Origin: Lactiplantibacillus daoliensis
GTDB lineage: Bacteria; Bacillota; Bacilli; Lactobacillales; Lactobacillaceae
DNA length: 64,000 nucleotides
Reading direction: 5' to 3'
Assembly (NCBI RefSeq): GCF_005405005.1
Contig: NZ_BJDH01000002.1
Location: forward strand, 248,001 to 312,000
Numbering within the stretch: the first letter of the stretch is position 1; each line of letters starts with the position of its first letter. Positions 1 through 64,000 of this stretch are shown piece by piece. Position numbers and translations under genes: made by a program. A model generated the notes under the pieces. It had not been told where the DNA came from, made no database searches, and was given only the letters and a program-made list of their open reading frames with translations.

Positions 1-2
1 TC

Positions 3-692
3 TTCCATTCAGGGACTTTCTTGCAACGGGCTTACGATCAGCTTTCACATGATCTTGGCATCAATAAGTTACCCGTAACGGTTATGGTCGGCGGTGGCAA
101 CATCAGCGCCGGTGATCCAACCCATCAAGGTACTTTTGACGTGGCGATGCTGTCAAATATTCCCGGCTTGACTTACTTAGCCCCAACGACTAAAGAAGAA
201 CTGGCCGCAATGATGCATTGGGCACTTCACCAAAATCAAGGCCCAGTAGCGATCCGGGTTCCTGGAAACGGGGTTCATTCCGCACCACTCTCTGACTTTG
301 ATCCTGCCCGGATGCGAACCGTTCATGCTGGTCAAAAAGTGGCCTTATTAGGTGTTGGTAGTTTACTCCCCTTGGCTGAACAAGTTCAGACAGCACTCTT
401 AACTCATGATGTTGATGCGACTGTGCTTGATCCACGCAATCTATCAACGTTGGATACCAAGACGCTCACTAACCTGACCGCTAACCATCAGCTCGTTGTC
501 ACTTTGGAAGAAGCTAGTTTGAGCGGCGGTTTCGGTGAGAAAGTCGCTAGTTTCTACGGCAATACCGATATGCACGTGCTCAATTTTGGCGCTGCAAAAC
601 GCTTCAATGACCGTGAAACTTCAGCTGAACTTTGGCATGAGTTCAAATTAACGCCAGCACAAGTTGTGAGTGAGATCACGAAAGCACTATAA
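3..692 (+). CDS. dxs: 1-deoxy-D-xylulose-5-phosphate synthase family, C-terminal part (5' end outside window)
   Basis: Open from the first bases of the window, so the N-terminal thiamine-diphosphate half is missing. The visible part begins with an FLQRAYDQ segment, then a GDPTHQGTFDVAML segment matching the DPTHxGxFD region of the pyrimidine-binding domain of DXS/transketolase-like enzymes. The last 120 residues form the transketolase C-terminal fold (ALLGVGSLL..., VVTLEEASLSGGFG). DXS condenses pyruvate and glyceraldehyde-3-P. Lactobacilli of this group mostly use the mevalonate route, so a stand-alone DXS-like gene may serve thiamine or pyridoxal precursor supply; that is inference. A strong terminator follows. 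Confidence 0.75.
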   Translation, partial: FHSGTFLQRAYDQLSHDLGINKLPVTVMVGGGNISAGDPTHQGTFDVAMLSNIPGLTYLAPTTKEELAAMMHWALHQNQGPVAIRVPGNGVHSAPLSDFDPARMRTVHAGQKVALLGVGSLLPLAEQVQTALLTHDVDATVLDPRNLSTLDTKTLTNLTANHQLVVTLEEASLSGGFGEKVASFYGNTDMHVLNFGAAKRFNDRETSAELWHEFKLTPAQVVSEITKAL

Positions 693-695
693 TCA

Positions 696-733
696 AAATA
701 CGTCGCAACCTTAACTTGTTGCGACGTATTTTT
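696..733 (+). terminator. Intrinsic terminator after the dxs-like gene
   Basis: Inverted repeat AAATACGTCGCAAC / GTTGCGACGTATTT with a short loop, followed by T residues. It starts 4 bases after the stop codon. Confidence 0.9.
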
Positions 734-824
734 GTGTCTCAAAGCGGCAAAAAATTGCAATCCATTGACAACGCTATCCGGCTTCCACATACTTAGCCTA
801 TGCAAAATTGAGGAGGTTTTTTGA

Positions 825-1379
825 ATGCCCAGCAAACAAGCCCTACTAATTATTGATTATACAAATGATTTTGTTGCCGACGACGGCGCCTTAACTTGTG
901 GTGAACCCGGTCAGGCACTAGCACCAGCAATTGTTAAATTGGCAGAATCGATGTTCGACAATGAGGACTGGATTTTATTACCAACTGATGTGCACACACC
1001 GCACGATCCTTATCATCCTGAAAGTCAGCTATTTCCGCCACACAATGTCCGTGGCACTTGGGGACGGGAATTATTCGGTGCCTTGAAGCCCTGGTACGAT
1101 GCGCATCAACATGAAACGACGGTTTGGCAATTTGATAAAACTCGTTACAGTTCTTTTGCTGGTACTGACCTAGACTTACGTTTACGAGAACGTGGCATCG
1201 ACACGTTACACTTAGTCGGCGTTTGCACAGACATCTGTGTCTTACACACGGCCATCGACGCCTATAATCTCGGCTACAAACTCGTCATCCATCAAGCTGG
1301 CGTGGCAAGTTTTAATCCAACCGGCCACGCTTGGGCCCTTGACCACTTCAAAAACAGTCTCGGTGCAACGGTTATTTAA
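825..1379 (+). CDS. pncA: Nicotinamidase / pyrazinamidase (isochorismatase family)
   Basis: 184 residues, normal for PncA. It hydrolyses nicotinamide to nicotinate for NAD salvage in the cytoplasm. The expected catalytic triad is visible: D11 in LLIIDYTNDF, K105 in FDKTRYSSF and C138 in VGVCTDICV. A metal-binding DVHxxHD segment (D55, H57, H60) follows the first strand. The ATG at 825 has AGGAGG at 811-816. It is a single gene between a terminator and a small unknown gene. The isochorismatase family is certain; the nicotinamidase assignment rests on the DxH metal site and the triad spacing. Confidence 0.88.
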   Translation: MPSKQALLIIDYTNDFVADDGALTCGEPGQALAPAIVKLAESMFDNEDWILLPTDVHTPHDPYHPESQLFPPHNVRGTWGRELFGALKPWYDAHQHETTVWQFDKTRYSSFAGTDLDLRLRERGIDTLHLVGVCTDICVLHTAIDAYNLGYKLVIHQAGVASFNPTGHAWALDHFKNSLGATVI

Positions 1380-1446
1380 CGTTTCATAGTGTCCATTGTA
1401 TTTCAGCTTAAACTTTCCTATACTCTTGAGTAGGGGGGATTTTTAC

Positions 1447-1740
1447 ATGACAACTAAACCAACAGCAGCCAGTTTGATGCAAGCTATCAGTGCCGCGGAC
1501 AACGATCCAGAGATCAGGGGAAACGCGGAGCTGAATCAAATTTTGCTCACACATGCGACACAATTAGAACAAGGTAAAGATTTCCATCAAGTCGCTGGTG
1601 ACTTAAACCAAGCGCTACGTCTCTGGGGTATGGCACACTTACATGGGCCAAAATCCTTAGACCCACTCTACCAAGCAACCGTGGCCGCCGCACCTGGCAT
1701 TTCAGCACAAAAGCCTTATGCCGCACCATCAAATCATTAA
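1447..1740 (+). CDS. Small conserved-looking protein of unknown function (97 aa)
   Basis: Not recognised. An upstream in-frame ATG at 1396 exists, but GTAGGGGGGA at about 1430-1440 fits the ATG at 1447 much better. The product (MTTKPTAASLMQAISAAD...) has no signal peptide or membrane segment. It looks mostly helical, with an acidic/amide-rich centre and a Pro/Ala-rich tail. Helical size and composition resemble small bacteriocin-immunity-like proteins, but no diagnostic motif supports that. Monocistronic: its own RBS upstream and a terminator directly downstream. Confidence 0.65.
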   Translation: MTTKPTAASLMQAISAADNDPEIRGNAELNQILLTHATQLEQGKDFHQVAGDLNQALRLWGMAHLHGPKSLDPLYQATVAAAPGISAQKPYAAPSNH

Positions 1741-1749
1741 CTAAAGTCA

Positions 1750-1787
1750 AAATCCAGACAACTCAACAATGAGTTATCTGGATTTTT
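1750..1787 (+). terminator. Intrinsic terminator
   Basis: AATCCAGACAACTCA and TGAGTTATCTGGATT form a 15-bp stem with one mismatch, then TTTT. It lies between the 97-aa gene and the convergent ABC permease gene. Confidence 0.85.
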
Positions 1788-1823
1788 TAGTTAATCAGTA
1801 AAGGTTTAAATTTGAATTTTTAG

Positions 1824-2600
1824 TTAATTAGCGGTTGTTTCAACCCACTTATTTAGTAAGAAAATGTTGGCAGCTGTTTCGACTACAATAATTAATAACA
1901 TCACTAGTACGCCGACCCACCAAGAACTGGTCGTGTTACCGCCCATAAGTGACGTTGAGATCCAAGCAACTTGGCCCATTAAGTAGGTGACCACCCGGAA
2001 TGTCAACACAATCATAATGACATAGACAATCCCATTAACGACTCGCTGACGAGCCCGTGGCAAATAGTTGCTAGCGGCACTCGTAATCAAATGGACTAAT
2101 GACACGGTACTCCAGGCTAACAGATAGATGACTAACATGATGGTTAGCATCCCCAGACACACACCAACTGGATTCGTGCCAAAGACACTAAATTGCAAAT
2201 TGGTCTGCATGTCATCGTACATCGGTGAGAGGGTCGACCAACCGATTAATCCAGTCACAACCATCAAGACTGCCTGCAATACGAGCAAGTATAGAAAACT
2301 GACGACCGTGGACAATATATTGGCCGCGTAAAACAAACTATCCGTAATCGGGGCTAACCGAAAAGTATCTCGAGTAAACGCCTGCTCGTTGCGAACCGCT
2401 AACAACACAAATGAGACCACGTACGGAATAATTGACCAGCCCATCACCGAGTAGAACAGTGTGGCTGAGCTAAAATCACCACGAACGAGCGACCATACTG
2501 ACGATACGGCCACGGCTGCTAGTTCTAGCAACATTAATTGATGAATGCTCCGAAATTTGGACCCACTCATCGCTTTGAATAAACTGCTAAATTTCGTCAT
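1824..2600 (-). CDS. ABC transporter permease, YtrC/D-type (258 aa)
   Basis: About six hydrophobic segments without catalytic motifs: one near residues 20-45, a pair at about 60-85, and others at about 105-135, 155-185, 190-225 and 230-255. The ATG at 2600 is preceded by GGGGGTGAAAG and overlaps the end of the ATPase gene by 14 bases. This tight overlap with an ATPase and a GntR/YtrA regulator is the usual layout of small YtrABC-like exporters, often induced by cell-wall-active peptides. Substrate unknown. A longer frame reaching 2723 would lie inside the ATPase gene and was not used. Confidence 0.85.
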   Translation of the reverse strand: MTKFSSLFKAMSGSKFRSIHQLMLLELAAVAVSSVWSLVRGDFSSATLFYSVMGWSIIPYVVSFVLLAVRNEQAFTRDTFRLAPITDSLFYAANILSTVVSFLYLLVLQAVLMVVTGLIGWSTLSPMYDDMQTNLQFSVFGTNPVGVCLGMLTIMLVIYLLAWSTVSLVHLITSAASNYLPRARQRVVNGIVYVIMIVLTFRVVTYLMGQVAWISTSLMGGNTTSSWWVGVLVMLLIIVVETAANIFLLNKWVETTAN

Positions 2601-3303
2601 GACTTTCACCCCCGGTATAGAAACTCTCATAGTAATCTTCAATTTCCAGCCCTTTTTCATCGCGAATCGTATCTGCACCAACATGTACCGCAATGCCTTG
2701 GTCTTTAACGATGACAATCTCATCTAAAATTGGCGCAATTTCAGTCACATAGTGATCACTGATCAGAATCGTTGCGTTCTCTGGTTTCCATTGCAAGATA
2801 CTACTGATGATACGTTTGCGACTCATGCTATCAATGCCGCTAAACGGTTCATCCAATAAATACAAATCCGTTTGACGAGCCAAAGCTAAGGCAATGACAA
2901 CCTTTTCTTTCATCCCTTTGGACAATGCTGCTAACTTCTTAGTCCCATCGATTTGAAGGAAATCGGCCATGGCTTGATATCGAGTTAGATCAAAATCCGG
3001 ATAAATGGTTTGATAGAAATGAACCACTTGTTCAATTTTATAACCACCACTGAATCCGTGTAATTGCTCTGAGAAACTGACATGACTTTTACGTTTCGCA
3101 TTATCAGTTTCACCACTAACAACAATCTCGCCTTTACCCTTGGCACCGCTCGTAATTAAGCGCATCAGCGTCGTTTTACCGGCCCCATTTTCACCTAACA
3201 AGCCAACAATTTTACCAGAATCGAGTTCCAAATCAACCTGGTTCAAAATCATTTTACGATTCTGTTTATAAGTTAAATCCTTAATCGTTAATACTTTTGA
3301 CAT
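2587..3303 (-). CDS. ABC transporter ATP-binding protein (238 aa)
   Basis: Cytoplasmic ATPase of the exporter encoded with the downstream permease. Walker A GENGAGKTT lies near residue 38, the signature-like ALSKGMKEKV near 130 and Walker B LYLLDEP near 150. The H-loop is SDHYV. The ATG at 3303 is preceded by GGGAGG; an upstream in-frame start at 3327 has a poorer site. Start and stop overlap the gntR gene by 23 bases and the permease gene by 14, so the three genes are translationally coupled. Confidence 0.93.
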   Translation of the reverse strand: MSKVLTIKDLTYKQNRKMILNQVDLELDSGKIVGLLGENGAGKTTLMRLITSGAKGKGEIVVSGETDNAKRKSHVSFSEQLHGFSGGYKIEQVVHFYQTIYPDFDLTRYQAMADFLQIDGTKKLAALSKGMKEKVVIALALARQTDLYLLDEPFSGIDSMSRKRIISSILQWKPENATILISDHYVTEIAPILDEIVIVKDQGIAVHVGADTIRDEKGLEIEDYYESFYTGGESHDEI

Positions 3304-3673
3304 CTGGTTGGGCCTCCCTTTTTTCAATATAACGTTGTAAACTTGCGATAATTTCAGTATCAGTTAAATTTAAACCATGTAACTGCTCGTAAACTTGTGC
3401 CAATTGGGCCATCACTAATTGCTCTTTTAATTTAGCAAGTTGGGCCTGGTCTGCGGTGACAAAATTGCCCTTGCCACGTTGTGAAATAATGGCTTTCTCG
3501 GTCATCATTTCAGTCAAAGCCCGCTGGACCGTATTCACATTCACTGTTAAATCCACGGCAAGTTGGCGTACAGCTGGTAACTTTTCGCCCGGTTTTAACT
3601 TCCCAGTCAGCATTTCGTGATACAAATGCGTTTTAATTTGATAATAAATCGGGATCTTGTCGTCAAATTTCAC
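3281..3673 (-). CDS. GntR-family transcriptional regulator, YtrA subfamily (130 aa)
   Basis: Winged-helix DNA-binding domain at residues 5-70, with the GntR signature region PIYYQIKTHLYHEMLTGKLK followed by GEKLPAVRQLA. Only about 55 mostly helical residues follow, the short dimerisation tail typical of YtrA regulators. It starts with GTG at 3673 behind AGGGAGG. First gene of a gntR-ATPase-permease operon, which it very probably represses together with itself. No operator could be defined with confidence. Confidence 0.9.
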   Translation of the reverse strand: MKFDDKIPIYYQIKTHLYHEMLTGKLKPGEKLPAVRQLAVDLTVNVNTVQRALTEMMTEKAIISQRGKGNFVTADQAQLAKLKEQLVMAQLAQVYEQLHGLNLTDTEIIASLQRYIEKREAQPDVKSIND

Positions 3674-3747
3674 CTCGTTATACCTCCCTAGTGTTCTATT
3701 TAACTATTACACTATAACATCACGTTTTAATAAATACAAGCCAAAAG

Positions 3748-3770
3748 AAAAACGTCCCAGTTAAGGACGC
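3748..3770 (-). terminator. Intrinsic terminator of the EamA gene
   Basis: On the minus strand GCGTCC-TTAACT-GGGACG is followed by TTTTT. The stem overlaps the last codons of the EamA transporter gene. Confidence 0.75.
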
Positions 3771-4672
3771 CGAAAATTACCTGTTTTAATAAAATAACGA
3801 CTAATTACCCCACGGAAATTAAATTGCACAATTAGCGTGGCAACAATGATTAAGCTGCCACCAATCACCAAATTTCGAGTTAATGGCTCAATGTGGAATA
3901 GAATTGACACCAGACTTGCAAATAAAGATTCGCTCATTAAGACCAACCCAGCGGTCACCGTGTCGGTATAACGCTGACTGGAAACCTGCAAGACTTGGGC
4001 CGCAAAATTCGCAATCACACCCAGATACAGAATGGGGCCAATTGCCGCTGGCCAATTAATTTGAGCTAACTGATGATAGTTAAAAGTAAATGCGTACATC
4101 GTCCCCAGAATTGCTTGAATGAACCCGAGTTGAAACGCCAGCACTTGGGGGCGAGCTTGTTTGGTCGCGTAACCATAATAAGTCATCTGAAACGCATAGA
4201 AAATTGCCGTCAAGATCATCAGCGTATCACCTAAATGCAACTGCAGTCCGGTCGTCATGATTCCCGTTAAGAACAACATTCCTGCCACACATAAAGCAAT
4301 GGCGAGATAAATTTTGACGGGTGGCACCCGTTTGAAAAAGAGCCAAGCGATTAAGGGTAACAAAATCACATAAGCGGAAGTAATGAAGGAACAGTTGCTC
4401 GGTGTCGTTGACTCCAGCCCCGTCGATTGTAACTGTACCACGATAAAGTTGAACAAGGCACAGACCGCTCCAATTTTAAATTCTTTACGCGTCATTGTAT
4501 TGACAATTTTATGGAAGAAAATATACGCCAAAATAGCCGAAATTAACCCGCGCAAGGTATTGATCACTGCGGGTGGCATCCGGGCAGCAATGACCATTTT
4601 AATAAAGGTATAGCTCGTCCCCCACATCAAAGCGACTAAGATTAAATTTCGGTTGGCGCGTGCTTGAGTCAT
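3761..4672 (-). CDS. EamA/DMT-family transporter (303 aa)
   Basis: Ten hydrophobic segments arranged as two EamA repeats (about residues 8-140 and 150-285), the normal size for a drug/metabolite transporter. The N-terminus (LVALMWGTSYTFIK) is typical of the first EamA helix. Substrate cannot be told from sequence. It is monocistronic on the minus strand, with an unrelated operon downstream. Confidence 0.87.
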   Translation of the reverse strand: MTQARANRNLILVALMWGTSYTFIKMVIAARMPPAVINTLRGLISAILAYIFFHKIVNTMTRKEFKIGAVCALFNFIVVQLQSTGLESTTPSNCSFITSAYVILLPLIAWLFFKRVPPVKIYLAIALCVAGMLFLTGIMTTGLQLHLGDTLMILTAIFYAFQMTYYGYATKQARPQVLAFQLGFIQAILGTMYAFTFNYHQLAQINWPAAIGPILYLGVIANFAAQVLQVSSQRYTDTVTAGLVLMSESLFASLVSILFHIEPLTRNLVIGGSLIIVATLIVQFNFRGVISRYFIKTGNFRRP

Positions 4673-4766
4673 ATTTTCACCTGTTTTTTCAATTTATCGT
4701 CACTAAGTTTAGGCTTTCAAAGCAGTGGCTGCAAGCTAGTAAAACGTTTTCAATCCCAAATGGTAC

Positions 4767-4792
4767 AAAAAAATCGTCATTCCTGACGACTT
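4767..4792 (-). terminator. Intrinsic terminator, probable end of the hydrolase transcript
   Basis: On the minus strand GTCGTCAGGAATGACGA folds into a hairpin followed by seven T. It would end transcripts of the hydrolase gene at 5280-6203 after they read through repeat element A. Confidence 0.75.
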
Positions 4793-4807
4793 TAGGTAAT
4801 TTAATAT

Positions 4808-4879
4808 TAAGCTGAAGCGTTTTTTGCCGATTATTGTTGACATCCTTTGGAGGAGCAGCCAAGCCAACCTTCAGCTTAT
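4808..4879 (-). repeat. Inverted repeat with about 50-base loop, 3' of the hydrolase gene
   Basis: TTAAGCTGAAG and CTTCAGCTTA form an 9-10 bp stem. Without element A this hairpin would sit directly at the stop codon of the hydrolase gene, so it may be the original 3'-end structure displaced by the insertion. Confidence 0.5.
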
Positions 4880-4882
4880 TTA

Positions 4883-5278
4883 CTAAAGGTTGAAAGACTC
4901 AAAAACATCACAAATGTCGCAGTACCAGTAACCGTCACATCTAAAGTAGACTTGCCCAATTTCGACTGACTCTGCTAAGTATCAATAAATTTATCAAAAA
5001 AGAACTACTGACTTAGCTGGAGGTTGTTACTGATAGCATCGGACGTGCAGGTGGCGTTTGGCCGGCGTTCTTTGCCGGACTTACACCACGGACGGTCTGG
5101 GAGATTTGCGCTTTTGGCAAAGCTTCCAGACGAGGTTCAAGACGTTCCTAAGGCTTGAACCGGTCCCTCGTCCGCATGTTATCTGCAACAACCAGAAGCG
5201 GCAGTAATCGACTAGTTTTCATGACCTGATTGTTGACGTAGTCATGCAGACCGGCAATTTTTAACTCTCAGCCTTCAA
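4883..5278 (+). mobile_element. MITE-like palindromic element, copy A (module 1 deleted)
   Basis: Left terminal repeat CTAAAGGTTGAAAG at 4883-4896 and right end CTCTCAGCCTTCAA at 5265-5278. Both are flanked by an exact 8-bp direct repeat CTTATTTA (4875-4882 and 5279-5286). Module 2 is intact: outer arms near 5021-5045 and 5169-5193 enclose three hairpins. Module 1 is reduced to a joint near 4962, where the left flank runs straight into ACTGACTCTGCTAAG. No coding capacity. The right target repeat contains the TAA stop of the hydrolase gene. Confidence 0.9.
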
Positions 5279-5279
5279 C

Positions 5280-6203
5280 TTATTTAATATATTGTGCTAA
5301 AAAGTCGGCGACTGATCGTTTATAAGCTGGGTAGTTTTGCGTAATTGCTGTGGTATGACCAGCCCCTTTGACTAACCACAACGCTTTAGGTTCGTGTGCT
5401 TGTCGAAATAGGTCTTTACTCATCCGCGTCGGCACAAAGTCATCTTTTGTCCCGGCAATCATCATAATTGGCAGTTTGTTTTTGCGCACCTGCTTGACCG
5501 CATCCGCCTCACCAAACGTATAACCAGCGCGTAACTTTGTAATTGCACTCGTCACGTCAACCAACGGAAACGCTGGCAGATGATACAACTGTCCCGCCTG
5601 ATAACTAATAATTGCCTTAGCACTAGTAAACGGACTATCCACCACATACGCCTTGATCTGTGGAATTTGCCGTTCGCCACTCGCCATCGTCATGCCAGCT
5701 GCACCCATACTGATACCACTCATCACAATCTGAGTCGTAGCCGTCTTTTTGACCACCGTCTTGGCCCACTGCAAATCATCTTTGCGCTCCAACCAGCCAT
5801 ACCCGATGGCCGTTCCTTGACTCGCACCACTCGCTCGCGAATCTGGAACTAACACATTGTAACCGAGTTCGTGATACATGCCAGCCCATGCGCCCATCAG
5901 CGACTTGTTGCCAGCAAAGCCATGCGCGAGGACGACCGTTTTCTTAGATCCCGTTTTGGGTAAATACCAAGCGATGAGCTTCAAGCCATCCGAAGATTTG
6001 ATCGTCCAAGTCTGTTTCTTAGCATGTAAATACCAATACTTTTCCGCATAGACCTGACTCTTCTTCGATAGCGTCGTACTCTGTGTGACGAAAGACTTGT
6101 CCCCACGAGCAATGGCCACATGATAAAAATAACTTCCCGCCCCAATCAGCCCACCAATCAGGATAACGAACACCACACCAATTGCAATCAACCATTTTTT
6201 CAT
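5280..6203 (-). CDS. Membrane-anchored alpha/beta hydrolase (307 aa)
   Basis: One N-terminal transmembrane anchor (residues 4-28), then an extracellular alpha/beta hydrolase fold. Strand-turn LAHGFAGNK near 92-100 forms the oxyanion region, nucleophile S165 lies in SGISMGAAG, Asp is in AGTKDDFVP and His in GAGHTTAI near the C-terminus. The ATG at 6203 (MKKWLIA) was chosen over an in-frame start at 6251 because it directly precedes the anchor. Substrate unknown. The stop codon lies inside the target-site repeat of element A. Confidence 0.85.
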   Translation of the reverse strand: MKKWLIAIGVVFVILIGGLIGAGSYFYHVAIARGDKSFVTQSTTLSKKSQVYAEKYWYLHAKKQTWTIKSSDGLKLIAWYLPKTGSKKTVVLAHGFAGNKSLMGAWAGMYHELGYNVLVPDSRASGASQGTAIGYGWLERKDDLQWAKTVVKKTATTQIVMSGISMGAAGMTMASGERQIPQIKAYVVDSPFTSAKAIISYQAGQLYHLPAFPLVDVTSAITKLRAGYTFGEADAVKQVRKNKLPIMMIAGTKDDFVPTRMSKDLFRQAHEPKALWLVKGAGHTTAITQNYPAYKRSVADFLAQYIK

Positions 6204-6300
6204 TACCACTTCAACCTCAGATTCTGATAGAAATATTGCCACTACCAACATAATAACGTTTATAATTAAAGATAACTAGAAAACATTTGGAGGAGTTGCC

Positions 6301-8103
6301 ATGCACTATTCAGAAACGTGGGACTTGGACAGCATTTTCCCAGGCGGCATTGACTCGCCAGCACTGAAAAAAAAGTTGACCACCATTAAACAACAGCTAC
6401 ACGAAACGGAGACCACGTTAGCTAACTGGCGGGCTGACGCTGATACACCCGACTATGACTGGTTCCAACAAATCGTCACTGATTTGCAGGCCATTGAGGC
6501 AGGACTCGCCCAGTGCGAAGTTTTCGTCGTTGCCATTCAATCTGCCAATGCCAGCGATACTAAGGCTGGGATCGTGTTGAATCAGCTCTATCAGCTGGAT
6601 AACGACCACGAACAGTTGATGACCCAGTTTAAAAAGCAACTTGTGCAACTCTCACAGGAAACCTTTGCAAAATTGATTGCTCATCCAGAACTTCAATCGA
6701 TAGCCTTCAACCTGACTGAAATGCGTAAACAGGGCTTAGCCCTACTCGACAGTCAGACCGAGGCGTTAATCAACAATTTGGCCGTCGATGGCTTTCAGGG
6801 TTGGAGCGATCACTACGATACCTTAGTCAGTCAAATGAAGATCAAGTACACCGATGAAACTGGTCATACTCAGACTTTGTCGGCCGGTCAGGCACAAAAC
6901 CGACTTGCGGCCGCCATGCCAAACCAGCAACGCGCCGATTTGATGGCAAATTGGGAACAAGCTTGGCAACTAAATGCCGCCCCTTTTGCCGACACCTTAA
7001 ATCATTTGGCTGGGTTCCGGTTGCAAGACTATCAAGCACACGGCACTACTAACTTTTTGCGCAAGCCGCTGGAACTCAATCGCATGAGCCAAGCAACCTT
7101 AGATACGATGTATGCCGTGGTTGACCGCAACAAGGGAATGCTGCTACATTACCTGCAACGTAAAGCTGCCTTGATGGGCAAAAAACAAGTGGACTGGCAA
7201 GATTTGGAAGCGCCCCTCACACTTGGTACGGCCACCAATACCCAGACATACGATGAAGCCGCCGATTTTGTCATCAGTAACTTTCAGAAATTCAGTCCCA
7301 AAATGGCGAAACTCGCTACCTATGCGTTTGAACATCGCTGGATTGAGGCCGAAGACCGGCCTAACAAACGGCCAGGTGGTTACATGGATAATTTGCCAGA
7401 AACCAAAGAATCTCGGATTTTCATGACCTTCACGGGATCACCAAATGATACAGCGACCTTGGCGCATGAACTGGGCCATGCTTTTCACGCAGATGTGATC
7501 AAAGACCTACCATTCTGGCGACAAGATTATGCCATGAATGTGGCGGAAACTGCATCGACCTTTGCCGAGCTGATTGTCGCAGACGCTAACGTTAAGGCCG
7601 CGACTGATCCCAAAACCAAGTTGAACTTGTTAGATGCCAAAATGCAAAATCCATTAGCAATGTTCTTGGATATCCATGCTCGTTACTTATTCGAAACGCG
7701 ATTCTATCAGGCACGGTTGCAACATGTCGTTACCCCAACTGAGCTTTCAGCACTCATGGAACAAGCGCAAAAAGACGCTTACGACAATGCCCTAAGCACC
7801 TATCATCCAATGTTTTGGGCTAGCAAATTACATTTTTACATCTCAGATGTGCCGTTCTACAACTTTCCATATACCTTTGGCTATTTATTCAGTCTTGGAA
7901 TCTACGCTCAAGCAAAACACGACGACCATTTTGAAGACCGCTACATTGCTTTGTTACGGGATACCGCTAATATGTCGACCGAAGCACTCGCGAAAAAACA
8001 TCTCGGCGTAGATCTAACTAAACCTGATTTTTGGCAAGCCGGGGTTGCCTTAATCAAGCGTGATATTGATGAATTCATGGCGTTATCCGCGCCACTATTA
8101 TAA
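6301..8103 (+). CDS. pepF: Oligoendopeptidase F family metallopeptidase (M3B, 600 aa)
   Basis: Cytoplasmic zinc peptidase that trims short peptides. The zinc motif HELGHAFH starts at H389, with ligands H389 and H393 and catalytic E390. The third ligand is expected in NVAETASTFAE about 25 residues on. Length matches the usual 600 residues of PepF. The N-terminal PepF domain covers about residues 110-185. GGAGGA precedes the ATG at 6301. It heads a likely operon with the XRE and methyltransferase-like genes (17 and 9 base gaps). Confidence 0.93.
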   Translation: MHYSETWDLDSIFPGGIDSPALKKKLTTIKQQLHETETTLANWRADADTPDYDWFQQIVTDLQAIEAGLAQCEVFVVAIQSANASDTKAGIVLNQLYQLDNDHEQLMTQFKKQLVQLSQETFAKLIAHPELQSIAFNLTEMRKQGLALLDSQTEALINNLAVDGFQGWSDHYDTLVSQMKIKYTDETGHTQTLSAGQAQNRLAAAMPNQQRADLMANWEQAWQLNAAPFADTLNHLAGFRLQDYQAHGTTNFLRKPLELNRMSQATLDTMYAVVDRNKGMLLHYLQRKAALMGKKQVDWQDLEAPLTLGTATNTQTYDEAADFVISNFQKFSPKMAKLATYAFEHRWIEAEDRPNKRPGGYMDNLPETKESRIFMTFTGSPNDTATLAHELGHAFHADVIKDLPFWRQDYAMNVAETASTFAELIVADANVKAATDPKTKLNLLDAKMQNPLAMFLDIHARYLFETRFYQARLQHVVTPTELSALMEQAQKDAYDNALSTYHPMFWASKLHFYISDVPFYNFPYTFGYLFSLGIYAQAKHDDHFEDRYIALLRDTANMSTEALAKKHLGVDLTKPDFWQAGVALIKRDIDEFMALSAPLL

Positions 8104-8120
8104 TGAATGGAAGTGAGCAC

Positions 8121-8534
8121 ATGTTTCCAGAACGTTTACGCGCCTTACGCCGAGGTCAAAAAATGACGCTCGGTGAGCTGGCAACTGCGTTAAATCATTT
8201 ACCTGATGCAGACTTGACTCGAAATAATACCGCCGCACAAATTGGTAACTGGGAGCGCAACTTACGGACGCCATCCTATTTGGAAGTCCGTAAGTTAGCT
8301 GAATACTTCCACGTGACGACTGATTATTTATCTGGCCAGGCCGACCAAGAAGAATACGATTTGGGTCGAATTTTTCTCTCAGGCAAACCGTTGACCTTCA
8401 ATCAGGAACACCTCTCTGGTGAAGACCGCTATGAACTGTTCCAGTTGATGAACGGCTACTTACATGGTCGTCAACAACGCGCTGTTCCTGACGATAACGG
8501 TCAAGAAGAACTTGACTTACACTTTGACAACTAG
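8121..8534 (+). CDS. XRE-family regulator with HTH_3 domain (137 aa)
   Basis: Helix-turn-helix at residues 1-67: the N-terminal helix FPERLRALRRGQKMTLGEL and recognition region AAQIGNWERNLRTPSY fit HTH_3/Cro-type domains, followed by YLSGQ. The 70-residue tail is acidic and ends in DLHFDN. GGAAGTGAG before 8121 supports this start rather than the ATG at 8103, which overlaps the pepF stop. Located between pepF and a methyltransferase-like gene; target unknown. Confidence 0.85.
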   Translation: MFPERLRALRRGQKMTLGELATALNHLPDADLTRNNTAAQIGNWERNLRTPSYLEVRKLAEYFHVTTDYLSGQADQEEYDLGRIFLSGKPLTFNQEHLSGEDRYELFQLMNGYLHGRQQRAVPDDNGQEELDLHFDN

Positions 8535-8543
8535 GAGTTTTAC

Positions 8544-9401
8544 ATGAATCCCAAGAAATTAAAACAATTGAAAAAGCGCACTAAAAAACAGTCAACTAAG
8601 GCCGCCCCATACATTGAACAGCTCAATCATTACCGCGAGTTATTCAAAGATGACCCCCAGATTCTTGTGTTGTTAAATAATGCGATTGAAGCTGATCGCT
8701 TACTAGCAGCTGGCTTAGCGCCACAACAATTACCCCTGCTAGAAGTTCCTGACAACTTTCAGGAGCAACTGATCAAACGGATCAATGCCAACTATCCATT
8801 ACACGATCCTGCCGGTGATGCGGAATGGAATCAACTTTCAGCGGCCTTACCAAAGGTTGATCAACTTCTGCGTAATTTCCGCGACTACCTTGAAGATCAA
8901 TACGGGATGTGGGCTTACATCAGTGCGCCTTTCCTCAAAGACTTAGCGGACTTTATTGGCAACGGTCCCGTTTTAGAAGTGATGGCCGGCAACGGATATA
9001 TTTCTAAAGGCTTGAGCCGATTGCATCCGAGCCAAGAAATCATCACGACTGACTCGAAGGCTTGGACAAAAGAAGCCAACAACGAAACTGGGAAACACCC
9101 CGTGACCACGATTGAAGGCTTAGACGCAGTCACCGCCTTTGAAAAGTACGCGGATCAAATCACTTATGTCATTATGGCTTGGTCCCCCGATAAGCTCACG
9201 CTAGATTGGGAGTTACTGCAAGCGATGCGGGCTAGTGACCGCCAGATTCCGCTGATTTGTATTGGTGAAAAGTACGGTGCCACCGGTTCCAAGCAATTTT
9301 GGGATAATGCCCATTATCGTGACGATACCGCAGTTGAAAAACTAAACAGTCACTATCGCCCGTTTGACTTGATTCATGATCAAGTCTACGTCGTCGATTA
9401 A
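8544..9401 (+). CDS. SAM-dependent methyltransferase-like protein (285 aa)
   Basis: The segment VLEVMAGNGYISKGLS (about residues 145-160) matches methyltransferase motif I (E/D-x-G-x-G), and IITTDS about 17 residues later fits the acidic motif II end. The first 120 residues are helical and Lys-rich at the N-terminus. No catalytic motif reveals the substrate. Translationally close to the XRE gene (9-base gap, RBS GGAG). The fold call is good; enzymatic activity is inferred. Confidence 0.7.
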   Translation: MNPKKLKQLKKRTKKQSTKAAPYIEQLNHYRELFKDDPQILVLLNNAIEADRLLAAGLAPQQLPLLEVPDNFQEQLIKRINANYPLHDPAGDAEWNQLSAALPKVDQLLRNFRDYLEDQYGMWAYISAPFLKDLADFIGNGPVLEVMAGNGYISKGLSRLHPSQEIITTDSKAWTKEANNETGKHPVTTIEGLDAVTAFEKYADQITYVIMAWSPDKLTLDWELLQAMRASDRQIPLICIGEKYGATGSKQFWDNAHYRDDTAVEKLNSHYRPFDLIHDQVYVVD

Positions 9402-9403
9402 CC

Positions 9404-9453
9404 AAAAGAAGCTGAAACAGCCTGGACTAACCAAACTGTTTCAGCTTCTTTTA
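9404..9453 (+). terminator. Intrinsic terminator of the pepF operon
   Basis: AAAAGAAGCTGAAACAG and CTGTTTCAGCTTCTTTT form a perfect 17-bp stem around a 16-base loop; T-rich 3' end. Confidence 0.92.
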
Positions 9454-9462
9454 AATATAAAT

Positions 9463-9999
9463 CTAAATACATATGGTGATATGTCAAGTAACCGTTACCC
9501 CTAAAGTGGACTTATCCAGATTCAGCGCTCCGCCAGTCAGAATCGGTGTGCTGTGGGGGACGGTGCCAGCCAAAGTACGGTCTGCCGCCTCAATTCAAAG
9601 CCGATAAAACACGTCTTTGAATTGCCCCACAAGATTAGTCAGCCAATAGCGCCGACTAATTTTGCCGACACTGCACACCGATTCTGACTGACTCCGCTAA
9701 AATAACTGTTTTATCCAAAAAAGAACTACGAACTTAGCTGGAGGTTATTGCTGATAGCATCGGACGTGCAGGTGGTGTAAGACTGGCGTTCTTTGCCGGT
9801 CTTACACCACGGACTGTCCGGGAGATTTGCGGTTTGTGCAAAACTTTCGGGCGAGGTTCAAGACGTTTCTAAGGCTTGAACCGGTCCCTCGTCCGCATGT
9901 TATCAGCAATAACCGGAAGCGGCAGTAATCGCCTAGTTTTCACCGTCTAATTATTGACACAGTGGCGCAGAACGACAATTTTCAACTTTCAACCTTCAG
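9463..9999 (+). mobile_element. MITE-like palindromic element, copy B (both modules)
   Basis: Right terminal repeat CTTTCAACCTTCAG at 9986-9999. The left terminus is eroded, starting at CTAAA (9463). TATAAAT flanks both ends (9456-9462 and 10000-10006). Module 1 outer arms lie near 9523-9553 and 9668-9699 and hold the CAATTCAAAG/CTTTGAATTG hairpin. Module 2 arms lie near 9741-9766 and 9889-9914 and hold three hairpins. It sits between two convergent genes. No open frame of note. Confidence 0.88.
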
Positions 10000-10062
10000 T
10001 ATAAATACAAATCATTATTTTAAGATTTAAAAACTAGCAGTCTTTTAAGAACACTCATCACG

Positions 10063-10557
10063 CTAACTTTGTATGAACAAGCTAATCAAAGTCACAACAC
10101 TAACTAACACGAGCACAACTAAGTAACTGAAAAACCAGCGCGTTGCAACATCATCCGGTGCAATCCGCCGCTGTGCAGTTGTCCGCGCACCGGCTCCTAA
10201 TAAAATCAATGAATAAGTACACAGTCCCAAAGCACCCACGTAGGTCGTCAGCACCCAATGTGGATTTTGCTGGAGACGGCCAATCTGTCCCAGCACTAAG
10301 AATAGTAACCCAACGGCAGTCGGTAGCAGACAAGTCGCACGCTGAATCGCTTCCGTTGCTCGGATATTGATAAGTGGGAAAATTAAAAAAGACCGTAAAA
10401 TACAAAAAATACCCAGGATTAAAACTGGAATTGAAAGACCAACTAAATACAAGTTATGATAATTCACTGGTCGTATCAGCGCTTGATAAATAATCAACAG
10501 ACCTAGATAAAAGTAAAAGCGACGATAAAATGAAACTGGTCGATTTAAGTGCATCAT
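10063..10557 (-). CDS. Membrane protein of unknown function (164 aa)
   Basis: Not recognised. Five hydrophobic segments at roughly residues 15-35, 38-60, 72-95, 100-125 and 140-162, with positively charged short loops (RTTAQRRIAP). No soluble domain. ATG at 10557; downstream lie element B and a convergent operon. It shares orientation and character with the next small membrane protein, but a 117-base gap separates them. Confidence 0.65.
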   Translation of the reverse strand: MMHLNRPVSFYRRFYFYLGLLIIYQALIRPVNYHNLYLVGLSIPVLILGIFCILRSFLIFPLINIRATEAIQRATCLLPTAVGLLFLVLGQIGRLQQNPHWVLTTYVGALGLCTYSLILLGAGARTTAQRRIAPDDVATRWFFSYLVVLVLVSVVTLISLFIQS

Positions 10558-10674
10558 CCTCAGCTCACTTTCAAGACTTTTCCAGATTATAGCACCGATG
10601 GCTCACCAGAACATCCCGAAAGCCACGGTCAAGATCCGTCACTAGTCCAATGAGCATACGGCAACTTTCAAATC

Positions 10675-10965
10675 TTAATTATGTGCCATCAAATAAATAC
10701 TGATCAAAACAATCAGTGCCCACACCCCACCTAAGTAACCATAAATGAGCTTTTCCGAACCACTAAAATGCTTCTCACCGCGCATGGCTTTACCAATCCC
10801 CCCGACAAAAAACAGAATAATTGAATATAGCCCCAAGCCCACCATGCTAAAAGCAACCCAGTTCTCCCAGCCAGTTTGACTCGACCCCCGTAAATACAGG
10901 CCATAGCCCAACGTAAAAAACATGATCAAAGTTGGATTGATTAACCATTTCATTGCCCTACGCAT
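10675..10965 (-). CDS. Small membrane protein of unknown function (96 aa)
   Basis: Three predicted transmembrane helices (residues 8-25, 35-58 and 72-94) joined by a charged loop GKAMRGEKHFSGSEK. No known motif. The start could be the ATG at 10965 or the internal ATG at 10953. The former has GTAGGGATGACGG upstream. Confidence 0.6.
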   Translation of the reverse strand: MRRAMKWLINPTLIMFFTLGYGLYLRGSSQTGWENWVAFSMVGLGLYSIILFFVGGIGKAMRGEKHFSGSEKLIYGYLGGVWALIVLISIYLMAHN

Positions 10966-11150
10966 CCGTCATCCCTACTCTCTTAATGTTTAGACTAAGT
11001 TTACTCTTGTTGAGGATATTAACCAATTGTTTACAGGATTACACTTTCTCAAAATGTTTGCTTAATTACCAATTTAATAATCTTCGTTGTCTTCTGCAAA
11101 CGAGTGGTCTAAACTAGCTTCACATTCAAACTAAAGGGAGTTGGGGACCG

Positions 11151-11576
11151 ATGCGATTATTGGGACATCTCATTGCAGACTACTTATGGGGATTAGTTGG
11201 TTTCATCATTATTTTTTATTTTATCACGGCGCGACCGGACGGCAGTTTCCACTTAATCTGGAATCTACCCAATTTATATTTAACCACCTCCTATATATTC
11301 GCCTATCCGGCCTTGATGGCTTGGGTCCCAGGCTTACGAACTGGCAAACTCAAAACTCAATCAATGGCCAGCCACTCCTCGGCAGCGGATTTAAAATACT
11401 CACAAGGCAATGTCACTAATCCCATTGCCAACAAATATGATTTGAATTTTCGAAACAATTTACGTGATGACAGGATGAATTTCAGCTTTCTATTGCTTGA
11501 ACGCACCGTTTTAATGGCACTAGCGACGCCAATTTTAATTTTAGTCGCCGGTATCAAAGGGGCACAAAATTTCTAA
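11151..11576 (+). CDS. Membrane protein of unknown function (141 aa)
   Basis: GGGAGTTGGGG upstream of the ATG at 11151 supports the start. Two N-terminal helices (about 5-27 and 38-60), a polar middle rich in Ser/Asn (residues 65-110) and a C-terminal helix (about 115-136). Middle-region SQGNVTNPIANKYDLNFRNN has no recognised family. Monocistronic. Confidence 0.6.
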   Translation: MRLLGHLIADYLWGLVGFIIIFYFITARPDGSFHLIWNLPNLYLTTSYIFAYPALMAWVPGLRTGKLKTQSMASHSSAADLKYSQGNVTNPIANKYDLNFRNNLRDDRMNFSFLLLERTVLMALATPILILVAGIKGAQNF

Positions 11577-11580
11577 ATTA

Positions 11581-11620
11581 AAACGCTCAGTTCCGACTAA
11601 GTCAGAACTGGGCGCTAATT
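11581..11620. terminator. Bidirectional hairpin between convergent genes
   Basis: CGCTCAGTTCCGAC / GTCAGAACTGGGCG with a 3-base loop. The minus-strand side is followed by TTTTAATTT, so it mainly serves the hydrolase gene at 11621-12406. Confidence 0.8.
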
Positions 11621-12406
11621 TCAACCAATAATATGTTGTTGTAAAAAAGCAACGGCAGCTTGATGCATCTTGTGTGGCACATGATGTGCGCCACCAGTGG
11701 CGTGCTTGAATACGGTTTGCTGCAAAGCATCAGTCCCCGCAAAACGTTGTTCAAAATCAGCAACGTATTTATAAGGTACCATCGTATCAGCAGTGCCATT
11801 AAAGAAGAACATTGGCCGTCCAGCCAAGCGTTCAACCTGTTGTGACAAATCAAATTGACCAATTTGAGCATAGGTCTTGGTCAATAAGTCCGCCGGTAAT
11901 TGGGCTAACAGCTCGGCTGGAATCTGCGCAACTTGATCTTTCGCAAAGGCGACTGGTTCTGGGGACCCAATCAGTGACACACCGGCAACGATCTGTGCTT
12001 GCGTTGCCATAATTCCCGCCGCGGTAATCCCACCCATGGAGGTCCCCATGACGCCAATCTTCTCGGGATCTGACATACCGCTCGTCACGAGTGCCTCCAC
12101 GAGCCGCGGAAACTCAGTAACTGAGTGACCGACAATTTCCCAGAAACGTTCTGGATGCCGGTCTAAATCAGTGCCGTCACTGCGGCTACCGTGCAAGTAT
12201 GCGGTTGGCAAAATAACGCGGAAGCCTGCCTGAACCAACTGATAGCTGGCTACTAATTCGGACGACGTTGGCGTCGTCCAGCCATGATAATCAATAATCG
12301 TTGGGAGTTTCGTTTGTGCTTGACTCGCTGCAAACACGTGTAACACTGGTAGATCGTCCAACTTAATCGCACGGACAATCACATCTTCAAAGACAATCGT
12401 TGTCAT
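11621..12406 (-). CDS. Alpha/beta hydrolase, dienelactone-hydrolase/prolyl-oligopeptidase-like (261 aa)
   Basis: Cytoplasmic single-domain hydrolase. IIDYHGWTT near residue 38 gives the oxyanion strand, nucleophile Ser is in GVMGTSMGGITA near 120, Asp in NGTADTMVP near 205 and His in GGAHHVPH near 240. Three in-frame starts lie close together; GGTGATG before the last favours 12406 (MTTIVFED). Substrate unknown. Separate from the next gene by about 65 bases. Confidence 0.83.
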   Translation of the reverse strand: MTTIVFEDVIVRAIKLDDLPVLHVFAASQAQTKLPTIIDYHGWTTPTSSELVASYQLVQAGFRVILPTAYLHGSRSDGTDLDRHPERFWEIVGHSVTEFPRLVEALVTSGMSDPEKIGVMGTSMGGITAAGIMATQAQIVAGVSLIGSPEPVAFAKDQVAQIPAELLAQLPADLLTKTYAQIGQFDLSQQVERLAGRPMFFFNGTADTMVPYKYVADFEQRFAGTDALQQTVFKHATGGAHHVPHKMHQAAVAFLQQHIIG

Positions 12407-12471
12407 TTTCATCACCATTTTCAGAATTAATAGTTAACAGTCTAACAGAGAATCACTGTTAAACCAATCAA

Positions 12472-12813
12472 TTAACTCGTTAAGCTGGCACTCGCTGCAA
12501 TCACATTGCTTAATTCCTCTTGGGATAACACCGTGTCATTGACTTTAATGGTTGTCCAATAGTCGCGATTAAAATGATGTCCTGGGTCCACACCACTTAG
12601 CCCTCGTAATTCTTCACGTTGCCGTGGCGTGAGTTTTACATCAACAAAGACTTGCTCGGCTTGTTCATAAACCATCGCGATAATTTTATGATTATGCTGA
12701 TGCTTAATGACTGCAAATCGCACACCGGCTTGCTGATTCGGCCGATTAAATGGATAGTCCAAAAAACCATCAGTCTGATCAATAATTAATTTTATCAAAT
12801 CTGCAGCCGCCAT
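12472..12813 (-). CDS. MmcQ/YjbR family protein (113 aa)
   Basis: The length, the start of the domain with a YPF motif (DGFLDYPF) and the conserved C-terminal part (FNRDYWTTIKVND, ILSQEEL-like) fit the MmcQ/YjbR double-wing DNA-binding-like family. Function in the cell is not established. The ATG at 12813 is preceded by AGGATGGGC, which fits better than an in-frame GTG at 12831. It lies 26 bases after the quinone-reductase-like gene and is probably cotranscribed with it. Confidence 0.8.
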   Translation of the reverse strand: MAAADLIKLIIDQTDGFLDYPFNRPNQQAGVRFAVIKHQHNHKIIAMVYEQAEQVFVDVKLTPRQREELRGLSGVDPGHHFNRDYWTTIKVNDTVLSQEELSNVIAASASLTS

Positions 12814-12839
12814 TTTGATGCCCATCCTCACAAAGAAAA

Positions 12840-13784
12840 CTAATCGTTGTCTACAATCACTTGACCCAGTTCACGACTCGCCATCACATACTCATGAGCC
12901 GCCTTAATTTCATCCAATTTAAAAACTTTGGCAATCGGAATTGAGAGATGATCTTTTTCAATCAACTTAAACATTTCAGTCACTAAGTCTTGCTTTACTT
13001 CAGTCGAATCAAAGACTGTCAGGGACTTACCGGCAAGAATGAAAGGATTGAAATTCTTCATAATCCATTCGCCGGATAGTAAGCCAATTAAGCAAACTTG
13101 ACCACCCTGATTCAAGTGAGCAATCGAATTGGTCAACGTGACTGTCCCCACCATATCGATAATCCCATCAAAATTATTTTCAGTCTGTAACTCATTTTTG
13201 ACATCCAAGACAGCTTCATCAGCGCCATTGGCTATCAGTGCAGTTTTCATAGCTTCCCGGCGTGTCGTTGCGGTCACTTTGAGACCGTATGCCTTGGCTA
13301 GTTGGACTGCGGCTAAACCGACCGCGGTCGTCCCACCACGTACTAGCAGCGTTTGACCAGCCTTCAAGCCTAATGATTTAAGTGCCCCAATGGCCGTATA
13401 AAAGTTTTCAGGATATTGGGCTAAGCTCACCCAATCGCCAGTGTAAGTCACAGGAAATAGATTTTTATCATTAACTAAAGCATATTCTTGATAACTGCCA
13501 TCAACTTCTCGGCCAAAGCCACCCATCATAGTGATCACCTTTTGACCAACCTTCAATGAGCTATTTTCAGATACCGCGGCAATCTCACCGACGGCTTCGA
13601 CACCAATGACCCGTGGAAACTTAACGGATGGTGACCCACCTGCCCGAGTTAACACTTCGTAACGATGCACTCCGAAAGCATGAATGCGCATCACGGATTC
13701 ATCTTTCGTCGGTGCTGGGATTGGCCGGTCAACAAGTTTCATCACATCTACGTCGCCGGGTTGATCAATCACAATTGCTCGCAT
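12840..13784 (-). CDS. NADPH:quinone oxidoreductase-like, medium-chain dehydrogenase (314 aa)
   Basis: Zinc-independent MDR enzyme. GroES-like half at residues 1-120, with PRVIGVEAVGEIAAV; Rossmann half with VRGGTTAVGLAAVQLAKA (GxxxVG motif) near 145. No zinc-binding Cys cluster, so a quinone or enone reductase role using NADPH is likely. MRAIVIDQPG at 13784 is chosen: TGGAG precedes it, and longer frames run into the divergent promoter. It is transcribed from a MerR-type promoter next to a divergent merR gene, so probably inducible by electrophiles. Confidence 0.88.
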   Translation of the reverse strand: MRAIVIDQPGDVDVMKLVDRPIPAPTKDESVMRIHAFGVHRYEVLTRAGGSPSVKFPRVIGVEAVGEIAAVSENSSLKVGQKVITMMGGFGREVDGSYQEYALVNDKNLFPVTYTGDWVSLAQYPENFYTAIGALKSLGLKAGQTLLVRGGTTAVGLAAVQLAKAYGLKVTATTRREAMKTALIANGADEAVLDVKNELQTENNFDGIIDMVGTVTLTNSIAHLNQGGQVCLIGLLSGEWIMKNFNPFILAGKSLTVFDSTEVKQDLVTEMFKLIEKDHLSIPIAKVFKLDEIKAAHEYVMASRELGQVIVDND

Positions 13785-13830
13785 AATTATTTGCTCCATT
13801 CTATATTTAAGTTGCTTCATCAATAACTTA

Positions 13831-13861
13831 AGTATAAGGTATATCGTAACGTTACAGTCAA
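13831..13861 (-). promoter_or_regulatory. MerR-type promoter (19-bp spacer) of the quinone-reductase-like gene
   Basis: On the minus strand: -35 TTGACT (13856-13861), 19-base spacer containing the perfect palindrome GTAACGTTAC, -10 TATACT (13831-13836). The over-long spacer with a central dyad is the hallmark of MerR-activated promoters, and a merR gene lies divergently 22 bases away. Confidence 0.8.
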
Positions 13862-13882
13862 GTTGACACCTGGAGGATTTTA

Positions 13883-14689
13883 ATGCTAACCATTCAAAAA
13901 TTTGCTGAACTCGCTGGGACCACCCGGCGCACTTTGATTTTCTATGACGAAAAGGGCCTTTTTCAACCAAAGCATGTGGGTGAAAATGGCTACCGTTACT
14001 ATTCTTATGACCAACTTTATCCGGTCACCTTTATTCTCGGACTGCGCCGCTTAGGACTCTCCATTGCCGAAATCAAGCAATTGACCCAAGCCACTGATAC
14101 GACTGATTTAAATACTGCACTCAAAAAAGTCCTGTCACAACTTAACACCCAACTAGATAACCTGTCGCTGTTGCGTGAAACCTTGAGTACCCGCTTTAAT
14201 CAACCAATCGCAACTGAGTCGGTGGTGAAAAACCGACCATTCATTGACACCGTCACACCAAAACTATTTTGCCGTTCCCGACAGTCAGTCGCGTGTACGG
14301 AAGCGGAAATCGCCGAAATCTATGCGGAATTCTACGCACAACTCGGCCAACTTAAACTGATGGATCAACAAGATTCTGGCTTTTTGACACAGTTACCAAA
14401 CAGTGATGCTAACGGTTATCCAACTGCCTCATTCTGTATTTTAAAAGCCGTTTCGCCGCGAACCAACACCGGAGAACTTCCCTTGATTCAAAAACCAGCT
14501 GGCAGTTATGTCTCGATTGATACCACTAATGACATGAAAAACATCTGTATTTCATTACAATTATTGTCAGAATACATCACGAACAACCAGCTCAAGATTA
14601 CTGATCAACTTTGGCAAATGAATTTAGATGAACAATTTACGACTAAAGGCGCTTCCCCAATCGTGCGCCTGCAATATCAGCTCCAATAA
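13883..14689 (+). CDS. MerR-family regulator with effector-binding domain (268 aa)
   Basis: MerR winged helix at residues 1-70 (IQKFAELAGTTRRTLIFYDEKGL, then ENGYRYYSYDQL) and a coiled-coil helix at about 75-115. A GyrI-like effector domain covers 120-268, as in BltR/TipA-type regulators. GGAGG precedes the ATG. Divergent from the quinone-reductase-like gene, whose promoter has the MerR spacing, so it most likely activates that gene. The effector is not readable from sequence. Confidence 0.88.
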   Translation: MLTIQKFAELAGTTRRTLIFYDEKGLFQPKHVGENGYRYYSYDQLYPVTFILGLRRLGLSIAEIKQLTQATDTTDLNTALKKVLSQLNTQLDNLSLLRETLSTRFNQPIATESVVKNRPFIDTVTPKLFCRSRQSVACTEAEIAEIYAEFYAQLGQLKLMDQQDSGFLTQLPNSDANGYPTASFCILKAVSPRTNTGELPLIQKPAGSYVSIDTTNDMKNICISLQLLSEYITNNQLKITDQLWQMNLDEQFTTKGASPIVRLQYQLQ

Positions 14690-14745
14690 AAAACAAAAAC
14701 GCTTGTTGTGGTTATCCACAGCAGGCACCAAAATAATTATTAAAC

Positions 14746-14774
14746 GTTCTTGCCACCTGACAAGAACTTTTTTT
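14746..14774 (+). terminator. Intrinsic terminator of merR
   Basis: GTTCTTG-CCACCTGA-CAAGAAC followed by seven T. A second hairpin at 14701-14726 (GCTTGTTGTGG/CCACAGCAGGC) lies just before it. Confidence 0.85.
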
Positions 14775-14800
14775 ATGAAAATAAAATTTTCACTTACAAA

Positions 14801-14822
14801 ACTATACAGTGTGCTGTATAGT
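14801..14822. promoter_or_regulatory. Palindromic operator before the marR-MFS operon
   Basis: Perfect 9-bp arms ACTATACAG and CTGTATAGT separated by TGTG, 20 bases upstream of the marR start. Position and symmetry fit MarR autoregulation. Confidence 0.75.
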
Positions 14823-14841
14823 TTATTGGTGAGGTGATTAG

Positions 14842-15267
14842 ATGAATGAAGATGAAATGATTTCACGGCAACTGTTACAGTTAGCCCGCAGAATCAAGCA
14901 ACGTCGGAATCTCCATATTCAAGATTTGAATTTAACGACGGTCCAGGGTGATGCTTTGAAGTACTTTTTTGAGCATCCTAATCAGACAATTGCAATGTTT
15001 AAGGATTATCAAGGAATCACCCATCAAACTGCCCGGGTAATCGTTCAACATTTGGTGCACTTAGGAATCGTCACCTTAGTGCCCAACCCTGACGATGGTC
15101 GGTCAAAACTAGTGGTGTTGACGCCACTAGGATTTTCTAAATATGATCAGTTAGACAAACACGGGTGGCAAACCAGTGAAGAACTCTTTGCTGGATTTAC
15201 ACCTGAAGAACAACGGCAATTTCTAACATTAGTGCGACGCGCTAATACTAACTTGGAAAGGAAATGA
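14842..15267 (+). CDS. MarR-family transcriptional regulator (141 aa)
   Basis: Winged-helix MarR fold: LTTVQGDALKYFFEHP leads into the DNA-binding helices (ITHQTARVIVQHLVHLG), followed by the wing with the conserved DDGRSKLVVLT. Start supported by GAGGTGATTAG. The stop overlaps the start region of the downstream MFS gene, so this is a regulator-transporter operon controlled through the palindrome at 14801-14822. Confidence 0.92.
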   Translation: MNEDEMISRQLLQLARRIKQRRNLHIQDLNLTTVQGDALKYFFEHPNQTIAMFKDYQGITHQTARVIVQHLVHLGIVTLVPNPDDGRSKLVVLTPLGFSKYDQLDKHGWQTSEELFAGFTPEEQRQFLTLVRRANTNLERK

Positions 15268-15272
15268 CCTGC

Positions 15273-16421
15273 GTGAAAACACGCTTATATACCAAAGATG
15301 TCACATTAGTTTTAGTAGCAAGTTTCTTTTATTTAATGAGTCCAATGTTAATTAATCCGGTTATCGCTGGTTTTGCGACCAATGCCGGCGCCAGCAGTAT
15401 TTTAGCCGGCGTAATTGCCGGGGCAATGAACCTAACAGCACTGGTATTACGGCCGTTAGCCGGTAATTTAACCGATCGCGTTTCCAAATATAAATTAACC
15501 CTAGCTGGTGGGCTGTTAATCTTATTAGCCAGTTTAGGCTATACCTTCACAACTAGCGTCGCGTTAATCATGGTATTCCGCGTGATTAATGGGCTCGGCT
15601 ACACGCTGTGCTCAGTATGCATGGCGACTTGGATGGCAGCATTATTGCCAGCAAATCGGATTGGTTCCGGAATGGGAATTTACGGCTTAGCCAGTGCCTT
15701 AGGAATGGCAGTTGGTCCAGCAATTAGTGTCTATTTGTACCAACACTATAGTTATCAAAGTGTTTTTTGGGTCGCGTCAGCGTTTAGTGTTTTATTGTTG
15801 ATCGTGATTCAATTTGTCGGTAATCATGGTGTTCCTACCCCCACGCATCAAACAACTGCGAAAAAGTTTCAGTTCGTCCAGCCTAAAGTCGTCCCACTGA
15901 CAGCAATTTTACTGTTATTCTCGTTACCCTATTTCGCTACGGAAACTTATATTGTGAGTTATATTGCACATCGCCACTTTGCAGTGCCAGCAGGTGCTTT
16001 CTTTCCAGCGTATGCCATTATTTTACTATTTATGCGGCTGGTGCTACGGGATGCGTTCGACAAGGTTCCATTTAAAAAATTCTTCTGGTTAGGATTAGGG
16101 TTTAACTTGTTAGGACTGATTGGCCTGACTGATTTGAACAATTGGTTCATGTTATTATTGGGCGCATTTGGCTTTGCCGCGGGCTATGGATTGATGTTTT
16201 CAATTTGCCAGGCTAAAGCATTAACCCTAGTTCCGGAATCAGATCATGGCTTAGCGAATAGTACATTCTACATCGGTGTGGATCTAGGCATGTCAGGCGG
16301 ACCAATGTTAGCGGGATTAATCACCGCCTTTTTACCGTGGGCATGGCTCTATCCAGTCATGGCACTGACATTACCGTTAACGATTGTCGTTTACCTTGCC
16401 AATCGTCAGTTATTAGCCTAA
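15273..16421 (+). CDS. MFS transporter, probably multidrug (382 aa)
   Basis: Twelve predicted transmembrane segments; motif A-like GNLTDRVSKYK between TM2 and TM3. Two starts are possible: ATG at 15264, overlapping the marR stop (ATGA), or GTG at 15273. AAAGGA is correctly spaced only for the GTG. Cotranscribed with marR, which suggests induction by the exported compound. Confidence 0.87.
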   Translation: MKTRLYTKDVTLVLVASFFYLMSPMLINPVIAGFATNAGASSILAGVIAGAMNLTALVLRPLAGNLTDRVSKYKLTLAGGLLILLASLGYTFTTSVALIMVFRVINGLGYTLCSVCMATWMAALLPANRIGSGMGIYGLASALGMAVGPAISVYLYQHYSYQSVFWVASAFSVLLLIVIQFVGNHGVPTPTHQTTAKKFQFVQPKVVPLTAILLLFSLPYFATETYIVSYIAHRHFAVPAGAFFPAYAIILLFMRLVLRDAFDKVPFKKFFWLGLGFNLLGLIGLTDLNNWFMLLLGAFGFAAGYGLMFSICQAKALTLVPESDHGLANSTFYIGVDLGMSGGPMLAGLITAFLPWAWLYPVMALTLPLTIVVYLANRQLLA

Positions 16422-16445
16422 TTAGGATACGATCATGTTTCTCAT

Positions 16446-16779
16446 CTAAAGGTTGAAAGACTCAGAAGCATCACAAATGTCGCAGTAACAGTAGCTCGTC
16501 TAAAGTAGACACACCTAAACTTAGCGCTCCGTCAGTCAAAATCGGTGTGCTGTGGGGGGGGACGGCGTTTCGTGCCGGCCTTACACCACGGACGGTCCGA
16601 GAGATTTGCGGTTTTTGCAAAGCTTCCGGGCGAGGCTCAAGACGTTTTTTCAGGCTTGAACCGGTCCCTCGTCCGCATGTTATCGGCAACGACCGGAAGC
16701 GGCAGTAGTCGACCAGTTTTCATTACCGGATTGTTGACGTAGTGGTGCAGACCGGCAATTTTTAACTTTCAAACTTTAG
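16446..16779 (+). mobile_element. MITE-like palindromic element, copy C (internally deleted, 334 bp)
   Basis: CTAAAGGTTGAAAG at 16446-16459 and CTTTCAAACTTTAG at 16766-16779 flanked by an exact 8-bp repeat TTTCTCAT (16438-16445 and 16780-16787). An internal deletion joins the left arm of module 1 (ending at a run of G near 16551-16560) to the middle of the first hairpin of module 2. Located between convergent genes. Confidence 0.93.
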
Positions 16780-16792
16780 TTTCTCATATAAA

Positions 16793-16834
16793 AAATAAAG
16801 GTTCCCTATCAATCATCCTTGATAAGGAACCCGT
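16793..16834 (-). terminator. Intrinsic terminator of the thioredoxin-like gene
   Basis: Minus strand GGTTCCTTATCA / TGATAGGGAACC followed by a T-rich tract. Confidence 0.85.
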
Positions 16835-16840
16835 TTTTGA

Positions 16841-17161
16841 TTATTTTTCTAATGAATCTAAGAAATCTTCAACTTGTTTTTGGGTCTTACGGAACTTATC
16901 CACATAGCGACCAGTTTCTTCACCGTCTTCAATGCCGACGAAACTAGGAATACCCATAACACCCATGTCTTGCGCGATGTCAATATTGGCGTCACGATCA
17001 ACCGTGATCCAATCATATTGATCATATTTAGCTTCGATCTGAGGCATCACTGGTTTAATGAAAGCGCAATCTGGGCACCAATCCGCCGTAAAGAATAACA
17101 TGTGCTTACCCGTTTTAATGCGTTCGCGAATCTCTTCGTTACTTAAAGTTGCTGTTGCCAT
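16841..17161 (-). CDS. Thioredoxin-like protein (106 aa)
   Basis: Thioredoxin fold with redox motif WCPDC (C29 and C32) after strand HMLFFTADW, and cis-proline region MGIPSFVG. WCPDC differs from canonical WCGPC, as in YtpP-type thioredoxin-like proteins, so substrates may differ from TrxA. GGAGGC precedes the ATG. Monocistronic, cytoplasmic. Confidence 0.9.
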   Translation of the reverse strand: MATATLSNEEIRERIKTGKHMLFFTADWCPDCAFIKPVMPQIEAKYDQYDWITVDRDANIDIAQDMGVMGIPSFVGIEDGEETGRYVDKFRKTQKQVEDFLDSLEK

Positions 17162-17242
17162 TTAAAATGCCTCCAATGTTTATCATGATCGTTTCAATAA
17201 CCTAAGTTTACCACGTACAAAAAGTAAGTAAAGCGTTTTGTA

Positions 17243-18364
17243 CTATTTTGCCGCAACCGCCAGTGCTTGTTCTAAATCAGCTTGCAAATCGAGTGCATTT
17301 TCAATCCCTGTGGATAATCGTAATAAATTCGCCGTGATTCCCTTAGCTTGCCGATCTTCCTCGGACAAGTCCGCATGCGTCTGAACCGCTGGCACCGTCA
17401 CTAAACTCTCGACACCGCCCAGACTTTCCGCAAAGGACACAATTTTCAAAGCGCGGAGAAACTTATCCACACTGACCCCCGCCGCCAAGTAAAAACTAAT
17501 CATCCCACCCCGACCTGGATACAACACTTTTTCCACATGTGGATTACTCGTCAACACGCGGACTAATGCTTGTGCATTCGCCTCATGTTGATGCATCCGT
17601 AGTGGTAACGTCTTCAAGCTCCGTAGCAACAACCAGGCATCAATCGGATCCAATACTGCGCCGGTCGTGACGAGGTTAAATTCAAGTTGATCGGCATCAC
17701 TTTGAGCTTTAGCAACCACAACTCCTGCCAGGATGTCATTGTGTCCAGCTAAATATTTTGTGGCTGAATGAATCACAATGTCCGCGCCTAAATCTAGCGG
17801 CTTCTGGATCAACGGCGTATAAAATGTGTTATCCACAATCAATTTAATGCCATGCGCCTGCGTTATTTTAGCGGTTGCGGCAATATCAATTACTTTCATC
17901 GTTGGGTTCGATGGCGTTTCAAGCCACAGTGCGACCGTCTTATCATCGATTTCATTGATCAATTGCTGCTGATCCTGCCCATCCCAAACAGAAAAGTTTA
18001 AATGATAATGATCATGTAATAAATCGAAGAAACGATATGAGCCACCGTACAAATCATCTGAAATGATAATCCGATCCCCACTGTTAAAAAGTGTAAAGAC
18101 CAATTGAATGGCAGACATCCCAGAAGTCAACGCAAAAGCCGCGACCCCATGTTCCATTTCTGCTAACGTTTTTTCTAAAATACATCGGGTTGGTTGGGCC
18201 TCACGTGGATAGTCAAAACCAGTTGATTGTCCCAGGCCAGCGTGACGATAGGCGGTCGAGAGGTAAATCGGCGCGGAAATTGCTCCAGTCTTGGCATCAT
18301 CCGTCCGGTTACCAGCTTGTGCTAAAAGTGTTTCAATATGTAGGTCATTTTTATTCGTTGTCAT
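17243..18364 (-). CDS. Cystathionine gamma-synthase/lyase family PLP enzyme (373 aa)
   Basis: Cys/Met-metabolism PLP fold (type I). The PLP lysine is K203 in [22 protein letters not shown] near residue 80 binds the cofactor phosphate; LETPSNPT near 150 and the final LLRLSTGIE are family signatures. Members act as cystathionine gamma-synthase, gamma-lyase or beta-lyase, and sequence alone does not separate these. A T-box leader upstream ties expression to an amino-acid starvation signal. The ATG at 18364 follows AAAGAAAGAAG, a weak site. Confidence 0.88.
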
Positions 18365-18582
18365 TAGTCAACGCTTCTTTCTTTGATTACTATTTTTAGT
18401 GAAGGTTTGTGTCAGTTGATGCTTGTGATTAAGTTGTTGATAAGCGTGTGCTATTTGTCATGAATCGGTGGGTATGAGTTACCGGCCTTTAATCAATTAA
18501 CTCAACTGAAATGTGTTCGACCTGAGTACATCTGGCAGTTAGGTTTTGCTCGAAAAAATATCGGAATTCACAGGTTGAGCAC

Positions 18583-18845
18583 AAAAAAGTCCCCCATCCA
18601 GTTACGGACGAGGGACGCATTGGCGCGGTACCACCCAAGTTTATTAGCCGGTCACCCAGCTAAACTTATCGAGTTATGTCTAACTCACTGGGATATCGGC
18701 CAGTCCCGCCAGTAGAGCCTCACAACCACTACTAGGCATTCCGAGTTCATCTTCATCACTGCACAGATCACCGCTTTTCAGTTGGCACGGTTTCCTGTTG
18801 ATCTGGTTCATGATTACTCTTCTCATCAACATGTGCTTTAATTGT
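18583..18845 (-). promoter_or_regulatory. T-box leader upstream of the cystathionine synthase/lyase gene
   Basis: Minus strand: AACTTGGGTGGTACCGCG (T-box core, 18624-18642) is preceded by a long stem I region and followed by terminator GTCCCTCGTCC/GATGGGGGAC with TTTTTT at 18583-18616. ATG codons sit in the segment expected for the specifier loop (about 18735-18755), which suggests methionine, but I could not fix the loop. Promoter TTGACG (18876-18881), 18 bases, TAAGAT (18852-18857). About 220 bases separate terminator and gene start. Confidence 0.85.
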
Positions 18846-18903
18846 ATTTTAATCTTACTCTAATCACAGTTAATTCGTCAAGCCGTTGCCCATGGCATTA
18901 TTG

Positions 18904-19319
18904 AAAACATCACAACTAAAGTTGGCTCACCTAAATTTAGCGCTCCGTCAGTCAAAATCGGTGTGCTGTGAGGGACGGCGCCAGCCACAGTACGGTCTGA
19001 CCCCTCAATTCCGAGCCGATAAACCCGTCTTTGAATTGCCCCGCGAGATTAGTCAGCCAAGAACGCCGACTAATTTCGCCGACACTGCACACCGATTTTG
19101 ACTGACTCCGCTAAGCGCAAATAACTACTGACATAGCGGGAGGTTGTTGCTGATATCATCGGACGTGCAGGTGGCGTTTGACCGGCATTTTTGCCGGTCT
19201 TACACCACGGACGGTCCGGGAAATTTGCGGTTTTGGCAAAGTTTCTGGGCAAGGTTCAAGACGTTTCTCAGGCTTGAACCGGTCCCTCGTCCGCATGTTT
19301 TCAGCAACAACCGGAAGCA
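18904..19319 (+). mobile_element. MITE-like palindromic element, copy D (both ends lost)
   Basis: Modules 1 and 2 are complete (arms near 18935-18967, 19080-19115, 19140-19166 and 19288-19312), but the left terminal repeat is degraded and the right end stops after CCGGAAGC. A stretch of about 25 bases between ACATCACAA and CTAAAG is missing compared with copy E. The sequence CACAACTAAA occurs at 18911-18920 and again at 19321-19330, probably marking a recombination event. Confidence 0.8.
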
Positions 19320-19328
19320 ACACAACTA

Positions 19329-19377
19329 AAAATAGCCACCAATCAAGACCTGAACCAGCCTGATTAGTGACTATTTA
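19329..19377 (-). terminator. Intrinsic terminator of the 76-aa gene
   Basis: AATAGTCACTAATCA pairs with TGATTGGTGGCTATT (G-T pairs allowed) on the minus strand, with T following. Confidence 0.75.
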
Positions 19378-19378
19378 A

Positions 19379-19609
19379 TTAACTAACTAACCTAAGCTGA
19401 TCCGCCAGTCGGGCTAATTCAACTTGTATTTCTTGCACGGCAATTGCTTGTCTAGTGACTGACAAGGTTGCTAACCGCTCTGTGAGTAACCGTTGTTGAG
19501 CCAACAAGTAGGCTTGCCGACCAACGCCACTAACAGCGGCGACCACCATTGCTTCGCGGTCACACCCTGACATTAATTTAATCCGACCACAGACTGTTCG
19601 ACAACTCAT
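19379..19609 (-). CDS. Small protein of unknown function under a MerR-type promoter (76 aa)
   Basis: Not recognised. Cys-containing N-terminus (MSCRTVCGRIKLMSGC), then a long amphipathic helix (residues 20-74) with regularly spaced Leu/Ala. GGTGAG lies at good distance before the ATG, and a MerR-type promoter plus a terminator frame it, so I take it as a real gene. Three cysteines within 16 residues could bind metal or react with electrophiles; inference only. Confidence 0.6.
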   Translation of the reverse strand: MSCRTVCGRIKLMSGCDREAMVVAAVSGVGRQAYLLAQQRLLTERLATLSVTRQAIAVQEIQVELARLADQLRLVS

Positions 19610-19638
19610 TGACTCACCCTTTCTGATTCGATAAGGTT

Positions 19639-19669
19639 AGTTTACCCCTTTCGACCAACACTAAGGCAA
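19639..19669 (-). promoter_or_regulatory. MerR-type promoter of the 76-aa gene
   Basis: Minus strand -35 TTGCCT (19664-19669), 19-base spacer, -10 TAAACT (19639-19644). Imperfect dyad CCTTAGTGTTGGTCGAAAGG spans the spacer. Confidence 0.7.
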
Positions 19670-19685
19670 GTCCTTTTTGAAAATT

Positions 19686-20960
19686 TTAAGCTTGTTGTCG
19701 ATGAGTCGTCAAAAAGTAGAACGGTACCGCAATGACTAAACACCCCAGTCCCATAATCAACTGAAAACCAGTGGCTTTAGATAAGAGCCACAAGCTGACA
19801 ATGACCGCAATCACAGGTAAAACGGGACCAAACGGCACGCGGAAATTAGCGCCAGTTTGGGTCTTTCGCCGCCGGAAAACCAAGACGGCCAAAATCGTTG
19901 GAATATATTGTGCAAAACGTGACACGACCGAAATGGCTGCCAACGTTTGAAAGGTCCCTGAAATCGCTAATGGATAGGCAATTAAGAACGAAATTACCAT
20001 GGCCACTGCTGGCACGTTGTGGCGATTCCGATAACCAACTACCTTGGGCATGACACCATTGTCCGCCATCGACGAACCAATCCGCGGCAAGTAGAAGGAT
20101 TGAGCAGTTGCGACACCTAGAATTGAAATAATAGTCCCTACTGCCACAATCGTTTTACCAACTGGCCCAAGAATCTTTTCAAAACCATCCTGAATTGGTG
20201 CGGTACTGCCGGCTAAGCTGCCACCCAGAACCCCGATTGAAACCACTTGAATAGCAATATATAACACAGCTACCACTGCCAAAACAACCATAATTGCCAT
20301 TGGAATCGTTCGTTGTGGATTGTGGAATTCCTGCGCCGCAATTGCAATCGCCTCAAACCCCGTAAACGCATAAAAGATCAAAATTGCAGCGGAACCAAAC
20401 GAATTAGCAAAATTGGCGTTAGTCACTACAAACGGCGTGAAATGCGCACCATTAATGAAAAATACGCCAATTACAACGAATAAGACCAGCGGCAATAATT
20501 TAGCAACGGTCACAATATTATTGACTACTTTAGTCAAGGTCACACCAGCCACATTGATCAGCGTCAAGCCACCTAGCAACACTAGGATGGTGAGATCTTT
20601 CCAAATAGCTTGTTGTAAAACGGGAAAAATCGCACTCAACGCGGTCGTAAAGGCGTTAGCCATCGTTGCCCATGCAATAATACTGATTGCCCAAACACTA
20701 AACCCGACCTCATAACCGATAAAATCACCAAAGGCTTCTTTCGCGTACAAATACGGGCCACCATTACTTTTGAAATACGTTGCGTCTTCTGCATAACACA
20801 AGGCAATTGAAACAATTAGCAACATATCAAAGATAAAAACTAGAATACTAGCTGGCCCCATCAAGGCTTCCGCCTGACCAGGTAACAGAAAAATACCAGA
20901 ACCAATAATTGAATTAATCCCTAACAAAATCACACTTAACATGCCAAACTTCGACTTCAA
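19686..20960 (-). CDS. APC-family amino acid permease (424 aa)
   Basis: Twelve hydrophobic segments; the first contains the APC signature GINSIIGSGIFLLPG. Imports or exchanges amino acids across the membrane; specificity unreadable. The TTG at 20960 (MKSKFGML) is favoured because AAAGGTG lies 10 bases upstream. An in-frame GTG at 20984 is possible. It follows the 233-aa unknown gene closely and probably shares its MerR-type promoter. Confidence 0.88.
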   Translation of the reverse strand: MKSKFGMLSVILLGINSIIGSGIFLLPGQAEALMGPASILVFIFDMLLIVSIALCYAEDATYFKSNGGPYLYAKEAFGDFIGYEVGFSVWAISIIAWATMANAFTTALSAIFPVLQQAIWKDLTILVLLGGLTLINVAGVTLTKVVNNIVTVAKLLPLVLFVVIGVFFINGAHFTPFVVTNANFANSFGSAAILIFYAFTGFEAIAIAAQEFHNPQRTIPMAIMVVLAVVAVLYIAIQVVSIGVLGGSLAGSTAPIQDGFEKILGPVGKTIVAVGTIISILGVATAQSFYLPRIGSSMADNGVMPKVVGYRNRHNVPAVAMVISFLIAYPLAISGTFQTLAAISVVSRFAQYIPTILAVLVFRRRKTQTGANFRVPFGPVLPVIAVIVSLWLLSKATGFQLIMGLGCLVIAVPFYFLTTHRQQA

Positions 20961-21002
20961 ACCAAGTTCACACCTTTCTCTCACACTTTTATTACTTTAC
21001 CC

Positions 21003-21704
21003 TTAATCAATCACACGTTCAAGATACGCGGCCCGAATCAATCGATAGGCAACTGGACTCTCAAGTCTGGTCAACTTAAAATTGGGCTGTTCAACTTGAC
21101 TCAACCAGTGAGCATCGTTAGCTAACTGCCAGCCATAAGATTGTCCACTGACACAACAATAATCTAGTTCATCGGCTTGCGTCAGTAAATGTTGCAACAA
21201 CGTTTTCAATGGTTTGCTGGTCACGACCAATTGTAAATCGGTCACTTGCGCTGCCATTAGCCAACAGCGTGCTTGGTCGGTCACGCCCCGTAGTTGTTGA
21301 GCCATTGCCTGCGCCAGGTTCATCGGCGGCGTCTTTAACGTCAGCACCGTTAGACTTAGCAAAGCGGCGGCTGTGTTGATTAACGCTTGATGACTCAGGC
21401 TCGCCAAGTAACCGACCAAATACCATTGCCGTTGTAGCTTAGGCGGCATCGACTGGTTGGATTCGGCCATCACCTGGGGCATCTTTTCAAGTAATTTGGC
21501 ATACGGCGTGTGATCAATCCGCATCATCAACTCGTCTAACGAAAGTTGTGAATAGATCTCACTCTCATCAGTTGCTGAATTCCAACTTAATAAATCCACA
21601 TGGTCTGTTGTTTTAAGTTGTGCCACGACCATTTGATCGTCTGTTGACCAAGCGATAGTTGGTTCAAAGTCGTGCCCTGCTAGTTGAATTGAATATTGCC
21701 ACAC
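21003..21704 (-). CDS. Protein of unknown function, first gene of the permease operon (233 aa)
   Basis: Not recognised. Soluble, Gln/Leu-rich, with a beta-rich N-terminus (WQYSIQLAGHDFEPTIAW) and helical centre. No signal peptide. The start is a GTG at 21704 behind GGAGG; a longer frame to 21767 would overlap the -35 box. Directly upstream of the APC permease under a MerR-type promoter. Confidence 0.65.
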   Translation of the reverse strand: MWQYSIQLAGHDFEPTIAWSTDDQMVVAQLKTTDHVDLLSWNSATDESEIYSQLSLDELMMRIDHTPYAKLLEKMPQVMAESNQSMPPKLQRQWYLVGYLASLSHQALINTAAALLSLTVLTLKTPPMNLAQAMAQQLRGVTDQARCWLMAAQVTDLQLVVTSKPLKTLLQHLLTQADELDYCCVSGQSYGWQLANDAHWLSQVEQPNFKLTRLESPVAYRLIRAAYLERVID

Positions 21705-21736
21705 GCCGATTCCTCCTTCACTTGATTGATAGCTGT

Positions 21737-21767
21737 AGCTTACCACCTTAGGACTACTAGAAGGCAA
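21737..21767 (-). promoter_or_regulatory. MerR-type promoter of the unknown/permease operon
   Basis: Minus strand -35 TTGCCT (21762-21767), 19 bases, -10 TAAGCT (21737-21742). Spacer dyad CTTCTAGTAGTCCTAAGG. Confidence 0.72.
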
Positions 21768-21912
21768 GCCATAGCCCTAACTTTTTTCAACCTTATCTTC
21801 GACTCACTGTAACGAAATGGAAATGTTGTCCTTTTACATAACACTTGCGAACTGTGTCAAATCGGGGTAAGATAAGCTTTAATCATAGTCACTATTTCAG
21901 GAGGGGTTACAG

Positions 21913-22347
21913 TTGTCCTATACCATTCAAGAAGTCGCCAAAAAGATGGCCATTTCAACCTACAGCATTCGCTATTACCATGACCACGGCATGCTACCTT
22001 TTGTAAAGCGTGATGCCAATAACAATCGAGTCTTCGAAGACACTGATTTAGAATGGCTTCACCTCATCGTCTGCCTTCGTCAAACAGGAATGCCCGTTGA
22101 ACGCATTCAACATTATTTGGAACTCGTTCAAGAGGGCGAAAGTACCGTTCCTGAACGCTACGAAATGATGAAAGCACAACAGTCACGAACACTTGACGAA
22201 ATCAACGATCTACAAAATCATTTGAAAACAATCAACATTAAAGTCGACCACTACGCTGATGTCCTGATTCACCATAAGCCTGATAGCTTTGTACCGTCCA
22301 ACATTCCTGAAGCTGAAGAACACGATGTTTATCAAGAAAATCAATAA
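21913..22347 (+). CDS. MerR-family transcriptional regulator (144 aa)
   Basis: MerR HTH at residues 1-70 (YTIQEVAKKMAISTYSIRYYHDHGMLPFV), then a long dimerisation helix (75-120) and a short acidic tail without a large effector domain. Starts at TTG 21913 behind AGGAGGGG. Its own promoter appears normal: TTGCGA, 17 bases, TAAGAT. Divergent from a gene with a MerR-type promoter, which it may activate. No Cys signature of metal-sensing MerR proteins. Confidence 0.9.
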   Translation: MSYTIQEVAKKMAISTYSIRYYHDHGMLPFVKRDANNNRVFEDTDLEWLHLIVCLRQTGMPVERIQHYLELVQEGESTVPERYEMMKAQQSRTLDEINDLQNHLKTINIKVDHYADVLIHHKPDSFVPSNIPEAEEHDVYQENQ

Positions 22348-22354
22348 TTTTCAG

Positions 22355-22397
22355 TAAAAATCCGTTAACCATGTAATCATAGGTTAACGGACTTTTT
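22355..22397. terminator. Bidirectional terminator between merR and the antiporter gene
   Basis: AAAATCCGTTAACC and GGTTAACGGACTTTTTT form a 12-bp stem with a 13-base loop. Confidence 0.88.
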
Positions 22398-23975
22398 TTA
22401 CACTTCTGTTTGATTAGCCGGATCTAAAACTAGTGATTCTGCAAGTAAGATTTCGCTATATAGCTCATAAATACATTTAGATGCAATTTGATGTGTCAAT
22501 GCCAACTCATATAAATATTGTCGTTCCGCATCAAAAGCCTGCATTAAGGCACGCCGTTCCTGTAGCGCTTCATCACCAGTAAAAATTTCCGGTTGCCAAC
22601 TGCTTTGACGCCATTGTCGCAAAAAGCTTCGTAAGCGTGTTTGACGTAATTGATCCCGCAAATCATAAGTCACGCTGGCTTCAACTGCCGGTGTTAATGT
22701 CAACTGTGTCAATTGGTGCAGTCCTGCCGCCACCATTTCCGCTCGCATCTTGGTTAACTTTGCTCGCGGTACCGCTTGATTGGCCGGAAGCATGTGCGGT
22801 AGTAAAACTGTCGGAACCAACATGCTTAAAATGATGACAACCGTTTCGACCAATAAGACCAGTTGATTATCAGCTGCCGTTAAGACCGATATTGACAATG
22901 CTAAGGCTAAAGTGACGGTGCCATGTACACCGCCAAGCGCAAAAATCAACGCATCGCGTGACATAAATTTAACCGCCAGTCCATGAATGTAGCGACCGAC
23001 TAGTCCTAAGCTATAAACTAACAGCCCTATCCAGAGCCAATGACCAGTCGTCGGGGCTGCGTGATAACCCGTCACAATTCGAGCTAATAAAATACCCAGA
23101 ATCACAAAAACAAAGCTGTTTAAAATTTCCGAACCAAGGTTAATTAACTGAACGGATAAATGAAATTGTCTTGGCTCCGAGAAACGACTCCGCTGTGCTT
23201 CCCCGTTATAAACTAATCCTGCGCTGACTACCGCAATAATTCCAGACATTGCCATGGCTTCGGCCAATAAGTAAATCACGATTGGCGTCATCAGATAAAT
23301 AATAATCTGTGACGATGCCAAGTTCCAGCGAGAGCGCAATAGCGCCTGGCGACAAATCATCAGAACAAAGGCAATTGCGGCACCAAAGACCAAACCGCCC
23401 CCGGCTGACCACAAGAAAGCGACTAGATTTTTCCCCAAAGCCAACTGACCACTGGTATACCACAACACGCCGGCCTGCAAAATGATCAGACCAGTGGCAT
23501 CATTGAATAACGCCTCCAAGCGCAATAACGAACCAACCTGCGCTGGGAGCTTACGACCACCAGTTACCGAATCCAGTGCGGTTGCATCCGTTGGCACACT
23601 AATTGCTGCCATAATTAACGCTAATGGCCACACAATCCCGCCAATCACATGGACGGCTAATCCAACTACGATTGCAAGTGCCACCGCCATTGAACCCGCT
23701 GTTTCTAAAATCAATAGACGTTTCTTCCGAACCATTAACACTCGCGTATTTTGGCCCTCAAAAAATAATAAGGGCGCAATAATTGCTGTCATAAAAATTT
23801 CATTATTAAAGGACAAGATGGTGGCATTCGTTATCGGTACTAACCCAACCAAGAGCCCCATTAATAAGTTGATATATGTTGGTGCAATTTTTTTGAATCC
23901 TTGTGCTAATAAATTACTAACTGCTACCGCAATTAAAATCATCAACGTCGACGAATAAATCGTAGTTGTCAACAT
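22398..23975 (-). CDS. Na+/H+ antiporter, CPA1 family (525 aa)
   Basis: About twelve transmembrane segments over residues 1-400. Ion-site candidates are D in SVPTDATALDSV near 130 and the nearby acidic LFNDATGL near 160, the ND pair conserved in NhaP/NHE-type proteins. A 120-residue cytoplasmic tail follows. It exchanges Na+ (or K+) for H+. The ATG at 23975 is chosen because AGGTGGGG precedes it; an in-frame GTG lies at 23981. Monocistronic. Confidence 0.9.
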   Translation of the reverse strand: MLTTTIYSSTLMILIAVAVSNLLAQGFKKIAPTYINLLMGLLVGLVPITNATILSFNNEIFMTAIIAPLLFFEGQNTRVLMVRKKRLLILETAGSMAVALAIVVGLAVHVIGGIVWPLALIMAAISVPTDATALDSVTGGRKLPAQVGSLLRLEALFNDATGLIILQAGVLWYTSGQLALGKNLVAFLWSAGGGLVFGAAIAFVLMICRQALLRSRWNLASSQIIIYLMTPIVIYLLAEAMAMSGIIAVVSAGLVYNGEAQRSRFSEPRQFHLSVQLINLGSEILNSFVFVILGILLARIVTGYHAAPTTGHWLWIGLLVYSLGLVGRYIHGLAVKFMSRDALIFALGGVHGTVTLALALSISVLTAADNQLVLLVETVVIILSMLVPTVLLPHMLPANQAVPRAKLTKMRAEMVAAGLHQLTQLTLTPAVEASVTYDLRDQLRQTRLRSFLRQWRQSSWQPEIFTGDEALQERRALMQAFDAERQYLYELALTHQIASKCIYELYSEILLAESLVLDPANQTEV

Positions 23976-24052
23976 GTCCACCCCACCTAATCAGAATACT
24001 AATTTGATTATACCCGCTTAATTGATAAAGTACCCAGCAATTTGCCTCATAG

Positions 24053-24085
24053 AAAAAGCACGCTAGTCAATTACACGCGTGCTTA
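24053..24085 (-). terminator. Intrinsic terminator of the NAD(P)-binding gene at 24095
   Basis: Minus strand AAGCACGCGTGT...AGCGTGCTTTTTC. Confidence 0.8.
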
Positions 24086-24094
24086 AAACAACCT

Positions 24095-24694
24095 TTATTC
24101 TGGCCGATTAATGCCAACACTAGCTTTAATATACGCATCACTATCAATTGCTTGCATCACCAGATCTGCAATTGCGCGCCGCGAAACATTGTGTCCGCCA
24201 AACGGTTCACCTTTTTGTGTAACTTCATAATCAGCCGAGCCATTGTCAAACCAGCCTGGGCGAACAATTGTATAATCCAGATCTGAGGCCTCAATCACAT
24301 CCGCTGCAGCCCGGTAGCCACGTAACATTGGATTACTTTCAAGATTGCCATCAGCGCCCAAACTTGCTGGAATTTCATTGTAAATTCCCATTGATGTGAT
24401 AAAAATCAGCCGTTTAACTTGTGCTTGCGCCATAGCGGCCATAATACTTTCAGCCATTACTTTTAAATTACCACTCAACGCAGCAAATACGGCATCTTGG
24501 CCGGCCATCGCCGCAGCCAGCTCGCCCACATTCGTCACATCACCTTGGATAACTGTTTCACGTGCACTATTTGCATCAATACGATTGGCATGTCGGGCAA
24601 ATAACGTTAGTTGATCATTACTATTCGCTAACAAACATTTCCGCGTTGTTGACCCAACTGAGCCAGTAGCGCCAATAATCAAAACTTTTTTCAT
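24095..24694 (-). CDS. NAD(P)-binding atypical SDR / NmrA-like oxidoreductase (199 aa)
   Basis: Rossmann dinucleotide motif IIGATGSVGSTT at residues 6-17, RH basic pair near 34-36 suggesting NADPH, and YTIVRPGWFDNG near 152 instead of an SDR YxxxK pair. These short SDRs act as NAD(P)H sensors or quinone reductases. Two paralogues lie in this window (37363-38001 and 41233-41886). It has its own MerR-type promoter. Confidence 0.87.
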   Translation of the reverse strand: MKKVLIIGATGSVGSTTRKCLLANSNDQLTLFARHANRIDANSARETVIQGDVTNVGELAAAMAGQDAVFAALSGNLKVMAESIMAAMAQAQVKRLIFITSMGIYNEIPASLGADGNLESNPMLRGYRAAADVIEASDLDYTIVRPGWFDNGSADYEVTQKGEPFGGHNVSRRAIADLVMQAIDSDAYIKASVGINRPE

Positions 24695-24728
24695 TTTTAA
24701 TAACCTCTTTTATTTAATTGACAGTGTT

Positions 24729-24760
24729 ACTATAACGCCTTGCCATTAGTGCAAAGCCAA
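24729..24760 (-). promoter_or_regulatory. MerR-type promoter of the NAD(P)-binding gene
   Basis: Minus strand -35 TTGGCT (24755-24760), then a 19-20 base spacer to TTATAGT. Dyad CTTTGC...GCAAGG lies in the spacer, similar to the sites before 25128, 26542 and 41886. Confidence 0.65.
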
Positions 24761-24765
24761 TTTTT

Positions 24766-25128
24766 TTAATACGTGGTCACCACCGCGGCCATAATTTGTA
24801 ATTGACCAGATGTTCGCTGAATTGGCAAAACTGTTTTTAATGGCCAAACATGGCGGGCACTCCCATGAATCGAGGCAGTCACTCGACTTTTCCCAGTCAC
24901 TTGCCAACCAGTTGACGTTTCTTCAACAGTAATTTGATCCGCTTGTGAGTCGAAGTAAGCCATTTGTCCTTGTTTGATTTCAGTGAGCCATTCTGCTCGT
25001 GGTTGAACATAACCCGTCATATGTGTCAGCGTAAATTGCGGCGCTAATAGTTGGTCAAGTCGCTCAACATCTGCTGCAACCATCGCACGATTATAATTTC
25101 GATACAACTCAATTAGATCATTTTTCAT
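24766..25128 (-). CDS. SnoaL-like / NTF2-fold protein (120 aa)
   Basis: Small alpha+beta barrel: N-terminal helix pair IELYRNYNRAMVAADVERLDQLL followed by strands LAPQFTLTHMTGY, as in SnoaL/NTF2-like proteins (ketosteroid isomerase fold). Catalytic role unknown. The ATG at 25128 sits behind AGGTGAT; an in-frame GTG at 25137 is less likely. Single gene with a MerR-type promoter. Confidence 0.8.
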   Translation of the reverse strand: MKNDLIELYRNYNRAMVAADVERLDQLLAPQFTLTHMTGYVQPRAEWLTEIKQGQMAYFDSQADQITVEETSTGWQVTGKSRVTASIHGSARHVWPLKTVLPIQRTSGQLQIMAAVVTTY

Positions 25129-25162
25129 AATTATCACCTGAATTATTCTTTAAGTTAAACTC

Positions 25163-25193
25163 AGTCTACACGGTTGCAGTAACTGCAAGGCAA
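25163..25193 (-). promoter_or_regulatory. MerR-type promoter of the SnoaL-like gene
   Basis: Minus strand -35 TTGCCT (25188-25193), 19 bases, -10 TAGACT (25163-25168). Perfect dyad TTGCAG-TTA-CTGCAA in the spacer region. Confidence 0.78.
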
Positions 25194-25204
25194 GACTTTA
25201 ATCA

Positions 25205-26542
25205 TTATTTTCTTTCACCTGGTAAAATCAGGAAAACTGCTGCTAATAAAGCCAGCAACAATAATCCGGAACCTGTCAGAATGGCCTGTTGAAATCCAGC
25301 TACCTGACTGTGTGCCATATTTTGAACTGCGACCAAGATGGCTAATCCGACCGAGCCACCGATTTGATGCATCACATTGACCACCCCGGAAGCTGCCCCG
25401 GCATCACGCCCCTGCGTATGAGCTACCCCGGCTGCAGTAAATGGACTTAGCGATAAGCCTTGTCCAACACCAATCACAGCCATTGGTAAGGCAATTCCCA
25501 ACCAATAGCCAAGTTCTGGCGTAAAGAAACTCAGCCAAAACATTCCAATCAACGTTAACCCAATACCGACAATCAGTAACCAACCGTTACCCCATTTAGC
25601 AGTCAAACGCGCCACCTGCAAGGCGACAATAAAATTAACAATCGTTAGCGGGAAAAAGGCAATTCCCGCCATCAGGGCACTAAAGCCTAGTTGATTCTGC
25701 ATTAACTGTGGTGTAATAAACCAAAAACCGAGCATTGATCCGAGGTATAAAAACCGACCAAGATACGCACCCAAACGTTCACGATCCGCAAATAATCGTA
25801 AAGGCATGATCGGTTGTGTCGTTTGCCGTTCTTGAAAAATAAATCCGGTCAACATCACGATGGCTAAAATTACAGCTGGTAATTTTGCCCAAGTTCCGAC
25901 AATACTGTAAACTAAAGCACTCATCCCAATCAATGATGTAATCGTCCCGACCCAGTCGAGTTTACCGCCATTCTGACCACGATCAGCCTTTAAATGCCGC
26001 ATCGCTAAGTAGAACATCCAAATACTAATTGGCACATTAATGAAGAAGCCAACGCGCCAAGTTAATAAACTAGCAAAGACACCGCCAATGACCAGGCTAA
26101 CACTTGCCCCAATACCAGCCATCGCACCATAATAAGCAATGGCCCGAACGCGGGCAGGACCTTCATAAGTATCCATCAAAATAGCTAGCGTTGTAGGGGC
26201 TAAGATTGCTGACCCAATGCCTTGAAATGCGCGTGCCACAATAATCATCGGTGCGTTAACCGCTAACCCAACAATTAGGGAACCGAGGCCAAAAATGGTC
26301 AACCCAATTTCAAAAATCCGACGCCGGCCAAATAAGTCTCCGGCACGGCCACCAAGCAGCAAAAAGCCCCCAAAGGTTAACGAATAGGCACTGCTGACCC
26401 AAGAAAGTGTCTGCTGATTCAATTGCAACTCTTGGGCAATTTTCACGGTTCCCGTAAAGATAATCGAATTATCCAGTAAAATCATAAAATAACTGAATAG
26501 AATAATTAATAGAATCCAGTCAAAGCGTTTATTTTTTGTCAT
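25205..26542 (-). CDS. MFS efflux transporter, DHA2-like (445 aa)
   Basis: Twelve to fourteen hydrophobic segments; motif A GGRAGDLFGRRRIFEIG after TM2 and motif C-like GIGASVSLVIGGVFAS in TM5 identify a proton-driven drug exporter. The D of FMILLDNSII in TM1 is typical of DHA2 pumps. The ATG at 26542 follows AAGGAG. The MerR-type promoter directly upstream suggests induction by a toxic compound. Confidence 0.9.
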   Translation of the reverse strand: MTKNKRFDWILLIILFSYFMILLDNSIIFTGTVKIAQELQLNQQTLSWVSSAYSLTFGGFLLLGGRAGDLFGRRRIFEIGLTIFGLGSLIVGLAVNAPMIIVARAFQGIGSAILAPTTLAILMDTYEGPARVRAIAYYGAMAGIGASVSLVIGGVFASLLTWRVGFFINVPISIWMFYLAMRHLKADRGQNGGKLDWVGTITSLIGMSALVYSIVGTWAKLPAVILAIVMLTGFIFQERQTTQPIMPLRLFADRERLGAYLGRFLYLGSMLGFWFITPQLMQNQLGFSALMAGIAFFPLTIVNFIVALQVARLTAKWGNGWLLIVGIGLTLIGMFWLSFFTPELGYWLGIALPMAVIGVGQGLSLSPFTAAGVAHTQGRDAGAASGVVNVMHQIGGSVGLAILVAVQNMAHSQVAGFQQAILTGSGLLLLALLAAVFLILPGERK

Positions 26543-26574
26543 GTTGTGCTCCTTGTCTTTTAGTGAATAAATGC

Positions 26575-26605
26575 AGTTTAGACCCTTGAAGCTACTGCAA
26601 GGCAA
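26575..26605 (-). promoter_or_regulatory. MerR-type promoter of the MFS efflux gene
   Basis: Minus strand -35 TTGCCT (26600-26605), 19 bases, -10 TAAACT (26575-26580). Spacer dyad CCTTGCAGTAGCTTCAAGG. Confidence 0.78.
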
Positions 26606-26711
26606 GCAAAAAATTAAACTTTTTTCTGAAAATATGTCGATACCAAGCTGATGCCAATTCTGACAAGATACCAGCCTTGTTTAACTTATTTTCCTAAAAG
26701 TTCTTTAACGA

Positions 26712-26766
26712 CTAAAAAAATCACTTTAAATGAGTGGTTAGCACTCATTTAAAGTGACTTTTAGTC
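26712..26766 (-). terminator. Long inverted repeat, probable terminator of the operon ending at 26895
   Basis: TCACTTTAAATGAGTG and CACTCATTTAAAGTGA form a perfect 16-bp stem with a 5-base loop, extended by ACTAAAA/TTTTAGT. The tract between this and 26600 carries nothing else obvious. Confidence 0.8.
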
Positions 26767-26872
26767 ATAACACTTGTTGTTTTCTATAAAAACGAATCTC
26801 AACAACTCCCACAAACACGACGACCAATCCCATGATTCGCACTAACGAAGCTTTGTTAACTGTCGACTGGAA
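26765..26872 (-). pseudogene. Possible remnant of a membrane-protein gene (35 codons)
   Basis: An open stretch reads QSTVNKASLVRIMGL, continues with a Val-rich hydrophobic helix (VVVFVGVVE) and ends IRFYRKQQVL before a stop. It resembles the last transmembrane helix and basic tail of a transporter. No start codon with RBS, and it runs into the terminator stem. Confidence 0.3.
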
Positions 26873-26894
26873 TCACCCCAGATGATCAATTAAA

Positions 26895-27569
26895 CTATTC
26901 ACGCTCATAAGTCAGTGGTCCCTGATTAACCAAAACATCCGGTCTAACTTCAACTGTTGCTTGTTGCACAATTAAAGATCGACTGGCTTGATGAAAAGCT
27001 CCGAAATGATCGGTGTGATAGTGCTGACGATAAGCAGTTTCATTTTCGTACAGGTCAAACACGATTAATTGTTGTGGATCTGCGGTTGATTGACCTAAAT
27101 AACCCGTCACTAGACCTGGTTCAGTGGTCATTGCTGTCTGCATTTCAGCGGTTAATAACGACTGGAATGCTCGTAACTGATCGGCCTTAACCGTGAATTC
27201 AGTTAGAACTACCAAATACTTGGTAGGTGCCATGATCCGTAAAGCTGGTCCTGACGTCAACAGTAAGATTGGCGTTAACACTGTCACCGACTGTTCCACC
27301 ACGGCCTGTCCCGCAACCGTCTTAAAAACTTGAAATTGCGGTGACTTGGCATGAATTTCATAACTCGCTTGGTCTCGATATAATTCAAGGACCCGATTTT
27401 CAACACCATTGAGATCTAGATGTCCCGTATACATTGCTAAAGTCCCTGGTTCTCGGGTAATTGACTTCAACAAATTTTGTTCACCAACTCGTGCAAAAGC
27501 GGCCCGCTCACTGGCCTTAATACGTAATTTGAACAATCTGAATAATGGCGCCTGCTGCAACACTACCAT
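26895..27569 (-). CDS. Antibiotic biosynthesis monooxygenase (ABM) tandem-domain protein (224 aa)
   Basis: Two ferredoxin-like ABM repeats: residues about 8-90 (FKLRIKASERAAFARVG...EPGTLAMYTG...YRDQASYEIHAKS) and 115-200 (LTEFTVKADQLRAF...EPGLVTGYLG...YENETAYRQHYHTDHF). YgiN-like members handle quinones or reactive compounds; activity here is unproven. The start at 27569 has AAGGAGTGA. Third gene of an operon with an acetyltransferase and an amidohydrolase. Confidence 0.82.
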   Translation of the reverse strand: MVVLQQAPLFRLFKLRIKASERAAFARVGEQNLLKSITREPGTLAMYTGHLDLNGVENRVLELYRDQASYEIHAKSPQFQVFKTVAGQAVVEQSVTVLTPILLLTSGPALRIMAPTKYLVVLTEFTVKADQLRAFQSLLTAEMQTAMTTEPGLVTGYLGQSTADPQQLIVFDLYENETAYRQHYHTDHFGAFHQASRSLIVQQATVEVRPDVLVNQGPLTYERE

Positions 27570-27602
27570 CGATTTCACTCCTTTATGCACCGAAACCACA
27601 AC

Positions 27603-28187
27603 TTAATTTAAGGCTGGTAATGGTCTGATTGTTTTCGCAGGAACACCACCCACGATCGTGTTGTCAGGGACGTCCTTGGTCACAACGGCACCCGCCGCGA
27701 CCACGACGTTATTCCCAATATGCACACCACCAATGATGGTCACATTGCCACCAATCCACACATCGTTGCCGATTGAGATCGGCTTCGTGTAAGTAATCAA
27801 ATACTTACTACCATCTGGGCGCGTGCCAAACCGCTTGCTGGCATCCAGCGCATGGGCACCACAATACAACTTAGTATCGGGGGCAATGATGACTCGGTCA
27901 CCCAAGGTAATCCGATTAGAATCTTGGAATGTGCAATTGCCGTTAATGAAGACGTCATCGCCCACATTAATATGACTACCGTAAATCGCACTAAAACTAC
28001 CGTTAATGACTAACCCCGTGCCAACTTTGCCAAATAATCCTTTGATTGCCTTGGCCCGCTCAGCCATATCCTGCGTCGTATTAATTAAACTGACTAACTT
28101 TCTGCCCTTTGCCAACAGGCTTTGTAGCTCAGGATCACGATAGTCATAATCTTGTCCTGCTAATAGCTTTTCATGTTCAGTCATCAT
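27603..28187 (-). CDS. Sugar O-acetyltransferase, maltose/galactoside acetyltransferase type (194 aa)
   Basis: N-terminal Mac domain (TEHEKLLAGQDYDYRDPELQ) followed by left-handed beta-helix hexapeptide repeats (GDDVFINGNC, GNDVWIGGNVTIIGGVHIGNN). The catalytic His is in KLYCGAHA. Transfers acetyl from acetyl-CoA to sugar hydroxyls. ATG at 28187 behind GGAGG. Middle gene of a three-gene operon. Confidence 0.92.
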   Translation of the reverse strand: MMTEHEKLLAGQDYDYRDPELQSLLAKGRKLVSLINTTQDMAERAKAIKGLFGKVGTGLVINGSFSAIYGSHINVGDDVFINGNCTFQDSNRITLGDRVIIAPDTKLYCGAHALDASKRFGTRPDGSKYLITYTKPISIGNDVWIGGNVTIIGGVHIGNNVVVAAGAVVTKDVPDNTIVGGVPAKTIRPLPALN

Positions 28188-28211
28188 CTTAACCAACCTC
28201 CTAGAAAATCG

Positions 28212-29120
28212 CTACGCCGTCAACTGTTGCCAATTATCGCTAAAAATCTGTCGTTTTTGACTTGCGGTAATCCGCATTGCATTGACCGCCTGCTCGATAA
28301 TTGCCGTCGGACCTACGGGTGGAATTCCAAATGGTGAATCAGTTCCAAATAAGACATGGTCATTGCCAAAGAAATCCATCGCTAACTCAAGGGCTTTCGG
28401 GTTACCCAAAATTGCCGTATCTACATAAAAAGCTTTAAAATCTGCATAGTTTTCAGCAGACTGAATGTATTTGATTCGTTCACTAAAGAATGGCACCATC
28501 GCACCTGCGTGATGCACGATGACCTTTAATGTTGGATACTTACGGAAATATTTGGCAGCAACAATCCCATTCATCGCTTGTGTTAATTCATATTCCCAAC
28601 TAAACGTGATATTGTTATCCGTCTTAGCAGTATCAAAGACTGGATGTAACCAAATTGGTGCCCCGATAGCCGCCAATTTTGCAAAAATCGGTTCATAAGC
28701 TGCGTCGGTAATCGGCTTACCTAGTGCTTGCGTAAAGAGCTGCACACCGACTAATTCATGACTACCCACAATTTGCTCATCAATCAGTCGCAAGGCGGCC
28801 GGAATATTGTTCATCGGTAACATGGCAACCCCTGCTGGGAAAATTGCGCGATTATTTTGGACCATTGCGGCAATCTCCTCATTCGCCGAACGACATAAGT
28901 CCGCAGCCTGCTCAGAATCAACAAAATCTTCTGGATTTAAATTGACCGCCGAGATCACTTGCTGATGTCCAGCCGGTAAGCTGACCAAATGCTTGGCCAT
29001 ATCAGTCAACAGCGGATTCTTCATATACGGAAATTGATCTAAAATCTTCGGGTTAATGGCGACCATCTTCGCTAAAAATTTTGGTGGTAACACGTGTGCA
29101 AAAACGTCAATCATTGGCAT
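28212..29120 (-). CDS. Amidohydrolase family 2 (ACMSD-like) metal-dependent hydrolase/decarboxylase (302 aa)
   Basis: TIM-barrel amidohydrolase_2: MIDVFAHVLPPKF at the N-terminus occupies the HxH position as F-A-H (first His replaced), IWLHPV near 157 and VIVHHAGAM near 205 supply metal-binding His, and FGTDSPFG near 270 holds the catalytic Asp. Related enzymes decarboxylate or hydrolyse small aromatic acids. First gene of the operon; ATG at 29120 with AGGGGA upstream. Loss of the first His of HxH deserves attention. Confidence 0.85.
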   Translation of the reverse strand: MPMIDVFAHVLPPKFLAKMVAINPKILDQFPYMKNPLLTDMAKHLVSLPAGHQQVISAVNLNPEDFVDSEQAADLCRSANEEIAAMVQNNRAIFPAGVAMLPMNNIPAALRLIDEQIVGSHELVGVQLFTQALGKPITDAAYEPIFAKLAAIGAPIWLHPVFDTAKTDNNITFSWEYELTQAMNGIVAAKYFRKYPTLKVIVHHAGAMVPFFSERIKYIQSAENYADFKAFYVDTAILGNPKALELAMDFFGNDHVLFGTDSPFGIPPVGPTAIIEQAVNAMRITASQKRQIFSDNWQQLTA

Positions 29121-29260
29121 AATTAAAAAATCCCCTATTTTAAATTTCTACTTAGCAACAGCAACTGACCAGATTCAAGTCGGCATCACCTAAAATGATG
29201 GCACCCATCTATCTTCCATCGACCCATTTCATAATTTCTCCCAGTTTAACTCATTGACAA

Positions 29261-29280
29261 CATCATACGGTCATATGATG
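29261..29280. promoter_or_regulatory. Palindromic operator-like site upstream of the amidohydrolase operon
   Basis: CATCATACGGTCATATGATG: 7-bp arms CATCATA/TATGATG around CGGTCA. TTGACA lies immediately upstream on the plus strand. TetR-like symmetry; the regulator is not identified. The rest of 29121-29412 shows nothing clear. Confidence 0.45.
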
Positions 29281-29412
29281 ACAATGTAAAATGCCTAATT
29301 TTAATGCCTTTCTATACTCTTTACGTATAACCTGGTGACTACTTAGCCAGATACCTTTTCAATTTCTCAGTTATCGTTAGTCTTCAAGCTCTAGTCTCGA
29401 ATTGACAAAATA

Positions 29413-29458
29413 AAAAAATACTAAGCAAACCGGTTATTTTGAGATTGCTTAGCGTTTT
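29413..29458. terminator. Terminator after the SOS cluster
   Basis: ACTAAGCAA and TTGCTTAGC form the stem, with A/T runs on both sides; it follows the stop of the 115-aa gene on the minus strand. Confidence 0.8.
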
Positions 29459-29806
29459 TTAATCTGTCTCGGGACGGTATCTTGTTGATCGACCGTGTCC
29501 ATGTTCTAAATCATGCACAATATTAGTCCCAGGATGCACCAAATGATGGGTATTTCGAAATTCAATCGACAACTTTGTATGGGCCTGCAAGTCTGCTAAA
29601 ACTTGTTGGTATAACGCTTCGTCGCGCGGAATTTCTAAGAGATCATAACTATGTAACAGTTTCTCATTGGCGCGCTGTGCCTGCAAAAAGAACGTATAAC
29701 AATCGAATAAATGATTATCCACAATCATTAAATGATAACGCCATTGATAACGCCGTAAAAAATACTTATCAAAATTAGCCAGTAACGTTTTAGACTCTTT
29801 CAACAT
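29459..29806 (-). CDS. Unknown protein cotranscribed with the Y-family polymerase (115 aa)
   Basis: Not recognised. Soluble and helical, rich in Tyr, His and Leu, with HHLVHPGTNIVHDLEHGHG (His-rich) near the C-terminus, a possible metal site. It starts 12 bases after the polymerase gene behind TAGGAGG-like sequence and so belongs to the SOS operon. Small genes of unknown role are common behind UmuC-like genes in lactobacilli. Confidence 0.75.
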   Translation of the reverse strand: MLKESKTLLANFDKYFLRRYQWRYHLMIVDNHLFDCYTFFLQAQRANEKLLHSYDLLEIPRDEALYQQVLADLQAHTKLSIEFRNTHHLVHPGTNIVHDLEHGHGRSTRYRPETD

Positions 29807-29818
29807 GACCCTAGCCTC

Positions 29819-31111
29819 CTATGCTTGATGACCACCAACCAGTTTTGACCGGTCAATCGCTGTGCCAGCAGCCGTTTTACTGTAACCACGGACAATCGCA
29901 CGATAACCATACCGACTACGAATCTGATCAATAGTATGTTCCAACTTTAAATTAGCTTCTGCCTGGCGTTGATTGCTGAATAAGGATAGCTGTAAACTAT
30001 TAGGCTTACTGATGCGGTTGACACGCACACCCAAGTTACGTAAGGCATTCCCCTGCCAGCGCTTTTCAAATAAATATTGAACTGCTCTAATAAGATCATT
30101 TGTCTGATTGGTCGGATCAATTTTAGTCTGAGCACTCCAACCGTGTTGCGCCGCATCATCCGCGGTTGAAAAACCAACCTGAACACTGACGACTTCACCC
30201 AAAACATCATGTTCGCGCAAACGCGTCGCCACTTGATCACAGATTTCAAATAGCACCGTTTCGATTTCCTGCCGGGTTGTATAATCCCGCATTAACACTT
30301 GGCTGTTCCCATAACCTTTATTTTCAGCCCGCGGAACATAACGTTTGGCTAAATCGGAATAATCAATGCCCCAACTATGAAAATAAAGTGCATCGCCTAA
30401 AACACCAAACTTTTTGCGCAACGCTTTCCGATCGGCATGGGCCAAGTCGCCAATCGTATGAATGTTCATCCGTTCCAACTTATCAGCAGTCTTATTACCA
30501 ATTGACCAGAAATGTGTTAAGGGCGCAATTTGCCAAAGCTTAGTGGGCACGTCTTCATAATGCCATTCCGCTTGCCAAGGGGCTTGTTCCTTGGCTTCGT
30601 TATCTAATGCGAGCTTTGCCATCAGTGGATTCGGACCAATCCCCACGGTCGTGACAATCCCCGTCTCGTTGAAAACTTTTTTCTGAATCTGAGTCGCAAT
30701 ATCACGATTCGACCCAAACAACCGATGACTATGGGTCACATCAATAAACGCTTCATCGATACTGTAAACATACCAATGGGCGTCATCCGTAAATTGACGA
30801 AAGATCTGATTGATCCGGTAATTTAAGGTAATATAATCACGCATATGCGGTGCCACTAATTCAATATCCATATTTGATTTGATTTCATATTTTCGAGTTC
30901 CCAACCGAACATTATAGTCCCGTTTAGTATCTGGAGAAGCAGCTAGGATTAAGCCGCCTTGCGATTCTGAACGTGACAAAACTGCAATTTTTGCAGCTAA
31001 TGGATATTCACCGCGCCGGATTGCTTCCGTACTTGCGAAAAATGACTTGCAATCAATACACATAATGTCACGTTCTGGTAACCGACTTTTATCATCAAGG
31101 GGTGTCGGCAT
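29819..31111 (-). CDS. Y-family DNA polymerase, UmuC/DinB-like (430 aa)
   Basis: Translesion polymerase. MCIDCKSFFASTEA near residue 17 holds the first catalytic Asp and steric-gate region, YSIDEAFIDVT near 118 the second acidic pair, and the IGNKTADKLERMNIHTIGDL helix-hairpin-helix lies near 220. The C-terminal little-finger domain ends near 400. The ATG at 31111 follows AAGTGGTGG. A LexA box at 31208-31219 lies upstream, so it is DNA-damage induced. Confidence 0.93.
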   Translation of the reverse strand: MPTPLDDKSRLPERDIMCIDCKSFFASTEAIRRGEYPLAAKIAVLSRSESQGGLILAASPDTKRDYNVRLGTRKYEIKSNMDIELVAPHMRDYITLNYRINQIFRQFTDDAHWYVYSIDEAFIDVTHSHRLFGSNRDIATQIQKKVFNETGIVTTVGIGPNPLMAKLALDNEAKEQAPWQAEWHYEDVPTKLWQIAPLTHFWSIGNKTADKLERMNIHTIGDLAHADRKALRKKFGVLGDALYFHSWGIDYSDLAKRYVPRAENKGYGNSQVLMRDYTTRQEIETVLFEICDQVATRLREHDVLGEVVSVQVGFSTADDAAQHGWSAQTKIDPTNQTNDLIRAVQYLFEKRWQGNALRNLGVRVNRISKPNSLQLSLFSNQRQAEANLKLEHTIDQIRSRYGYRAIVRGYSKTAAGTAIDRSKLVGGHQA

Positions 31112-31207
31112 AAAACCACCACTTTTCATCAGATTTACTGACACGAGTTGTTGACAATCAGGCTGAATCATCAATCACAATTCCGACTTCTTTAGTCTAT
31201 ATTATAC

Positions 31208-31219
31208 GAACATACGTTC
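31208..31219. promoter_or_regulatory. LexA (SOS) box of the polymerase operon
   Basis: CGAACATACGTTC: fits the Gram-positive LexA consensus CGAAC-N4-GTTC. Same core as the box at 32621-32632. Confidence 0.88.
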
Positions 31220-31305
31220 TAAATGGCAAGCCTCTATTTGAAAAAAATTGAAAATTAAAAAGTAGCACCTGACTGGACTACTCCCTAATCTGACCGCCTG
31301 ATCAC

Positions 31306-32160
31306 TTAATTTCGCAAAAAATTAATGAGCAGTTTATCAACTTGCTTATTCTCATGTAACTTACTATGCTGAGCATTTGGTCCCGTAATCTGCTGTTCTT
31401 GATAAGACTTTGCCCTGGTCGCAACCAGATAACGTAATGATTTGGAAGACGCATTGCTAACTGAGCCATCCGAATGTGATCCATCTTGCTTGTTACCATA
31501 AACATTTAGGACAGCGATTTGATTTTTAGGATATGTCTGACGTAACTTTAACAATGAGCGATAGTCAGTTTGCATCTTATTAGGTTTACCAGCACGATTT
31601 AGCATCATTTGATTAGGCTTGTCGCCCATACCTAAGATTCCATTAAAGTGGCCGGCAATATCAACCTGCTTTTGCAATTTAGGTAAACTTTTCGTATTAC
31701 CAAGCAAATAAAACATGATGGCCATATTTCCCATCGAATGACCAACCATATTAAACTTTTTGATGTGATAAGTCTGTTGTAGCTTAATCACCGTCGCTTT
31801 GGCCCACCGCCCCCATTGCTGGGAATTTCCATTGCGATTGTCCTGGAAATTAACTTCTACAATTGGCTGATAATCATGCTTGTGAAAACGTCCAGTCAAG
31901 GTTACTTTCCCAGTTTTTGAGACTGTCGCCCGCATGATTGTTTTCGTCAGACCGGCCTTGACTAGTGACTGCGCCATCTGATCTTCAGCACGATAACTAC
32001 TTCCCCAGCCATGGAAAAATAATGTTGGTTCATACTTGCTAGCATTGGCTAACTCAGAAACGTTTCGGTTAGTACTGCCTGACTTTTCAGTCTTACCACA
32101 AGCAACGAGCCCAACACATAGTAAAACAAGCCCCACAAACAACATCAATCTTTTCTTCAT
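31306..32160 (-). CDS. DUF915-type alpha/beta hydrolase lipoprotein (284 aa)
   Basis: Lipoprotein signal: hydrophobic helix then LVACGK (lipobox Cys near residue 21). The mature part begins with PTLFFHGWGSS, nucleophile Ser in NMVGHSMGNMA near 147 and His in AQHSKLHENKQV near 265, as in DUF915 surface hydrolases. Acts outside the cell; substrate unknown. Located between the two SOS-boxed genes but without a visible LexA site of its own. Confidence 0.85.
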   Translation of the reverse strand: MKKRLMLFVGLVLLCVGLVACGKTEKSGSTNRNVSELANASKYEPTLFFHGWGSSYRAEDQMAQSLVKAGLTKTIMRATVSKTGKVTLTGRFHKHDYQPIVEVNFQDNRNGNSQQWGRWAKATVIKLQQTYHIKKFNMVGHSMGNMAIMFYLLGNTKSLPKLQKQVDIAGHFNGILGMGDKPNQMMLNRAGKPNKMQTDYRSLLKLRQTYPKNQIAVLNVYGNKQDGSHSDGSVSNASSKSLRYLVATRAKSYQEQQITGPNAQHSKLHENKQVDKLLINFLRN

Positions 32161-32189
32161 ACAATTTCCCCTAAACCCTAATAGTTATT

Positions 32190-32588
32190 TTATCGACCTG
32201 AACTGATATCATAGGCCCACCATTTGTCAGCCGCAACTAATTCCACATAGCGAATTTCATCAAGATGAAAAAATTTAACGCTGTCATTAGCGAGCTGTAA
32301 ATAAATCTGGTCTCCTTGATAACCGGCCACAACGCCTTGATATTCAGCAGTAAAACAATTGTTTTCCAACGTATCACTTTGAATTAAAACCGTTTGACCA
32401 CTTTTCCAAGCTGCTTCTAGATTAGCAGCGATTTCGTCCGCTGGCATTTCAGGTTTAACCTCACGCGGTTGTGCTTGCTGACTCTCACTTTCCATATAAG
32501 CACTATGGTCACTCAAAATCCATCCCATCCACTTAATCATACCACGGTCATCATAAAGCCACTTTTCACGCGGAACAACTTGTGCCAT
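32190..32588 (-). CDS. YolD-like protein (132 aa)
   Basis: The domain (DRGMIKWMGWILSDHS near residue 15, then a beta-rich C-terminal half with VLIQSD, YQGVVAGY and FFHLDEIRYVEL) matches YolD-like proteins that accompany UmuC-type polymerases. The ATG at 32588 follows AAGGTTGGTGAT. An in-frame start at 32657 would lie upstream of the LexA box and is rejected. SOS-regulated. Confidence 0.83.
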   Translation of the reverse strand: MAQVVPREKWLYDDRGMIKWMGWILSDHSAYMESESQQAQPREVKPEMPADEIAANLEAAWKSGQTVLIQSDTLENNCFTAEYQGVVAGYQGDQIYLQLANDSVKFFHLDEIRYVELVAADKWWAYDISSGR

Positions 32589-32620
32589 TAAAATCACCAA
32601 CCTTTTAATGGCCATTATAC

Positions 32621-32632
32621 GAACATACGTTC
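32621..32632. promoter_or_regulatory. LexA (SOS) box before the yolD-like gene
   Basis: CGAACATACGTTC directly after TATA; same 12-bp core GAACATACGTTC as in front of the polymerase gene, 33 bases before the start codon. Confidence 0.88.
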
Positions 32633-32734
32633 CCGATTGCAAGTGACTTATTTTCAATCTAGGGCTAATCGGTTCTTTGGTAATGACAAGCCACCACTTA
32701 TAAACCGCAAAATGTACTAGTTGAATTTGCCATC

Positions 32735-32785
32735 AAAAAAGTTGTTATTTACTCAGCCTATTCCAAGTAAGTAACAACTCTTTTT
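32735..32785 (-). terminator. Terminator of the LPXTG protein gene
   Basis: Minus strand AAAGAGTTGTTACTTACTTGG ... AGTAAATAACAACTTTTTT: 12-bp stem with T-run. Confidence 0.82.
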
Positions 32786-32796
32786 AATTTAATTGC

Positions 32797-35417
32797 CTAA
32801 TGTTTACGTTCAATGCCAACTGCACTTAACAAGGTCATCAAACCAACACCAGCCAATGCTAACCAGTTTGTCGACTTTTCATTGGTTTGCGGCAACTGAT
32901 TTTGATGCTCTTGTGACTTGCTTGATTTTTGCGCAGCTGTTTGAGTCGGGCGAGTCATGGTTACTGCCAATTGATCTGGCTGACCAGCTATTTTTCTTGT
33001 GGGGATTGACTGCTCAATTCCTTTTTCGCCATTCGGTTGTTGTGGCTTTATCCCAGGATTAATAACATCATCCGTAGACGTTGAAGGACTCCCAGCTTCA
33101 AGATAAGTAACAGTTGTCACAATATTATCACTTGTTGGCGTAATGCCATCTACCGCTGCAACAACGGCTGGCGTAGCAGCATAGTTAGCAATGATCGGCG
33201 CATTTTTAGCATCAAACTGAGTCGTTGTGGCTGTCCAATTATGCCAGTGACTTGGTCTTTAACACCACTTCGATTAAACACAATTGTGGTCTCCTGATCT
33301 GGTGCCGCTTGCGTGCCATCCGCATAGACGTAATGGATCGTTTGCGTGACCATTTTCTGGTCACTAACGCTGGTACCGGCATGCTTTAAGTGCACAGTAA
33401 AGGTTCCTGGTGTTGCTTCAAAAATAGCCCCATCACTAGGATAATCATCGCTCACTAATGAATAGCCTTGTTCAAGATAAGTTTGAACTGTCGGCGCTGT
33501 TGCATAGTCACTATGTGTCCCCTGAGTCCCGGTCACCGTCTGCACCGTTAAAGCCTGTCCGGTCGTGTCATCTACGTAATTAATCTGCACAGTGCCCTCT
33601 GCTTTAGCGGGAGTAAAATACAAATTAACGGTCTGTGGAGCCGCGGTATAAATTAATTGTAAATTTTCAACGCTAGCACCAACATACTGATAACCGTCAA
33701 TACTAGTCAAACTAGTTAAATCGGCCTTATCTCCCACGGCCTTATCTGTGCCTAAAACCGTTTGGGCTTGAATGATTTGATTCGTTTGCTGATCCAAATA
33801 GTTTATCGTGATTGATGGCGCCGTTTGCCAGTTAGTTGGCCGGAAGATCATAGCATCCGTCATTAATTGGACACTGTTGCTAATTGCACCATAATACTTG
33901 TTTATATAGTAATCAGTATCACCCGTATGTCCCAAATAACCCCACTGGCCGTGATAAAAAGTGACAGCATTTTTCGCTGGCGCCGCAATATAAAATTGAT
34001 TATCACCTAAATATTGTGCTGAATTCCAAGTCACTGATGTAATATTTCCATTTTCATCATAGGTATACACGGGTGTAATCACATTAGATTGGTCATAAGC
34101 CGTATGCAAAACTTCGCCATTAATACCAATCTGTTCATCTGCCGTATAAGTCAGCGGTTGACCTGCCACGATATTAATTGGTTGATAATTAATTGCGGCC
34201 TGTCCCACCGCAAAAATCCGCATATCGGTCGTTAAATTCATGCCATTTAAGACAGAAAAGTCAGTCAAGGCGTTGTCTGCCAACTGAATCATTTTCCAGC
34301 TTGTCACCTGATTATTACTCATCGCAATCATAGTTGGTGCTAATTGTTTTAACTGGGAATTGGTTAACCCATAATTTGCATTTTGGGCAGCATGGTAGTT
34401 GGCCACAATATTGGAATCAGGTTGCAAGTTAAAGTACCTTAAATTATCAACATTTAATTTAGTCAGTGGTGTCACATCAACTTTTGCAAAAAAGGCGGTG
34501 TACAGACCAAGTTCACTAAAGCGTAAATTTTCTAGCGGTGTTAAATCGAATCCACTAGCACGCAGATCTGCCTGTCCTTGAGGATTTGCTAAATAAACGT
34601 ACAGATTTAACTTTTTAGTTACAGGCAAGTTTTGAAATGCTTCCATCCCCGTTAAACTAGTTACCACGATTGGCGCGGATTCCGTCCCAATCGCCACGGT
34701 TTGCCCCGTATAATTGCGAATATCACCAACTGTAATATCGGCATCAGCCGCCAACTTCAAACTGGTTCGAACTTGATTAGCGAGATTACGATCCGTAAAG
34801 TTGACCACCTGAGCATCATCATCTGGGTCAGCCGCCAACTTTGCTTGGATTGCCGCACGATTGCTCAGTTTGCTAACCGACACTTGTTTTGCAACTGATG
34901 TCGCCTTCGCTTCAGTTTCGGTCGGTTGTACCTGATTATTGCTACCAGCTGATTGTGAATTTTTAGCCGTTTCAGACGTTGTTGTCTGAGTAGTTACACC
35001 ATTAGTCTCAGTCGGCGCTTTTTCACTTACTTGCGTTTGGCTAGGTTGACCTGAAGCCGAACTCGGCGTCTCATTGAGTGTCTTATCTTTCTGAGGAGTC
35101 GTTGTAGCTCCTGTGACACTTTTATTAGTGTCCTCAATTTTTGTGTCCTGTTTTTCCGTATCACCAGTCGTTGTTGCAGCACTGTCACTAGTTTGTGAAG
35201 TTGGTGCTGAATACCCTTTTATAACCACTGTTTTAGTCGCTGCTGACCGCTCAGTTTGGGTCATATCCGTTGTATTACTAGACTCGGCCGCCTCTGTGTT
35301 AGCGCTTGCAACCCGTCCCAGTACAAATGGGCTCACTAAAGTTAATACTAACGTACTGAAATATAACCAACTATACCGGCGTATTTGAATCGCTTTTTTT
35401 TGTTCATTTTTAGTCAT
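32797..35417 (-). pseudogene. LPXTG-anchored MucBP-type surface protein, interrupted by a frameshift
   Basis: Signal peptide (YSWLYFSTLVLTLVSPF, cut after VASA), a Ser/Thr/Gln-rich region, a leucine-rich-like stretch (PVTKKLNLYVYL, LRFSELGLYT), then MucBP-like domains (ITINYLDQQTNQII, VQINYVDDTTGQAL). The frame breaks near 33243-33252 just after DQVT. Shifting one frame restores WHNWTATTTQFDAKNA and the ending LPQTNE, hydrophobic helix and ERKH tail. A single-base deletion or sequencing error separates the main part (to 33150) from the anchor (32797-33120). If real, the product is secreted unanchored. Confidence 0.85.
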
Positions 35418-35665
35418 TTTTCTGTCCCCTTAGCTGAATAAAAATTGCAACAAATTACCATCGCATTTGATTAACCCCATTAACATTATACGTCATTAGT
35501 TAAGGTGAAACACTATTAAGCAGGAACATTGTCACAACATTTCAGTTATTTTGTCGAACAGAGGTCACTAATTTTTTTACGAAAGCTAGTTGTTAAAATT
35601 GCCTTGTTTGAATATTAGATTACTGTTACAATTATCATCAAATTCCAAGAAAGTGGTGAAACAGT

Positions 35666-35740
35666 GTGTCTTTTGACTTATTAGGTTGGATCAACCTGCT
35701 GACTAATATTATTTTTACAACTGTCCTTCAAGGGGCTTAG
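35666..35740 (+). CDS. Possible small hydrophobic peptide (24 aa)
   Basis: GTG start at 35666 after AAGTGGTGA; predicted MSFDLLGWINLLTNIIFTTV plus four residues. One hydrophobic helix, no charge in its core. Size and character recall membrane-active type I toxins, but no antisense RNA could be recognised. The surrounding 35418-35832 otherwise holds only an AT-rich tract. Confidence 0.25.
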   Translation: MSFDLLGWINLLTNIIFTTVLQGA

Positions 35741-35832
35741 TCTGCACTTTTTTCAACCCGTCAAAGTCACCTTTATCACTGTCACAGCAACCTAACCATT
35801 AGCGTTTTGCACAACCCTTGAAGGAGTTAATT

Positions 35833-37008
35833 ATGACCAAAATCATGCACCGCAACCTCCATCTAGGCTACGGCTACACCGCCTTAGCTTTTTTCGGCAT
35901 CACCAGTTTATGGGTGATTTTCTTGCAACAACGAGGCCTTTCGTTAGTCCAAATTGGCTTATGTGAAAGTCTCTTTCACTTCACTAGTCTCCTCTCCGAA
36001 GTCCCCTCTGGTATTTTGGCTGACCGTTTCGGTGACAAGCCCGTTTTAATTGCCGGTCGGGTTGCCGCCATTTGCCACGCACTCATTATGCTGACGGCCC
36101 ACAGCTTCTGGTGGTTCGCCCTCGGTTTTGTCTTGCAAGCTTGGGCCTATAATCTCCAATCTGGCACGATTGAAGCCTTGCTCTATGACACCTTAGCAGA
36201 TCATCAGGCCACCGATAAATTTGCCGTTGTGACTAAAAATATGAATTTAACCATTGAATTAGTCGATACCATTGGCGTGTTGCTGGCGGGTTGGTTTATT
36301 CATGGTTATCTGGCACTGACTTATTGGCTCTATGCCGCAGCCGCCGTCCTCGCAATTATCGTCATCTTAGCGTTGCGCGAACCACAACATGCGAAAGCAA
36401 CCGTCGCTACGACCAATTCGATTTGGCAAATTACGCGGGCAGCTGCGCATTGGTTACATCAGTTACCGCAACTGCGACGATTAATGCTATTTCATGCCGC
36501 TTTTAGCGCAATTGGCACGACCTATTACTACTATTTTCAAAGTGTGATGACCAGCCATGGGTTTAGTGGTCCCCTCATTTCCGGAATTTTAGTCATGACC
36601 GCCATTTTAAACGTTGGAGGCGTCCAACTAACCCCTTGGTTGCAAAAACAGGTTTCACAATTAAAACTCCTGATTACTTTAACCTTGCTATTAACAATTA
36701 GTTTAACCAGCGCGTTCTGGGTCAATATCGGCTGGTTAGTTGCTAGTTATTTAGCCGTCAACGTTTTACAGGCGGTTATCGAGCCGTTACTTTCAAACTA
36801 TTACAATCAGCTGATTCCAAGCGGTCAACGTGCAACTTTACTGAGTGTTGCCAGCATGTTGTTCAGCGTCGTCATGATTCTGATGTTTCCAATCATCGGC
36901 TGGCTGATTGAACGCAGTAATTTTACGACTGTCTTCGGAGTCTTGGGATGCGGATTAGGCCTACCATTACTCATCGGCTTCATCTTCAAGAAACACTATC
37001 AGCATTAA
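35833..37008 (+). CDS. MFS transporter (391 aa)
   Basis: Twelve predicted helices; motif A-like GILADRFGDKPVLIAGR after TM2. N-terminal helix begins LHLGYGYTALAFFG. The ATG at 35833 has AAGGAG six bases upstream; an in-frame TTG at 35818 is ignored because that RBS would be internal. Substrate unknown. Monocistronic. Confidence 0.88.
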   Translation: MTKIMHRNLHLGYGYTALAFFGITSLWVIFLQQRGLSLVQIGLCESLFHFTSLLSEVPSGILADRFGDKPVLIAGRVAAICHALIMLTAHSFWWFALGFVLQAWAYNLQSGTIEALLYDTLADHQATDKFAVVTKNMNLTIELVDTIGVLLAGWFIHGYLALTYWLYAAAAVLAIIVILALREPQHAKATVATTNSIWQITRAAAHWLHQLPQLRRLMLFHAAFSAIGTTYYYYFQSVMTSHGFSGPLISGILVMTAILNVGGVQLTPWLQKQVSQLKLLITLTLLLTISLTSAFWVNIGWLVASYLAVNVLQAVIEPLLSNYYNQLIPSGQRATLLSVASMLFSVVMILMFPIIGWLIERSNFTTVFGVLGCGLGLPLLIGFIFKKHYQH

Positions 37009-37214
37009 CAAAACAGTCTGGGACAGACATATTTTGAAACCTTCTGATGATTGAAAGAATCAAGATGTGCTGAGCATAATGTGATTGTTTTAACGGTTTA
37101 ACAGTCGTTTGACCATCCAATCAGCCACAAAAGTACTGGCTGTATCGTTTTAGTCATTGACACAATGCGTATTGCCAGAAAATTCAGCGTCATATTTATC
37201 CGTTGATGAGTAGT

Positions 37215-37261
37215 TAAAAAGTGATCCTAGAAGTCATTTTATGATTTCCAGGACCACTTTT
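37215..37261 (-). terminator. Terminator downstream of the NAD(P)-binding gene at 37363
   Basis: AAAAGTGGTCCT pairs with AGGATCACTTTTT on the minus strand. The 37009-37214 interval shows no gene. Confidence 0.8.
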
Positions 37262-37362
37262 GTTAACTTGAAAGCGCCATATCGTAATTGAACATCAAGT
37301 TAGACATACGTGCCTTATAGGTTCGGTTCGTTAACTCGCACAATATATCCTCAGGACTAATC

Positions 37363-38001
37363 CTAGTAACCAACTGGTTTGTCACCATCGGTACCTGGTT
37401 GATCAATTCCCAAACTTGATTTTTGATGAATTGTTGGCTCTTTAATGATTTTAACAATCAAATCAGCAATGCTTTTACGTGAGACAATCGTGCCTTTATA
37501 TTCTTCGCCTTTTTCTGTCAATTCGTAATCGATTTTATCTTCATTAGTCATGTATGCACAGCGCAGAATCGTAAAATTAACATCCGAATCTTCAATTACC
37601 TTAGCCGCGCGTCGGGTATCCTCCATCACTTCATGCCCAATAACGTTCTCATTCCAATCATCAAATTTTTTCGGAAGTTCATGATATAGTCCTAATCCAC
37701 CCACATAAATGAGGCGATTTACATTGCTGGTATTCATCGCTTGTATCATGCTTTTTGCCATTGGCCCAAATTTACCACCTAAGTTTGCATAGACAATGTC
37801 TTGATTTTTCATGACCTCTATCAACTTCTTAGTATCATTAACATCTCCATCAATAATCTTTTCTCGACTAGGGTTCTTAACCGTTAATCTATTAGAATGA
37901 CGTAAATATAATGTTAAATTGTCTCCAGTTTCCTTCAATAATCTATCGCGAACTAATTTCGCAATTTGACCGTTTGCGCCAAGAATCAATACATTTTTCA
38001 T
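37363..38001 (-). CDS. NAD(P)-binding NmrA-like oxidoreductase, paralogue 2 (212 aa)
   Basis: Dinucleotide motif ILGANGQIAKLV at residues 5-16; LRHSNRL near 35 supplies the basic pair for the 2'-phosphate of NADPH. Catalytic-region FTILRCAYMTN replaces the YxxxK of classical SDRs. RBS GGAGT before the ATG at 38001. Related to the proteins at 24095 and 41233. Unlike those two, a clean MerR-type promoter was not found upstream. Confidence 0.86.
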   Translation of the reverse strand: MKNVLILGANGQIAKLVRDRLLKETGDNLTLYLRHSNRLTVKNPSREKIIDGDVNDTKKLIEVMKNQDIVYANLGGKFGPMAKSMIQAMNTSNVNRLIYVGGLGLYHELPKKFDDWNENVIGHEVMEDTRRAAKVIEDSDVNFTILRCAYMTNEDKIDYELTEKGEEYKGTIVSRKSIADLIVKIIKEPTIHQKSSLGIDQPGTDGDKPVGY

Positions 38002-38106
38002 TTTATAACTCCAATATCTCACTATGACAGTGGCTTAACCCTTAACTCAGATATACTAGCCTCCGATAAGCCAATCGAAAGACTTTTTCGTTAACTTCAA
38101 ATTTCG

Positions 38107-39108
38107 TTAGTTTAAATATTGTGCAAAGAAGGTAGCTAATTTTTTGAACGGAATCAAGTTATGGTTCACGCCACCATCATACAGGTCAGTGTGAACGGCT
38201 CCTGGAATTGTCAGGAATTCTTTATTCTCAGTATATTTAGAATTCGTCGTCATTTTCTTGAACTCATCTTTACTGAAGTAATAAGAGTGTGCTTGATCCC
38301 CATGGACCATCAAAACAGCACTCCGAATTTCATTAGAATACTGACAAATCGGTTGGTTAATAAAGGACATTGTGCCAATTGTATTCCAACCATCATTTGA
38401 GTTAACTGAGCGAGCGTGATAGCCCCGGCTGGTCTTGTAATAAGCGTGATAGTCTTTAACAAATTGTGGCGCATCGTCTGGTAATGGATCAACGACACCG
38501 CCAGCTCGTTGGTAACGCCCACTTTGATAATCGACAGTCCGTTGTTGATTGAGTGTCGCCTTCAGCTCATGACGAGCAACTTCACTATCATCATTGTCAA
38601 AGTAACCGTTAGCATTGACCCGACTCATATTATACATGGTCATGGTTGCAGTAGCCTTGACCCGAGTATCTAAAGCTGCAGCATTGAGTGCCATCCCACC
38701 CAAACCACAGATACCAATCATCCCAATCTTTTCAGGATCAACATTTGGCTGGATGGACAAAAAGTCAATGGCAGCTTGAAAGTCTTCGGTGTTAATGTCA
38801 GGCGAAGCCATGAATCGAGGTTGACCAGAACTTTCTCCGGTAAATGAAGGGTCAAAAGCAATTGTTAAGAATCCCTTTTCAGCCATCGTTTGGGCATAGA
38901 TACCAGAAGACTGCTCTTTTACGGCTCCAAATGGTCCGCTAATAGCGATAGCAGCCAGTTTACTCGTGACGTTTTTAGGGGTATACATATCGGCGGCTAA
39001 AGTGATTCCGTAACGGTTATGGAAAGTGACCTTCTGATGATCAACTAAATCACTCTTCGGAAATGTCTTATCCCATTCTTTGGTAAGCGTTAATTTTTCG
39101 TTTTGCAT
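38107..39108 (-). CDS. Alpha/beta hydrolase with a cysteine nucleophile position (333 aa)
   Basis: Fold start FHNRYGITLAADMYTP, oxyanion region AIAISGPFGAVKEQ, nucleophile elbow GMIGICGLGGMAL (G-x-C-x-G-G, Cys instead of Ser), Asp in VMVHGDQAHSYYF and His in GAVHTDLYDG. A Cys nucleophile is known from dienelactone hydrolases. The ATG at 39108 follows GGAGAT. Operon with the preceding 73-aa gene, divergent from a LysR gene. Confidence 0.86.
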   Translation of the reverse strand: MQNEKLTLTKEWDKTFPKSDLVDHQKVTFHNRYGITLAADMYTPKNVTSKLAAIAISGPFGAVKEQSSGIYAQTMAEKGFLTIAFDPSFTGESSGQPRFMASPDINTEDFQAAIDFLSIQPNVDPEKIGMIGICGLGGMALNAAALDTRVKATATMTMYNMSRVNANGYFDNDDSEVARHELKATLNQQRTVDYQSGRYQRAGGVVDPLPDDAPQFVKDYHAYYKTSRGYHARSVNSNDGWNTIGTMSFINQPICQYSNEIRSAVLMVHGDQAHSYYFSKDEFKKMTTNSKYTENKEFLTIPGAVHTDLYDGGVNHNLIPFKKLATFFAQYLN

Positions 39109-39127
39109 GTGTTTATCTCCTTTTTGA

Positions 39128-39349
39128 TTAATGATATTTGTTAGCAAGAAAATCTAGGCAATCGATTTGAAATTCCGTTTGGCGCAATGTTTGTAGCAAT
39201 TGTTGACGCTGACACTGAAGAATTTGCTGCAGGCAAGTATAATCGCCACGGTTAAAGCTAGCTAAGATTTTTTGACTATCAGTTTGATTAAAGCCTGCAT
39301 CCGCGAGATTCTGTTCGAGCAGTCCAAGTTTATTGTTTGCGTTAGTCAT
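39128..39349 (-). CDS. Small helical protein cotranscribed with the hydrolase (73 aa)
   Basis: Not recognised. Helical, with two Cys (YTCLQQILQCQRQQ) and high Gln/Leu content; AAGGGAAGG precedes the ATG. It starts the minus-strand operon divergent from lysR, and its stop is 19 bases before the hydrolase start. Confidence 0.65.
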   Translation of the reverse strand: MTNANNKLGLLEQNLADAGFNQTDSQKILASFNRGDYTCLQQILQCQRQQLLQTLRQTEFQIDCLDFLANKYH

Positions 39350-39420
39350 GCTTTGTCCTTCCCTTACTGTGATTACAGTTTACCTGCTGCGTTCAATTAT
39401 GTATAATACTTTGTAATGAT

Positions 39421-39451
39421 AACTAGTTATTCGATTTTAGAATAACTGGTT
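39421..39451. promoter_or_regulatory. LysR-type operator between divergent transcripts
   Basis: Inverted repeat AACTAGTTATTC - 7 bases - GAATAACTGGTT. It lies just before the lysR ATG (39470), fitting autoregulation and control of the divergent operon. Confidence 0.7.
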
Positions 39452-39469
39452 CACTTAGAAGGGATAGTT

Positions 39470-40348
39470 ATGGAAATTCGAGTACTAAGATATTTTGTTG
39501 AAGCAGTAAGGCAGGCTAGTATTACACGAGCCGCTGAAGCCTTGCATGTGTCGCAACCGACTTTGTCTAAACAGTTGAAGGGTTTAGAAAATGAGATTGG
39601 TAAGCAATTATTCCAGCGTGATAACTATGGTATTAAATTGACGACTGCTGGAACATTAATGCGAAAACGGGCCGAAGATATTTTAGCGATGGTGGACAAA
39701 ACTAGCGCAGAATTTTCTGCTATGACGACACTTACGGGAGGAAATCTCTATATTGGTTGTGCCGAATCACAATCGATTCGGTACTTGGCAGCATCCGTTA
39801 GCACTTTTCGTCAACACTACCCAGATTTGCGCTTTCATTTGGTTAGTGGAGATACCGAGCTGGTTACCGATAAACTTGATCAGGGATTGGCTGATTTAGC
39901 AATTATCGCTGAACCACCGCGTCTAGATCATTACACTTACTTAGAGATACCTGGTGCCGACACTTGGGGCGTTGTAATGCGGCAAGAAGACCCTCTATCC
40001 CAAAAAGAAGTCATTACACCGACTGATTTGAAACATCAAGCAATCATCTGTTCTGAACAAGCGATTAAAAATGATATCCCGCGCTGGGCAGGTGACGAAG
40101 TTTTTAATTTAAATTTGATTGGAACGACCAACTTGGTATTTAATGGATCGGTCTTTGTTCGAAGCGGGCTGGGAAAACTGTTGTCATTTAAGGGTCTTTG
40201 TGATACCAGCGCGACTAGTGGTTTGACGTTTCGCCCACTAAGTCCCCAATTAAAAACGAAGATGTATATTATTTGGAAAAAGTACCAAGTCTTTTCGCCA
40301 ATAGCTGAGCGTTTCGTGGAACAGTTACAAGCGGATTTTGCCAATTGA
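39470..40348 (+). CDS. LysR-family transcriptional regulator (292 aa)
   Basis: LysR HTH at residues 1-60 (MEIRVLRYFVEAVRQASITRA, then SQPTLSKQLKGLENEIGKQLF) and a LysR substrate-binding domain at 88-290. The effector is unknown. Divergent from the 73-aa/hydrolase operon, which is probably its target. Confidence 0.93.
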   Translation: MEIRVLRYFVEAVRQASITRAAEALHVSQPTLSKQLKGLENEIGKQLFQRDNYGIKLTTAGTLMRKRAEDILAMVDKTSAEFSAMTTLTGGNLYIGCAESQSIRYLAASVSTFRQHYPDLRFHLVSGDTELVTDKLDQGLADLAIIAEPPRLDHYTYLEIPGADTWGVVMRQEDPLSQKEVITPTDLKHQAIICSEQAIKNDIPRWAGDEVFNLNLIGTTNLVFNGSVFVRSGLGKLLSFKGLCDTSATSGLTFRPLSPQLKTKMYIIWKKYQVFSPIAERFVEQLQADFAN

Positions 40349-40357
40349 TTAAATCGG

Positions 40358-40519
40358 GTGAAAGATAATATCAGTAGAACCGCTTCTGAATTATTTAATC
40401 AAAAAGGCTATAACAACGTTACCTTCTTTTACCAGGATTCAGAAACAGCACGCGTTAACATTGATCGTTTTGGCAAAAAAAGGGTAATTCTGGGACAAGA
40501 TTCCCAGCTCACGTATTGA
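40358..40519 (+). pseudogene. Truncated TetR-type regulator remnant (53 codons)
   Basis: Reads VKDNISRTASELFNQKGYNNVTF, the first helix and turn of a TetR DNA-binding domain, then changes to an unrelated sequence (YQDSETARVNIDRFGKK) and stops. A terminator stem starts immediately at its stop. Probably a decayed gene 3' of lysR. Confidence 0.55.
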
Positions 40520-40568
40520 AAAGGACTGTTCCGAGAAATCGATAATTTCTCGGAACAGTCCTTTTTTT
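40520..40568. terminator. Perfect 20-bp stem terminator after lysR
   Basis: Arms AAAGGACTGTTCCGAGAAAT (40520-40539) and its exact complement (40545-40564) with a 5-base loop, then T7. Confidence 0.92.
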
Positions 40569-40803
40569 GAATCTTATGTATAACACAGAGATGATAATCC
40601 CTGCTATTCTTATGGCACTGAACCCAAAAAGAAAAGAAATTATTAACTCTATGCAAATAAAATATACCAGTAATCAAACCACTTTAAAACTCAACTTAAC
40701 TTGAAAACCACAGTCAAACAGCCTTGCTGGGCGATTAACACCATTGTCAATGATATTTCAACCAACGTTAATCAAACCAGTTTGACCCCGACTCTTTTTG
40801 CCA

Positions 40804-41220
40804 TTAATCTTCCGAATCAACTTTAGCTTGATGTTGACGTTCCAACTCACGTAATTCGTTTTCAGTCGATACCATATGATCATCATAATGATTTAATTTA
40901 TAATTCAGATGATCGATTGCCGCCTGTAAATCGTCACGTTTCTCTTCCATGACGGCCAGTTGCTCGGTCAAAATGGCTTTTTGTTCCTTCGTATTATCTT
41001 CCTGAGCATCGAATAATTGGATATAACGCCGCAAGCTTTCAATACTCATGCCAGCTGACCGCATTTGGGTGACAAAGCGAATCCGTTGCAAAATCCGGGC
41101 GTCAATATCGCGATTACCAACTTCAGTCCGGTCAATCGGCGGAATCAAGGATTCTTTTTCATAATAACGAATCGCCGCTGACGAAACGCCAGTCTGCTCA
41201 CTAGCTTCTTTAATATTCAT
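40804..41220 (-). CDS. MerR-family regulator cotranscribed with an NAD(P)-binding protein (138 aa)
   Basis: MerR HTH (MNIKEASEQTGVSSAAIRYYE), dimerisation helix at 78-118, charged tail. It starts 12 bases after the upstream oxidoreductase gene and so is under the MerR-type promoter at 41920-41950: the regulator is probably autoregulated. AdhR-like in length. Candidate activator of the other TTGCCT-type promoters in the window. Confidence 0.9.
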   Translation of the reverse strand: MNIKEASEQTGVSSAAIRYYEKESLIPPIDRTEVGNRDIDARILQRIRFVTQMRSAGMSIESLRRYIQLFDAQEDNTKEQKAILTEQLAVMEEKRDDLQAAIDHLNYKLNHYDDHMVSTENELRELERQHQAKVDSED

Positions 41221-41232
41221 TTAAAATTCCTC

Positions 41233-41886
41233 CTAATAGACAGGCCGGTCTTCGCCCTGAGTGGCGGGATCAGCAATCCCAATACTATCACGACTGTATT
41301 TATCTGGACTAGCAATAACCTGTAGCACCACGTCAGCAATACTCTGCCGTGACCCAGAAACGCCATTATAAGGCTGATCCTTAGTTGTGACCGTGTACTT
41401 CACCACATCACGATCGTTCAACCATGGCAACCGCAACGTTGTGTAATCTAAACCAGAGGATTGCAATAAATCGTCTGAACGCCGTGCACTTGTCAAGCCG
41501 CTGCCAATCGAAGCAGCATTCCAACGACCAAATTCACCAGCAACTTCATTGTAGATCCCGAGGACATTTGTAAATAAGACCCGTTCCACATGGTTAGCCT
41601 GCATCCCGGCAATCACGTTTTTCGTCAATCGATTCTGAGCATCATGATCAACCACCGCCACAAAGACAATATCTTGGGCAACCATCGCCGCACTCACCGC
41701 CTGAGAATCCGTTAAATCACCATCAATCAACTTGACCCGCGGATTATCTGCTAAATCACTGAGCCAATTCGCATGGCGTAAGAACAAGGTCAAGTCGACG
41801 TCTTCGAATGCCGATTCCGTTAAAATCCGATGTTCAACCAGCTGGGCAATTTGACCATTTGCAGCTAAAATTAAGACTTTTTTCAT
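41233..41886 (-). CDS. NAD(P)-binding NmrA-like oxidoreductase, paralogue 3 (217 aa)
   Basis: Motif ILAANGQIAQLV at residues 5-16 (first Gly replaced by Ala), FLRHANWLSD near 37, YTTLRLPWLNDRD near 150. First gene of an operon with merR. Same family as the proteins at 24095 and 37363; all three keep the RH pair after the second strand. Confidence 0.87.
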   Translation of the reverse strand: MKKVLILAANGQIAQLVEHRILTESAFEDVDLTLFLRHANWLSDLADNPRVKLIDGDLTDSQAVSAAMVAQDIVFVAVVDHDAQNRLTKNVIAGMQANHVERVLFTNVLGIYNEVAGEFGRWNAASIGSGLTSARRSDDLLQSSGLDYTTLRLPWLNDRDVVKYTVTTKDQPYNGVSGSRQSIADVVLQVIASPDKYSRDSIGIADPATQGEDRPVY

Positions 41887-41919
41887 TTGATTAACCTCTA
41901 ATTTCTATTTGATGTGCTT

Positions 41920-41950
41920 AGCATAACCCCTTGCAGTAACTTCAAGGCAA
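41920..41950 (-). promoter_or_regulatory. MerR-type promoter of the oxidoreductase-merR operon
   Basis: Minus strand -35 TTGCCT (41945-41950), 19 bases, -10 TATGCT (41920-41925). Dyad CCTTGAAGTTACTGCAAGG, the closest match here to a full MerR operator. Confidence 0.82.
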
Positions 41951-41964
41951 GCCAGAAAGCAATA

Positions 41965-42441
41965 TTAATTTTCTTTTTGCCACCAAGTTTGTAAAATCGT
42001 GTTTGCTTTAGCTAATTGCGACCCACTCAGCCCAATTCCCGCTTTAAAAGTTACGGACCCAGGCAATAATTTTTCGAAATCAGCTTCATAACTTCCTGGC
42101 GTTCCTGCATCCGTATAGAACGGCAACATGATGCCGCGAAAATCGCCTAACTGAGCTAAGAAGCGCCGCACGGGTGTCGCAACTTTGGCCGACCAAACCG
42201 GGCCACCGACTAAAATTGTGTCATATTGCCTCAAATCAGGTAACGAATTCGTTAATGCCGGTAACTTGCCACTCGCAAGTTGTTGGTTCGCAATATCCGA
42301 AGTCGCGTACATATCTGTTGAAAATGTGTCCGCTGCAACAGTCAACATGACTTGATCAGCACCTGTTACTTGCTGTAAAGCCGTGGCCATTTTAGCGGTA
42401 TTGCCGGACCACGAATAAGTCACAATTAATCTTTTAGTCAT
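41965..42441 (-). CDS. Flavodoxin-like protein (158 aa)
   Basis: FMN-binding loop YSWSGNTAKMA at residues 8-18 and the second flavin loop LVGGPVWSAKVATPVR near 80. Single-domain flavodoxin, either electron carrier or quinone reductase subunit. The ATG at 42441 follows GGAGTGAT; an in-frame start at 42453 is rejected. MerR-type promoter upstream. Confidence 0.88.
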   Translation of the reverse strand: MTKRLIVTYSWSGNTAKMATALQQVTGADQVMLTVAADTFSTDMYATSDIANQQLASGKLPALTNSLPDLRQYDTILVGGPVWSAKVATPVRRFLAQLGDFRGIMLPFYTDAGTPGSYEADFEKLLPGSVTFKAGIGLSGSQLAKANTILQTWWQKEN

Positions 42442-42477
42442 TATTACTATCACTCCTTATTTTTCAACTTCAAGCTC

Positions 42478-42508
42478 AGTTTAACCCTTAAAGTGAACTT
42501 TAACGCAA
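42478..42508 (-). promoter_or_regulatory. MerR-type promoter of the flavodoxin gene
   Basis: Minus strand -35 TTGCGT (42503-42508), 19 bases, -10 TAAACT (42478-42483). Dyad TTAAAGTTCACTTTAA fills the spacer; its sequence differs from the other sites. Confidence 0.72.
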
Positions 42509-42510
42509 CT

Positions 42511-42545
42511 AAAAAGCGGCATCCCCTTTGACAGGTAACGCCGCT
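42511..42545 (-). terminator. Terminator of the aldo-keto reductase gene
   Basis: Minus strand AGCGGCG...GCCGCTTTTTAG, GC-rich stem with T-run. Confidence 0.85.
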
Positions 42546-42560
42546 AAACACACATACTAG

Positions 42561-43406
42561 TTAGTCACCGACTGGATGATAACCATTACGATCAACCATG
42601 GCATTTAAAGTTGCCATATCCTGATCATCAATTTCAAAATCAAGTTGCGCGTTGGCTTCAACATGAGCCATCGCCCGTGCCTTTGGTAATGGCGCAACAC
42701 CATTTTGAATAATGAAGCGTAAGGCCAATTGTGGCACGGAAACTTGATACTTGTCCGCCAACGCCTTTAAGCTAGCATTGTCCAACAAGCCACCGGTTGC
42801 CAATGGTGAATAGGCTTGAACCACGATCTGATTTGCTTCCGCCGTCTGTACGACAGTTTTCTGCGTATGACCAACATAATATTGAATTTGGTCAACAGCA
42901 GGTTTAACAGTTAAACCATCCCAAGTCAGCAAGTTTTCCAAATCAGCGGAATTAAAGTTTGAAACCCCAACCGATTTAGCCCGACCACTCTTATAAATAT
43001 CTTGCATCGCACGCCAAACTTCACGATTTTCAGCATCATGGTTGGACCCCATCTGAGCCCATGGCCATGGCGCGTGAATAATGTATGAATCAACGTAATC
43101 CAAATCTAAGGCCGTCAAACTACTTTCAAAATCTGCCATAGTCGCGTCATAACTCTTAGATTCAGCAGGTAATTTTGTTTGGACAAAAATGTCTTCACGT
43201 TTGACATTGGCATCATGTAACGCCTCACCAACACTCTTTTCATTACGATAAGCTTTGGCAGTATCAATAAAACGATAACCAGCTTTCAGCGCATTGCTAA
43301 CAGCATCATAGGTTTCTTGACCCGGTTTCGTCTGCCAAGTCCCAAAACCAACTTTTGGCATTTTTAAGCCGTTATTTAACGTAAAAGTCTCTGTAATTGT
43401 TGTCAT
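42561..43406 (-). CDS. Aldo-keto reductase, 2,5-diketo-gluconate reductase type (281 aa)
   Basis: TIM-barrel AKR: VGFGTWQT, catalytic D/Y/K/H pattern with FIDTAKAYRNEKSVGEAL (D and Y), LPAESKSYD (K) and DSYIIHAPWPW (H). NADPH-dependent reduction of aldehydes and ketones. MerR-type promoter upstream, consistent with aldehyde detoxification. Confidence 0.93.
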   Translation of the reverse strand: MTTITETFTLNNGLKMPKVGFGTWQTKPGQETYDAVSNALKAGYRFIDTAKAYRNEKSVGEALHDANVKREDIFVQTKLPAESKSYDATMADFESSLTALDLDYVDSYIIHAPWPWAQMGSNHDAENREVWRAMQDIYKSGRAKSVGVSNFNSADLENLLTWDGLTVKPAVDQIQYYVGHTQKTVVQTAEANQIVVQAYSPLATGGLLDNASLKALADKYQVSVPQLALRFIIQNGVAPLPKARAMAHVEANAQLDFEIDDQDMATLNAMVDRNGYHPVGD

Positions 43407-43436
43407 GTAATCACTCCTAATTTGATGATTGACACT

Positions 43437-43467
43437 AGCTTACCCCCTTAGTCCTACACTAAGGCAA
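43437..43467 (-). promoter_or_regulatory. MerR-type promoter of the aldo-keto reductase gene
   Basis: Minus strand -35 TTGCCT (43462-43467), 19 bases, -10 TAAGCT (43437-43442). Dyad CTTAGTGTAGGACTAAG. Confidence 0.78.
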
Positions 43468-43509
43468 TCTGCTTGTCTCAAAAAATTCAATCTTTTGATC
43501 ATACATAAA

Positions 43510-43546
43510 TAAGACCATTCCGAGCGTTAACCCAGAATAGTCTTAT
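43510..43546 (-). terminator. Terminator of the 97-aa membrane protein gene
   Basis: Minus strand AAGACTATTCTGG...CGGAATGGTCTTATT. Confidence 0.8.
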
Positions 43547-43563
43547 TAAATAATGGCACTACC

Positions 43564-43857
43564 TTAAAAATGAACGAATTTTAAAACTAAAGCGAAGTAC
43601 AGTAAGACGGCGATGCCAACACCCAATGTATAGAGCAACGCCAACCATTGACCTTTAGCTGTGCGACCTGTTGGCCCAAAACAGAGTGCCACGCCACCAC
43701 ACAATACACTTAAAGTGCCAAGTTCTAGGCCCCAGTTATGATTAAACATCATGACAAACGGACCAATTAAGGCAGCCACGATGGCGACCCACTTAGCAAT
43801 GACTAGCACCGTGCGCCCAACTTTTCGATCATAGGCATCATATTTTTGTTTGGCCAT
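43564..43857 (-). CDS. Small membrane protein of unknown function (97 aa)
   Basis: Three predicted helices (residues 17-42, 46-62, 70-94) after a Lys/Tyr/Arg-rich N-terminus (MAKQKYDAYDRKVGRT). AGGGGGG precedes the ATG. Not recognised; monocistronic. Confidence 0.65.
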   Translation of the reverse strand: MAKQKYDAYDRKVGRTVLVIAKWVAIVAALIGPFVMMFNHNWGLELGTLSVLCGGVALCFGPTGRTAKGQWLALLYTLGVGIAVLLYFALVLKFVHF

Positions 43858-43949
43858 TTTTTCACCCCCCTAATTAATTTGTGCATACAAATCTTCTTAA
43901 CTAGTATGCCGTAGATTGACCAATTGTTCAAGAAGGCGCTTACTTTTTC

Positions 43950-43985
43950 AAAAAAAAAAGAACCCTCGTTACCATTCGAGGATTC
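43950..43985 (-). terminator. Terminator of the secreted Ser/Thr-rich protein gene
   Basis: Minus strand CCTCGAATGGTAACGAGG hairpin followed by ten T. Confidence 0.88.
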
Positions 43986-44066
43986 CCACTTAATTCCACT
44001 AAGTCTAACACTTGATAGCTTTTACAATCATTATCATAAATTTTAAAGTCCACTTTAAGTCAAGAT

Positions 44067-44657
44067 CTATTTATAAGCTTGGGCAACTACATCCCAAGCA
44101 TCGGCACCCTTAGCGGTATCTTGTTTTTCAAGTTGTCCGTTAGCATTCACCCGGAAAATGCCGGCTAAATGTGAAACTTGATTATTACCGGTTTCTCGAA
44201 CTTCAATATAAACCAACCCGTCTGCCTTTTTCGTCTGATTAAAGCCAAAATCTGCTTTAGTGGTTTTAGTCCCTTGATATTCAGCAGCCAATTGTTGCCA
44301 GACCCAGTCATTGATCTGATCAGCGCTTAAGTTATCGGTTGCGACTGTTCCAGTGGCGCTCGTACTTGTCGCAGTAGTCGTCGGTTTTGTTTTAGCTGAA
44401 CTCGACTGACTTGTTTCTGTGGGTGTTGTTTGCGACGAAGATGTTGATTTGCTTGAATCATTCGCCGACTGCTTCGAACTAGTCTTCGTTGATGCCGCCT
44501 TAGCGGCCGGGCTAGTGACTTTCTTAGTGACTGCCGAACTCGTCGTAGTCGTCGCAACTGGCGTGGCACTTTGGGACCCGTTTGGCCAAAGCAAATAACC
44601 GCCCCCCAAGACTGCTACGCCAACCAATACGGATGTACTAATCATTAATTTCTTCAT
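44067..44657 (-). CDS. Secreted or membrane-anchored Ser/Thr-rich protein (196 aa)
   Basis: N-terminal hydrophobic segment (MKKLMISTSVLVGVAVLGGG) that may be a signal or anchor, a low-complexity Thr/Ser/Lys/Ala linker (28-105), and a small beta-rich domain (SADQINDWVWQQLAAEYQG, VYIEVRETGNN, AGIFRVNANGQLE). No enzymatic motif recognised. A structured RNA candidate lies about 110 bases upstream. Confidence 0.75.
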   Translation of the reverse strand: MKKLMISTSVLVGVAVLGGGYLLWPNGSQSATPVATTTTSSAVTKKVTSPAAKAASTKTSSKQSANDSSKSTSSSQTTPTETSQSSSAKTKPTTTATSTSATGTVATDNLSADQINDWVWQQLAAEYQGTKTTKADFGFNQTKKADGLVYIEVRETGNNQVSHLAGIFRVNANGQLEKQDTAKGADAWDVVAQAYK

Positions 44658-44765
44658 TATGAGTCAACTCCCCAAAATTATTAATCTGACTCTTGAGACA
44701 AGAATACCTTAAGTTGTGTGAATTTACCAACCTTTTTCAGGATTAAACACAATCTTAACAATTCG

Positions 44766-44973
44766 AAAAAAAGAGCGAGCCGACTGTATAAATACAGTTA
44801 GCTCGCTCTAGTCACGGCGCTGGCAAAAAACCAACGGGGGTGACGCTCCACAACGTCATTGACCCAAACATTCCGAAATACGTCGGAAAAACATGTCCCG
44901 CTATCAATATTAGTCACAAGCCGCTCGCGCGGAACCACCATCACTGATGATCTGACTTTATCGACTCATCGCA
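44766..44973 (-). ncRNA. Candidate structured RNA with its own promoter and terminator (~208 nt)
   Basis: Minus strand promoter: -35 TTGCAA (45003-45008), 17 bases, -10 TAGAGT (44980-44985). The RNA would contain CCGC-GCGA-GCGG (GNRA tetraloop), TTCCGA/TCGGAA and GTCAC...CGTTGG/CCAGCG...GTGAC stems, and ends with AGAGCGAGC/GCTCGCTCT plus T-run. No open frame. Either an independent small RNA or a leader of the secreted-protein gene. Family not recognised. Confidence 0.55.
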
Positions 44974-45027
44974 ATAGCAACTCTATCATCTTTCATCCCT
45001 AGTTGCAAGTTTTGCTCGTCATTATTC

Positions 45028-45056
45028 TTGGCGCTCCAACACAAAAATGGTATATT
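45028..45056 (+). promoter_or_regulatory. SigA promoter of the DedA-family gene
   Basis: TTGGCG (45028-45033), 17 bases, TATATT (45051-45056); GGAGG and ATG follow. Confidence 0.75.
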
Positions 45057-45082
45057 AAGTCGGTATCACAGGAGGAATTTTT

Positions 45083-45739
45083 ATGACATGGCTTACCATT
45101 GCCTGGACGATTCTCTTACGTCCATTGAGTTACTTAGTTGCCATAACCAACCAAATTGGCGGTTGGTCTTATGGGTTACTGTTCACTATTATCTTCTTAG
45201 AATCAGCCTTTCTAGCGTTCGCTTTTTTGCCCGGTCAATCGTTATTGTTCCTCAGCAGTTCGATTGCCGCCAACGCAAGTTCACAGTTAAATATTTGGCT
45301 ATTATTACTTATTTTTATTACCGCAGCCACTAGCGGTGCCATGTTGAAATACACTCTGACACGCCGTACCGAACGGCGACTGTCCCATCAAAATCGCCTT
45401 AAACGGGAACTAAACTCCCCAAAACTAGACGCGACCCGTACATTATTTGATGAACATGAAAAGCCCTCTATGCTGTGGGGGCGCTTTATTCCCTTCATTG
45501 GCTTATTTATTCCAGTGATTGCTGGCACCACGGCAATGGATTGGCGCCACTTTCAGTTTTGGAATTTCATGGGCGTCCTCATCTGGGTCGGCAGTTGTTG
45601 CTTCTTCGGCTACTATTTCGGAGATTGGCCCTTTGTGGAAAGTAATTTCACTTGGATCATGCTCGCCTTAATCTTTATTCCGATGCTTGGTCGTTATACC
45701 TATCAAGCCTTTAAACAGCACCATGTCGCCACAAATTAA
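45083..45739 (+). CDS. DedA/SNARE-associated (VTT) family membrane protein (218 aa)
   Basis: Five to six hydrophobic segments; the segment ESAFLAFAFLPGQSLLF near 50 and the motif GRFIPFIGLFIPVIAGTTAM near 140 are DedA signatures (re-entrant loops). These proteins flip lipid carriers or phospholipids and affect membrane potential; the role here is inferred. GGAGG precedes the ATG. Monocistronic, terminator behind. Confidence 0.9.
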   Translation: MTWLTIAWTILLRPLSYLVAITNQIGGWSYGLLFTIIFLESAFLAFAFLPGQSLLFLSSSIAANASSQLNIWLLLLIFITAATSGAMLKYTLTRRTERRLSHQNRLKRELNSPKLDATRTLFDEHEKPSMLWGRFIPFIGLFIPVIAGTTAMDWRHFQFWNFMGVLIWVGSCCFFGYYFGDWPFVESNFTWIMLALIFIPMLGRYTYQAFKQHHVATN

Positions 45740-45793
45740 AAAAGCCATCACCACTGATTGGGCGCTCTCCAATCAAGGGTGATGGCTTTTTCT
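45738..45793. terminator. Terminator after the DedA gene
   Basis: AAAAAGCCATCACC...GGGTGATGGCTTTTT with inner ATTGG/CCAAT pairing. Confidence 0.9.
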
Positions 45794-45878
45794 CGTTCTG
45801 AAGGTATTAGTTTGGCTCTGATACCATGTTCACATTATAACTGATTAATGTAAATTTATCATTAAAGTGCTGTAAAGA

Positions 45879-46328
45879 TTATTCGCCTGCAGACATAATT
45901 TCGTCTAACCGCTCTGTCTGTGTCGCCAACCATGTCGTTAGTAAATCTTTAGCCGCAACTCGATCAGCTAAGACTTTCTCAGCTGAACCTAATTCATCAA
46001 TCCTGAGACCGGATCGAAAAGCTTCTGATTCAGCAATCATATACAGGTTGATTGGCATCGTTTCTTCTGCAACCGTCACTTTGCCGATTTCAGTCAAGTT
46101 CGCCAATGGTAAATTGATGACACTCGTTTCCAACCGAAAACTAATCGCTGGTTCATGCTCAGTGGTTAGCGTTGCCTGCGCCAATTTGTCCGCCTGCACG
46201 TTGTCTAAGAAGCCATCTAACCAATTAGCTACTTGCGCATCCAAATGCTCGTACGCGGCTTTCACAGTCGTCTGAGCAAGTTTCTCTGCAGTTACTTCAT
46301 CAATAAATGTTTGTACGTTTCGTTGCAT
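45879..46328 (-). CDS. Unknown helical protein in the lplA operon (149 aa)
   Basis: Not recognised. Acidic and helical; two related segments (TAEKLAQTTVKAAYEHLDAQ and QADKLAQATLTTEHEP) suggest an internal duplication. Start at ATG 46328 behind AGGGAT; an ATG at 46340 touches the previous stop and lacks an RBS. Last gene of the lplA transcript. Confidence 0.65.
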   Translation of the reverse strand: MQRNVQTFIDEVTAEKLAQTTVKAAYEHLDAQVANWLDGFLDNVQADKLAQATLTTEHEPAISFRLETSVINLPLANLTEIGKVTVAEETMPINLYMIAESEAFRSGLRIDELGSAEKVLADRVAAKDLLTTWLATQTERLDEIMSAGE

Positions 46329-46340
46329 ACTATCCCTCAT

Positions 46341-46724
46341 TTAGTTAGTTTTGTGACGCCAACGAGTCAATAAGACTACCGTATAGAAGTTAACGACCAA
46401 TCCAATCGCGGCCACAACTTCAAGTAGTAATTTGACTTCCATGCCCGCATTGCTCTGATAACCAGACATCAAAGCACTAATCAGCCCCAATGAATAAATC
46501 ACTAAGACTAACCCTAGGACATAAAAACCCAGCATCCGATTCAGATAAACCGCTAGTGTCCCAAGTAAATACAGTACTAAGGCAATTAATAAGCCTTGCC
46601 ACATCTGACCACTTGCGACCTTAGTCGTTTGTAGTTGCAAATGACTGGTCGACATCATCCAATTGACGATACCGTAACAAAAAAAGGAAACAAACGCAAA
46701 TGCGACTAGTCGTGTGAGTTTCAA
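46341..46724 (-). CDS. Small membrane protein of unknown function (127 aa)
   Basis: Four predicted helices (8-25, 42-62, 65-85, 98-118), no motif. TTG start at 46724 behind AGGAGTGAT. Lies 13 bases after lplA, so cotranscribed with it. Confidence 0.65.
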   Translation of the reverse strand: MKLTRLVAFAFVSFFCYGIVNWMMSTSHLQLQTTKVASGQMWQGLLIALVLYLLGTLAVYLNRMLGFYVLGLVLVIYSLGLISALMSGYQSNAGMEVKLLLEVVAAIGLVVNFYTVVLLTRWRHKTN

Positions 46725-46737
46725 ACAATCACTCCTG

Positions 46738-47751
46738 TTATTCGGCGATTAGGTCGATAACATCTTCGCGAGGAATTCCTGTAAAGTAACGATTCAAATC
46801 AAGGTCCGCTAACTTTTCAGCAATCACATTATGGTCATAACGTAGGCCAGTCAAGGCTTTTTCAACGTCATGCACGTCTCCGCTACCAAAGAAATCGCCG
46901 AAGAATTTAATATTTTGAATATGACCATCGGTGACTTGTAACCGCGCATCGATCGTCCCCATGTCAAAATGTTGACGCCGTTTTACTGAGAATTCAGGTG
47001 ATTTACCGTAAACCCAGTCCCAATTAGCATAATAGTCTTCATAAATTTTATCAATGGCTTTTTGTTGTTCTGGGGTGACTTGATATTCTTTATCCTTGAT
47101 TTCATCTAATGAATCAACATGGAATAATTTTGTCAATAACGTGTCCCGGAATTCTGGTACCGTGATATCTTGATATTCAGGTGCTAAGAATGGGCGCAAA
47201 TTAGTGACCCGGCTACGTACCGATTTGATACCTTTAGAAGCAATCTTGTCCGTTGGTACCGTTAAAGCATTAGGCACAACGTTCAGATCAACATTCAACA
47301 TCAAGGTTCCATGTGAGAACGTCTTACCATTTCGTGAATACATGGCGTTGCCAGAGAACTTTTTACCATCAACTAATAAATCATTGCGGCCACTGACATT
47401 GGCAGTCGTAGCGCCCATTTCATGCAACACATCAATAATTGGTTGCGTAAATGTCTTAAAGTCCCCAAATTCTTGACTGTCACTATCTACCACAAAACTA
47501 AAGCACAAGTTGCCAAGGTCCTGATAAACCGCCCCGCCACCAGAAAGACGACGAGTTACTGTAATGTTATGTTCACGCACATAGTCCGCATTGATTTCTT
47601 CCAATGTGTTTTGATTACGTCCAACAATAATACAAGGTTCCTCATAATAAAACAGGACTAATGGTTCATCAAATTCGACATTGTTCATCAAATATTGTTC
47701 AGTTGCTAAATTCCGACCAATTTCATGGTCTTTCATTGAAACATAGTACAT
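46738..47751 (-). CDS. lplA: Lipoate--protein ligase (337 aa)
   Basis: Catalytic N-terminal domain: RRLSGGGAVYQDLGNL (lipoate-binding RRxSGGGAVYHD type) near 70-86 and FSGNAMYSRNGKTFSHGTLM with the conserved Lys near 133. C-terminal accessory domain after about 245. Activates free lipoate with ATP and attaches it to E2 or GcvH lysines. Normal length. First gene of a three-gene operon. Confidence 0.93.
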   Translation of the reverse strand: MYYVSMKDHEIGRNLATEQYLMNNVEFDEPLVLFYYEEPCIIVGRNQNTLEEINADYVREHNITVTRRLSGGGAVYQDLGNLCFSFVVDSDSQEFGDFKTFTQPIIDVLHEMGATTANVSGRNDLLVDGKKFSGNAMYSRNGKTFSHGTLMLNVDLNVVPNALTVPTDKIASKGIKSVRSRVTNLRPFLAPEYQDITVPEFRDTLLTKLFHVDSLDEIKDKEYQVTPEQQKAIDKIYEDYYANWDWVYGKSPEFSVKRRQHFDMGTIDARLQVTDGHIQNIKFFGDFFGSGDVHDVEKALTGLRYDHNVIAEKLADLDLNRYFTGIPREDVIDLIAE

Positions 47752-47800
47752 TTAATATCAGCTCCTCAGCTTTAGGTTACCTTTATCATACTATACGAAA

Positions 47801-48078
47801 TAAAAAAGAGCCCCACATGTGAGCCCTGTTTTGGAAGAATCATAAAATTGAGTGTGGAATTCTTCATCCCTCAAACATCATTGCGTCACAATCCACATCC
47901 TTGAGCATTTGATTGGCGGCTACATGCCCTCCATGGATATTTCGTGCCATCAATAGATGGAAGTTGGTCAGCTGGTTATCCGAAATTAGCGGAAACGCTG
48001 TATACTGCACTAGCTATCACTTGACGGGTTTGTTACAACAATTGGGTAACGATGCTACTGACCTGAGATTCTTCCGAT
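47801..48078 (-). ncRNA. Candidate structured RNA upstream of lplA (~275 nt)
   Basis: Minus strand promoter TTGCAA (48108-48113), 17 bases, TATACT (48085-48090). A 9-bp closing stem GGAAGAATC (48067-48075 on the minus strand) / GATTCTTCC (47833-47841) brackets the RNA. Inside are GGTCAG/CTGACC, GTTAC/GTAAC, CCATC-TATT-GATGG, CTCAA/TTGAG and GTGGATT/GAATTCCAC pairings. A GC-rich stem and T-run follow at 47801-47830. No coding frame. Could be a stand-alone RNA or an lplA leader; identity not recognised. Confidence 0.6.
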
Positions 48079-48121
48079 GGATTTAGTATAGCAGACAATG
48101 TAAGCGATTGCAATGATTCGC

Positions 48122-48164
48122 AAAAACAACCCGGTTAGCTAATTGCCAACCAGGTTGTCCGTTT
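48122..48164 (-). terminator. Terminator of the autolysin gene
   Basis: Minus strand AACCTGGTTGGC-AATTA-GCTAACCGGGTT followed by TTTTT. Confidence 0.85.
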
Positions 48165-48203
48165 TCCATTCAGGAAATTTTTATTTATCTGACCTTGATT
48201 ACG

Positions 48204-50825
48204 TTACCGTGGCACGTAATGCGTGGCACCTGAGTAACTTAGGTATTTCAGCCAAGTTCGGCCCTCAGCCTTAACCGTGCCATTATAGTAAACAGTTTCG
48301 CCTTGGTTATAGCGACCGACCACACCGGCACTCATGCTCGGTGCATTCCGGATTTCGGTTGTATTTGTGAATCGGAATGCCCCGCTATCATTAGTGACAC
48401 TTGTTGTGCCAGCATTAGCAACACCACTGATGGCCACATAATGTGTCGCACCAGAATAAGCCTGATACTTCAACCACGTTTGGCCATTGGCAATGACTTT
48501 GCCGTTGTAATAAACGGTGTCACCAGCGCCATAGGTCCCGACAGTACTAGCATTGGCGTTTGGTGCACTCTTAATGGCTGTCGTCGTGGTAAAACGATAA
48601 CTACCACTTTGCGCAATGTTTTGAGTTGGTGCTGAGCTGCTGACATTACCACCAATTGCAACATAGCGCTGAACACCAGAATTGGATTGATAACGTAGCC
48701 AAGTTTGACCATTTACCGTAACTTTACCGTTGTAGTAAACGGTGTTACCCGCATAGTAAGTTCCCACGGTTTGAGCGTTATTGTCAGGAGCACTCTTAAT
48801 GGCAGTTGTTTCATTGAACCGATATGATCCGGTCTGTGGTAACACCACAACTGGCTTCGTATCCTGATTATTATTGTTATTACTTTCGTTAATAGCAACA
48901 TAGTGTACAGCACCAGAATAAGATTGATAACGCAGCCAAGTTTGGCCTTCTGCTGAAACTTTACCATTATAATAAACGGTTTCCCCAGCGCGGTACGTCC
49001 CGACCGTTTGGGCATTGGTCTGTGGCGCAGTCTTGATTGCCGTATCATAGTTGAAACGATATGAGCCGGACGCTGGAACTACGGTTGGTTGATTTGGCGT
49101 TTCGACTGTATCACCGGTAGTTGCCACGTAGCGTGTTGCACCAGAGTAAGAGGTATATTTCAGCCAAGTTAAGCCTTCTGCAGTCACTTTTCCATTGTAA
49201 TGAACGCTTTCGCCGGCATTATAAGTCCCGACTGCCTGTGCCGACTTGCTAGCCGCATTACGAATAGTCGTCTTGGCACTAAACTTGAAGTTGCCACTTT
49301 CAGTGGTAACGTTGGTCTGTCCACCATTATTGTTACCGTTATTACTATTGTTGTTATTTTCATTGCCATTGCCGTTACCACTAATTGCAATGTAGTGAGT
49401 CTTGCCAGAATAAGCTTGATACTTCAACCAAGTATAGCCATTGGCTTCAACCTTGGCCGAGTAGTAGACACTTTCACCGGCGTTATATGATCCGACAACT
49501 GCTGAAGACATGTCGGCTTCGGCATGAATATCTGTTTTGGCTTTGAAAACATAACGACCAGAATTAGTATCCGTTCCACTATTATTGTTGTTATTATTGC
49601 CACTGTTCGTATCACCTGGAACTGGATCTTTACCCGGTGTAATATTGGCAACCTCTTGATCCCAACTTTGCAGACCATAGCTATTAACCATATTGATTAA
49701 AGCATTCGCATAGTTAGGATCCGTCGCATAACCATCTTGTTGAAGCAATCGCGCAACCTTTTGATAGTCACGTTCACCTAGTAAATTACTGTAACGGGAA
49801 TTTTCATCTAAGAAACGGCCGTGGTCTTCCACACTGGCTGACCAATTAGGGTATTTTCTAAACGCAGCATTAACCGTGTAATATCCATTTGGTCCCCATT
49901 CTTGAGTTGGGAACATAATTGATTGACCGTTGTAGCTCCCCTTAATCCCGAACAGGTTATTTCCTTGAGTTGACAACTGAGAACGCCCCCAGCCACTTTC
50001 AAGAATAGCCTGAGCAGCAGTGATTGACGGTAAAACACCGTACTTCTGCCAGCCTGAAATGGCGCCAGCTTTAATTTCACTAAAGAATTGGTCCTGATAA
50101 CCAGCTAATCTTGGCGTAATCACAATATCATCGTAATACCCCGGTCCAAGTGTATTATTAGACTTAACTTTAGAATTATCTGGTGCAGGCGTCGTTGCTT
50201 CGGTCGCAGACTCGCTGGTTGCTTGCGAGCTTTGGCTGGTCGCTGAGCTTGCAGAACTTTGTGAACTTTGGCTTGTCTCCGAGCTGGCACTTGTTTGTGA
50301 GCTTTGACTCGTTTCTGAACTCAAACTAGCACTAGCCGGTGAAGTTTGACTCGTTGGTGCAGCCAAACGTGCTCTTGATGTTTGACCGGTTGCTGAATTA
50401 GGTTCAGCTTGTGATCCTTGGCTGGTAGCAGACCCGGCGCTGGCTGCTGATTCTTGACTAGTGGCAGAACCAGCGCTGGCTTGTGAACTCTGACTAGCGG
50501 TTGAGCTGGCTACGCTCCCTGCCAGTGGCATTGTTGCAGTACTATTGGCGACCACCGTCTTAGTCAACTCGGTCGAAACCGCTTGCTCGCGCAGTAGCGA
50601 TGAGGAGACCACCACTTCTTCTGGATCAACTTGAGTTTCACTGGCCTGTACATACGTATTCTGCTGCTTATTCGTTGAATCAGTACTGCTATCATCCGCT
50701 TGGCCTGTTTTAGCCGTAGCTGGCTTGGAACCGCTTGTTGCTGAGTCGGCCTTACTGACAACTACCGGTAAAAGTGCTGTGCTAAGCATGAGCGATGCGA
50801 TTACTTTTGTCATTCCCAGTTTCAA
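48204..50825 (-). CDS. acm2: Acm2-like peptidoglycan N-acetylglucosaminidase with six SH3b repeats (873 aa)
   Basis: Signal peptide (1-27), Ala/Ser/Thr-rich region (about 28-225) made of degenerate SSQTSASSETSQ-type repeats, GH73 domain (about 233-395) with catalytic Glu in AQAILESGWGRS, then six SH3b wall-binding repeats of about 60 residues, each with a WLKY/WLRY core, separated by Asn/Gly-rich linkers. Architecture equals Acm2, the major autolysin of L. plantarum, which is described with five SH3b units. TTG start with GGGGAA upstream. Acts in the cell wall for daughter-cell separation. Confidence 0.9.
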   Translation of the reverse strand: MKLGMTKVIASLMLSTALLPVVVSKADSATSGSKPATAKTGQADDSSTDSTNKQQNTYVQASETQVDPEEVVVSSSLLREQAVSTELTKTVVANSTATMPLAGSVASSTASQSSQASAGSATSQESAASAGSATSQGSQAEPNSATGQTSRARLAAPTSQTSPASASLSSETSQSSQTSASSETSQSSQSSASSATSQSSQATSESATEATTPAPDNSKVKSNNTLGPGYYDDIVITPRLAGYQDQFFSEIKAGAISGWQKYGVLPSITAAQAILESGWGRSQLSTQGNNLFGIKGSYNGQSIMFPTQEWGPNGYYTVNAAFRKYPNWSASVEDHGRFLDENSRYSNLLGERDYQKVARLLQQDGYATDPNYANALINMVNSYGLQSWDQEVANITPGKDPVPGDTNSGNNNNNNSGTDTNSGRYVFKAKTDIHAEADMSSAVVGSYNAGESVYYSAKVEANGYTWLKYQAYSGKTHYIAISGNGNGNENNNNSNNGNNNGGQTNVTTESGNFKFSAKTTIRNAASKSAQAVGTYNAGESVHYNGKVTAEGLTWLKYTSYSGATRYVATTGDTVETPNQPTVVPASGSYRFNYDTAIKTAPQTNAQTVGTYRAGETVYYNGKVSAEGQTWLRYQSYSGAVHYVAINESNNNNNQDTKPVVVLPQTGSYRFNETTAIKSAPDNNAQTVGTYYAGNTVYYNGKVTVNGQTWLRYQSNSGVQRYVAIGGNVSSSAPTQNIAQSGSYRFTTTTAIKSAPNANASTVGTYGAGDTVYYNGKVIANGQTWLKYQAYSGATHYVAISGVANAGTTSVTNDSGAFRFTNTTEIRNAPSMSAGVVGRYNQGETVYYNGTVKAEGRTWLKYLSYSGATHYVPR

Positions 50826-51375
50826 TTGAAATTCCCCGAATCTTTCGTTGATTTTTTTAATTTTCCGTTCATTACAAAACTAACTTAATTTACTGAGCTT
50901 TGCTGTTACAGCAATTATAGTAGCATCTAGTCGTGTGACATTCAATTCAGATGCTGTAATATAAATCTATTAATATCGCCAAAAACAAGTAACCCGTATC
51001 TCATCCTATGAATAATTTGTTATTTTTATTATCTGTGTACATTGTCATCAAGTTTTTAAAAATGTCGTAATCAAGGTTGCCCCTTATATTAAAGCGATTA
51101 CTTTTTCTTATTTTTATAATTTATATGATTAACTAGATTTTTTCAACTAAAAGCAAATCTGAATTAATCATGAACAGCATTCCCAAAACACCAATCATCG
51201 ACGCTTACAAAAAAATTTCAAATTTTAATGATAATTACAATATCGATAGAAAACTTTACAATTTGTAACAAAGTCGGTTCTCGCTTACGAACTTCTGAAC
51301 TAAAAGGCTTACAGTTCTGAAAATTAATGCTAAAATAAACATATTAATCACGAAACACAAACGGGGGTAACCATT
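50826..51375. other. AT-rich divergent intergenic region between the autolysin and usp genes
   Basis: About 550 bases, clearly more AT-rich than the flanks. TTGAAT, 17 bases, TACTAT near 50910-50950 could drive the autolysin gene. AAATTAATGCTAAAATAAAC before usp holds a weak -10. No open frame with an RBS, no strong palindrome seen. Confidence 0.5.
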
Positions 51376-51825
51376 ATGTTACAACAATATCAAAATATCT
51401 TGGTACCAGTTGACGGGTCCAAGGTCACCGAAGAAGTTTTAAAACGTGGGATTGAAGTTGCTAAACGCAACCAAACTCACTTAGATATTCTAAATGTCTT
51501 GGAAGTCAATCAATTCAGTGATACGTATGGCGGTGCGGTCAGTGGCGATGTGATTTACAAGTTATCTGAAGATGTACAAAAACGCTTGGAAGAACTCAAA
51601 CAACAAGCTATCGACGCCGGCGTGAGTGACGTTGAAATGCATGTCCGTTTTGGAAATCCCAAGACAGTCATCGCACGGGAATTTCCAGCCGATCACCACA
51701 ACGAATTGATTATGATTGGCTCAACTGGGCTTTCAGCGGTTGAACGTCTCATGGTTGGTTCTGTGACCACTTACGTCAGCCGAAATGCCGTTTGTGACGT
51801 TTTAATTGTAAAGCCTGACAAATAA
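51376..51825 (+). CDS. Universal stress protein, UspA family (149 aa)
   Basis: Usp fold: YQNILVPVDGSKVTEEVLKR at the N-terminus and the ATP-binding G-2x-G-9x-G-S/T motif realised as GSTGLSAVERLMVGSVT near 120. Cytoplasmic, ATP-binding subgroup. ATG at 51376 with CGGGGGTAACC upstream. Monocistronic. Confidence 0.93.
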   Translation: MLQQYQNILVPVDGSKVTEEVLKRGIEVAKRNQTHLDILNVLEVNQFSDTYGGAVSGDVIYKLSEDVQKRLEELKQQAIDAGVSDVEMHVRFGNPKTVIAREFPADHHNELIMIGSTGLSAVERLMVGSVTTYVSRNAVCDVLIVKPDK

Positions 51826-51834
51826 CTAGCTTTG

Positions 51835-51863
51835 ATAGCGCGAGTTTTCGCGCTATTTTTTTG
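51835..51863 (+). terminator. Terminator of the usp gene
   Basis: ATAGCGCGA-GTTT-TCGCGCTAT followed by T7. Confidence 0.92.
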
Positions 51864-51885
51864 ACCAAGAAAGGGAAATTAACTC

Positions 51886-52788
51886 GTGCAATGGACATAT
51901 CGATTAGCTATTCCAGCCGCTCTAAATAGAAAAACCGTTCGTGATTGCTTAAAGGAATGGTTGATTCCAAAACGAATTCAAGGACAACTACGGCAAGGAC
52001 GACGCCTATGGGTCAATACTGTCCCCGCTTCAGTGGCAACCATTGTGACGACTGGTGATCAACTAACCCTGCAATTTTTACCGAGTGACTTTCGGACACC
52101 GACTTCCAATTATGCCCCGGACAGTCCGAACTCAGTCGTCATTTTATATCAAGACAACGATCTATTAGTCGTCAATAAACCGGCTGGAATCAAGTCTCAT
52201 CCCAATCAGCCAGGCGAAGTTGGCTCGATTCTCAATCATTTAGCTGCCTTCCTGGCCCCGACTGATCAAGCCCCTTACATGGTCCACCGACTTGACCAAA
52301 TGACTTCTGGTGCGATGCTAGTCGCGTTAAATCCAGTTGTCGTTCCGATCTTAGACCGTCTCATTAGCACCAAACAGATTCACCGCACTTACTACGCCTG
52401 GGTTCGTGGTCATTTTTCACAACCACAAGGTCAATTTAACGACGCAATTGGCCGTCATCCAACCGATAAACGTAAGCGCTGGATCAATGTTCCTGACGCG
52501 CAGGAGGCTCTGACCGATTATCAGATCATCCGAACGACAGCGCATCAGAGTCTCGTTAAACTAACGTTGCAAACTGGTCGCACGCATCAACTCCGCGTTC
52601 ATTTAGCTGCCAACGCCCACCCGATTATTGGTGATCCCTTGTATGATGACCAAGCTGATACAGCACCACGTCTGATGTTACACGCCATTCAGCTGCACAT
52701 TCAACGACCATTCAGTACTCAGATGGTTGATGTTTCTGCACCACTACCCTCACTTTTTCAAAATGACGATTTAATCGATACATTCTAA
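51886..52788 (+). CDS. RluA-family pseudouridine synthase (300 aa)
   Basis: Catalytic motif MVHRLDQMTSGAMLVA with the conserved Asp near residue 140, upstream DNDLLVVNKPAGIKSHP and downstream QTGRTHQLRVHLA, all RluA hallmarks. The short N-terminal part (1-65) may be an S4-like RNA-binding region. It isomerises uridine in RNA. GTG start behind AAAGGGAA. Confidence 0.92.
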   Translation: MQWTYRLAIPAALNRKTVRDCLKEWLIPKRIQGQLRQGRRLWVNTVPASVATIVTTGDQLTLQFLPSDFRTPTSNYAPDSPNSVVILYQDNDLLVVNKPAGIKSHPNQPGEVGSILNHLAAFLAPTDQAPYMVHRLDQMTSGAMLVALNPVVVPILDRLISTKQIHRTYYAWVRGHFSQPQGQFNDAIGRHPTDKRKRWINVPDAQEALTDYQIIRTTAHQSLVKLTLQTGRTHQLRVHLAANAHPIIGDPLYDDQADTAPRLMLHAIQLHIQRPFSTQMVDVSAPLPSLFQNDDLIDTF

Positions 52789-52838
52789 AAAAAGCTGCAC
52801 GCAACGACCTTATCAGGTCAGTGACGTGCAGCTTTTTT
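52787..52838. terminator. Bidirectional terminator between the rluA-like gene and asnS
   Basis: AAAAAAGCTGCACG and CGTGCAGCTTTTTT, inner GACCT/AGGTC. Confidence 0.92.
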
Positions 52839-52852
52839 AGACAATTTTGGTG

Positions 52853-54244
52853 TTAGAAATCAGCGTTACCGGGTGTCCGTGGGTAAGGGATCACGTCACG
52901 AATGTTTTCCATCCCAGTGACGTACATCAATAGACGTTCAAAACCAATCCCGAAACCGGAGTGAACCGTTTCGCCGTACTTTCGGAGTTCCAAGTACCAT
53001 GCATATTCTTCTGGTGGCAACTTATAATCCTGAATCTTCTTGGCGAGTTGCGCTTGCCGTTCTTCACGTTGACTCCCACCAACTAATTCTCCAATTTCAG
53101 GGACCAGCATATCAACGGCCGCAACCGTCTTACCATCTTCGTTATCACGCATGTAGAAAGCTTTGATTTCTTTTGGATAATCCGTGATAAAGGTTGGGCG
53201 CTTGTAAACTTGTTCGCACAAGTAACGTTCATGTTCAGCTTGTAAATCTAAGCCCCAGTAAACAGGAACATCAAATTTAACTGGTGCCCTTTTCAATTCT
53301 TCAATTGCTTCCGTATACGTAATTTGCGCAAATTTTTCATCAACCGTTTGGTGTAACCGTTCGAGTAAATGTTCATCGACTGAACTGTTCAAGAATTCCA
53401 ATTCATCCTTAGCATGTTCAAGTAAGTAGTTAACAACCGACTTCAACAAGGCTTCGGAGGTCACGATGATGTCGTGTAAATCAGCAAACGCCATTTCTGG
53501 TTCAATCATCCAGAATTCTGAGGCATGCCGTTGCGTATGTGAATCTTCGGCCCGGAAAGTTGGCCCAAAGGTGTAAACATTCCGTAATGCCAGTGCAAAG
53601 GCTTCGACAGGTAATTGACCACTAACCGTTAAGTTGGTTTCCTTTTTAAAGAAATCTTCGTGATCATCAACCTTACCATCCGCCGTCTTAGGCAAGTTGT
53701 TCATGTCTAACGTGGTAACCCGGAACATTTCCCCGGCCCCTTCACTATCACTGCTCGTAATGATTGGCGTATTCACATAAGTGAAGCCATGTTCTTGTAA
53801 ATACTGATGAATGGCAAACGCTGCAAGTGACCGAATCCGGAAAACAGAATAGAACGTGTCTGTCCGTGGGCGCAAATGCGCAATCGTCCGTAAATATTCA
53901 TACGTGTGCTTTTTCTTTTGTAAAGGATAGTCATTATCTGATGCCCCTTCTACTTCGATCGCAGTTGCATGAATTTCTAGTGGCTGTTTGGCCGTTGGCG
54001 TGTAAACAACCGTCCCGGTCACCTTAATGGTTGTACTTAAAGGTAACTTTTTGAATTCCTCAAAGCCTTCCAAATCGCTGGCCATGACAATCTGAGCATG
54101 CTTAAGCGTTGAACCATCACTTAATTCAATGAAGCCAACCCGTTTTGAACCCCGGGCAGTTTTAACCCAACCGTGTAGGACAACAGTTTCATCTTCAGCA
54201 AACTGCTGATCACTAAATAAATCTTTAACTAAAACTTCCGTCAT
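52853..54244 (-). CDS. asnS: Asparaginyl-tRNA synthetase (463 aa)
   Basis: Class II synthetase with N-terminal OB fold ([24 protein letters not shown]). Motif 2 is [20 protein letters not shown] and motif 3 [14 protein letters not shown]. Length matches the long E. coli-type AsnRS. It charges tRNA-Asn. A T-box leader upstream supports tRNA-dependent control. ATG at 54244 with AGGAGG. Confidence 0.95.
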
Positions 54245-54267
54245 CTTAAATCTCCTCCTATGACAAC

Positions 54268-54535
54268 TAAAAAAGAGCCTTCATCCCTAATAACTAGGGA
54301 CGAAAACTCTTTCCGCGGTACCACCCAAATTGTTCTTATTTCAAAACCAACTTTAATAAACGTCCATATAGACGTTCCCGCTTGATAACGTGTCGGTTAC
54401 GGCTCAGCCTACTCTTTTCATTTCAGCCAGCAACAAAAACGGGGTTATCCAAACCGGACAGTTGACTAAGCTCTCACTATCCTTAGCTCGCTATGCACTG
54501 TTGCCGGCTCGGCGTTGACCGTTTCAATTCTTTTT
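54268..54535 (-). promoter_or_regulatory. T-box leader of asnS
   Basis: Minus strand AATTTGGGTGGTACCGCGG (T-box core, 54313-54331), long 5' stem region, and terminator GTCCCTAG/CTAGGGAT-like stem with TTTTTT at 54268-54300. Expected to sense uncharged tRNA-Asn; the specifier loop was not located with certainty. Confidence 0.93.
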
Positions 54536-54631
54536 AGTCTTATTTAACTTTTGTCAGCGTATCACAAAAAGACACGAAATACAACTTGGGCACGACTGAC
54601 AAGTCATGAATTTTGGCAACGTGTTATCAAC

Positions 54632-54681
54632 AAAAACTGCGATCAACTAACAAGCACAGCTCGTTAATCAATCGCAGTTTA
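54632..54681 (-). terminator. Terminator of xpk
   Basis: Minus strand AAACTGCGATTGATTAACGA...GTTAGTTGATCGCAGTTTTTG: 15-bp stem with T-run. Confidence 0.9.
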
Positions 54682-54709
54682 ATTAGCTTAGTTTAAATTC
54701 CTGAACAGC

Positions 54710-57076
54710 TTATTTCAAGCCTTTCCATTGCCAGTCATTAACCTCTGGCAAGTCGGTCCCAGCATCCCGAATGTATGCGTTGTGCTTAGCTAACATGTTA
54801 TCCATGTCTTGAACAAAGGCTGCGCCGGTATCTTCCATTGCTGGTTGCGCCGCAATCGCTGCTTTTGCCAAGTCGAAACGGTCCATTTGGTTCATGACCC
54901 GCACATCGAATGGGGTCGTAATATCCCCATTTTCACGGTAACCATGCACATGAAGATTGTGGTTATGACGATCAAAGAAGATGTCACGAACCAAGTCTTC
55001 ATAGCCATGGAAAGCAAAGATAACTGGTTTATTCTTCGTAAAGTAATGGTCGAATTCTTCATCTGACAAGCCTCGAGGATCTTTCTCAGGACTCCGTAAC
55101 TTCAACAGGTCAACCACGTTCACAAACCGAATCTTCATGTCAGGGAAACTGTCATGCAACAATTGAACCGCGGCTAATGCTTCCAAAGTTGGTTCAGTCC
55201 CAGCAGTAGCGAAGACAATATCTGGTTCACTGCCTTGATCGGTACTTGCCCAATCCACGATACCTAAGCCATTATCAACCAATTGTTTAGCTTCTTCAAT
55301 GCTGAACCATTGTTGACGTGGGTGCTTGGAAGTAACCACGTAATTAATTTTTTCTTGGCTTCGGAAAATAACGTCACCAACGGCTAACAACGTGTTCGCA
55401 TCAGCTGGCAAGTATTCGCGGATATATTCAGGTTTCTTTTCAGCCAAATGAGTCAAAGCACCAGGATCTTGGTGGGTGTAGCCATTATGATCTTGTTGGA
55501 AAACAGTTGAAGCCGCAATGATGTTCAATGATGGGTACTTGTTACGCCAATCAAGTTCATTAGCTTTCCGTAACCACTTGAAGTGTTGCGTCAACATTGA
55601 ATCCACGACCCGTAAAAAGGCTTCATAGCTTGCAAACAGACCATGACGACCAGTTAAGACGTAACCTTCTAACCAGCCTTCAGCTTGATGTTCAGATAAC
55701 TGAGCATCTAAAACTCGGCCAGCTGGGGCTTCAAATTGATCACTGTCTGGATGAATGTCTTCCAGCCATTGACGGTTAGTCGCTTCAAAAATACCATAAA
55801 GCCGGTTAGACATGGTTTCATCAGGTCCGAACAAGCGGAAGTTATCAGGATTTTTCTTGATCACATCACGCAGATAATCTGACCAAACGATCATGTCTTG
55901 CTTAACATTTTCGCCGCGCTTAGTTGTATCAACAGCATAATCACGGAAGTTAGGTAAGTTCAAGGCCTTTGGATCAACCCCACCATTGGTGATTGGGTTA
56001 GCAGCCATGCGACTCTGACCAGTTGGAATAATGGCCTTGATATCATCCTTCAAAGTCCCATCTTCATTGAAAAGTTCTTCTGGTTTATATGATTCCAGCC
56101 AGTCAACTAAGGCTTCTGAATGTTCCATATCGTTTTGATCAACAGGAATTGGAATTTGATGGGCTCGGAATGAGCCTTCAATCTTTTCACCATCCCATGA
56201 CTTAGGACCGGTCCAGCCTTTAGGAGCGCGGAAAACGATCATTGGCCAAGTTGGTAAACTTGGATCATTGTTTTCACGAGCATTCTTTTGAATGGCCTTG
56301 ATCTTTTCAATCGCTTCATCCATGGCTTTTGCCAATAATGGATGAACCTTTTCAGGATCGTCACCAGTGACAAAGATTGGTTCCCAATTCATGCTTTCGA
56401 AGTATTTCGCGAGCTTTTCATCTGAAGTCCGACCAAAGATGGTTGGGTTAGAAATCTTGAAACCATTTAAGTTTAGGATTGGTAAAACTGCCCCGTCGTT
56501 GATTGGGTTGATGAACTTCGTGGATTGCCATGAAGTTGCTAATGGGCCAGTTTCGGATTCCCCGTCACCAACGACAACGGCGGCGATTTCGTCTGGGTTA
56601 TCTAAGATTGCACCGGTACCATGTGAGATCGAATAACCAAGTTCACCACCTTCGTGGATTGAACCAGGTGTTTCAGGGGCAGCATGAGAAGCCACACCAC
56701 CTGGGAATGAGAATTGTTTGAACAACTTCTGCATCCCTGCCTTGTCCTGCGTAATTTCAGGATAAATATCGGTATAGGTCCCATCCAAGTATGAATTAGA
56801 AACCATCACTTGGCCACCATGACCGGGACCTTCAACGTAGAACATCTTCAAGTTATATTTATTAATGACACGGTTTAAATGCGCGTAAATAAAGTTTTGT
56901 CCGGCAATCGTACCCCAATGGCCGATTGGATGGACCTTAACGTCGCTCGCTTTTAATGGTTGTTGTAATAATGGATTATCTTTTAAATAAAGTTGACCAA
57001 CGGATAAGTAGTTGGCAGCCCGCCAATACTTGTCAACTTCTTGCAAATATGCTGGTGATGAGTAATCTGTAGCCAT
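54710..57076 (-). CDS. xpk: Xylulose-5-phosphate/fructose-6-phosphate phosphoketolase (788 aa)
   Basis: Key enzyme of the heterolactic/pentose pathway: splits xylulose-5-P (or fructose-6-P) with phosphate to acetyl-P and glyceraldehyde-3-P (or erythrose-4-P). TPP motif [14 protein letters not shown] near residue 180, phosphate/TPP regions [13 protein letters not shown] and YVEGPGHGG near 55-90, and Mid/C-terminal domains with [15 protein letters not shown]. Exact usual length. The ATG at 57076 follows AAGGAG. A palindrome at 57178-57195 and the nearby gntR suggest GntR control. Confidence 0.97.
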
Positions 57077-57177
57077 ATTCAAAACACTCCTTAATTTGCT
57101 TTAAGTTATTGTCTGTAACCGACATTGTTTACAAGTACTATCTTAACAGCTTACTTGTAAAAATCAACCTTTTTGTC

Positions 57178-57195
57178 AATTGGGACGGTCCAATT
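57178..57195. promoter_or_regulatory. Probable GntR operator in the xpk promoter region
   Basis: AATTGGGACGGTCCAATT, a dyad of AATTGG/CCAATT just upstream of TTGACA (minus strand). The gntR-ybaK intergenic region carries the same half-sites (GGTCC...AATTGGGAC) and a shared ACGACTA. Confidence 0.65.
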
Positions 57196-57221
57196 AAAAC
57201 GACTAATTTTATTGTGATACA

Positions 57222-57774
57222 TAAAGGGTGTAAGACTCAAAAACATCACAAATGTCGCAGTACCAGTAACCGTTACGTTTAAAGTAGAATTTAGCGCTCC
57301 GTCAGTCAGAATCGGTGTACTGTGGGGGACGGCACCAGCCAAAGTCCGGTCTGCCACCTCAATTCCAAGCCGATAAAACACGTCTTTGAAGTGCCCCGCA
57401 AGATTAGTCAGCCAAGAACGCCGACTAATCTTGCCGACACTGCACACCGATTCTAACTGACTCCGCTAAGCATAAATAACAGATTTTATCTCTTGAAAAC
57501 CACTGATTAGCTGGAGGTTGTTGCTGATAACATCGGACGTGCAGGTAGCGTTTGACCGGCGTTCTTTTAGCCGACCTTACACCACGGACGGCTCGGAAGA
57601 TTTGCGGTTTTGGCAAAGTTTCCGAGCGAGGTTCAAGACGTTTCTACGGCTTGAACCGGTCCCTCGGCCGCTTGTTATCAGCAACAACCGGAAGTGGCAG
57701 TTATCGACTAGTTTTCATTACCTAATCGTTGATGTCCACGTGCAGACTGGCCATTTTTAACTTTCAACCTTTTG
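57222..57774 (+). mobile_element. MITE-like palindromic element, copy E (full length)
   Basis: Left end TAAAGGGTGTAAG, right end CTTTCAACCTTTTG (57761-57774); GTGATA occurs directly outside both ends (57214-57219 and 57775-57780), a decayed target repeat. Module 1 arms near 57291-57321 and 57436-57468, module 2 arms near 57524-57548 and 57664-57690. Inside module 2 a hairpin CTCGGAAGATTTGC/GCAAAGTTTCCGAG keeps pairing by changes on both sides relative to other copies. Confidence 0.9.
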
Positions 57775-57783
57775 GTGATATAT

Positions 57784-57821
57784 AAAAACCAGCATCAACC
57801 CTAGGGTGACACTGGTTTTTA
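57784..57821 (-). terminator. Terminator of the gntR gene
   Basis: AAAAACCAG(C)...CTGGTTTTT stem with inner CCCT/AGGG; T-run on the minus strand. Confidence 0.85.
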
Positions 57822-57830
57822 TCGATACCA

Positions 57831-58559
57831 TTATTGTTCAGTTGAGACAAATGTTGTATATTTCATATACTTGTAATGCAGGCGCATATTGGAGACCTCA
57901 AACGGGGTTCCATCATCAAGAAAGAAAATCCCGCCCATGACGCCAACTGGCTCGGTGGCCTTCAGAGAAAGTAATTTTTGATCCGTTGCCGTCGAAACAT
58001 CCGCCGAAATCGATAAGAAAGATTTAGTCACCGCCGACTTTAGCGCTTTTTGCACATATGAAAAGATTGAACCACTCACAATTTGTCGATTCAGTTCAGG
58101 GACAAGTTTAATCGGAATATAACCCGTTTCAATCATAAAAGGTTGCTCGTCCAATAGCCGCAACCGTTTGATTTCATAAACAAATTCATCCGGAGCTAAA
58201 AATAAATCTTGTTGCAACTCTTGACTTGCAGGAATCACCTGAAAGTCTAATAATTGAATACTGGGTTGTGCCCCTTCTGTATTTAAACTATCTGTAATTC
58301 CTAAATTTGTGCCTTCATACTTAAATGAAGATTGATTTTTAAGATATAATGGATTAATAAACGTTCCTGAACCCCGCTTCTTGAAAATGAGCCCTTGATT
58401 GGCTAACACGTTGAGGGCCCGCTTAATAGAACTACGGCTCACTTGGTACTGTTCACTGAGGCTCCGTTCATCTGGTAATTTCTTATCAACAAATTCATTG
58501 GCCATAATACGTTTGTTAAGGTCTGTGATTACTTGTTGATAAACTAAATCTGCCATCAT
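57831..58559 (-). CDS. GntR/HutC-family regulator with UTRA domain (242 aa)
   Basis: GntR winged helix at residues 1-70 (KLPDERSLSEQYQVSRSSIKR, GLIFKKRGSGTF) and UTRA ligand domain at 95-235 (IKRLRLLDEQPFMIETGYIP). Effectors of this class are usually sugar phosphates. GAGGAGG before the ATG. Its promoter region shares half-sites with the xpk promoter, so xpk and ybaK are candidate targets. Confidence 0.92.
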   Translation of the reverse strand: MMADLVYQQVITDLNKRIMANEFVDKKLPDERSLSEQYQVSRSSIKRALNVLANQGLIFKKRGSGTFINPLYLKNQSSFKYEGTNLGITDSLNTEGAQPSIQLLDFQVIPASQELQQDLFLAPDEFVYEIKRLRLLDEQPFMIETGYIPIKLVPELNRQIVSGSIFSYVQKALKSAVTKSFLSISADVSTATDQKLLSLKATEPVGVMGGIFFLDDGTPFEVSNMRLHYKYMKYTTFVSTEQ

Positions 58560-58628
58560 GATTCCTCCTCGTCTTTGATTTGCTAACTAGAGTATAGCAG
58601 AAATTTGACGGTCTGCGTGAATTGCACC

Positions 58629-58650
58629 GGTCCATTTTAAAAATTGGGAC
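58629..58650. promoter_or_regulatory. Probable GntR operator between gntR and ybaK
   Basis: Half-sites GGTCCATTTT and AATTGGGAC face each other, followed by ACGACTATTTTAATTGG; the same words occur at 57178-57220. Confidence 0.6.
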
Positions 58651-58679
58651 GACTATTTTAATTGGTGAGGATGAATAAC

Positions 58680-59186
58680 ATGTCAAAAAAGCGTAAAAAC
58701 AAAGACGGCTTAGGCAAAACCTTAGTTGAGAAGATTTTGGATAAGGCTAATATCAGTTATCAACAATATGAATTTCCAACCAAAACCGAGGGTGACGTTG
58801 AACAATTGCAAGTCGACCATCTGGGCGTTGACGAACATCATATTTACAAAACCCTCGCATTGATTGGCAATAAAACTGGACCATTAGTTGGCGTTTTGCC
58901 TATCGATGAACATCTGAGTTATAAAAAATTAGCCAAATTGTCCGGCAACAAAAAGGTCGGAATGATTCCGTTGAAAGACTTGGAACGCACTACCGGTTAT
59001 GAACATGGTGCTAATACTCCGGTGGGAATTTGGGAAACTAAAAAGTTCCCGATTTACTTAAATGACAGTGCCAAAAAGCAAGGTCAAATCTTAGTCTCGT
59101 CTGGTAAGATCGGTCGCTCCATCGAAATCGACGCCGATGATTTACGTAAATTAGTCCACGGGACCTTTGGCGAAATAACGGAGTGA
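58680..59186 (+). CDS. ybaK: YbaK-type Cys-tRNA(Pro) deacylase (168 aa)
   Basis: INS/YbaK editing domain: YKTLALIGNKTGPLVGVLPID with the conserved Lys near 52, then LSGNKKVGMIPL, GYEHGANTPVG and a final LVSSGKIGRSIEID. Removes mischarged Cys from tRNA-Pro. GGTGAGGATG upstream favours the ATG at 58680 over in-frame starts at 58662 and 58671. Followed after 4 bases by the membrane HELSH protein. Confidence 0.9.
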   Translation: MSKKRKNKDGLGKTLVEKILDKANISYQQYEFPTKTEGDVEQLQVDHLGVDEHHIYKTLALIGNKTGPLVGVLPIDEHLSYKKLAKLSGNKKVGMIPLKDLERTTGYEHGANTPVGIWETKKFPIYLNDSAKKQGQILVSSGKIGRSIEIDADDLRKLVHGTFGEITE

Positions 59187-59190
59187 TGAC

Positions 59191-59979
59191 TTGGCACAAT
59201 TTATCTGGAACCTCCTATTAGTACTTTTTACTTTATTGGGATTACCGGCTGGATTGGCTTGGTTGCTAACCATCGTTAATCGCCATACTAAAGCAAACTT
59301 AGTCAATCGATACGGCATCAACAGCCAAGTTTATCTGGGTTGCTTAGGTATTATGATTCACGAACTGAGTCATTTAATCTTGGCAGTCGTTTTCCATCAT
59401 CACATTCAATCAGTGCGACTCCTCAAATTACCGCACCTAAATCAGGATACTGGCGCTCCTGAAGATCTCGCACTGGGTTATGTGAATCATACTTGGAGTC
59501 AGTCAAGTATCTATCAAAATGTCGGCAATTTATTCATCGGCGTTGCACCAATCTTCGGCTGTACCGCTAGCTTGCTAGGCTTAGATGCCCTACTCTATCC
59601 AGGCTTAGCCCAAGCCATCTTCCGACTAGCTGATCATCCCTTCGATCCAGATTGGTCCGGCAGTTGGACGGCTTTAACGACCAACGTCAGTAGCTGGTGG
59701 CAATTATTATTATTGCTTATCCTAACAATTCTAATCGTTATCGGTGGTTTTGATCTCAGCCCCGCCGACTACCAGAATAGTTCATTAGGCTTATCCACGA
59801 TGTTGATTTTCTTAACTGTCGCCACTATTATTTTTTCGATTTTTGATCAGCAAGCGCCCATCATTTTAAAGGCGATCACCTCATTTGGCTTCACATTAGC
59901 CATGATTCTAGGCTATTCACTCCTAGTTTCAATTGTGGTAATGCTGATTACGCGGTTACTACCGCAACGACGACGCTAA
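59191..59979 (+). CDS. Multi-TM membrane protein with an HExxH motif (262 aa)
   Basis: Seven or so hydrophobic segments. GIMIHELSHLILAVVFHHH near residue 60 places a zinc-peptidase type HELSH in a membrane helix, as in M50 site-2 proteases; the second metal-binding (NxxPxxD) motif is not clearly seen. TTG start behind GGAGTGATGAC. In an operon with ybaK. Activity is inference. Confidence 0.72.
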   Translation: MAQFIWNLLLVLFTLLGLPAGLAWLLTIVNRHTKANLVNRYGINSQVYLGCLGIMIHELSHLILAVVFHHHIQSVRLLKLPHLNQDTGAPEDLALGYVNHTWSQSSIYQNVGNLFIGVAPIFGCTASLLGLDALLYPGLAQAIFRLADHPFDPDWSGSWTALTTNVSSWWQLLLLLILTILIVIGGFDLSPADYQNSSLGLSTMLIFLTVATIIFSIFDQQAPIILKAITSFGFTLAMILGYSLLVSIVVMLITRLLPQRRR

Positions 59980-60014
59980 AAAGGCTCAGGGAAAAATTCC
60001 CTGAGCCTTTTTTT
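59980..60014. terminator. Bidirectional terminator
   Basis: AAAGGCTCAGGGAA/TTCCCTGAGCCTTT with T-run. Confidence 0.93.
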
Positions 60015-60047
60015 AACCAGTCATAATTTGATTAATCAGGCCAACCG

Positions 60048-61928
60048 TTATTTGACCATTTCTGTATGCGTCGCCTTAGCTAACTTTTCAACTAAGGAGA
60101 TGCCGGGATTCAAATCTGCATTACCATTCGTATAAATGGCAATCACATACCCTTGTGGATCCTGTTTACTATAGACATGACCGATACTATCCACAATCCA
60201 ACTATTATCAGCCTCACTTAGCCAACCATTCTTCAACTGATACTTAGAAGCACCGCTTGAAATTCCCCAAGTCTGTTCAGTGCTAACAGTTCCCATCAAT
60301 TGTTGGACAGTTTGTCGCGATTCTTTTGACAAATAATCTTTTTGATAATAAATCATCCGTAGTAATTTAACTTGATCAGCTGCCGTTGTCTGTGTGTGTC
60401 CCCAGTGACCAGCGGCCATATCCTGAGTGTTCGTCATCTTCAAGTTTGAAAATAAGGTGTTCAAGTTTTGATAACCACCTAAACGACTATCAAGTAAAAA
60501 GGTGGCCGCGGCATTATCACTATTTTGCATCATGGTTGTCGCATTAGCCATATCGTTATCATCAAACGTCAAATTTCCTTGATCACGTTCATGCAAGACC
60601 TGTGTCAAGATACTAACTTTCACCGAACTGGCAGTGTAATATGGCGTTCCGCTGGGATCTTTGCTGTATTGATAAACTTGCTGCGTCTTTGGTGAATAAA
60701 CCGCAACATCAATTTTTTCACGATGTGGTGCGATGATTGTTTTCCAAGTAGTTTGTAATCGCTGGCCCAATTCAGGTTTTGCATTTACCTTCGCTGACGC
60801 TTGCTTTTTAGTTGTCACTTTCGTTGTTTTTACGTTTCTAGGATTAGCGGTGGCCGTTGATTGCTGTACTGAAAATACCCCTGTTACTGCAACTAAACAG
60901 CCTACTGCCACGGCCAAGAAGCGCCGCTGTTGTTTGGCACTGGCCCCGACACAGAATCGTTCAAAAAAGGTCAAGCTTAGTGCCCCGCAACCTAATGCGA
61001 GTATGGCGGCTACTATAAATTTCATGCTAGTTGTTTTAACTGGCAGCATCATGAAAAATGGCCAGAAAAATAAATAGCTCAGTACACCCCCACGTAAAAC
61101 TAAATCTGTGCCGGTGATTAGCCCTGCTTCATAAGACTTTTGAATCGTATAAACGATCAGTGCTGAACATAAACTGGCTAGTCCAAAAATGATTAAGCTC
61201 AGTCTGAGCCCTTTGAACTGTCCAAGACTGCCAAGTAACACGCCCACCAAGCCAATCAAGAATAGGCCTAAGTGAAAGGAAGTCGCCACAAAGACTTGCC
61301 GATGGCGCTGCTTGAAAAACTGCACTGCAATGATCGCCCCAAGTGAAAATGGCAATAAATAAGCGAAATTAATCAAGTCTTTAGCTGCCATCTCATTTTG
61401 ACTAGCAATAATAACCAAAACAATCAGGCTCACGCCACCCATCACTAGGATGTAACGATTGAAAGCACTGACAAAGTTTGTCGCCTGCTTCGTTGCGAGC
61501 CAAGCACCGATTAACCATAGTACTAAAAACAATAGGTAGGTCCAAAATGGCCATAAATGTGCCAACCAACTCGACCGAGCAATTGAACGACCATCCGTCT
61601 GCGTCAAATACGCAAACAAACTGGGGGCACCGTTCCCAAAGCTTGGCGTCAAATGATGATTAACACTTAAATCTAGCGGTACCATGATTAGAAATAACCA
61701 GAATATTCCCTGTAGAATAAACATGAATTCAGTTCTAATCAACCGAATGACGCCTTTTCCTGTCACCGCTTGGGACATATCAAAAAATTGTTGAGTCAAA
61801 AAGAACCCCAACAAACAAAACACTAACGTAAAACTAATTAACTCACCACTAAAATTGCCTCGTAACAGATTAATTAGCACTAATCCAACGGTTACCCCGC
61901 CGATGCCTAACCACTTATCACCCTTCAA
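60048..61928 (-). CDS. Fusion of a multi-TM (acyltransferase-3-like) domain and a class A beta-lactamase-like domain (626 aa)
   Basis: Ten hydrophobic segments (1-350), reminiscent of the OatA-type acyltransferase-3 membrane part, then an extracellular serine-hydrolase domain: S-x-x-K in ASSVKVSIL near 433, SDN in QNSDNAAA near 470 and KNG (for KTG) in YQLKNGWL near 567, all in order and spacing of class A beta-lactamases. Possibly a D,D-peptidase or esterase on the wall rather than an antibiotic resistance enzyme. TTG start with AAGG eight bases upstream. Confidence 0.8.
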   Translation of the reverse strand: MKGDKWLGIGGVTVGLVLINLLRGNFSGELISFTLVFCLLGFFLTQQFFDMSQAVTGKGVIRLIRTEFMFILQGIFWLFLIMVPLDLSVNHHLTPSFGNGAPSLFAYLTQTDGRSIARSSWLAHLWPFWTYLLFLVLWLIGAWLATKQATNFVSAFNRYILVMGGVSLIVLVIIASQNEMAAKDLINFAYLLPFSLGAIIAVQFFKQRHRQVFVATSFHLGLFLIGLVGVLLGSLGQFKGLRLSLIIFGLASLCSALIVYTIQKSYEAGLITGTDLVLRGGVLSYLFFWPFFMMLPVKTTSMKFIVAAILALGCGALSLTFFERFCVGASAKQQRRFLAVAVGCLVAVTGVFSVQQSTATANPRNVKTTKVTTKKQASAKVNAKPELGQRLQTTWKTIIAPHREKIDVAVYSPKTQQVYQYSKDPSGTPYYTASSVKVSILTQVLHERDQGNLTFDDNDMANATTMMQNSDNAAATFLLDSRLGGYQNLNTLFSNLKMTNTQDMAAGHWGHTQTTAADQVKLLRMIYYQKDYLSKESRQTVQQLMGTVSTEQTWGISSGASKYQLKNGWLSEADNSWIVDSIGHVYSKQDPQGYVIAIYTNGNADLNPGISLVEKLAKATHTEMVK

Positions 61929-62069
61929 ACCAATACCTTACAACATCCGTTCTCCAACCGAACTTCACCTTCAAAACAAGATGCGCCTTTCAAATATTAA
62001 TAATATATTAGTAATGTTACCATACAAACCAACTATTCCCAGTTACAGTTTGATGTCAAAATAACTTGA

Positions 62070-62624
62070 CTAAAGGTTGAAAGTTAAAAATTGCTTGGCT
62101 ACACGATTACCTCAACAATCAGGTATCGTGCAGACTAGTCACTTACTACCGTTTCCGGTTGTTGCTGATAACATGCGGACGAGGGACCGGTCCAAGCCTG
62201 AGAAACGTCTTGAACCTCGCCCGGAAGATTTGCTAAAAACGCAAATTTTCCGGGCCGTCCGTGGTGTAAGTCCGGCAAAAGGTACGCCGGTCAAACGCCA
62301 CCTGCACGTCCGATGCTATCAGCAACAACTTCCGGCTAATCAGTGGTCTTTAAGAGATAAATCAGTTATTTATTGCTTAGCGGAGTCAGTCGAAAGCGGT
62401 GTACAGTGTCGGTAAGATTAGTCGGCGTTCTTGGCTGACTAATCTCGCGGGGCAATTCAAAGACGTGTTTTGTCGGCTTGGAACTGAGGCGTCAGACCGT
62501 ACCTCGGCTGGCACCGCCCCCCGGTTTTGGCTAACGGAGCGCTAAATTTAGGTGAGTCTACTTTAGACGTAGTAGTTACTGGTACTGGGACATTTGGGAT
62601 GCTTTTGAGTTTTTCAAGCTTTAG
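62070..62624 (-). mobile_element. MITE-like palindromic element, copy F (inverted, full length)
   Basis: Same element in the opposite orientation: CTAAAGGTTGAAAG at 62070-62083 is here the left end, TTTTCAAGCTTTAG at 62611-62624 the right. TAACTTGA and TGGCTTGA flank it (6/8 match). Both modules present; the GC-rich hairpin of module 2 reads GCCCGG/CCGGGC in the reference orientation. Lies between two minus-strand genes. Confidence 0.9.
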
Positions 62625-62643
62625 ATGGCTTGACATTTAAACA

Positions 62644-62690
62644 TAAAAAAAGCAATCGAACTGGCATTATTTGCCAATTTGATTGCTTGA
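62644..62690 (-). terminator. Terminator of the HD hydrolase gene
   Basis: AGCAATC(GAAC)TGGCA-TTAT-TTGCCAATTTGATTGCT, T-run on the minus strand. Confidence 0.85.
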
Positions 62691-62704
62691 TTCGTTGTCC
62701 AATT

Positions 62705-63358
62705 TTAATGATCATCCGCAGCCCATTCGGACTTGAATTGGGCCACAAAATCTCGCATAACTTGTGTGCGTTGATGTGCCAACTGCTGAGCTGTTGGGGT
62801 ATTCATTAACCCTTCCAACTTAAATAGCTTTTCATAAAAATGATTAATGGCGGTGCCAGGTTCTTGCCGATACTGTGTCTTCGTCATATGCTCGCGTGGC
62901 GCGATTGCGGGATCATAAATTTTTTCACCCACATGACCAGAATAATATAAGGCCCGGGCAATCCCAATCGCCCCAATGGCATCAAGTCGGTCCGCATCTT
63001 GAACGATTTGACCGGCTAACGTTAACGTCTGGCTGCCCGCTAACGACTTGCTAAATGACATGTGATCAATAATGTCAAAAATAGCGGCCTGATCTGCTGG
63101 TGTGAGATGCAGCCCAGTTAATTCGTCGGCCAGGGCTTGATGTGCCTGAATCGGATCAGCCATTAATTTATCATCAATCACATCGTGGAGCCAAGCAGCT
63201 GCGACCGTCAAAGGCAAATCAGCCTTTTCAGCCTGCGCCAGCCGCGTCGCTAGTTGGACGACCCGTTCTAAATGATCACTCCCATGTCCACTGTGATCCT
63301 GTGCCAATCGCTGTAACGCATAGGCTCGAATCGCCATTAGTTGTGTCTGAGTTATCAT
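62705..63358 (-). CDS. HD-domain phosphohydrolase (217 aa)
   Basis: HD motif set: H in GHGSDHLERV near 25, H-D pair in AAAWLHDVIDD near 57, Asp in IVQDADRLDAIG near 122. A metal-dependent phosphohydrolase of the YedJ/PncC-adjacent type; substrate unknown. Starts 9 bases after the LytTR regulator. Confidence 0.9.
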   Translation of the reverse strand: MITQTQLMAIRAYALQRLAQDHSGHGSDHLERVVQLATRLAQAEKADLPLTVAAAWLHDVIDDKLMADPIQAHQALADELTGLHLTPADQAAIFDIIDHMSFSKSLAGSQTLTLAGQIVQDADRLDAIGAIGIARALYYSGHVGEKIYDPAIAPREHMTKTQYRQEPGTAINHFYEKLFKLEGLMNTPTAQQLAHQRTQVMRDFVAQFKSEWAADDH

Positions 63359-63367
63359 CTAATCATC

Positions 63368-64000
63368 CTATTCCTGAGTTTGATAATACGCTCGTAACTT
63401 CTTAATTGTGCCGCGACTAAAGTCCAGTCGATCACCGTTAGTCATGGTAACCCAGCCTTTGCTAAAATCGACCGTTACAATTTTATTGAGGTTAAGGGCG
63501 TAACTCTGGAAATCGTTGAAAAAGTGACTCACATGAAGTTGTTCTTTAATCGTACTCAGATTTTTATGCACTAAATACGCCTGATTTTCGGTCACAATTC
63601 GTGCGGTTCGCAAACCATGCACTTTTTCACAATACACGATATCCTTCAAATTCAATTTTAATAGTAATGCCCCACTGTGTAAATTCAAAGTTGGTTCCGG
63701 CGCATCATTCAAGACTAACAAGCGCTTCTTGATCACTTTTAAAACCGCCCGAACCCGCGGCGTAAACTTTTCTTTATTGAACAAGTTCATCTTCGAAATA
63801 AATCCGGTTGGCGTTGTCATTGCGTTTAACGTTTCAGCCATCATGTCGTCGCGAACTGAGACGTAAACAATAAAGCCATCCGGATCGTAATCTCGAATTT
63901 TAGTAGCCAGTTCAATGCCATTAGTGGCCGCTTTCAAAACAATATCCAAAAAATAGATGTTCGGTCCACTGGTCCGCTTCACCGCTTGTAGCACATCGTC
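63368..64000 (-). CDS. LytTR-family response regulator, 5' end outside the window
   Basis: The receiver domain is cut at the edge of the window; the visible part begins DDVLQAVKR and has FLDIVLKAATNGIELA with the phosphoacceptor Asp and FIVYVSVRDD. The LytTR DNA-binding domain covers about the last 100 residues (LLLKLNLKDIVYCEK, FFNDFQSYALNLNKIV). Such regulators control bacteriocin, adhesion or autolysis genes in lactobacilli; the partner kinase lies outside the window. Confidence 0.9.
   Translation of the reverse strand, partial: DDVLQAVKRTSGPNIYFLDIVLKAATNGIELATKIRDYDPDGFIVYVSVRDDMMAETLNAMTTPTGFISKMNLFNKEKFTPRVRAVLKVIKKRLLVLNDAPEPTLNLHSGALLLKLNLKDIVYCEKVHGLRTARIVTENQAYLVHKNLSTIKEQLHVSHFFNDFQSYALNLNKIVTVDFSKGWVTMTNGDRLDFSRGTIKKLRAYYQTQE

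Follow-up and report, generated by a model that had tools for sequence, protein, structure and literature searches.

As a rule, a MITE originates from an IS whose ends it shares. The REPs of E. coli are, according to the accessible part of PMC8266576, single hairpins of about 29-37 nt, and SPRITE of Streptococcus pneumoniae folds strongly and sits close to the 3' ends of genes that converge, as stated in the available sections of PMC3049150; EFAR is named as a repeat in the available portion of PMC3733652. The transposon-like, non-coding repeat family analysed here was detected at 84 module-bearing places of its source genome, Lactiplantibacillus daoliensis (G000), including six in the window, a stretch of 64,000 nucleotides of contig NZ_BJDH01000002.1. 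This number was obtained from about 237 kb of G000 sequence and the window, the stretches having been picked for carrying matches; the original prediction of six copies was right for the window and understated the family. In the best reading the repeats are non-autonomous mobile elements, which combine MITE-type ends with a paired, folded interior resembling BIME/REP.

As far as the searches of the literature and of Rfam show, the family is undescribed; it had not been recognised as a named one at the outset, and Rfam 15 gave no named family for it either. No family was found over the elements at the gathering threshold in the window and loci L194-L198, and none reached the gathering score over the elements of loci L001-L012 when E-values up to 5 were considered. 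A description of such a repeat was not found in the literature searched, most subscription papers lying outside its reach. A window copy and one other element gave no match in the plasmid collection, a window copy and one different element gave none in the phage collection, and the viral contigs yielded one pattern match (L163).

The full element is about 550 bp long and carries two copies of one module between 14-bp ends, CTAAAGGTTGAAAG, with target duplications of 7-8 bp. The six places are indeed copies of one repeat, their mutual identity being 79-91% across the aligned pieces. The 14-bp ends had been claimed for all of them; both ends could be observed at 4883, 16446, 57222 and 62070, but only the right one at 9463 and neither at 18904. 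Similarly, two modules had been expected in every copy, while 10 were found instead of 12, the copies at 4883 and 16446 having a single one, and the modules are not nested but adjacent, one module being repeated as an inverted pair. The target duplications, which the prediction did not contain, are exact at 4883 and 16446 and have one mismatch at 57222. The copies sit between larger ORFs, in accordance with the proposed intergenic position, although short ORFs of 80-112 aa overlap those at 57222 and 62070. The lack of a conserved open frame was confirmed on 28 full-length G000 elements, in which the longest frames (55-118 codons) are scattered in position, indicating no coding capacity. The predicted fold of a full copy has z values of -7.0 and -7.3 on the two strands, and none of 100 shuffles was as good in either case.

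Table 1. Copies of the element and their modules in the window (bits: covariance model score)
Feature	Position	Strand	Description
Copy 1	4883..5278	+	396 bp, single module remaining; ends 14/14 and 10/14; exact 8-bp duplication CTTATTTA
Copy 1, module 2	5034..5180	-	114.6 bits
Copy 2	9463..9999	+	two modules; 14-bp end at right only, 13/14
Copy 2, module 1	9542..9682	+	104.2 bits
Copy 2, module 2	9755..9901	-	104.4 bits
Copy 3	16446..16779	+	334 bp, internal deletion; ends 14/14 and 13/14; exact 8-bp duplication TTTCTCAT
Copy 3, remaining module	16536..16681	-	83.3 bits, spans deletion
Copy 4	18904..19319	+	two modules; 14-bp ends unrecognisable on both sides
Copy 4, module 1	18957..19096	+	97.4 bits
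Copy 4, module 2	19154..19299	-	109.6 bits
Copy 5	57221..57774	+	full length; ends 11/14 (left) and 13/14; 7-bp duplication, one mismatch
Copy 5, module 1	57311..57451	+	100.1 bits
Copy 5, module 2	57528..57676	-	102 bits
Copy 6	62070..62624	-	full length, reversed; ends 14/14 and 12/14; duplication not found
Copy 6, module 1	62395..62533	-	76.1 bits
Copy 6, module 2	62170..62318	+	104 bits

Further copies with defined ends were present in the source genome, where the end pattern matched 42 times on the left and 32 times on the right, with no match in the reversed controls. Allowing at most one mismatch, 7-bp duplications were found at 15 of 46 G000 end pairs (mean of the shuffled flanks, 1.4) and 8-bp duplications at 11 of 46 (mean, 0.4); among these 46, loci L020 and L219 were counted twice, each with alternative left ends. 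In other genera the same 14-bp end was detected outside 23 of 146 modules, always in the same orientation, as compared to one of 132 control stretches. The MITE-like character proposed originally is supported by the related genomes as well, but it has to be amended: two window copies are deficient in ends, and in Levilactobacillus the end was not found at 45 of 48 modules, which counts against the best explanation. The insertions occupy AT-rich sites with a bias towards the space behind genes, and many copies stop at the module boundary. In the comparison of the close relatives G004 and G016 none of the 12 junctions inspected was a clean insertion, and no recent insertion was seen there, a point against the best explanation; several were deletions inside shared copies, and at one an element of G004 faced other sequence in G016. 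G020 does not carry window copy 1, and its site is too diverged for reading a duplication. The target duplications make insertions of the family recognisable.

The module is about 147 nt long and consists of five helices: the outer stem P1, P2 (GGAC/GTCC), which encloses the hairpins P3 and P4, and the hairpin P5; its conserved foot is GCCGCCTSCGG-like. REP/BIME hairpins are marked by a GTAG tetranucleotide at their base. Neighbouring modules are arranged head to head in 94 of 96 pairs, drawn from the best 150 of 192 modules and from all 142 G000 modules. By means of the covariance model the module was found in 68 of 251 Lactobacillaceae genomes, representing 12 of 40 genera, and weak matches were obtained elsewhere in the same order; single modules are present in another family. 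The model allows the annotation of copies which would otherwise be taken for short spurious ORFs.

The covariation of the helices is very strong: 93.3% of 2041 cells were paired, double changes occurred at 31 of 37 pairs, no shuffle out of 500 gave a comparable result, and sliding the partners dropped the pairing to 35-43%. Before the alignment (A2) 17 of 247 modules were dropped for having no predicted outer stem and length limits left 189; from the 61 representatives 5 were excluded by hand. Single mismatches are kept in the stems: of 56 sequences, 54, 47 and 43 retain them, C-T in P3 and P4 and A-A in P5. The loop motifs are likewise conserved. Covariation of this kind could be a by-product of palindrome correction, in which one arm is copied onto the other by template switching and the structure itself is not selected. 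Such a process predicts equal G-T and A-C numbers and few one-sided changes between families, but it should not have left the same mismatches uncorrected nor the loop motifs conserved, and the copy-specific double changes in G000 were only weakly complementary (9 against 6 not, and 8 against 6 not). We consider this explanation quite improbable.

In order to decide whether the structure is needed as DNA or as RNA, wobble pairs and decay were compared. G-T and A-C were equally rare in the 13 subfamily consensuses (7 and 6 of 439), and the A3 alignment, which holds the best 150 of 192 matches, contained 121 G-T and 111 A-C; A3 and A4 were fitted to the covariance model, a caveat on their wobble counts. 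Terminator hairpins of the same loci had 86 G-T and 41 A-C, a difference from A3 with p 0.005. They replaced the tRNA control (5 G-T and no A-C of 125 pairs), since that came from 6 tRNAs only. In G000, where 5 of 142 modules fitted neither group, one-sided changes outnumbered compensated ones in module 1 (176 and 54) as well as in module 2 (183 and 34). The equal rarity of G-T and A-C together with the mostly uncompensated decay argues for a structure required as DNA by the spreading copies, and not as RNA by the host. Neutral decay would produce the same equality, as would the use of both strands as RNA, and in module 2 of G000 the A-C of its own strand exceeded G-T (92 and 50), which counts against the best explanation.

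A structured non-coding RNA carried by a mobile element (regulator, attenuator or guide), with its transcript under selection, would account for the conserved loop motifs and the very strong covariation, both of which known RNA families show, and many copies lie directly downstream of a gene, in a position to be transcribed by read-through. However, the canonical strand lacks the G-T excess that the terminators of the same loci show, the decay of the copies is mostly uncompensated and an Rfam match is absent; a role as RNA appears rather unlikely. The family probably consists of non-coding, non-autonomous mobile elements whose modules fold as DNA for movement. It provides a natural test of whether the structure of a mobile element is retained as DNA or as RNA.

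A transposase with these ends was not found in 30 DDE_Tnp_1 (PF01609) loci, where the best end was 11/14, a raw score without background; the domain was present in 38 of 60 relatives searched. This negative result weighs against the best explanation. The sole PF01609 fragment of G000 adjoins element L019, yet lies outside its ends. The longer module pairs L071, L056 and L087, considered as gene carriers, proved to be two elements flanking a host gene or had no long frame. Since no autonomous partner was found, we infer mobilisation by a transposase from the ends and the duplications. The enzyme would be supplied in trans, act on the CTAAAGG ends and insert the element in a staggered manner. 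In a copy about to move, the modules would fold as single-stranded or extruded DNA and be recognised by that transposase or a helper, and once inserted the copy may decay freely. Through the head-to-head layout each of the two DNA strands would carry a module in the correct orientation, and either strand could present one. The element points to an enzyme not yet named for moving such repeats.

Alternatively, the module may be a unit of the REP kind that owes its movement to a transposase of the Y1 (IS200/IS605) type, the TIR element being a later passenger arrangement. REPs are reported with inverted pairing and necessary mismatches (PMC8266576, available part). Many copies end at the module and another family has single ones. 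A Y1 gene and the element occur together in 29 genomes where 20.3 were expected (p 0.009, uncorrected for ancestry), a mild association. Nevertheless, 39 of 68 element-bearing genomes gave no Y1_Tnp match and no module was present in the 30 Y1 loci examined. Y1 enzymes are not known to make TIRs with duplications, which also counts against this origin, and its probability is regarded as low.

A more specific proposal concerns the module itself. It might be a DNA cloverleaf recognition site for some recombinase or transposase, existing only as a folded single strand with five helices and fixed mismatches, and mirror-paired so that each strand offers one. We put this forward tentatively, as a possibility with the odds against it. 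If true, a folded-DNA site of unusual complexity would form the basis of a repeat superfamily in Lactobacillales, and the TIR element would be one of the vehicles carrying it.

Compared with the described systems, the family resembles REP/BIME in its many intergenic copies, its two palindromic units in inverse orientation and the mismatches kept in the stems (PMC8266576, in the part available). It differs from them in its module of about 147 nt with five helices and in the 14-bp ends and 7-8 bp duplications on either side, and, unlike REP/BIME with TnpA-REP (RAYT), most carriers have no dedicated Y1 gene. BOX of S. pneumoniae is likewise modular, and both BOX and RUP share TIRs, target duplications and strong folding with it (PMC3049150, available sections), whereas its sequence and module plan differ from those of BOX, RUP and SPRITE as judged by eye, not by consensus alignment. 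The short, non-coding form, TIRs, duplications and AT-rich intergenic sites are those of MITEs (PMC10969869, accessible part); in contrast to MITEs, no IS with these ends was found in the 30 DDE_Tnp_1 loci, and the interior is a structural pair covarying across 12 genera. Finally, the module is comparable to the integron attC, described in the accessible parts of PMC2727003 and PMC3053210 as a site that its folded DNA strand defines, the stem sequence being variable and unpaired bases important; attC is taken as an analogy for how recognition might work and not as a sign of kinship.

The six places that the original prediction had read as copies of one repeat proved to be such, both by sequence comparison and by the alignment of all six (see the table). 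Folding of the fifth copy (taken as 57222-57774) gave z -7.0 for one strand and -7.3 for the other, and none of 100 shuffles reached either. In the genome of the window (G000) a pattern of the second module gave 67 matches at up to 3 mismatches, and the left-end and right-end patterns gave 42 and 32, respectively; the backwards-read control of the former and the controls of the ends gave none. The covariance model of the module, R1, found 10 modules in the window (weakest E 3e-19) and 142 across 82 sources of G000, the window counted in. These modules group into 84 places, 58 of which hold two modules; since the sources were picked for module or end matches, 84 is a lower bound for the genome and not a density. 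The CAACCTTCAG stretch stands 8 bp ahead of copy 1, which may, judging from this sequence, have landed beside the remnant of another element's end.

Location of the repeat copies and of neighbouring features
Feature	Sequence	Position	Remark
Copy 1	window	4883-5278	
Copy 2	window	9463-9999	
Copy 3	window	16446-16779	
Copy 4	window	18904-19319	
Copy 5	window	57221-57774	
Copy 6	window	62070-62624	
CAACCTTCAG	window	within 4865-4890	
Ref68 / Lacto-3 RNA (Rfam RF02840)	window	44843-44973, - strand	90.3 bits (gathering score 44); unrelated to the repeat
DDE transposase fragment (PF01609)	L019 (G000)	1907-2269	
Degenerate related palindromes	L197	1300-1625	

Further copies with defined ends were present in G000, where 46 end pairs were obtained, with the loci L020 and L219 entering twice each by alternative left ends. 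Direct repeats with at most one mismatch flanked these pairs at 7 bp in 15 and at 8 bp in 11 cases, against 1.4 and 0.4 expected from shuffled flanks (maxima 6 and 4 in 1000 shuffles). The other lengths gave 0 (5 bp) and 2 (6 bp), without enrichment, 2 (9 bp) and 0 (10 bp). The flanks in G000 are AT-rich. Where genes were called on both sides (n=43), the setting was convergent in 17, co-directional in 21 and divergent in 5 cases (convergent versus divergent, p 0.017). Many elements lie 50-100 bp past a stop codon, and in the examples inspected by eye they were sited behind a terminator. In six cases in G000 exactly 4 bp are shared by the end of the element and the called end of a gene, and the TAA within the CTAAAGG end may serve as the stop codon of these genes.

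The searches suggested along with the original prediction extended the repeat beyond this genome. The DNA of copy 5 matched 12 of 41 genomes (12/21 within the genus, 0/20 outside), and R1, with 12 candidates scored per genome, detected the module in 68 of 251 Lactobacillaceae genomes, in 12 of 40 genera. Scanning one genome from each of 84,980 species with a strict pattern gave at least 120 stretches; all the 120 listed are from Lactobacillaceae, namely Lactiplantibacillus, Levilactobacillus, Companilactobacillus, Furfurilactobacillus, Secundilactobacillus and unplaced Lactobacillus. The same strict pattern matched a single sequence among 2.9 million viral contigs, L163 (4936 bp), a putative virus or a stray host contig. 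In other genera the 14-bp end was found outside 23 of 146 modules at 11/14 or better, always in the same orientation (control stretches, 1/132). In Levilactobacillus, most copies are visibly bounded by a GCCGCCTGCGG-like motif at the base of the outer stem instead of the 14-bp end. A low-copy, single-module cousin exists beyond the Lactobacillaceae. A sample of 198 genomes of the order gave matches in 7, of which four lie outside the Lactobacillaceae and carry a single match apiece (E 2e-11 to 8e-4). One of these four belongs to a genus in which one or two matches were present in 9 of 59 genomes. Eight of ten loci from that genus (L195, L301-L308 without L304) share one gap by long flanking homology, with a single module; the gap is flanked by purE-like and purD-like frames (named by eye), and the gene order suggests that the genus is Streptococcus. 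In L197, from a genome of another family, at least two further degenerate copies of a related palindrome lie beside the R1 match in the same gap.

Of the 12 junctions compared between G004 and G016, which are closely related, none was a clean insertion, and several were deletions within shared copies. One case of presence and absence was found: copy 1 of the window is absent from G020, and G013 has an element at that site. The repeat is judged to be real, abundant, mobile in the past and structurally conserved across genera.

The two modules of the prediction are not distinct, as the second, on the opposite strand, is a relative of the first. Their common plan comprises, besides the outer stem, a GGGACCGG-like start and three hairpins; AGCC and GTCT flank the loop of the first hairpin and of the second, CCTCG stands between these two, and CGTCC between the second and the third. 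The alignment A2 contains 56 diverse modules out of 61 representatives of 189, and modules entered the selection when single-sequence folding predicted the outer stem (230 of 247). Double changes occurred at 29 of the 33 pairs of its consensus structure. With a GGAC/GTCC helix put in by hand, 93.3% of 2041 cells were paired and 31 of 37 pairs had double changes; this selection of foldable modules inflates the share of paired cells, but double changes are not produced by selection alone. None of the five measures of this structure was reached by any of 500 shuffles, and sliding the partners lowered the pairing to 35-43%. Single mismatches within the stems were kept, C-T in 54/56 and 47/56 and A-A in 43/56 sequences.

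RNA helices tolerate G-U but not A-C. G-T and A-C were about equally frequent on the strand of the module itself (45 vs 51 in A2; 121 vs 111 in A3, the alignment fitted to R1). Among 142 terminator-like hairpins from the same loci, all with a single internal non-pair, this was G-T in 86, A-C in 41 and other in 15, a G-T/A-C difference from A3 with p 0.005. Since decay after insertion may explain much of the parity, consensuses of 13 subfamilies (at least 4 members each) were also taken and, with 39 ambiguous pairs left out, comprised 415 Watson-Crick, 7 G-T, 6 A-C and 11 other pairs. One-sided changes in G000 were 61 G-T and 66 A-C in module 1, 50 and 92 in module 2; the latter skew (p 0.0005) favours pairs wobbling on the opposite strand, for which we have no explanation. 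The simplest reading is that DNA folding matters for spreading, use of both strands as RNA being a possible alternative. One-sided cells were far above compensated ones (176 vs 54 in module 1, 183 vs 34 in module 2), thus inserted copies decay mostly freely; the structure is maintained between subfamilies, that is, among the copies still spreading. Of 96 neighbouring module pairs 94 were head to head, 2 direct and none tail to tail, which places one canonical-sense module on each DNA strand. If a folded single strand were the recognised form, the element would be functional with either strand exposed. This proposed DNA-level mechanism is the interesting part of the repeat family.

Some IS4-family transposases would fit duplications of 7-8 bp next to ends that begin with CT. 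The ends of the element were not found at DDE_Tnp_1 genes in the 30 loci examined. In L019 a DDE transposase fragment adjoins an element, outside its ends.

The element resembles REP/BIME sequences in that its modules are paired in inverse orientation and mismatches are retained; according to PMC8266576, cleavage by TnpA-REP depends on mismatches in E. coli REPs. This assignment was set aside because the gene of the IS200/IS605-type transposase Y1 was unmatched in 39 of 68 carrier genomes and no modules were present in the 30 Y1 loci examined, although Y1 and the element co-occurred slightly above expectation (29 vs 20.3 genomes, p 0.009). No named family matched in Rfam, and within the sources searched the element is undescribed. 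It is filed as MITE-like with its parent missing: its ends and duplications are of the type given for MITEs in PMC10969869, and BOX and RUP, as described in PMC3049150, have ends and duplications of the same type.
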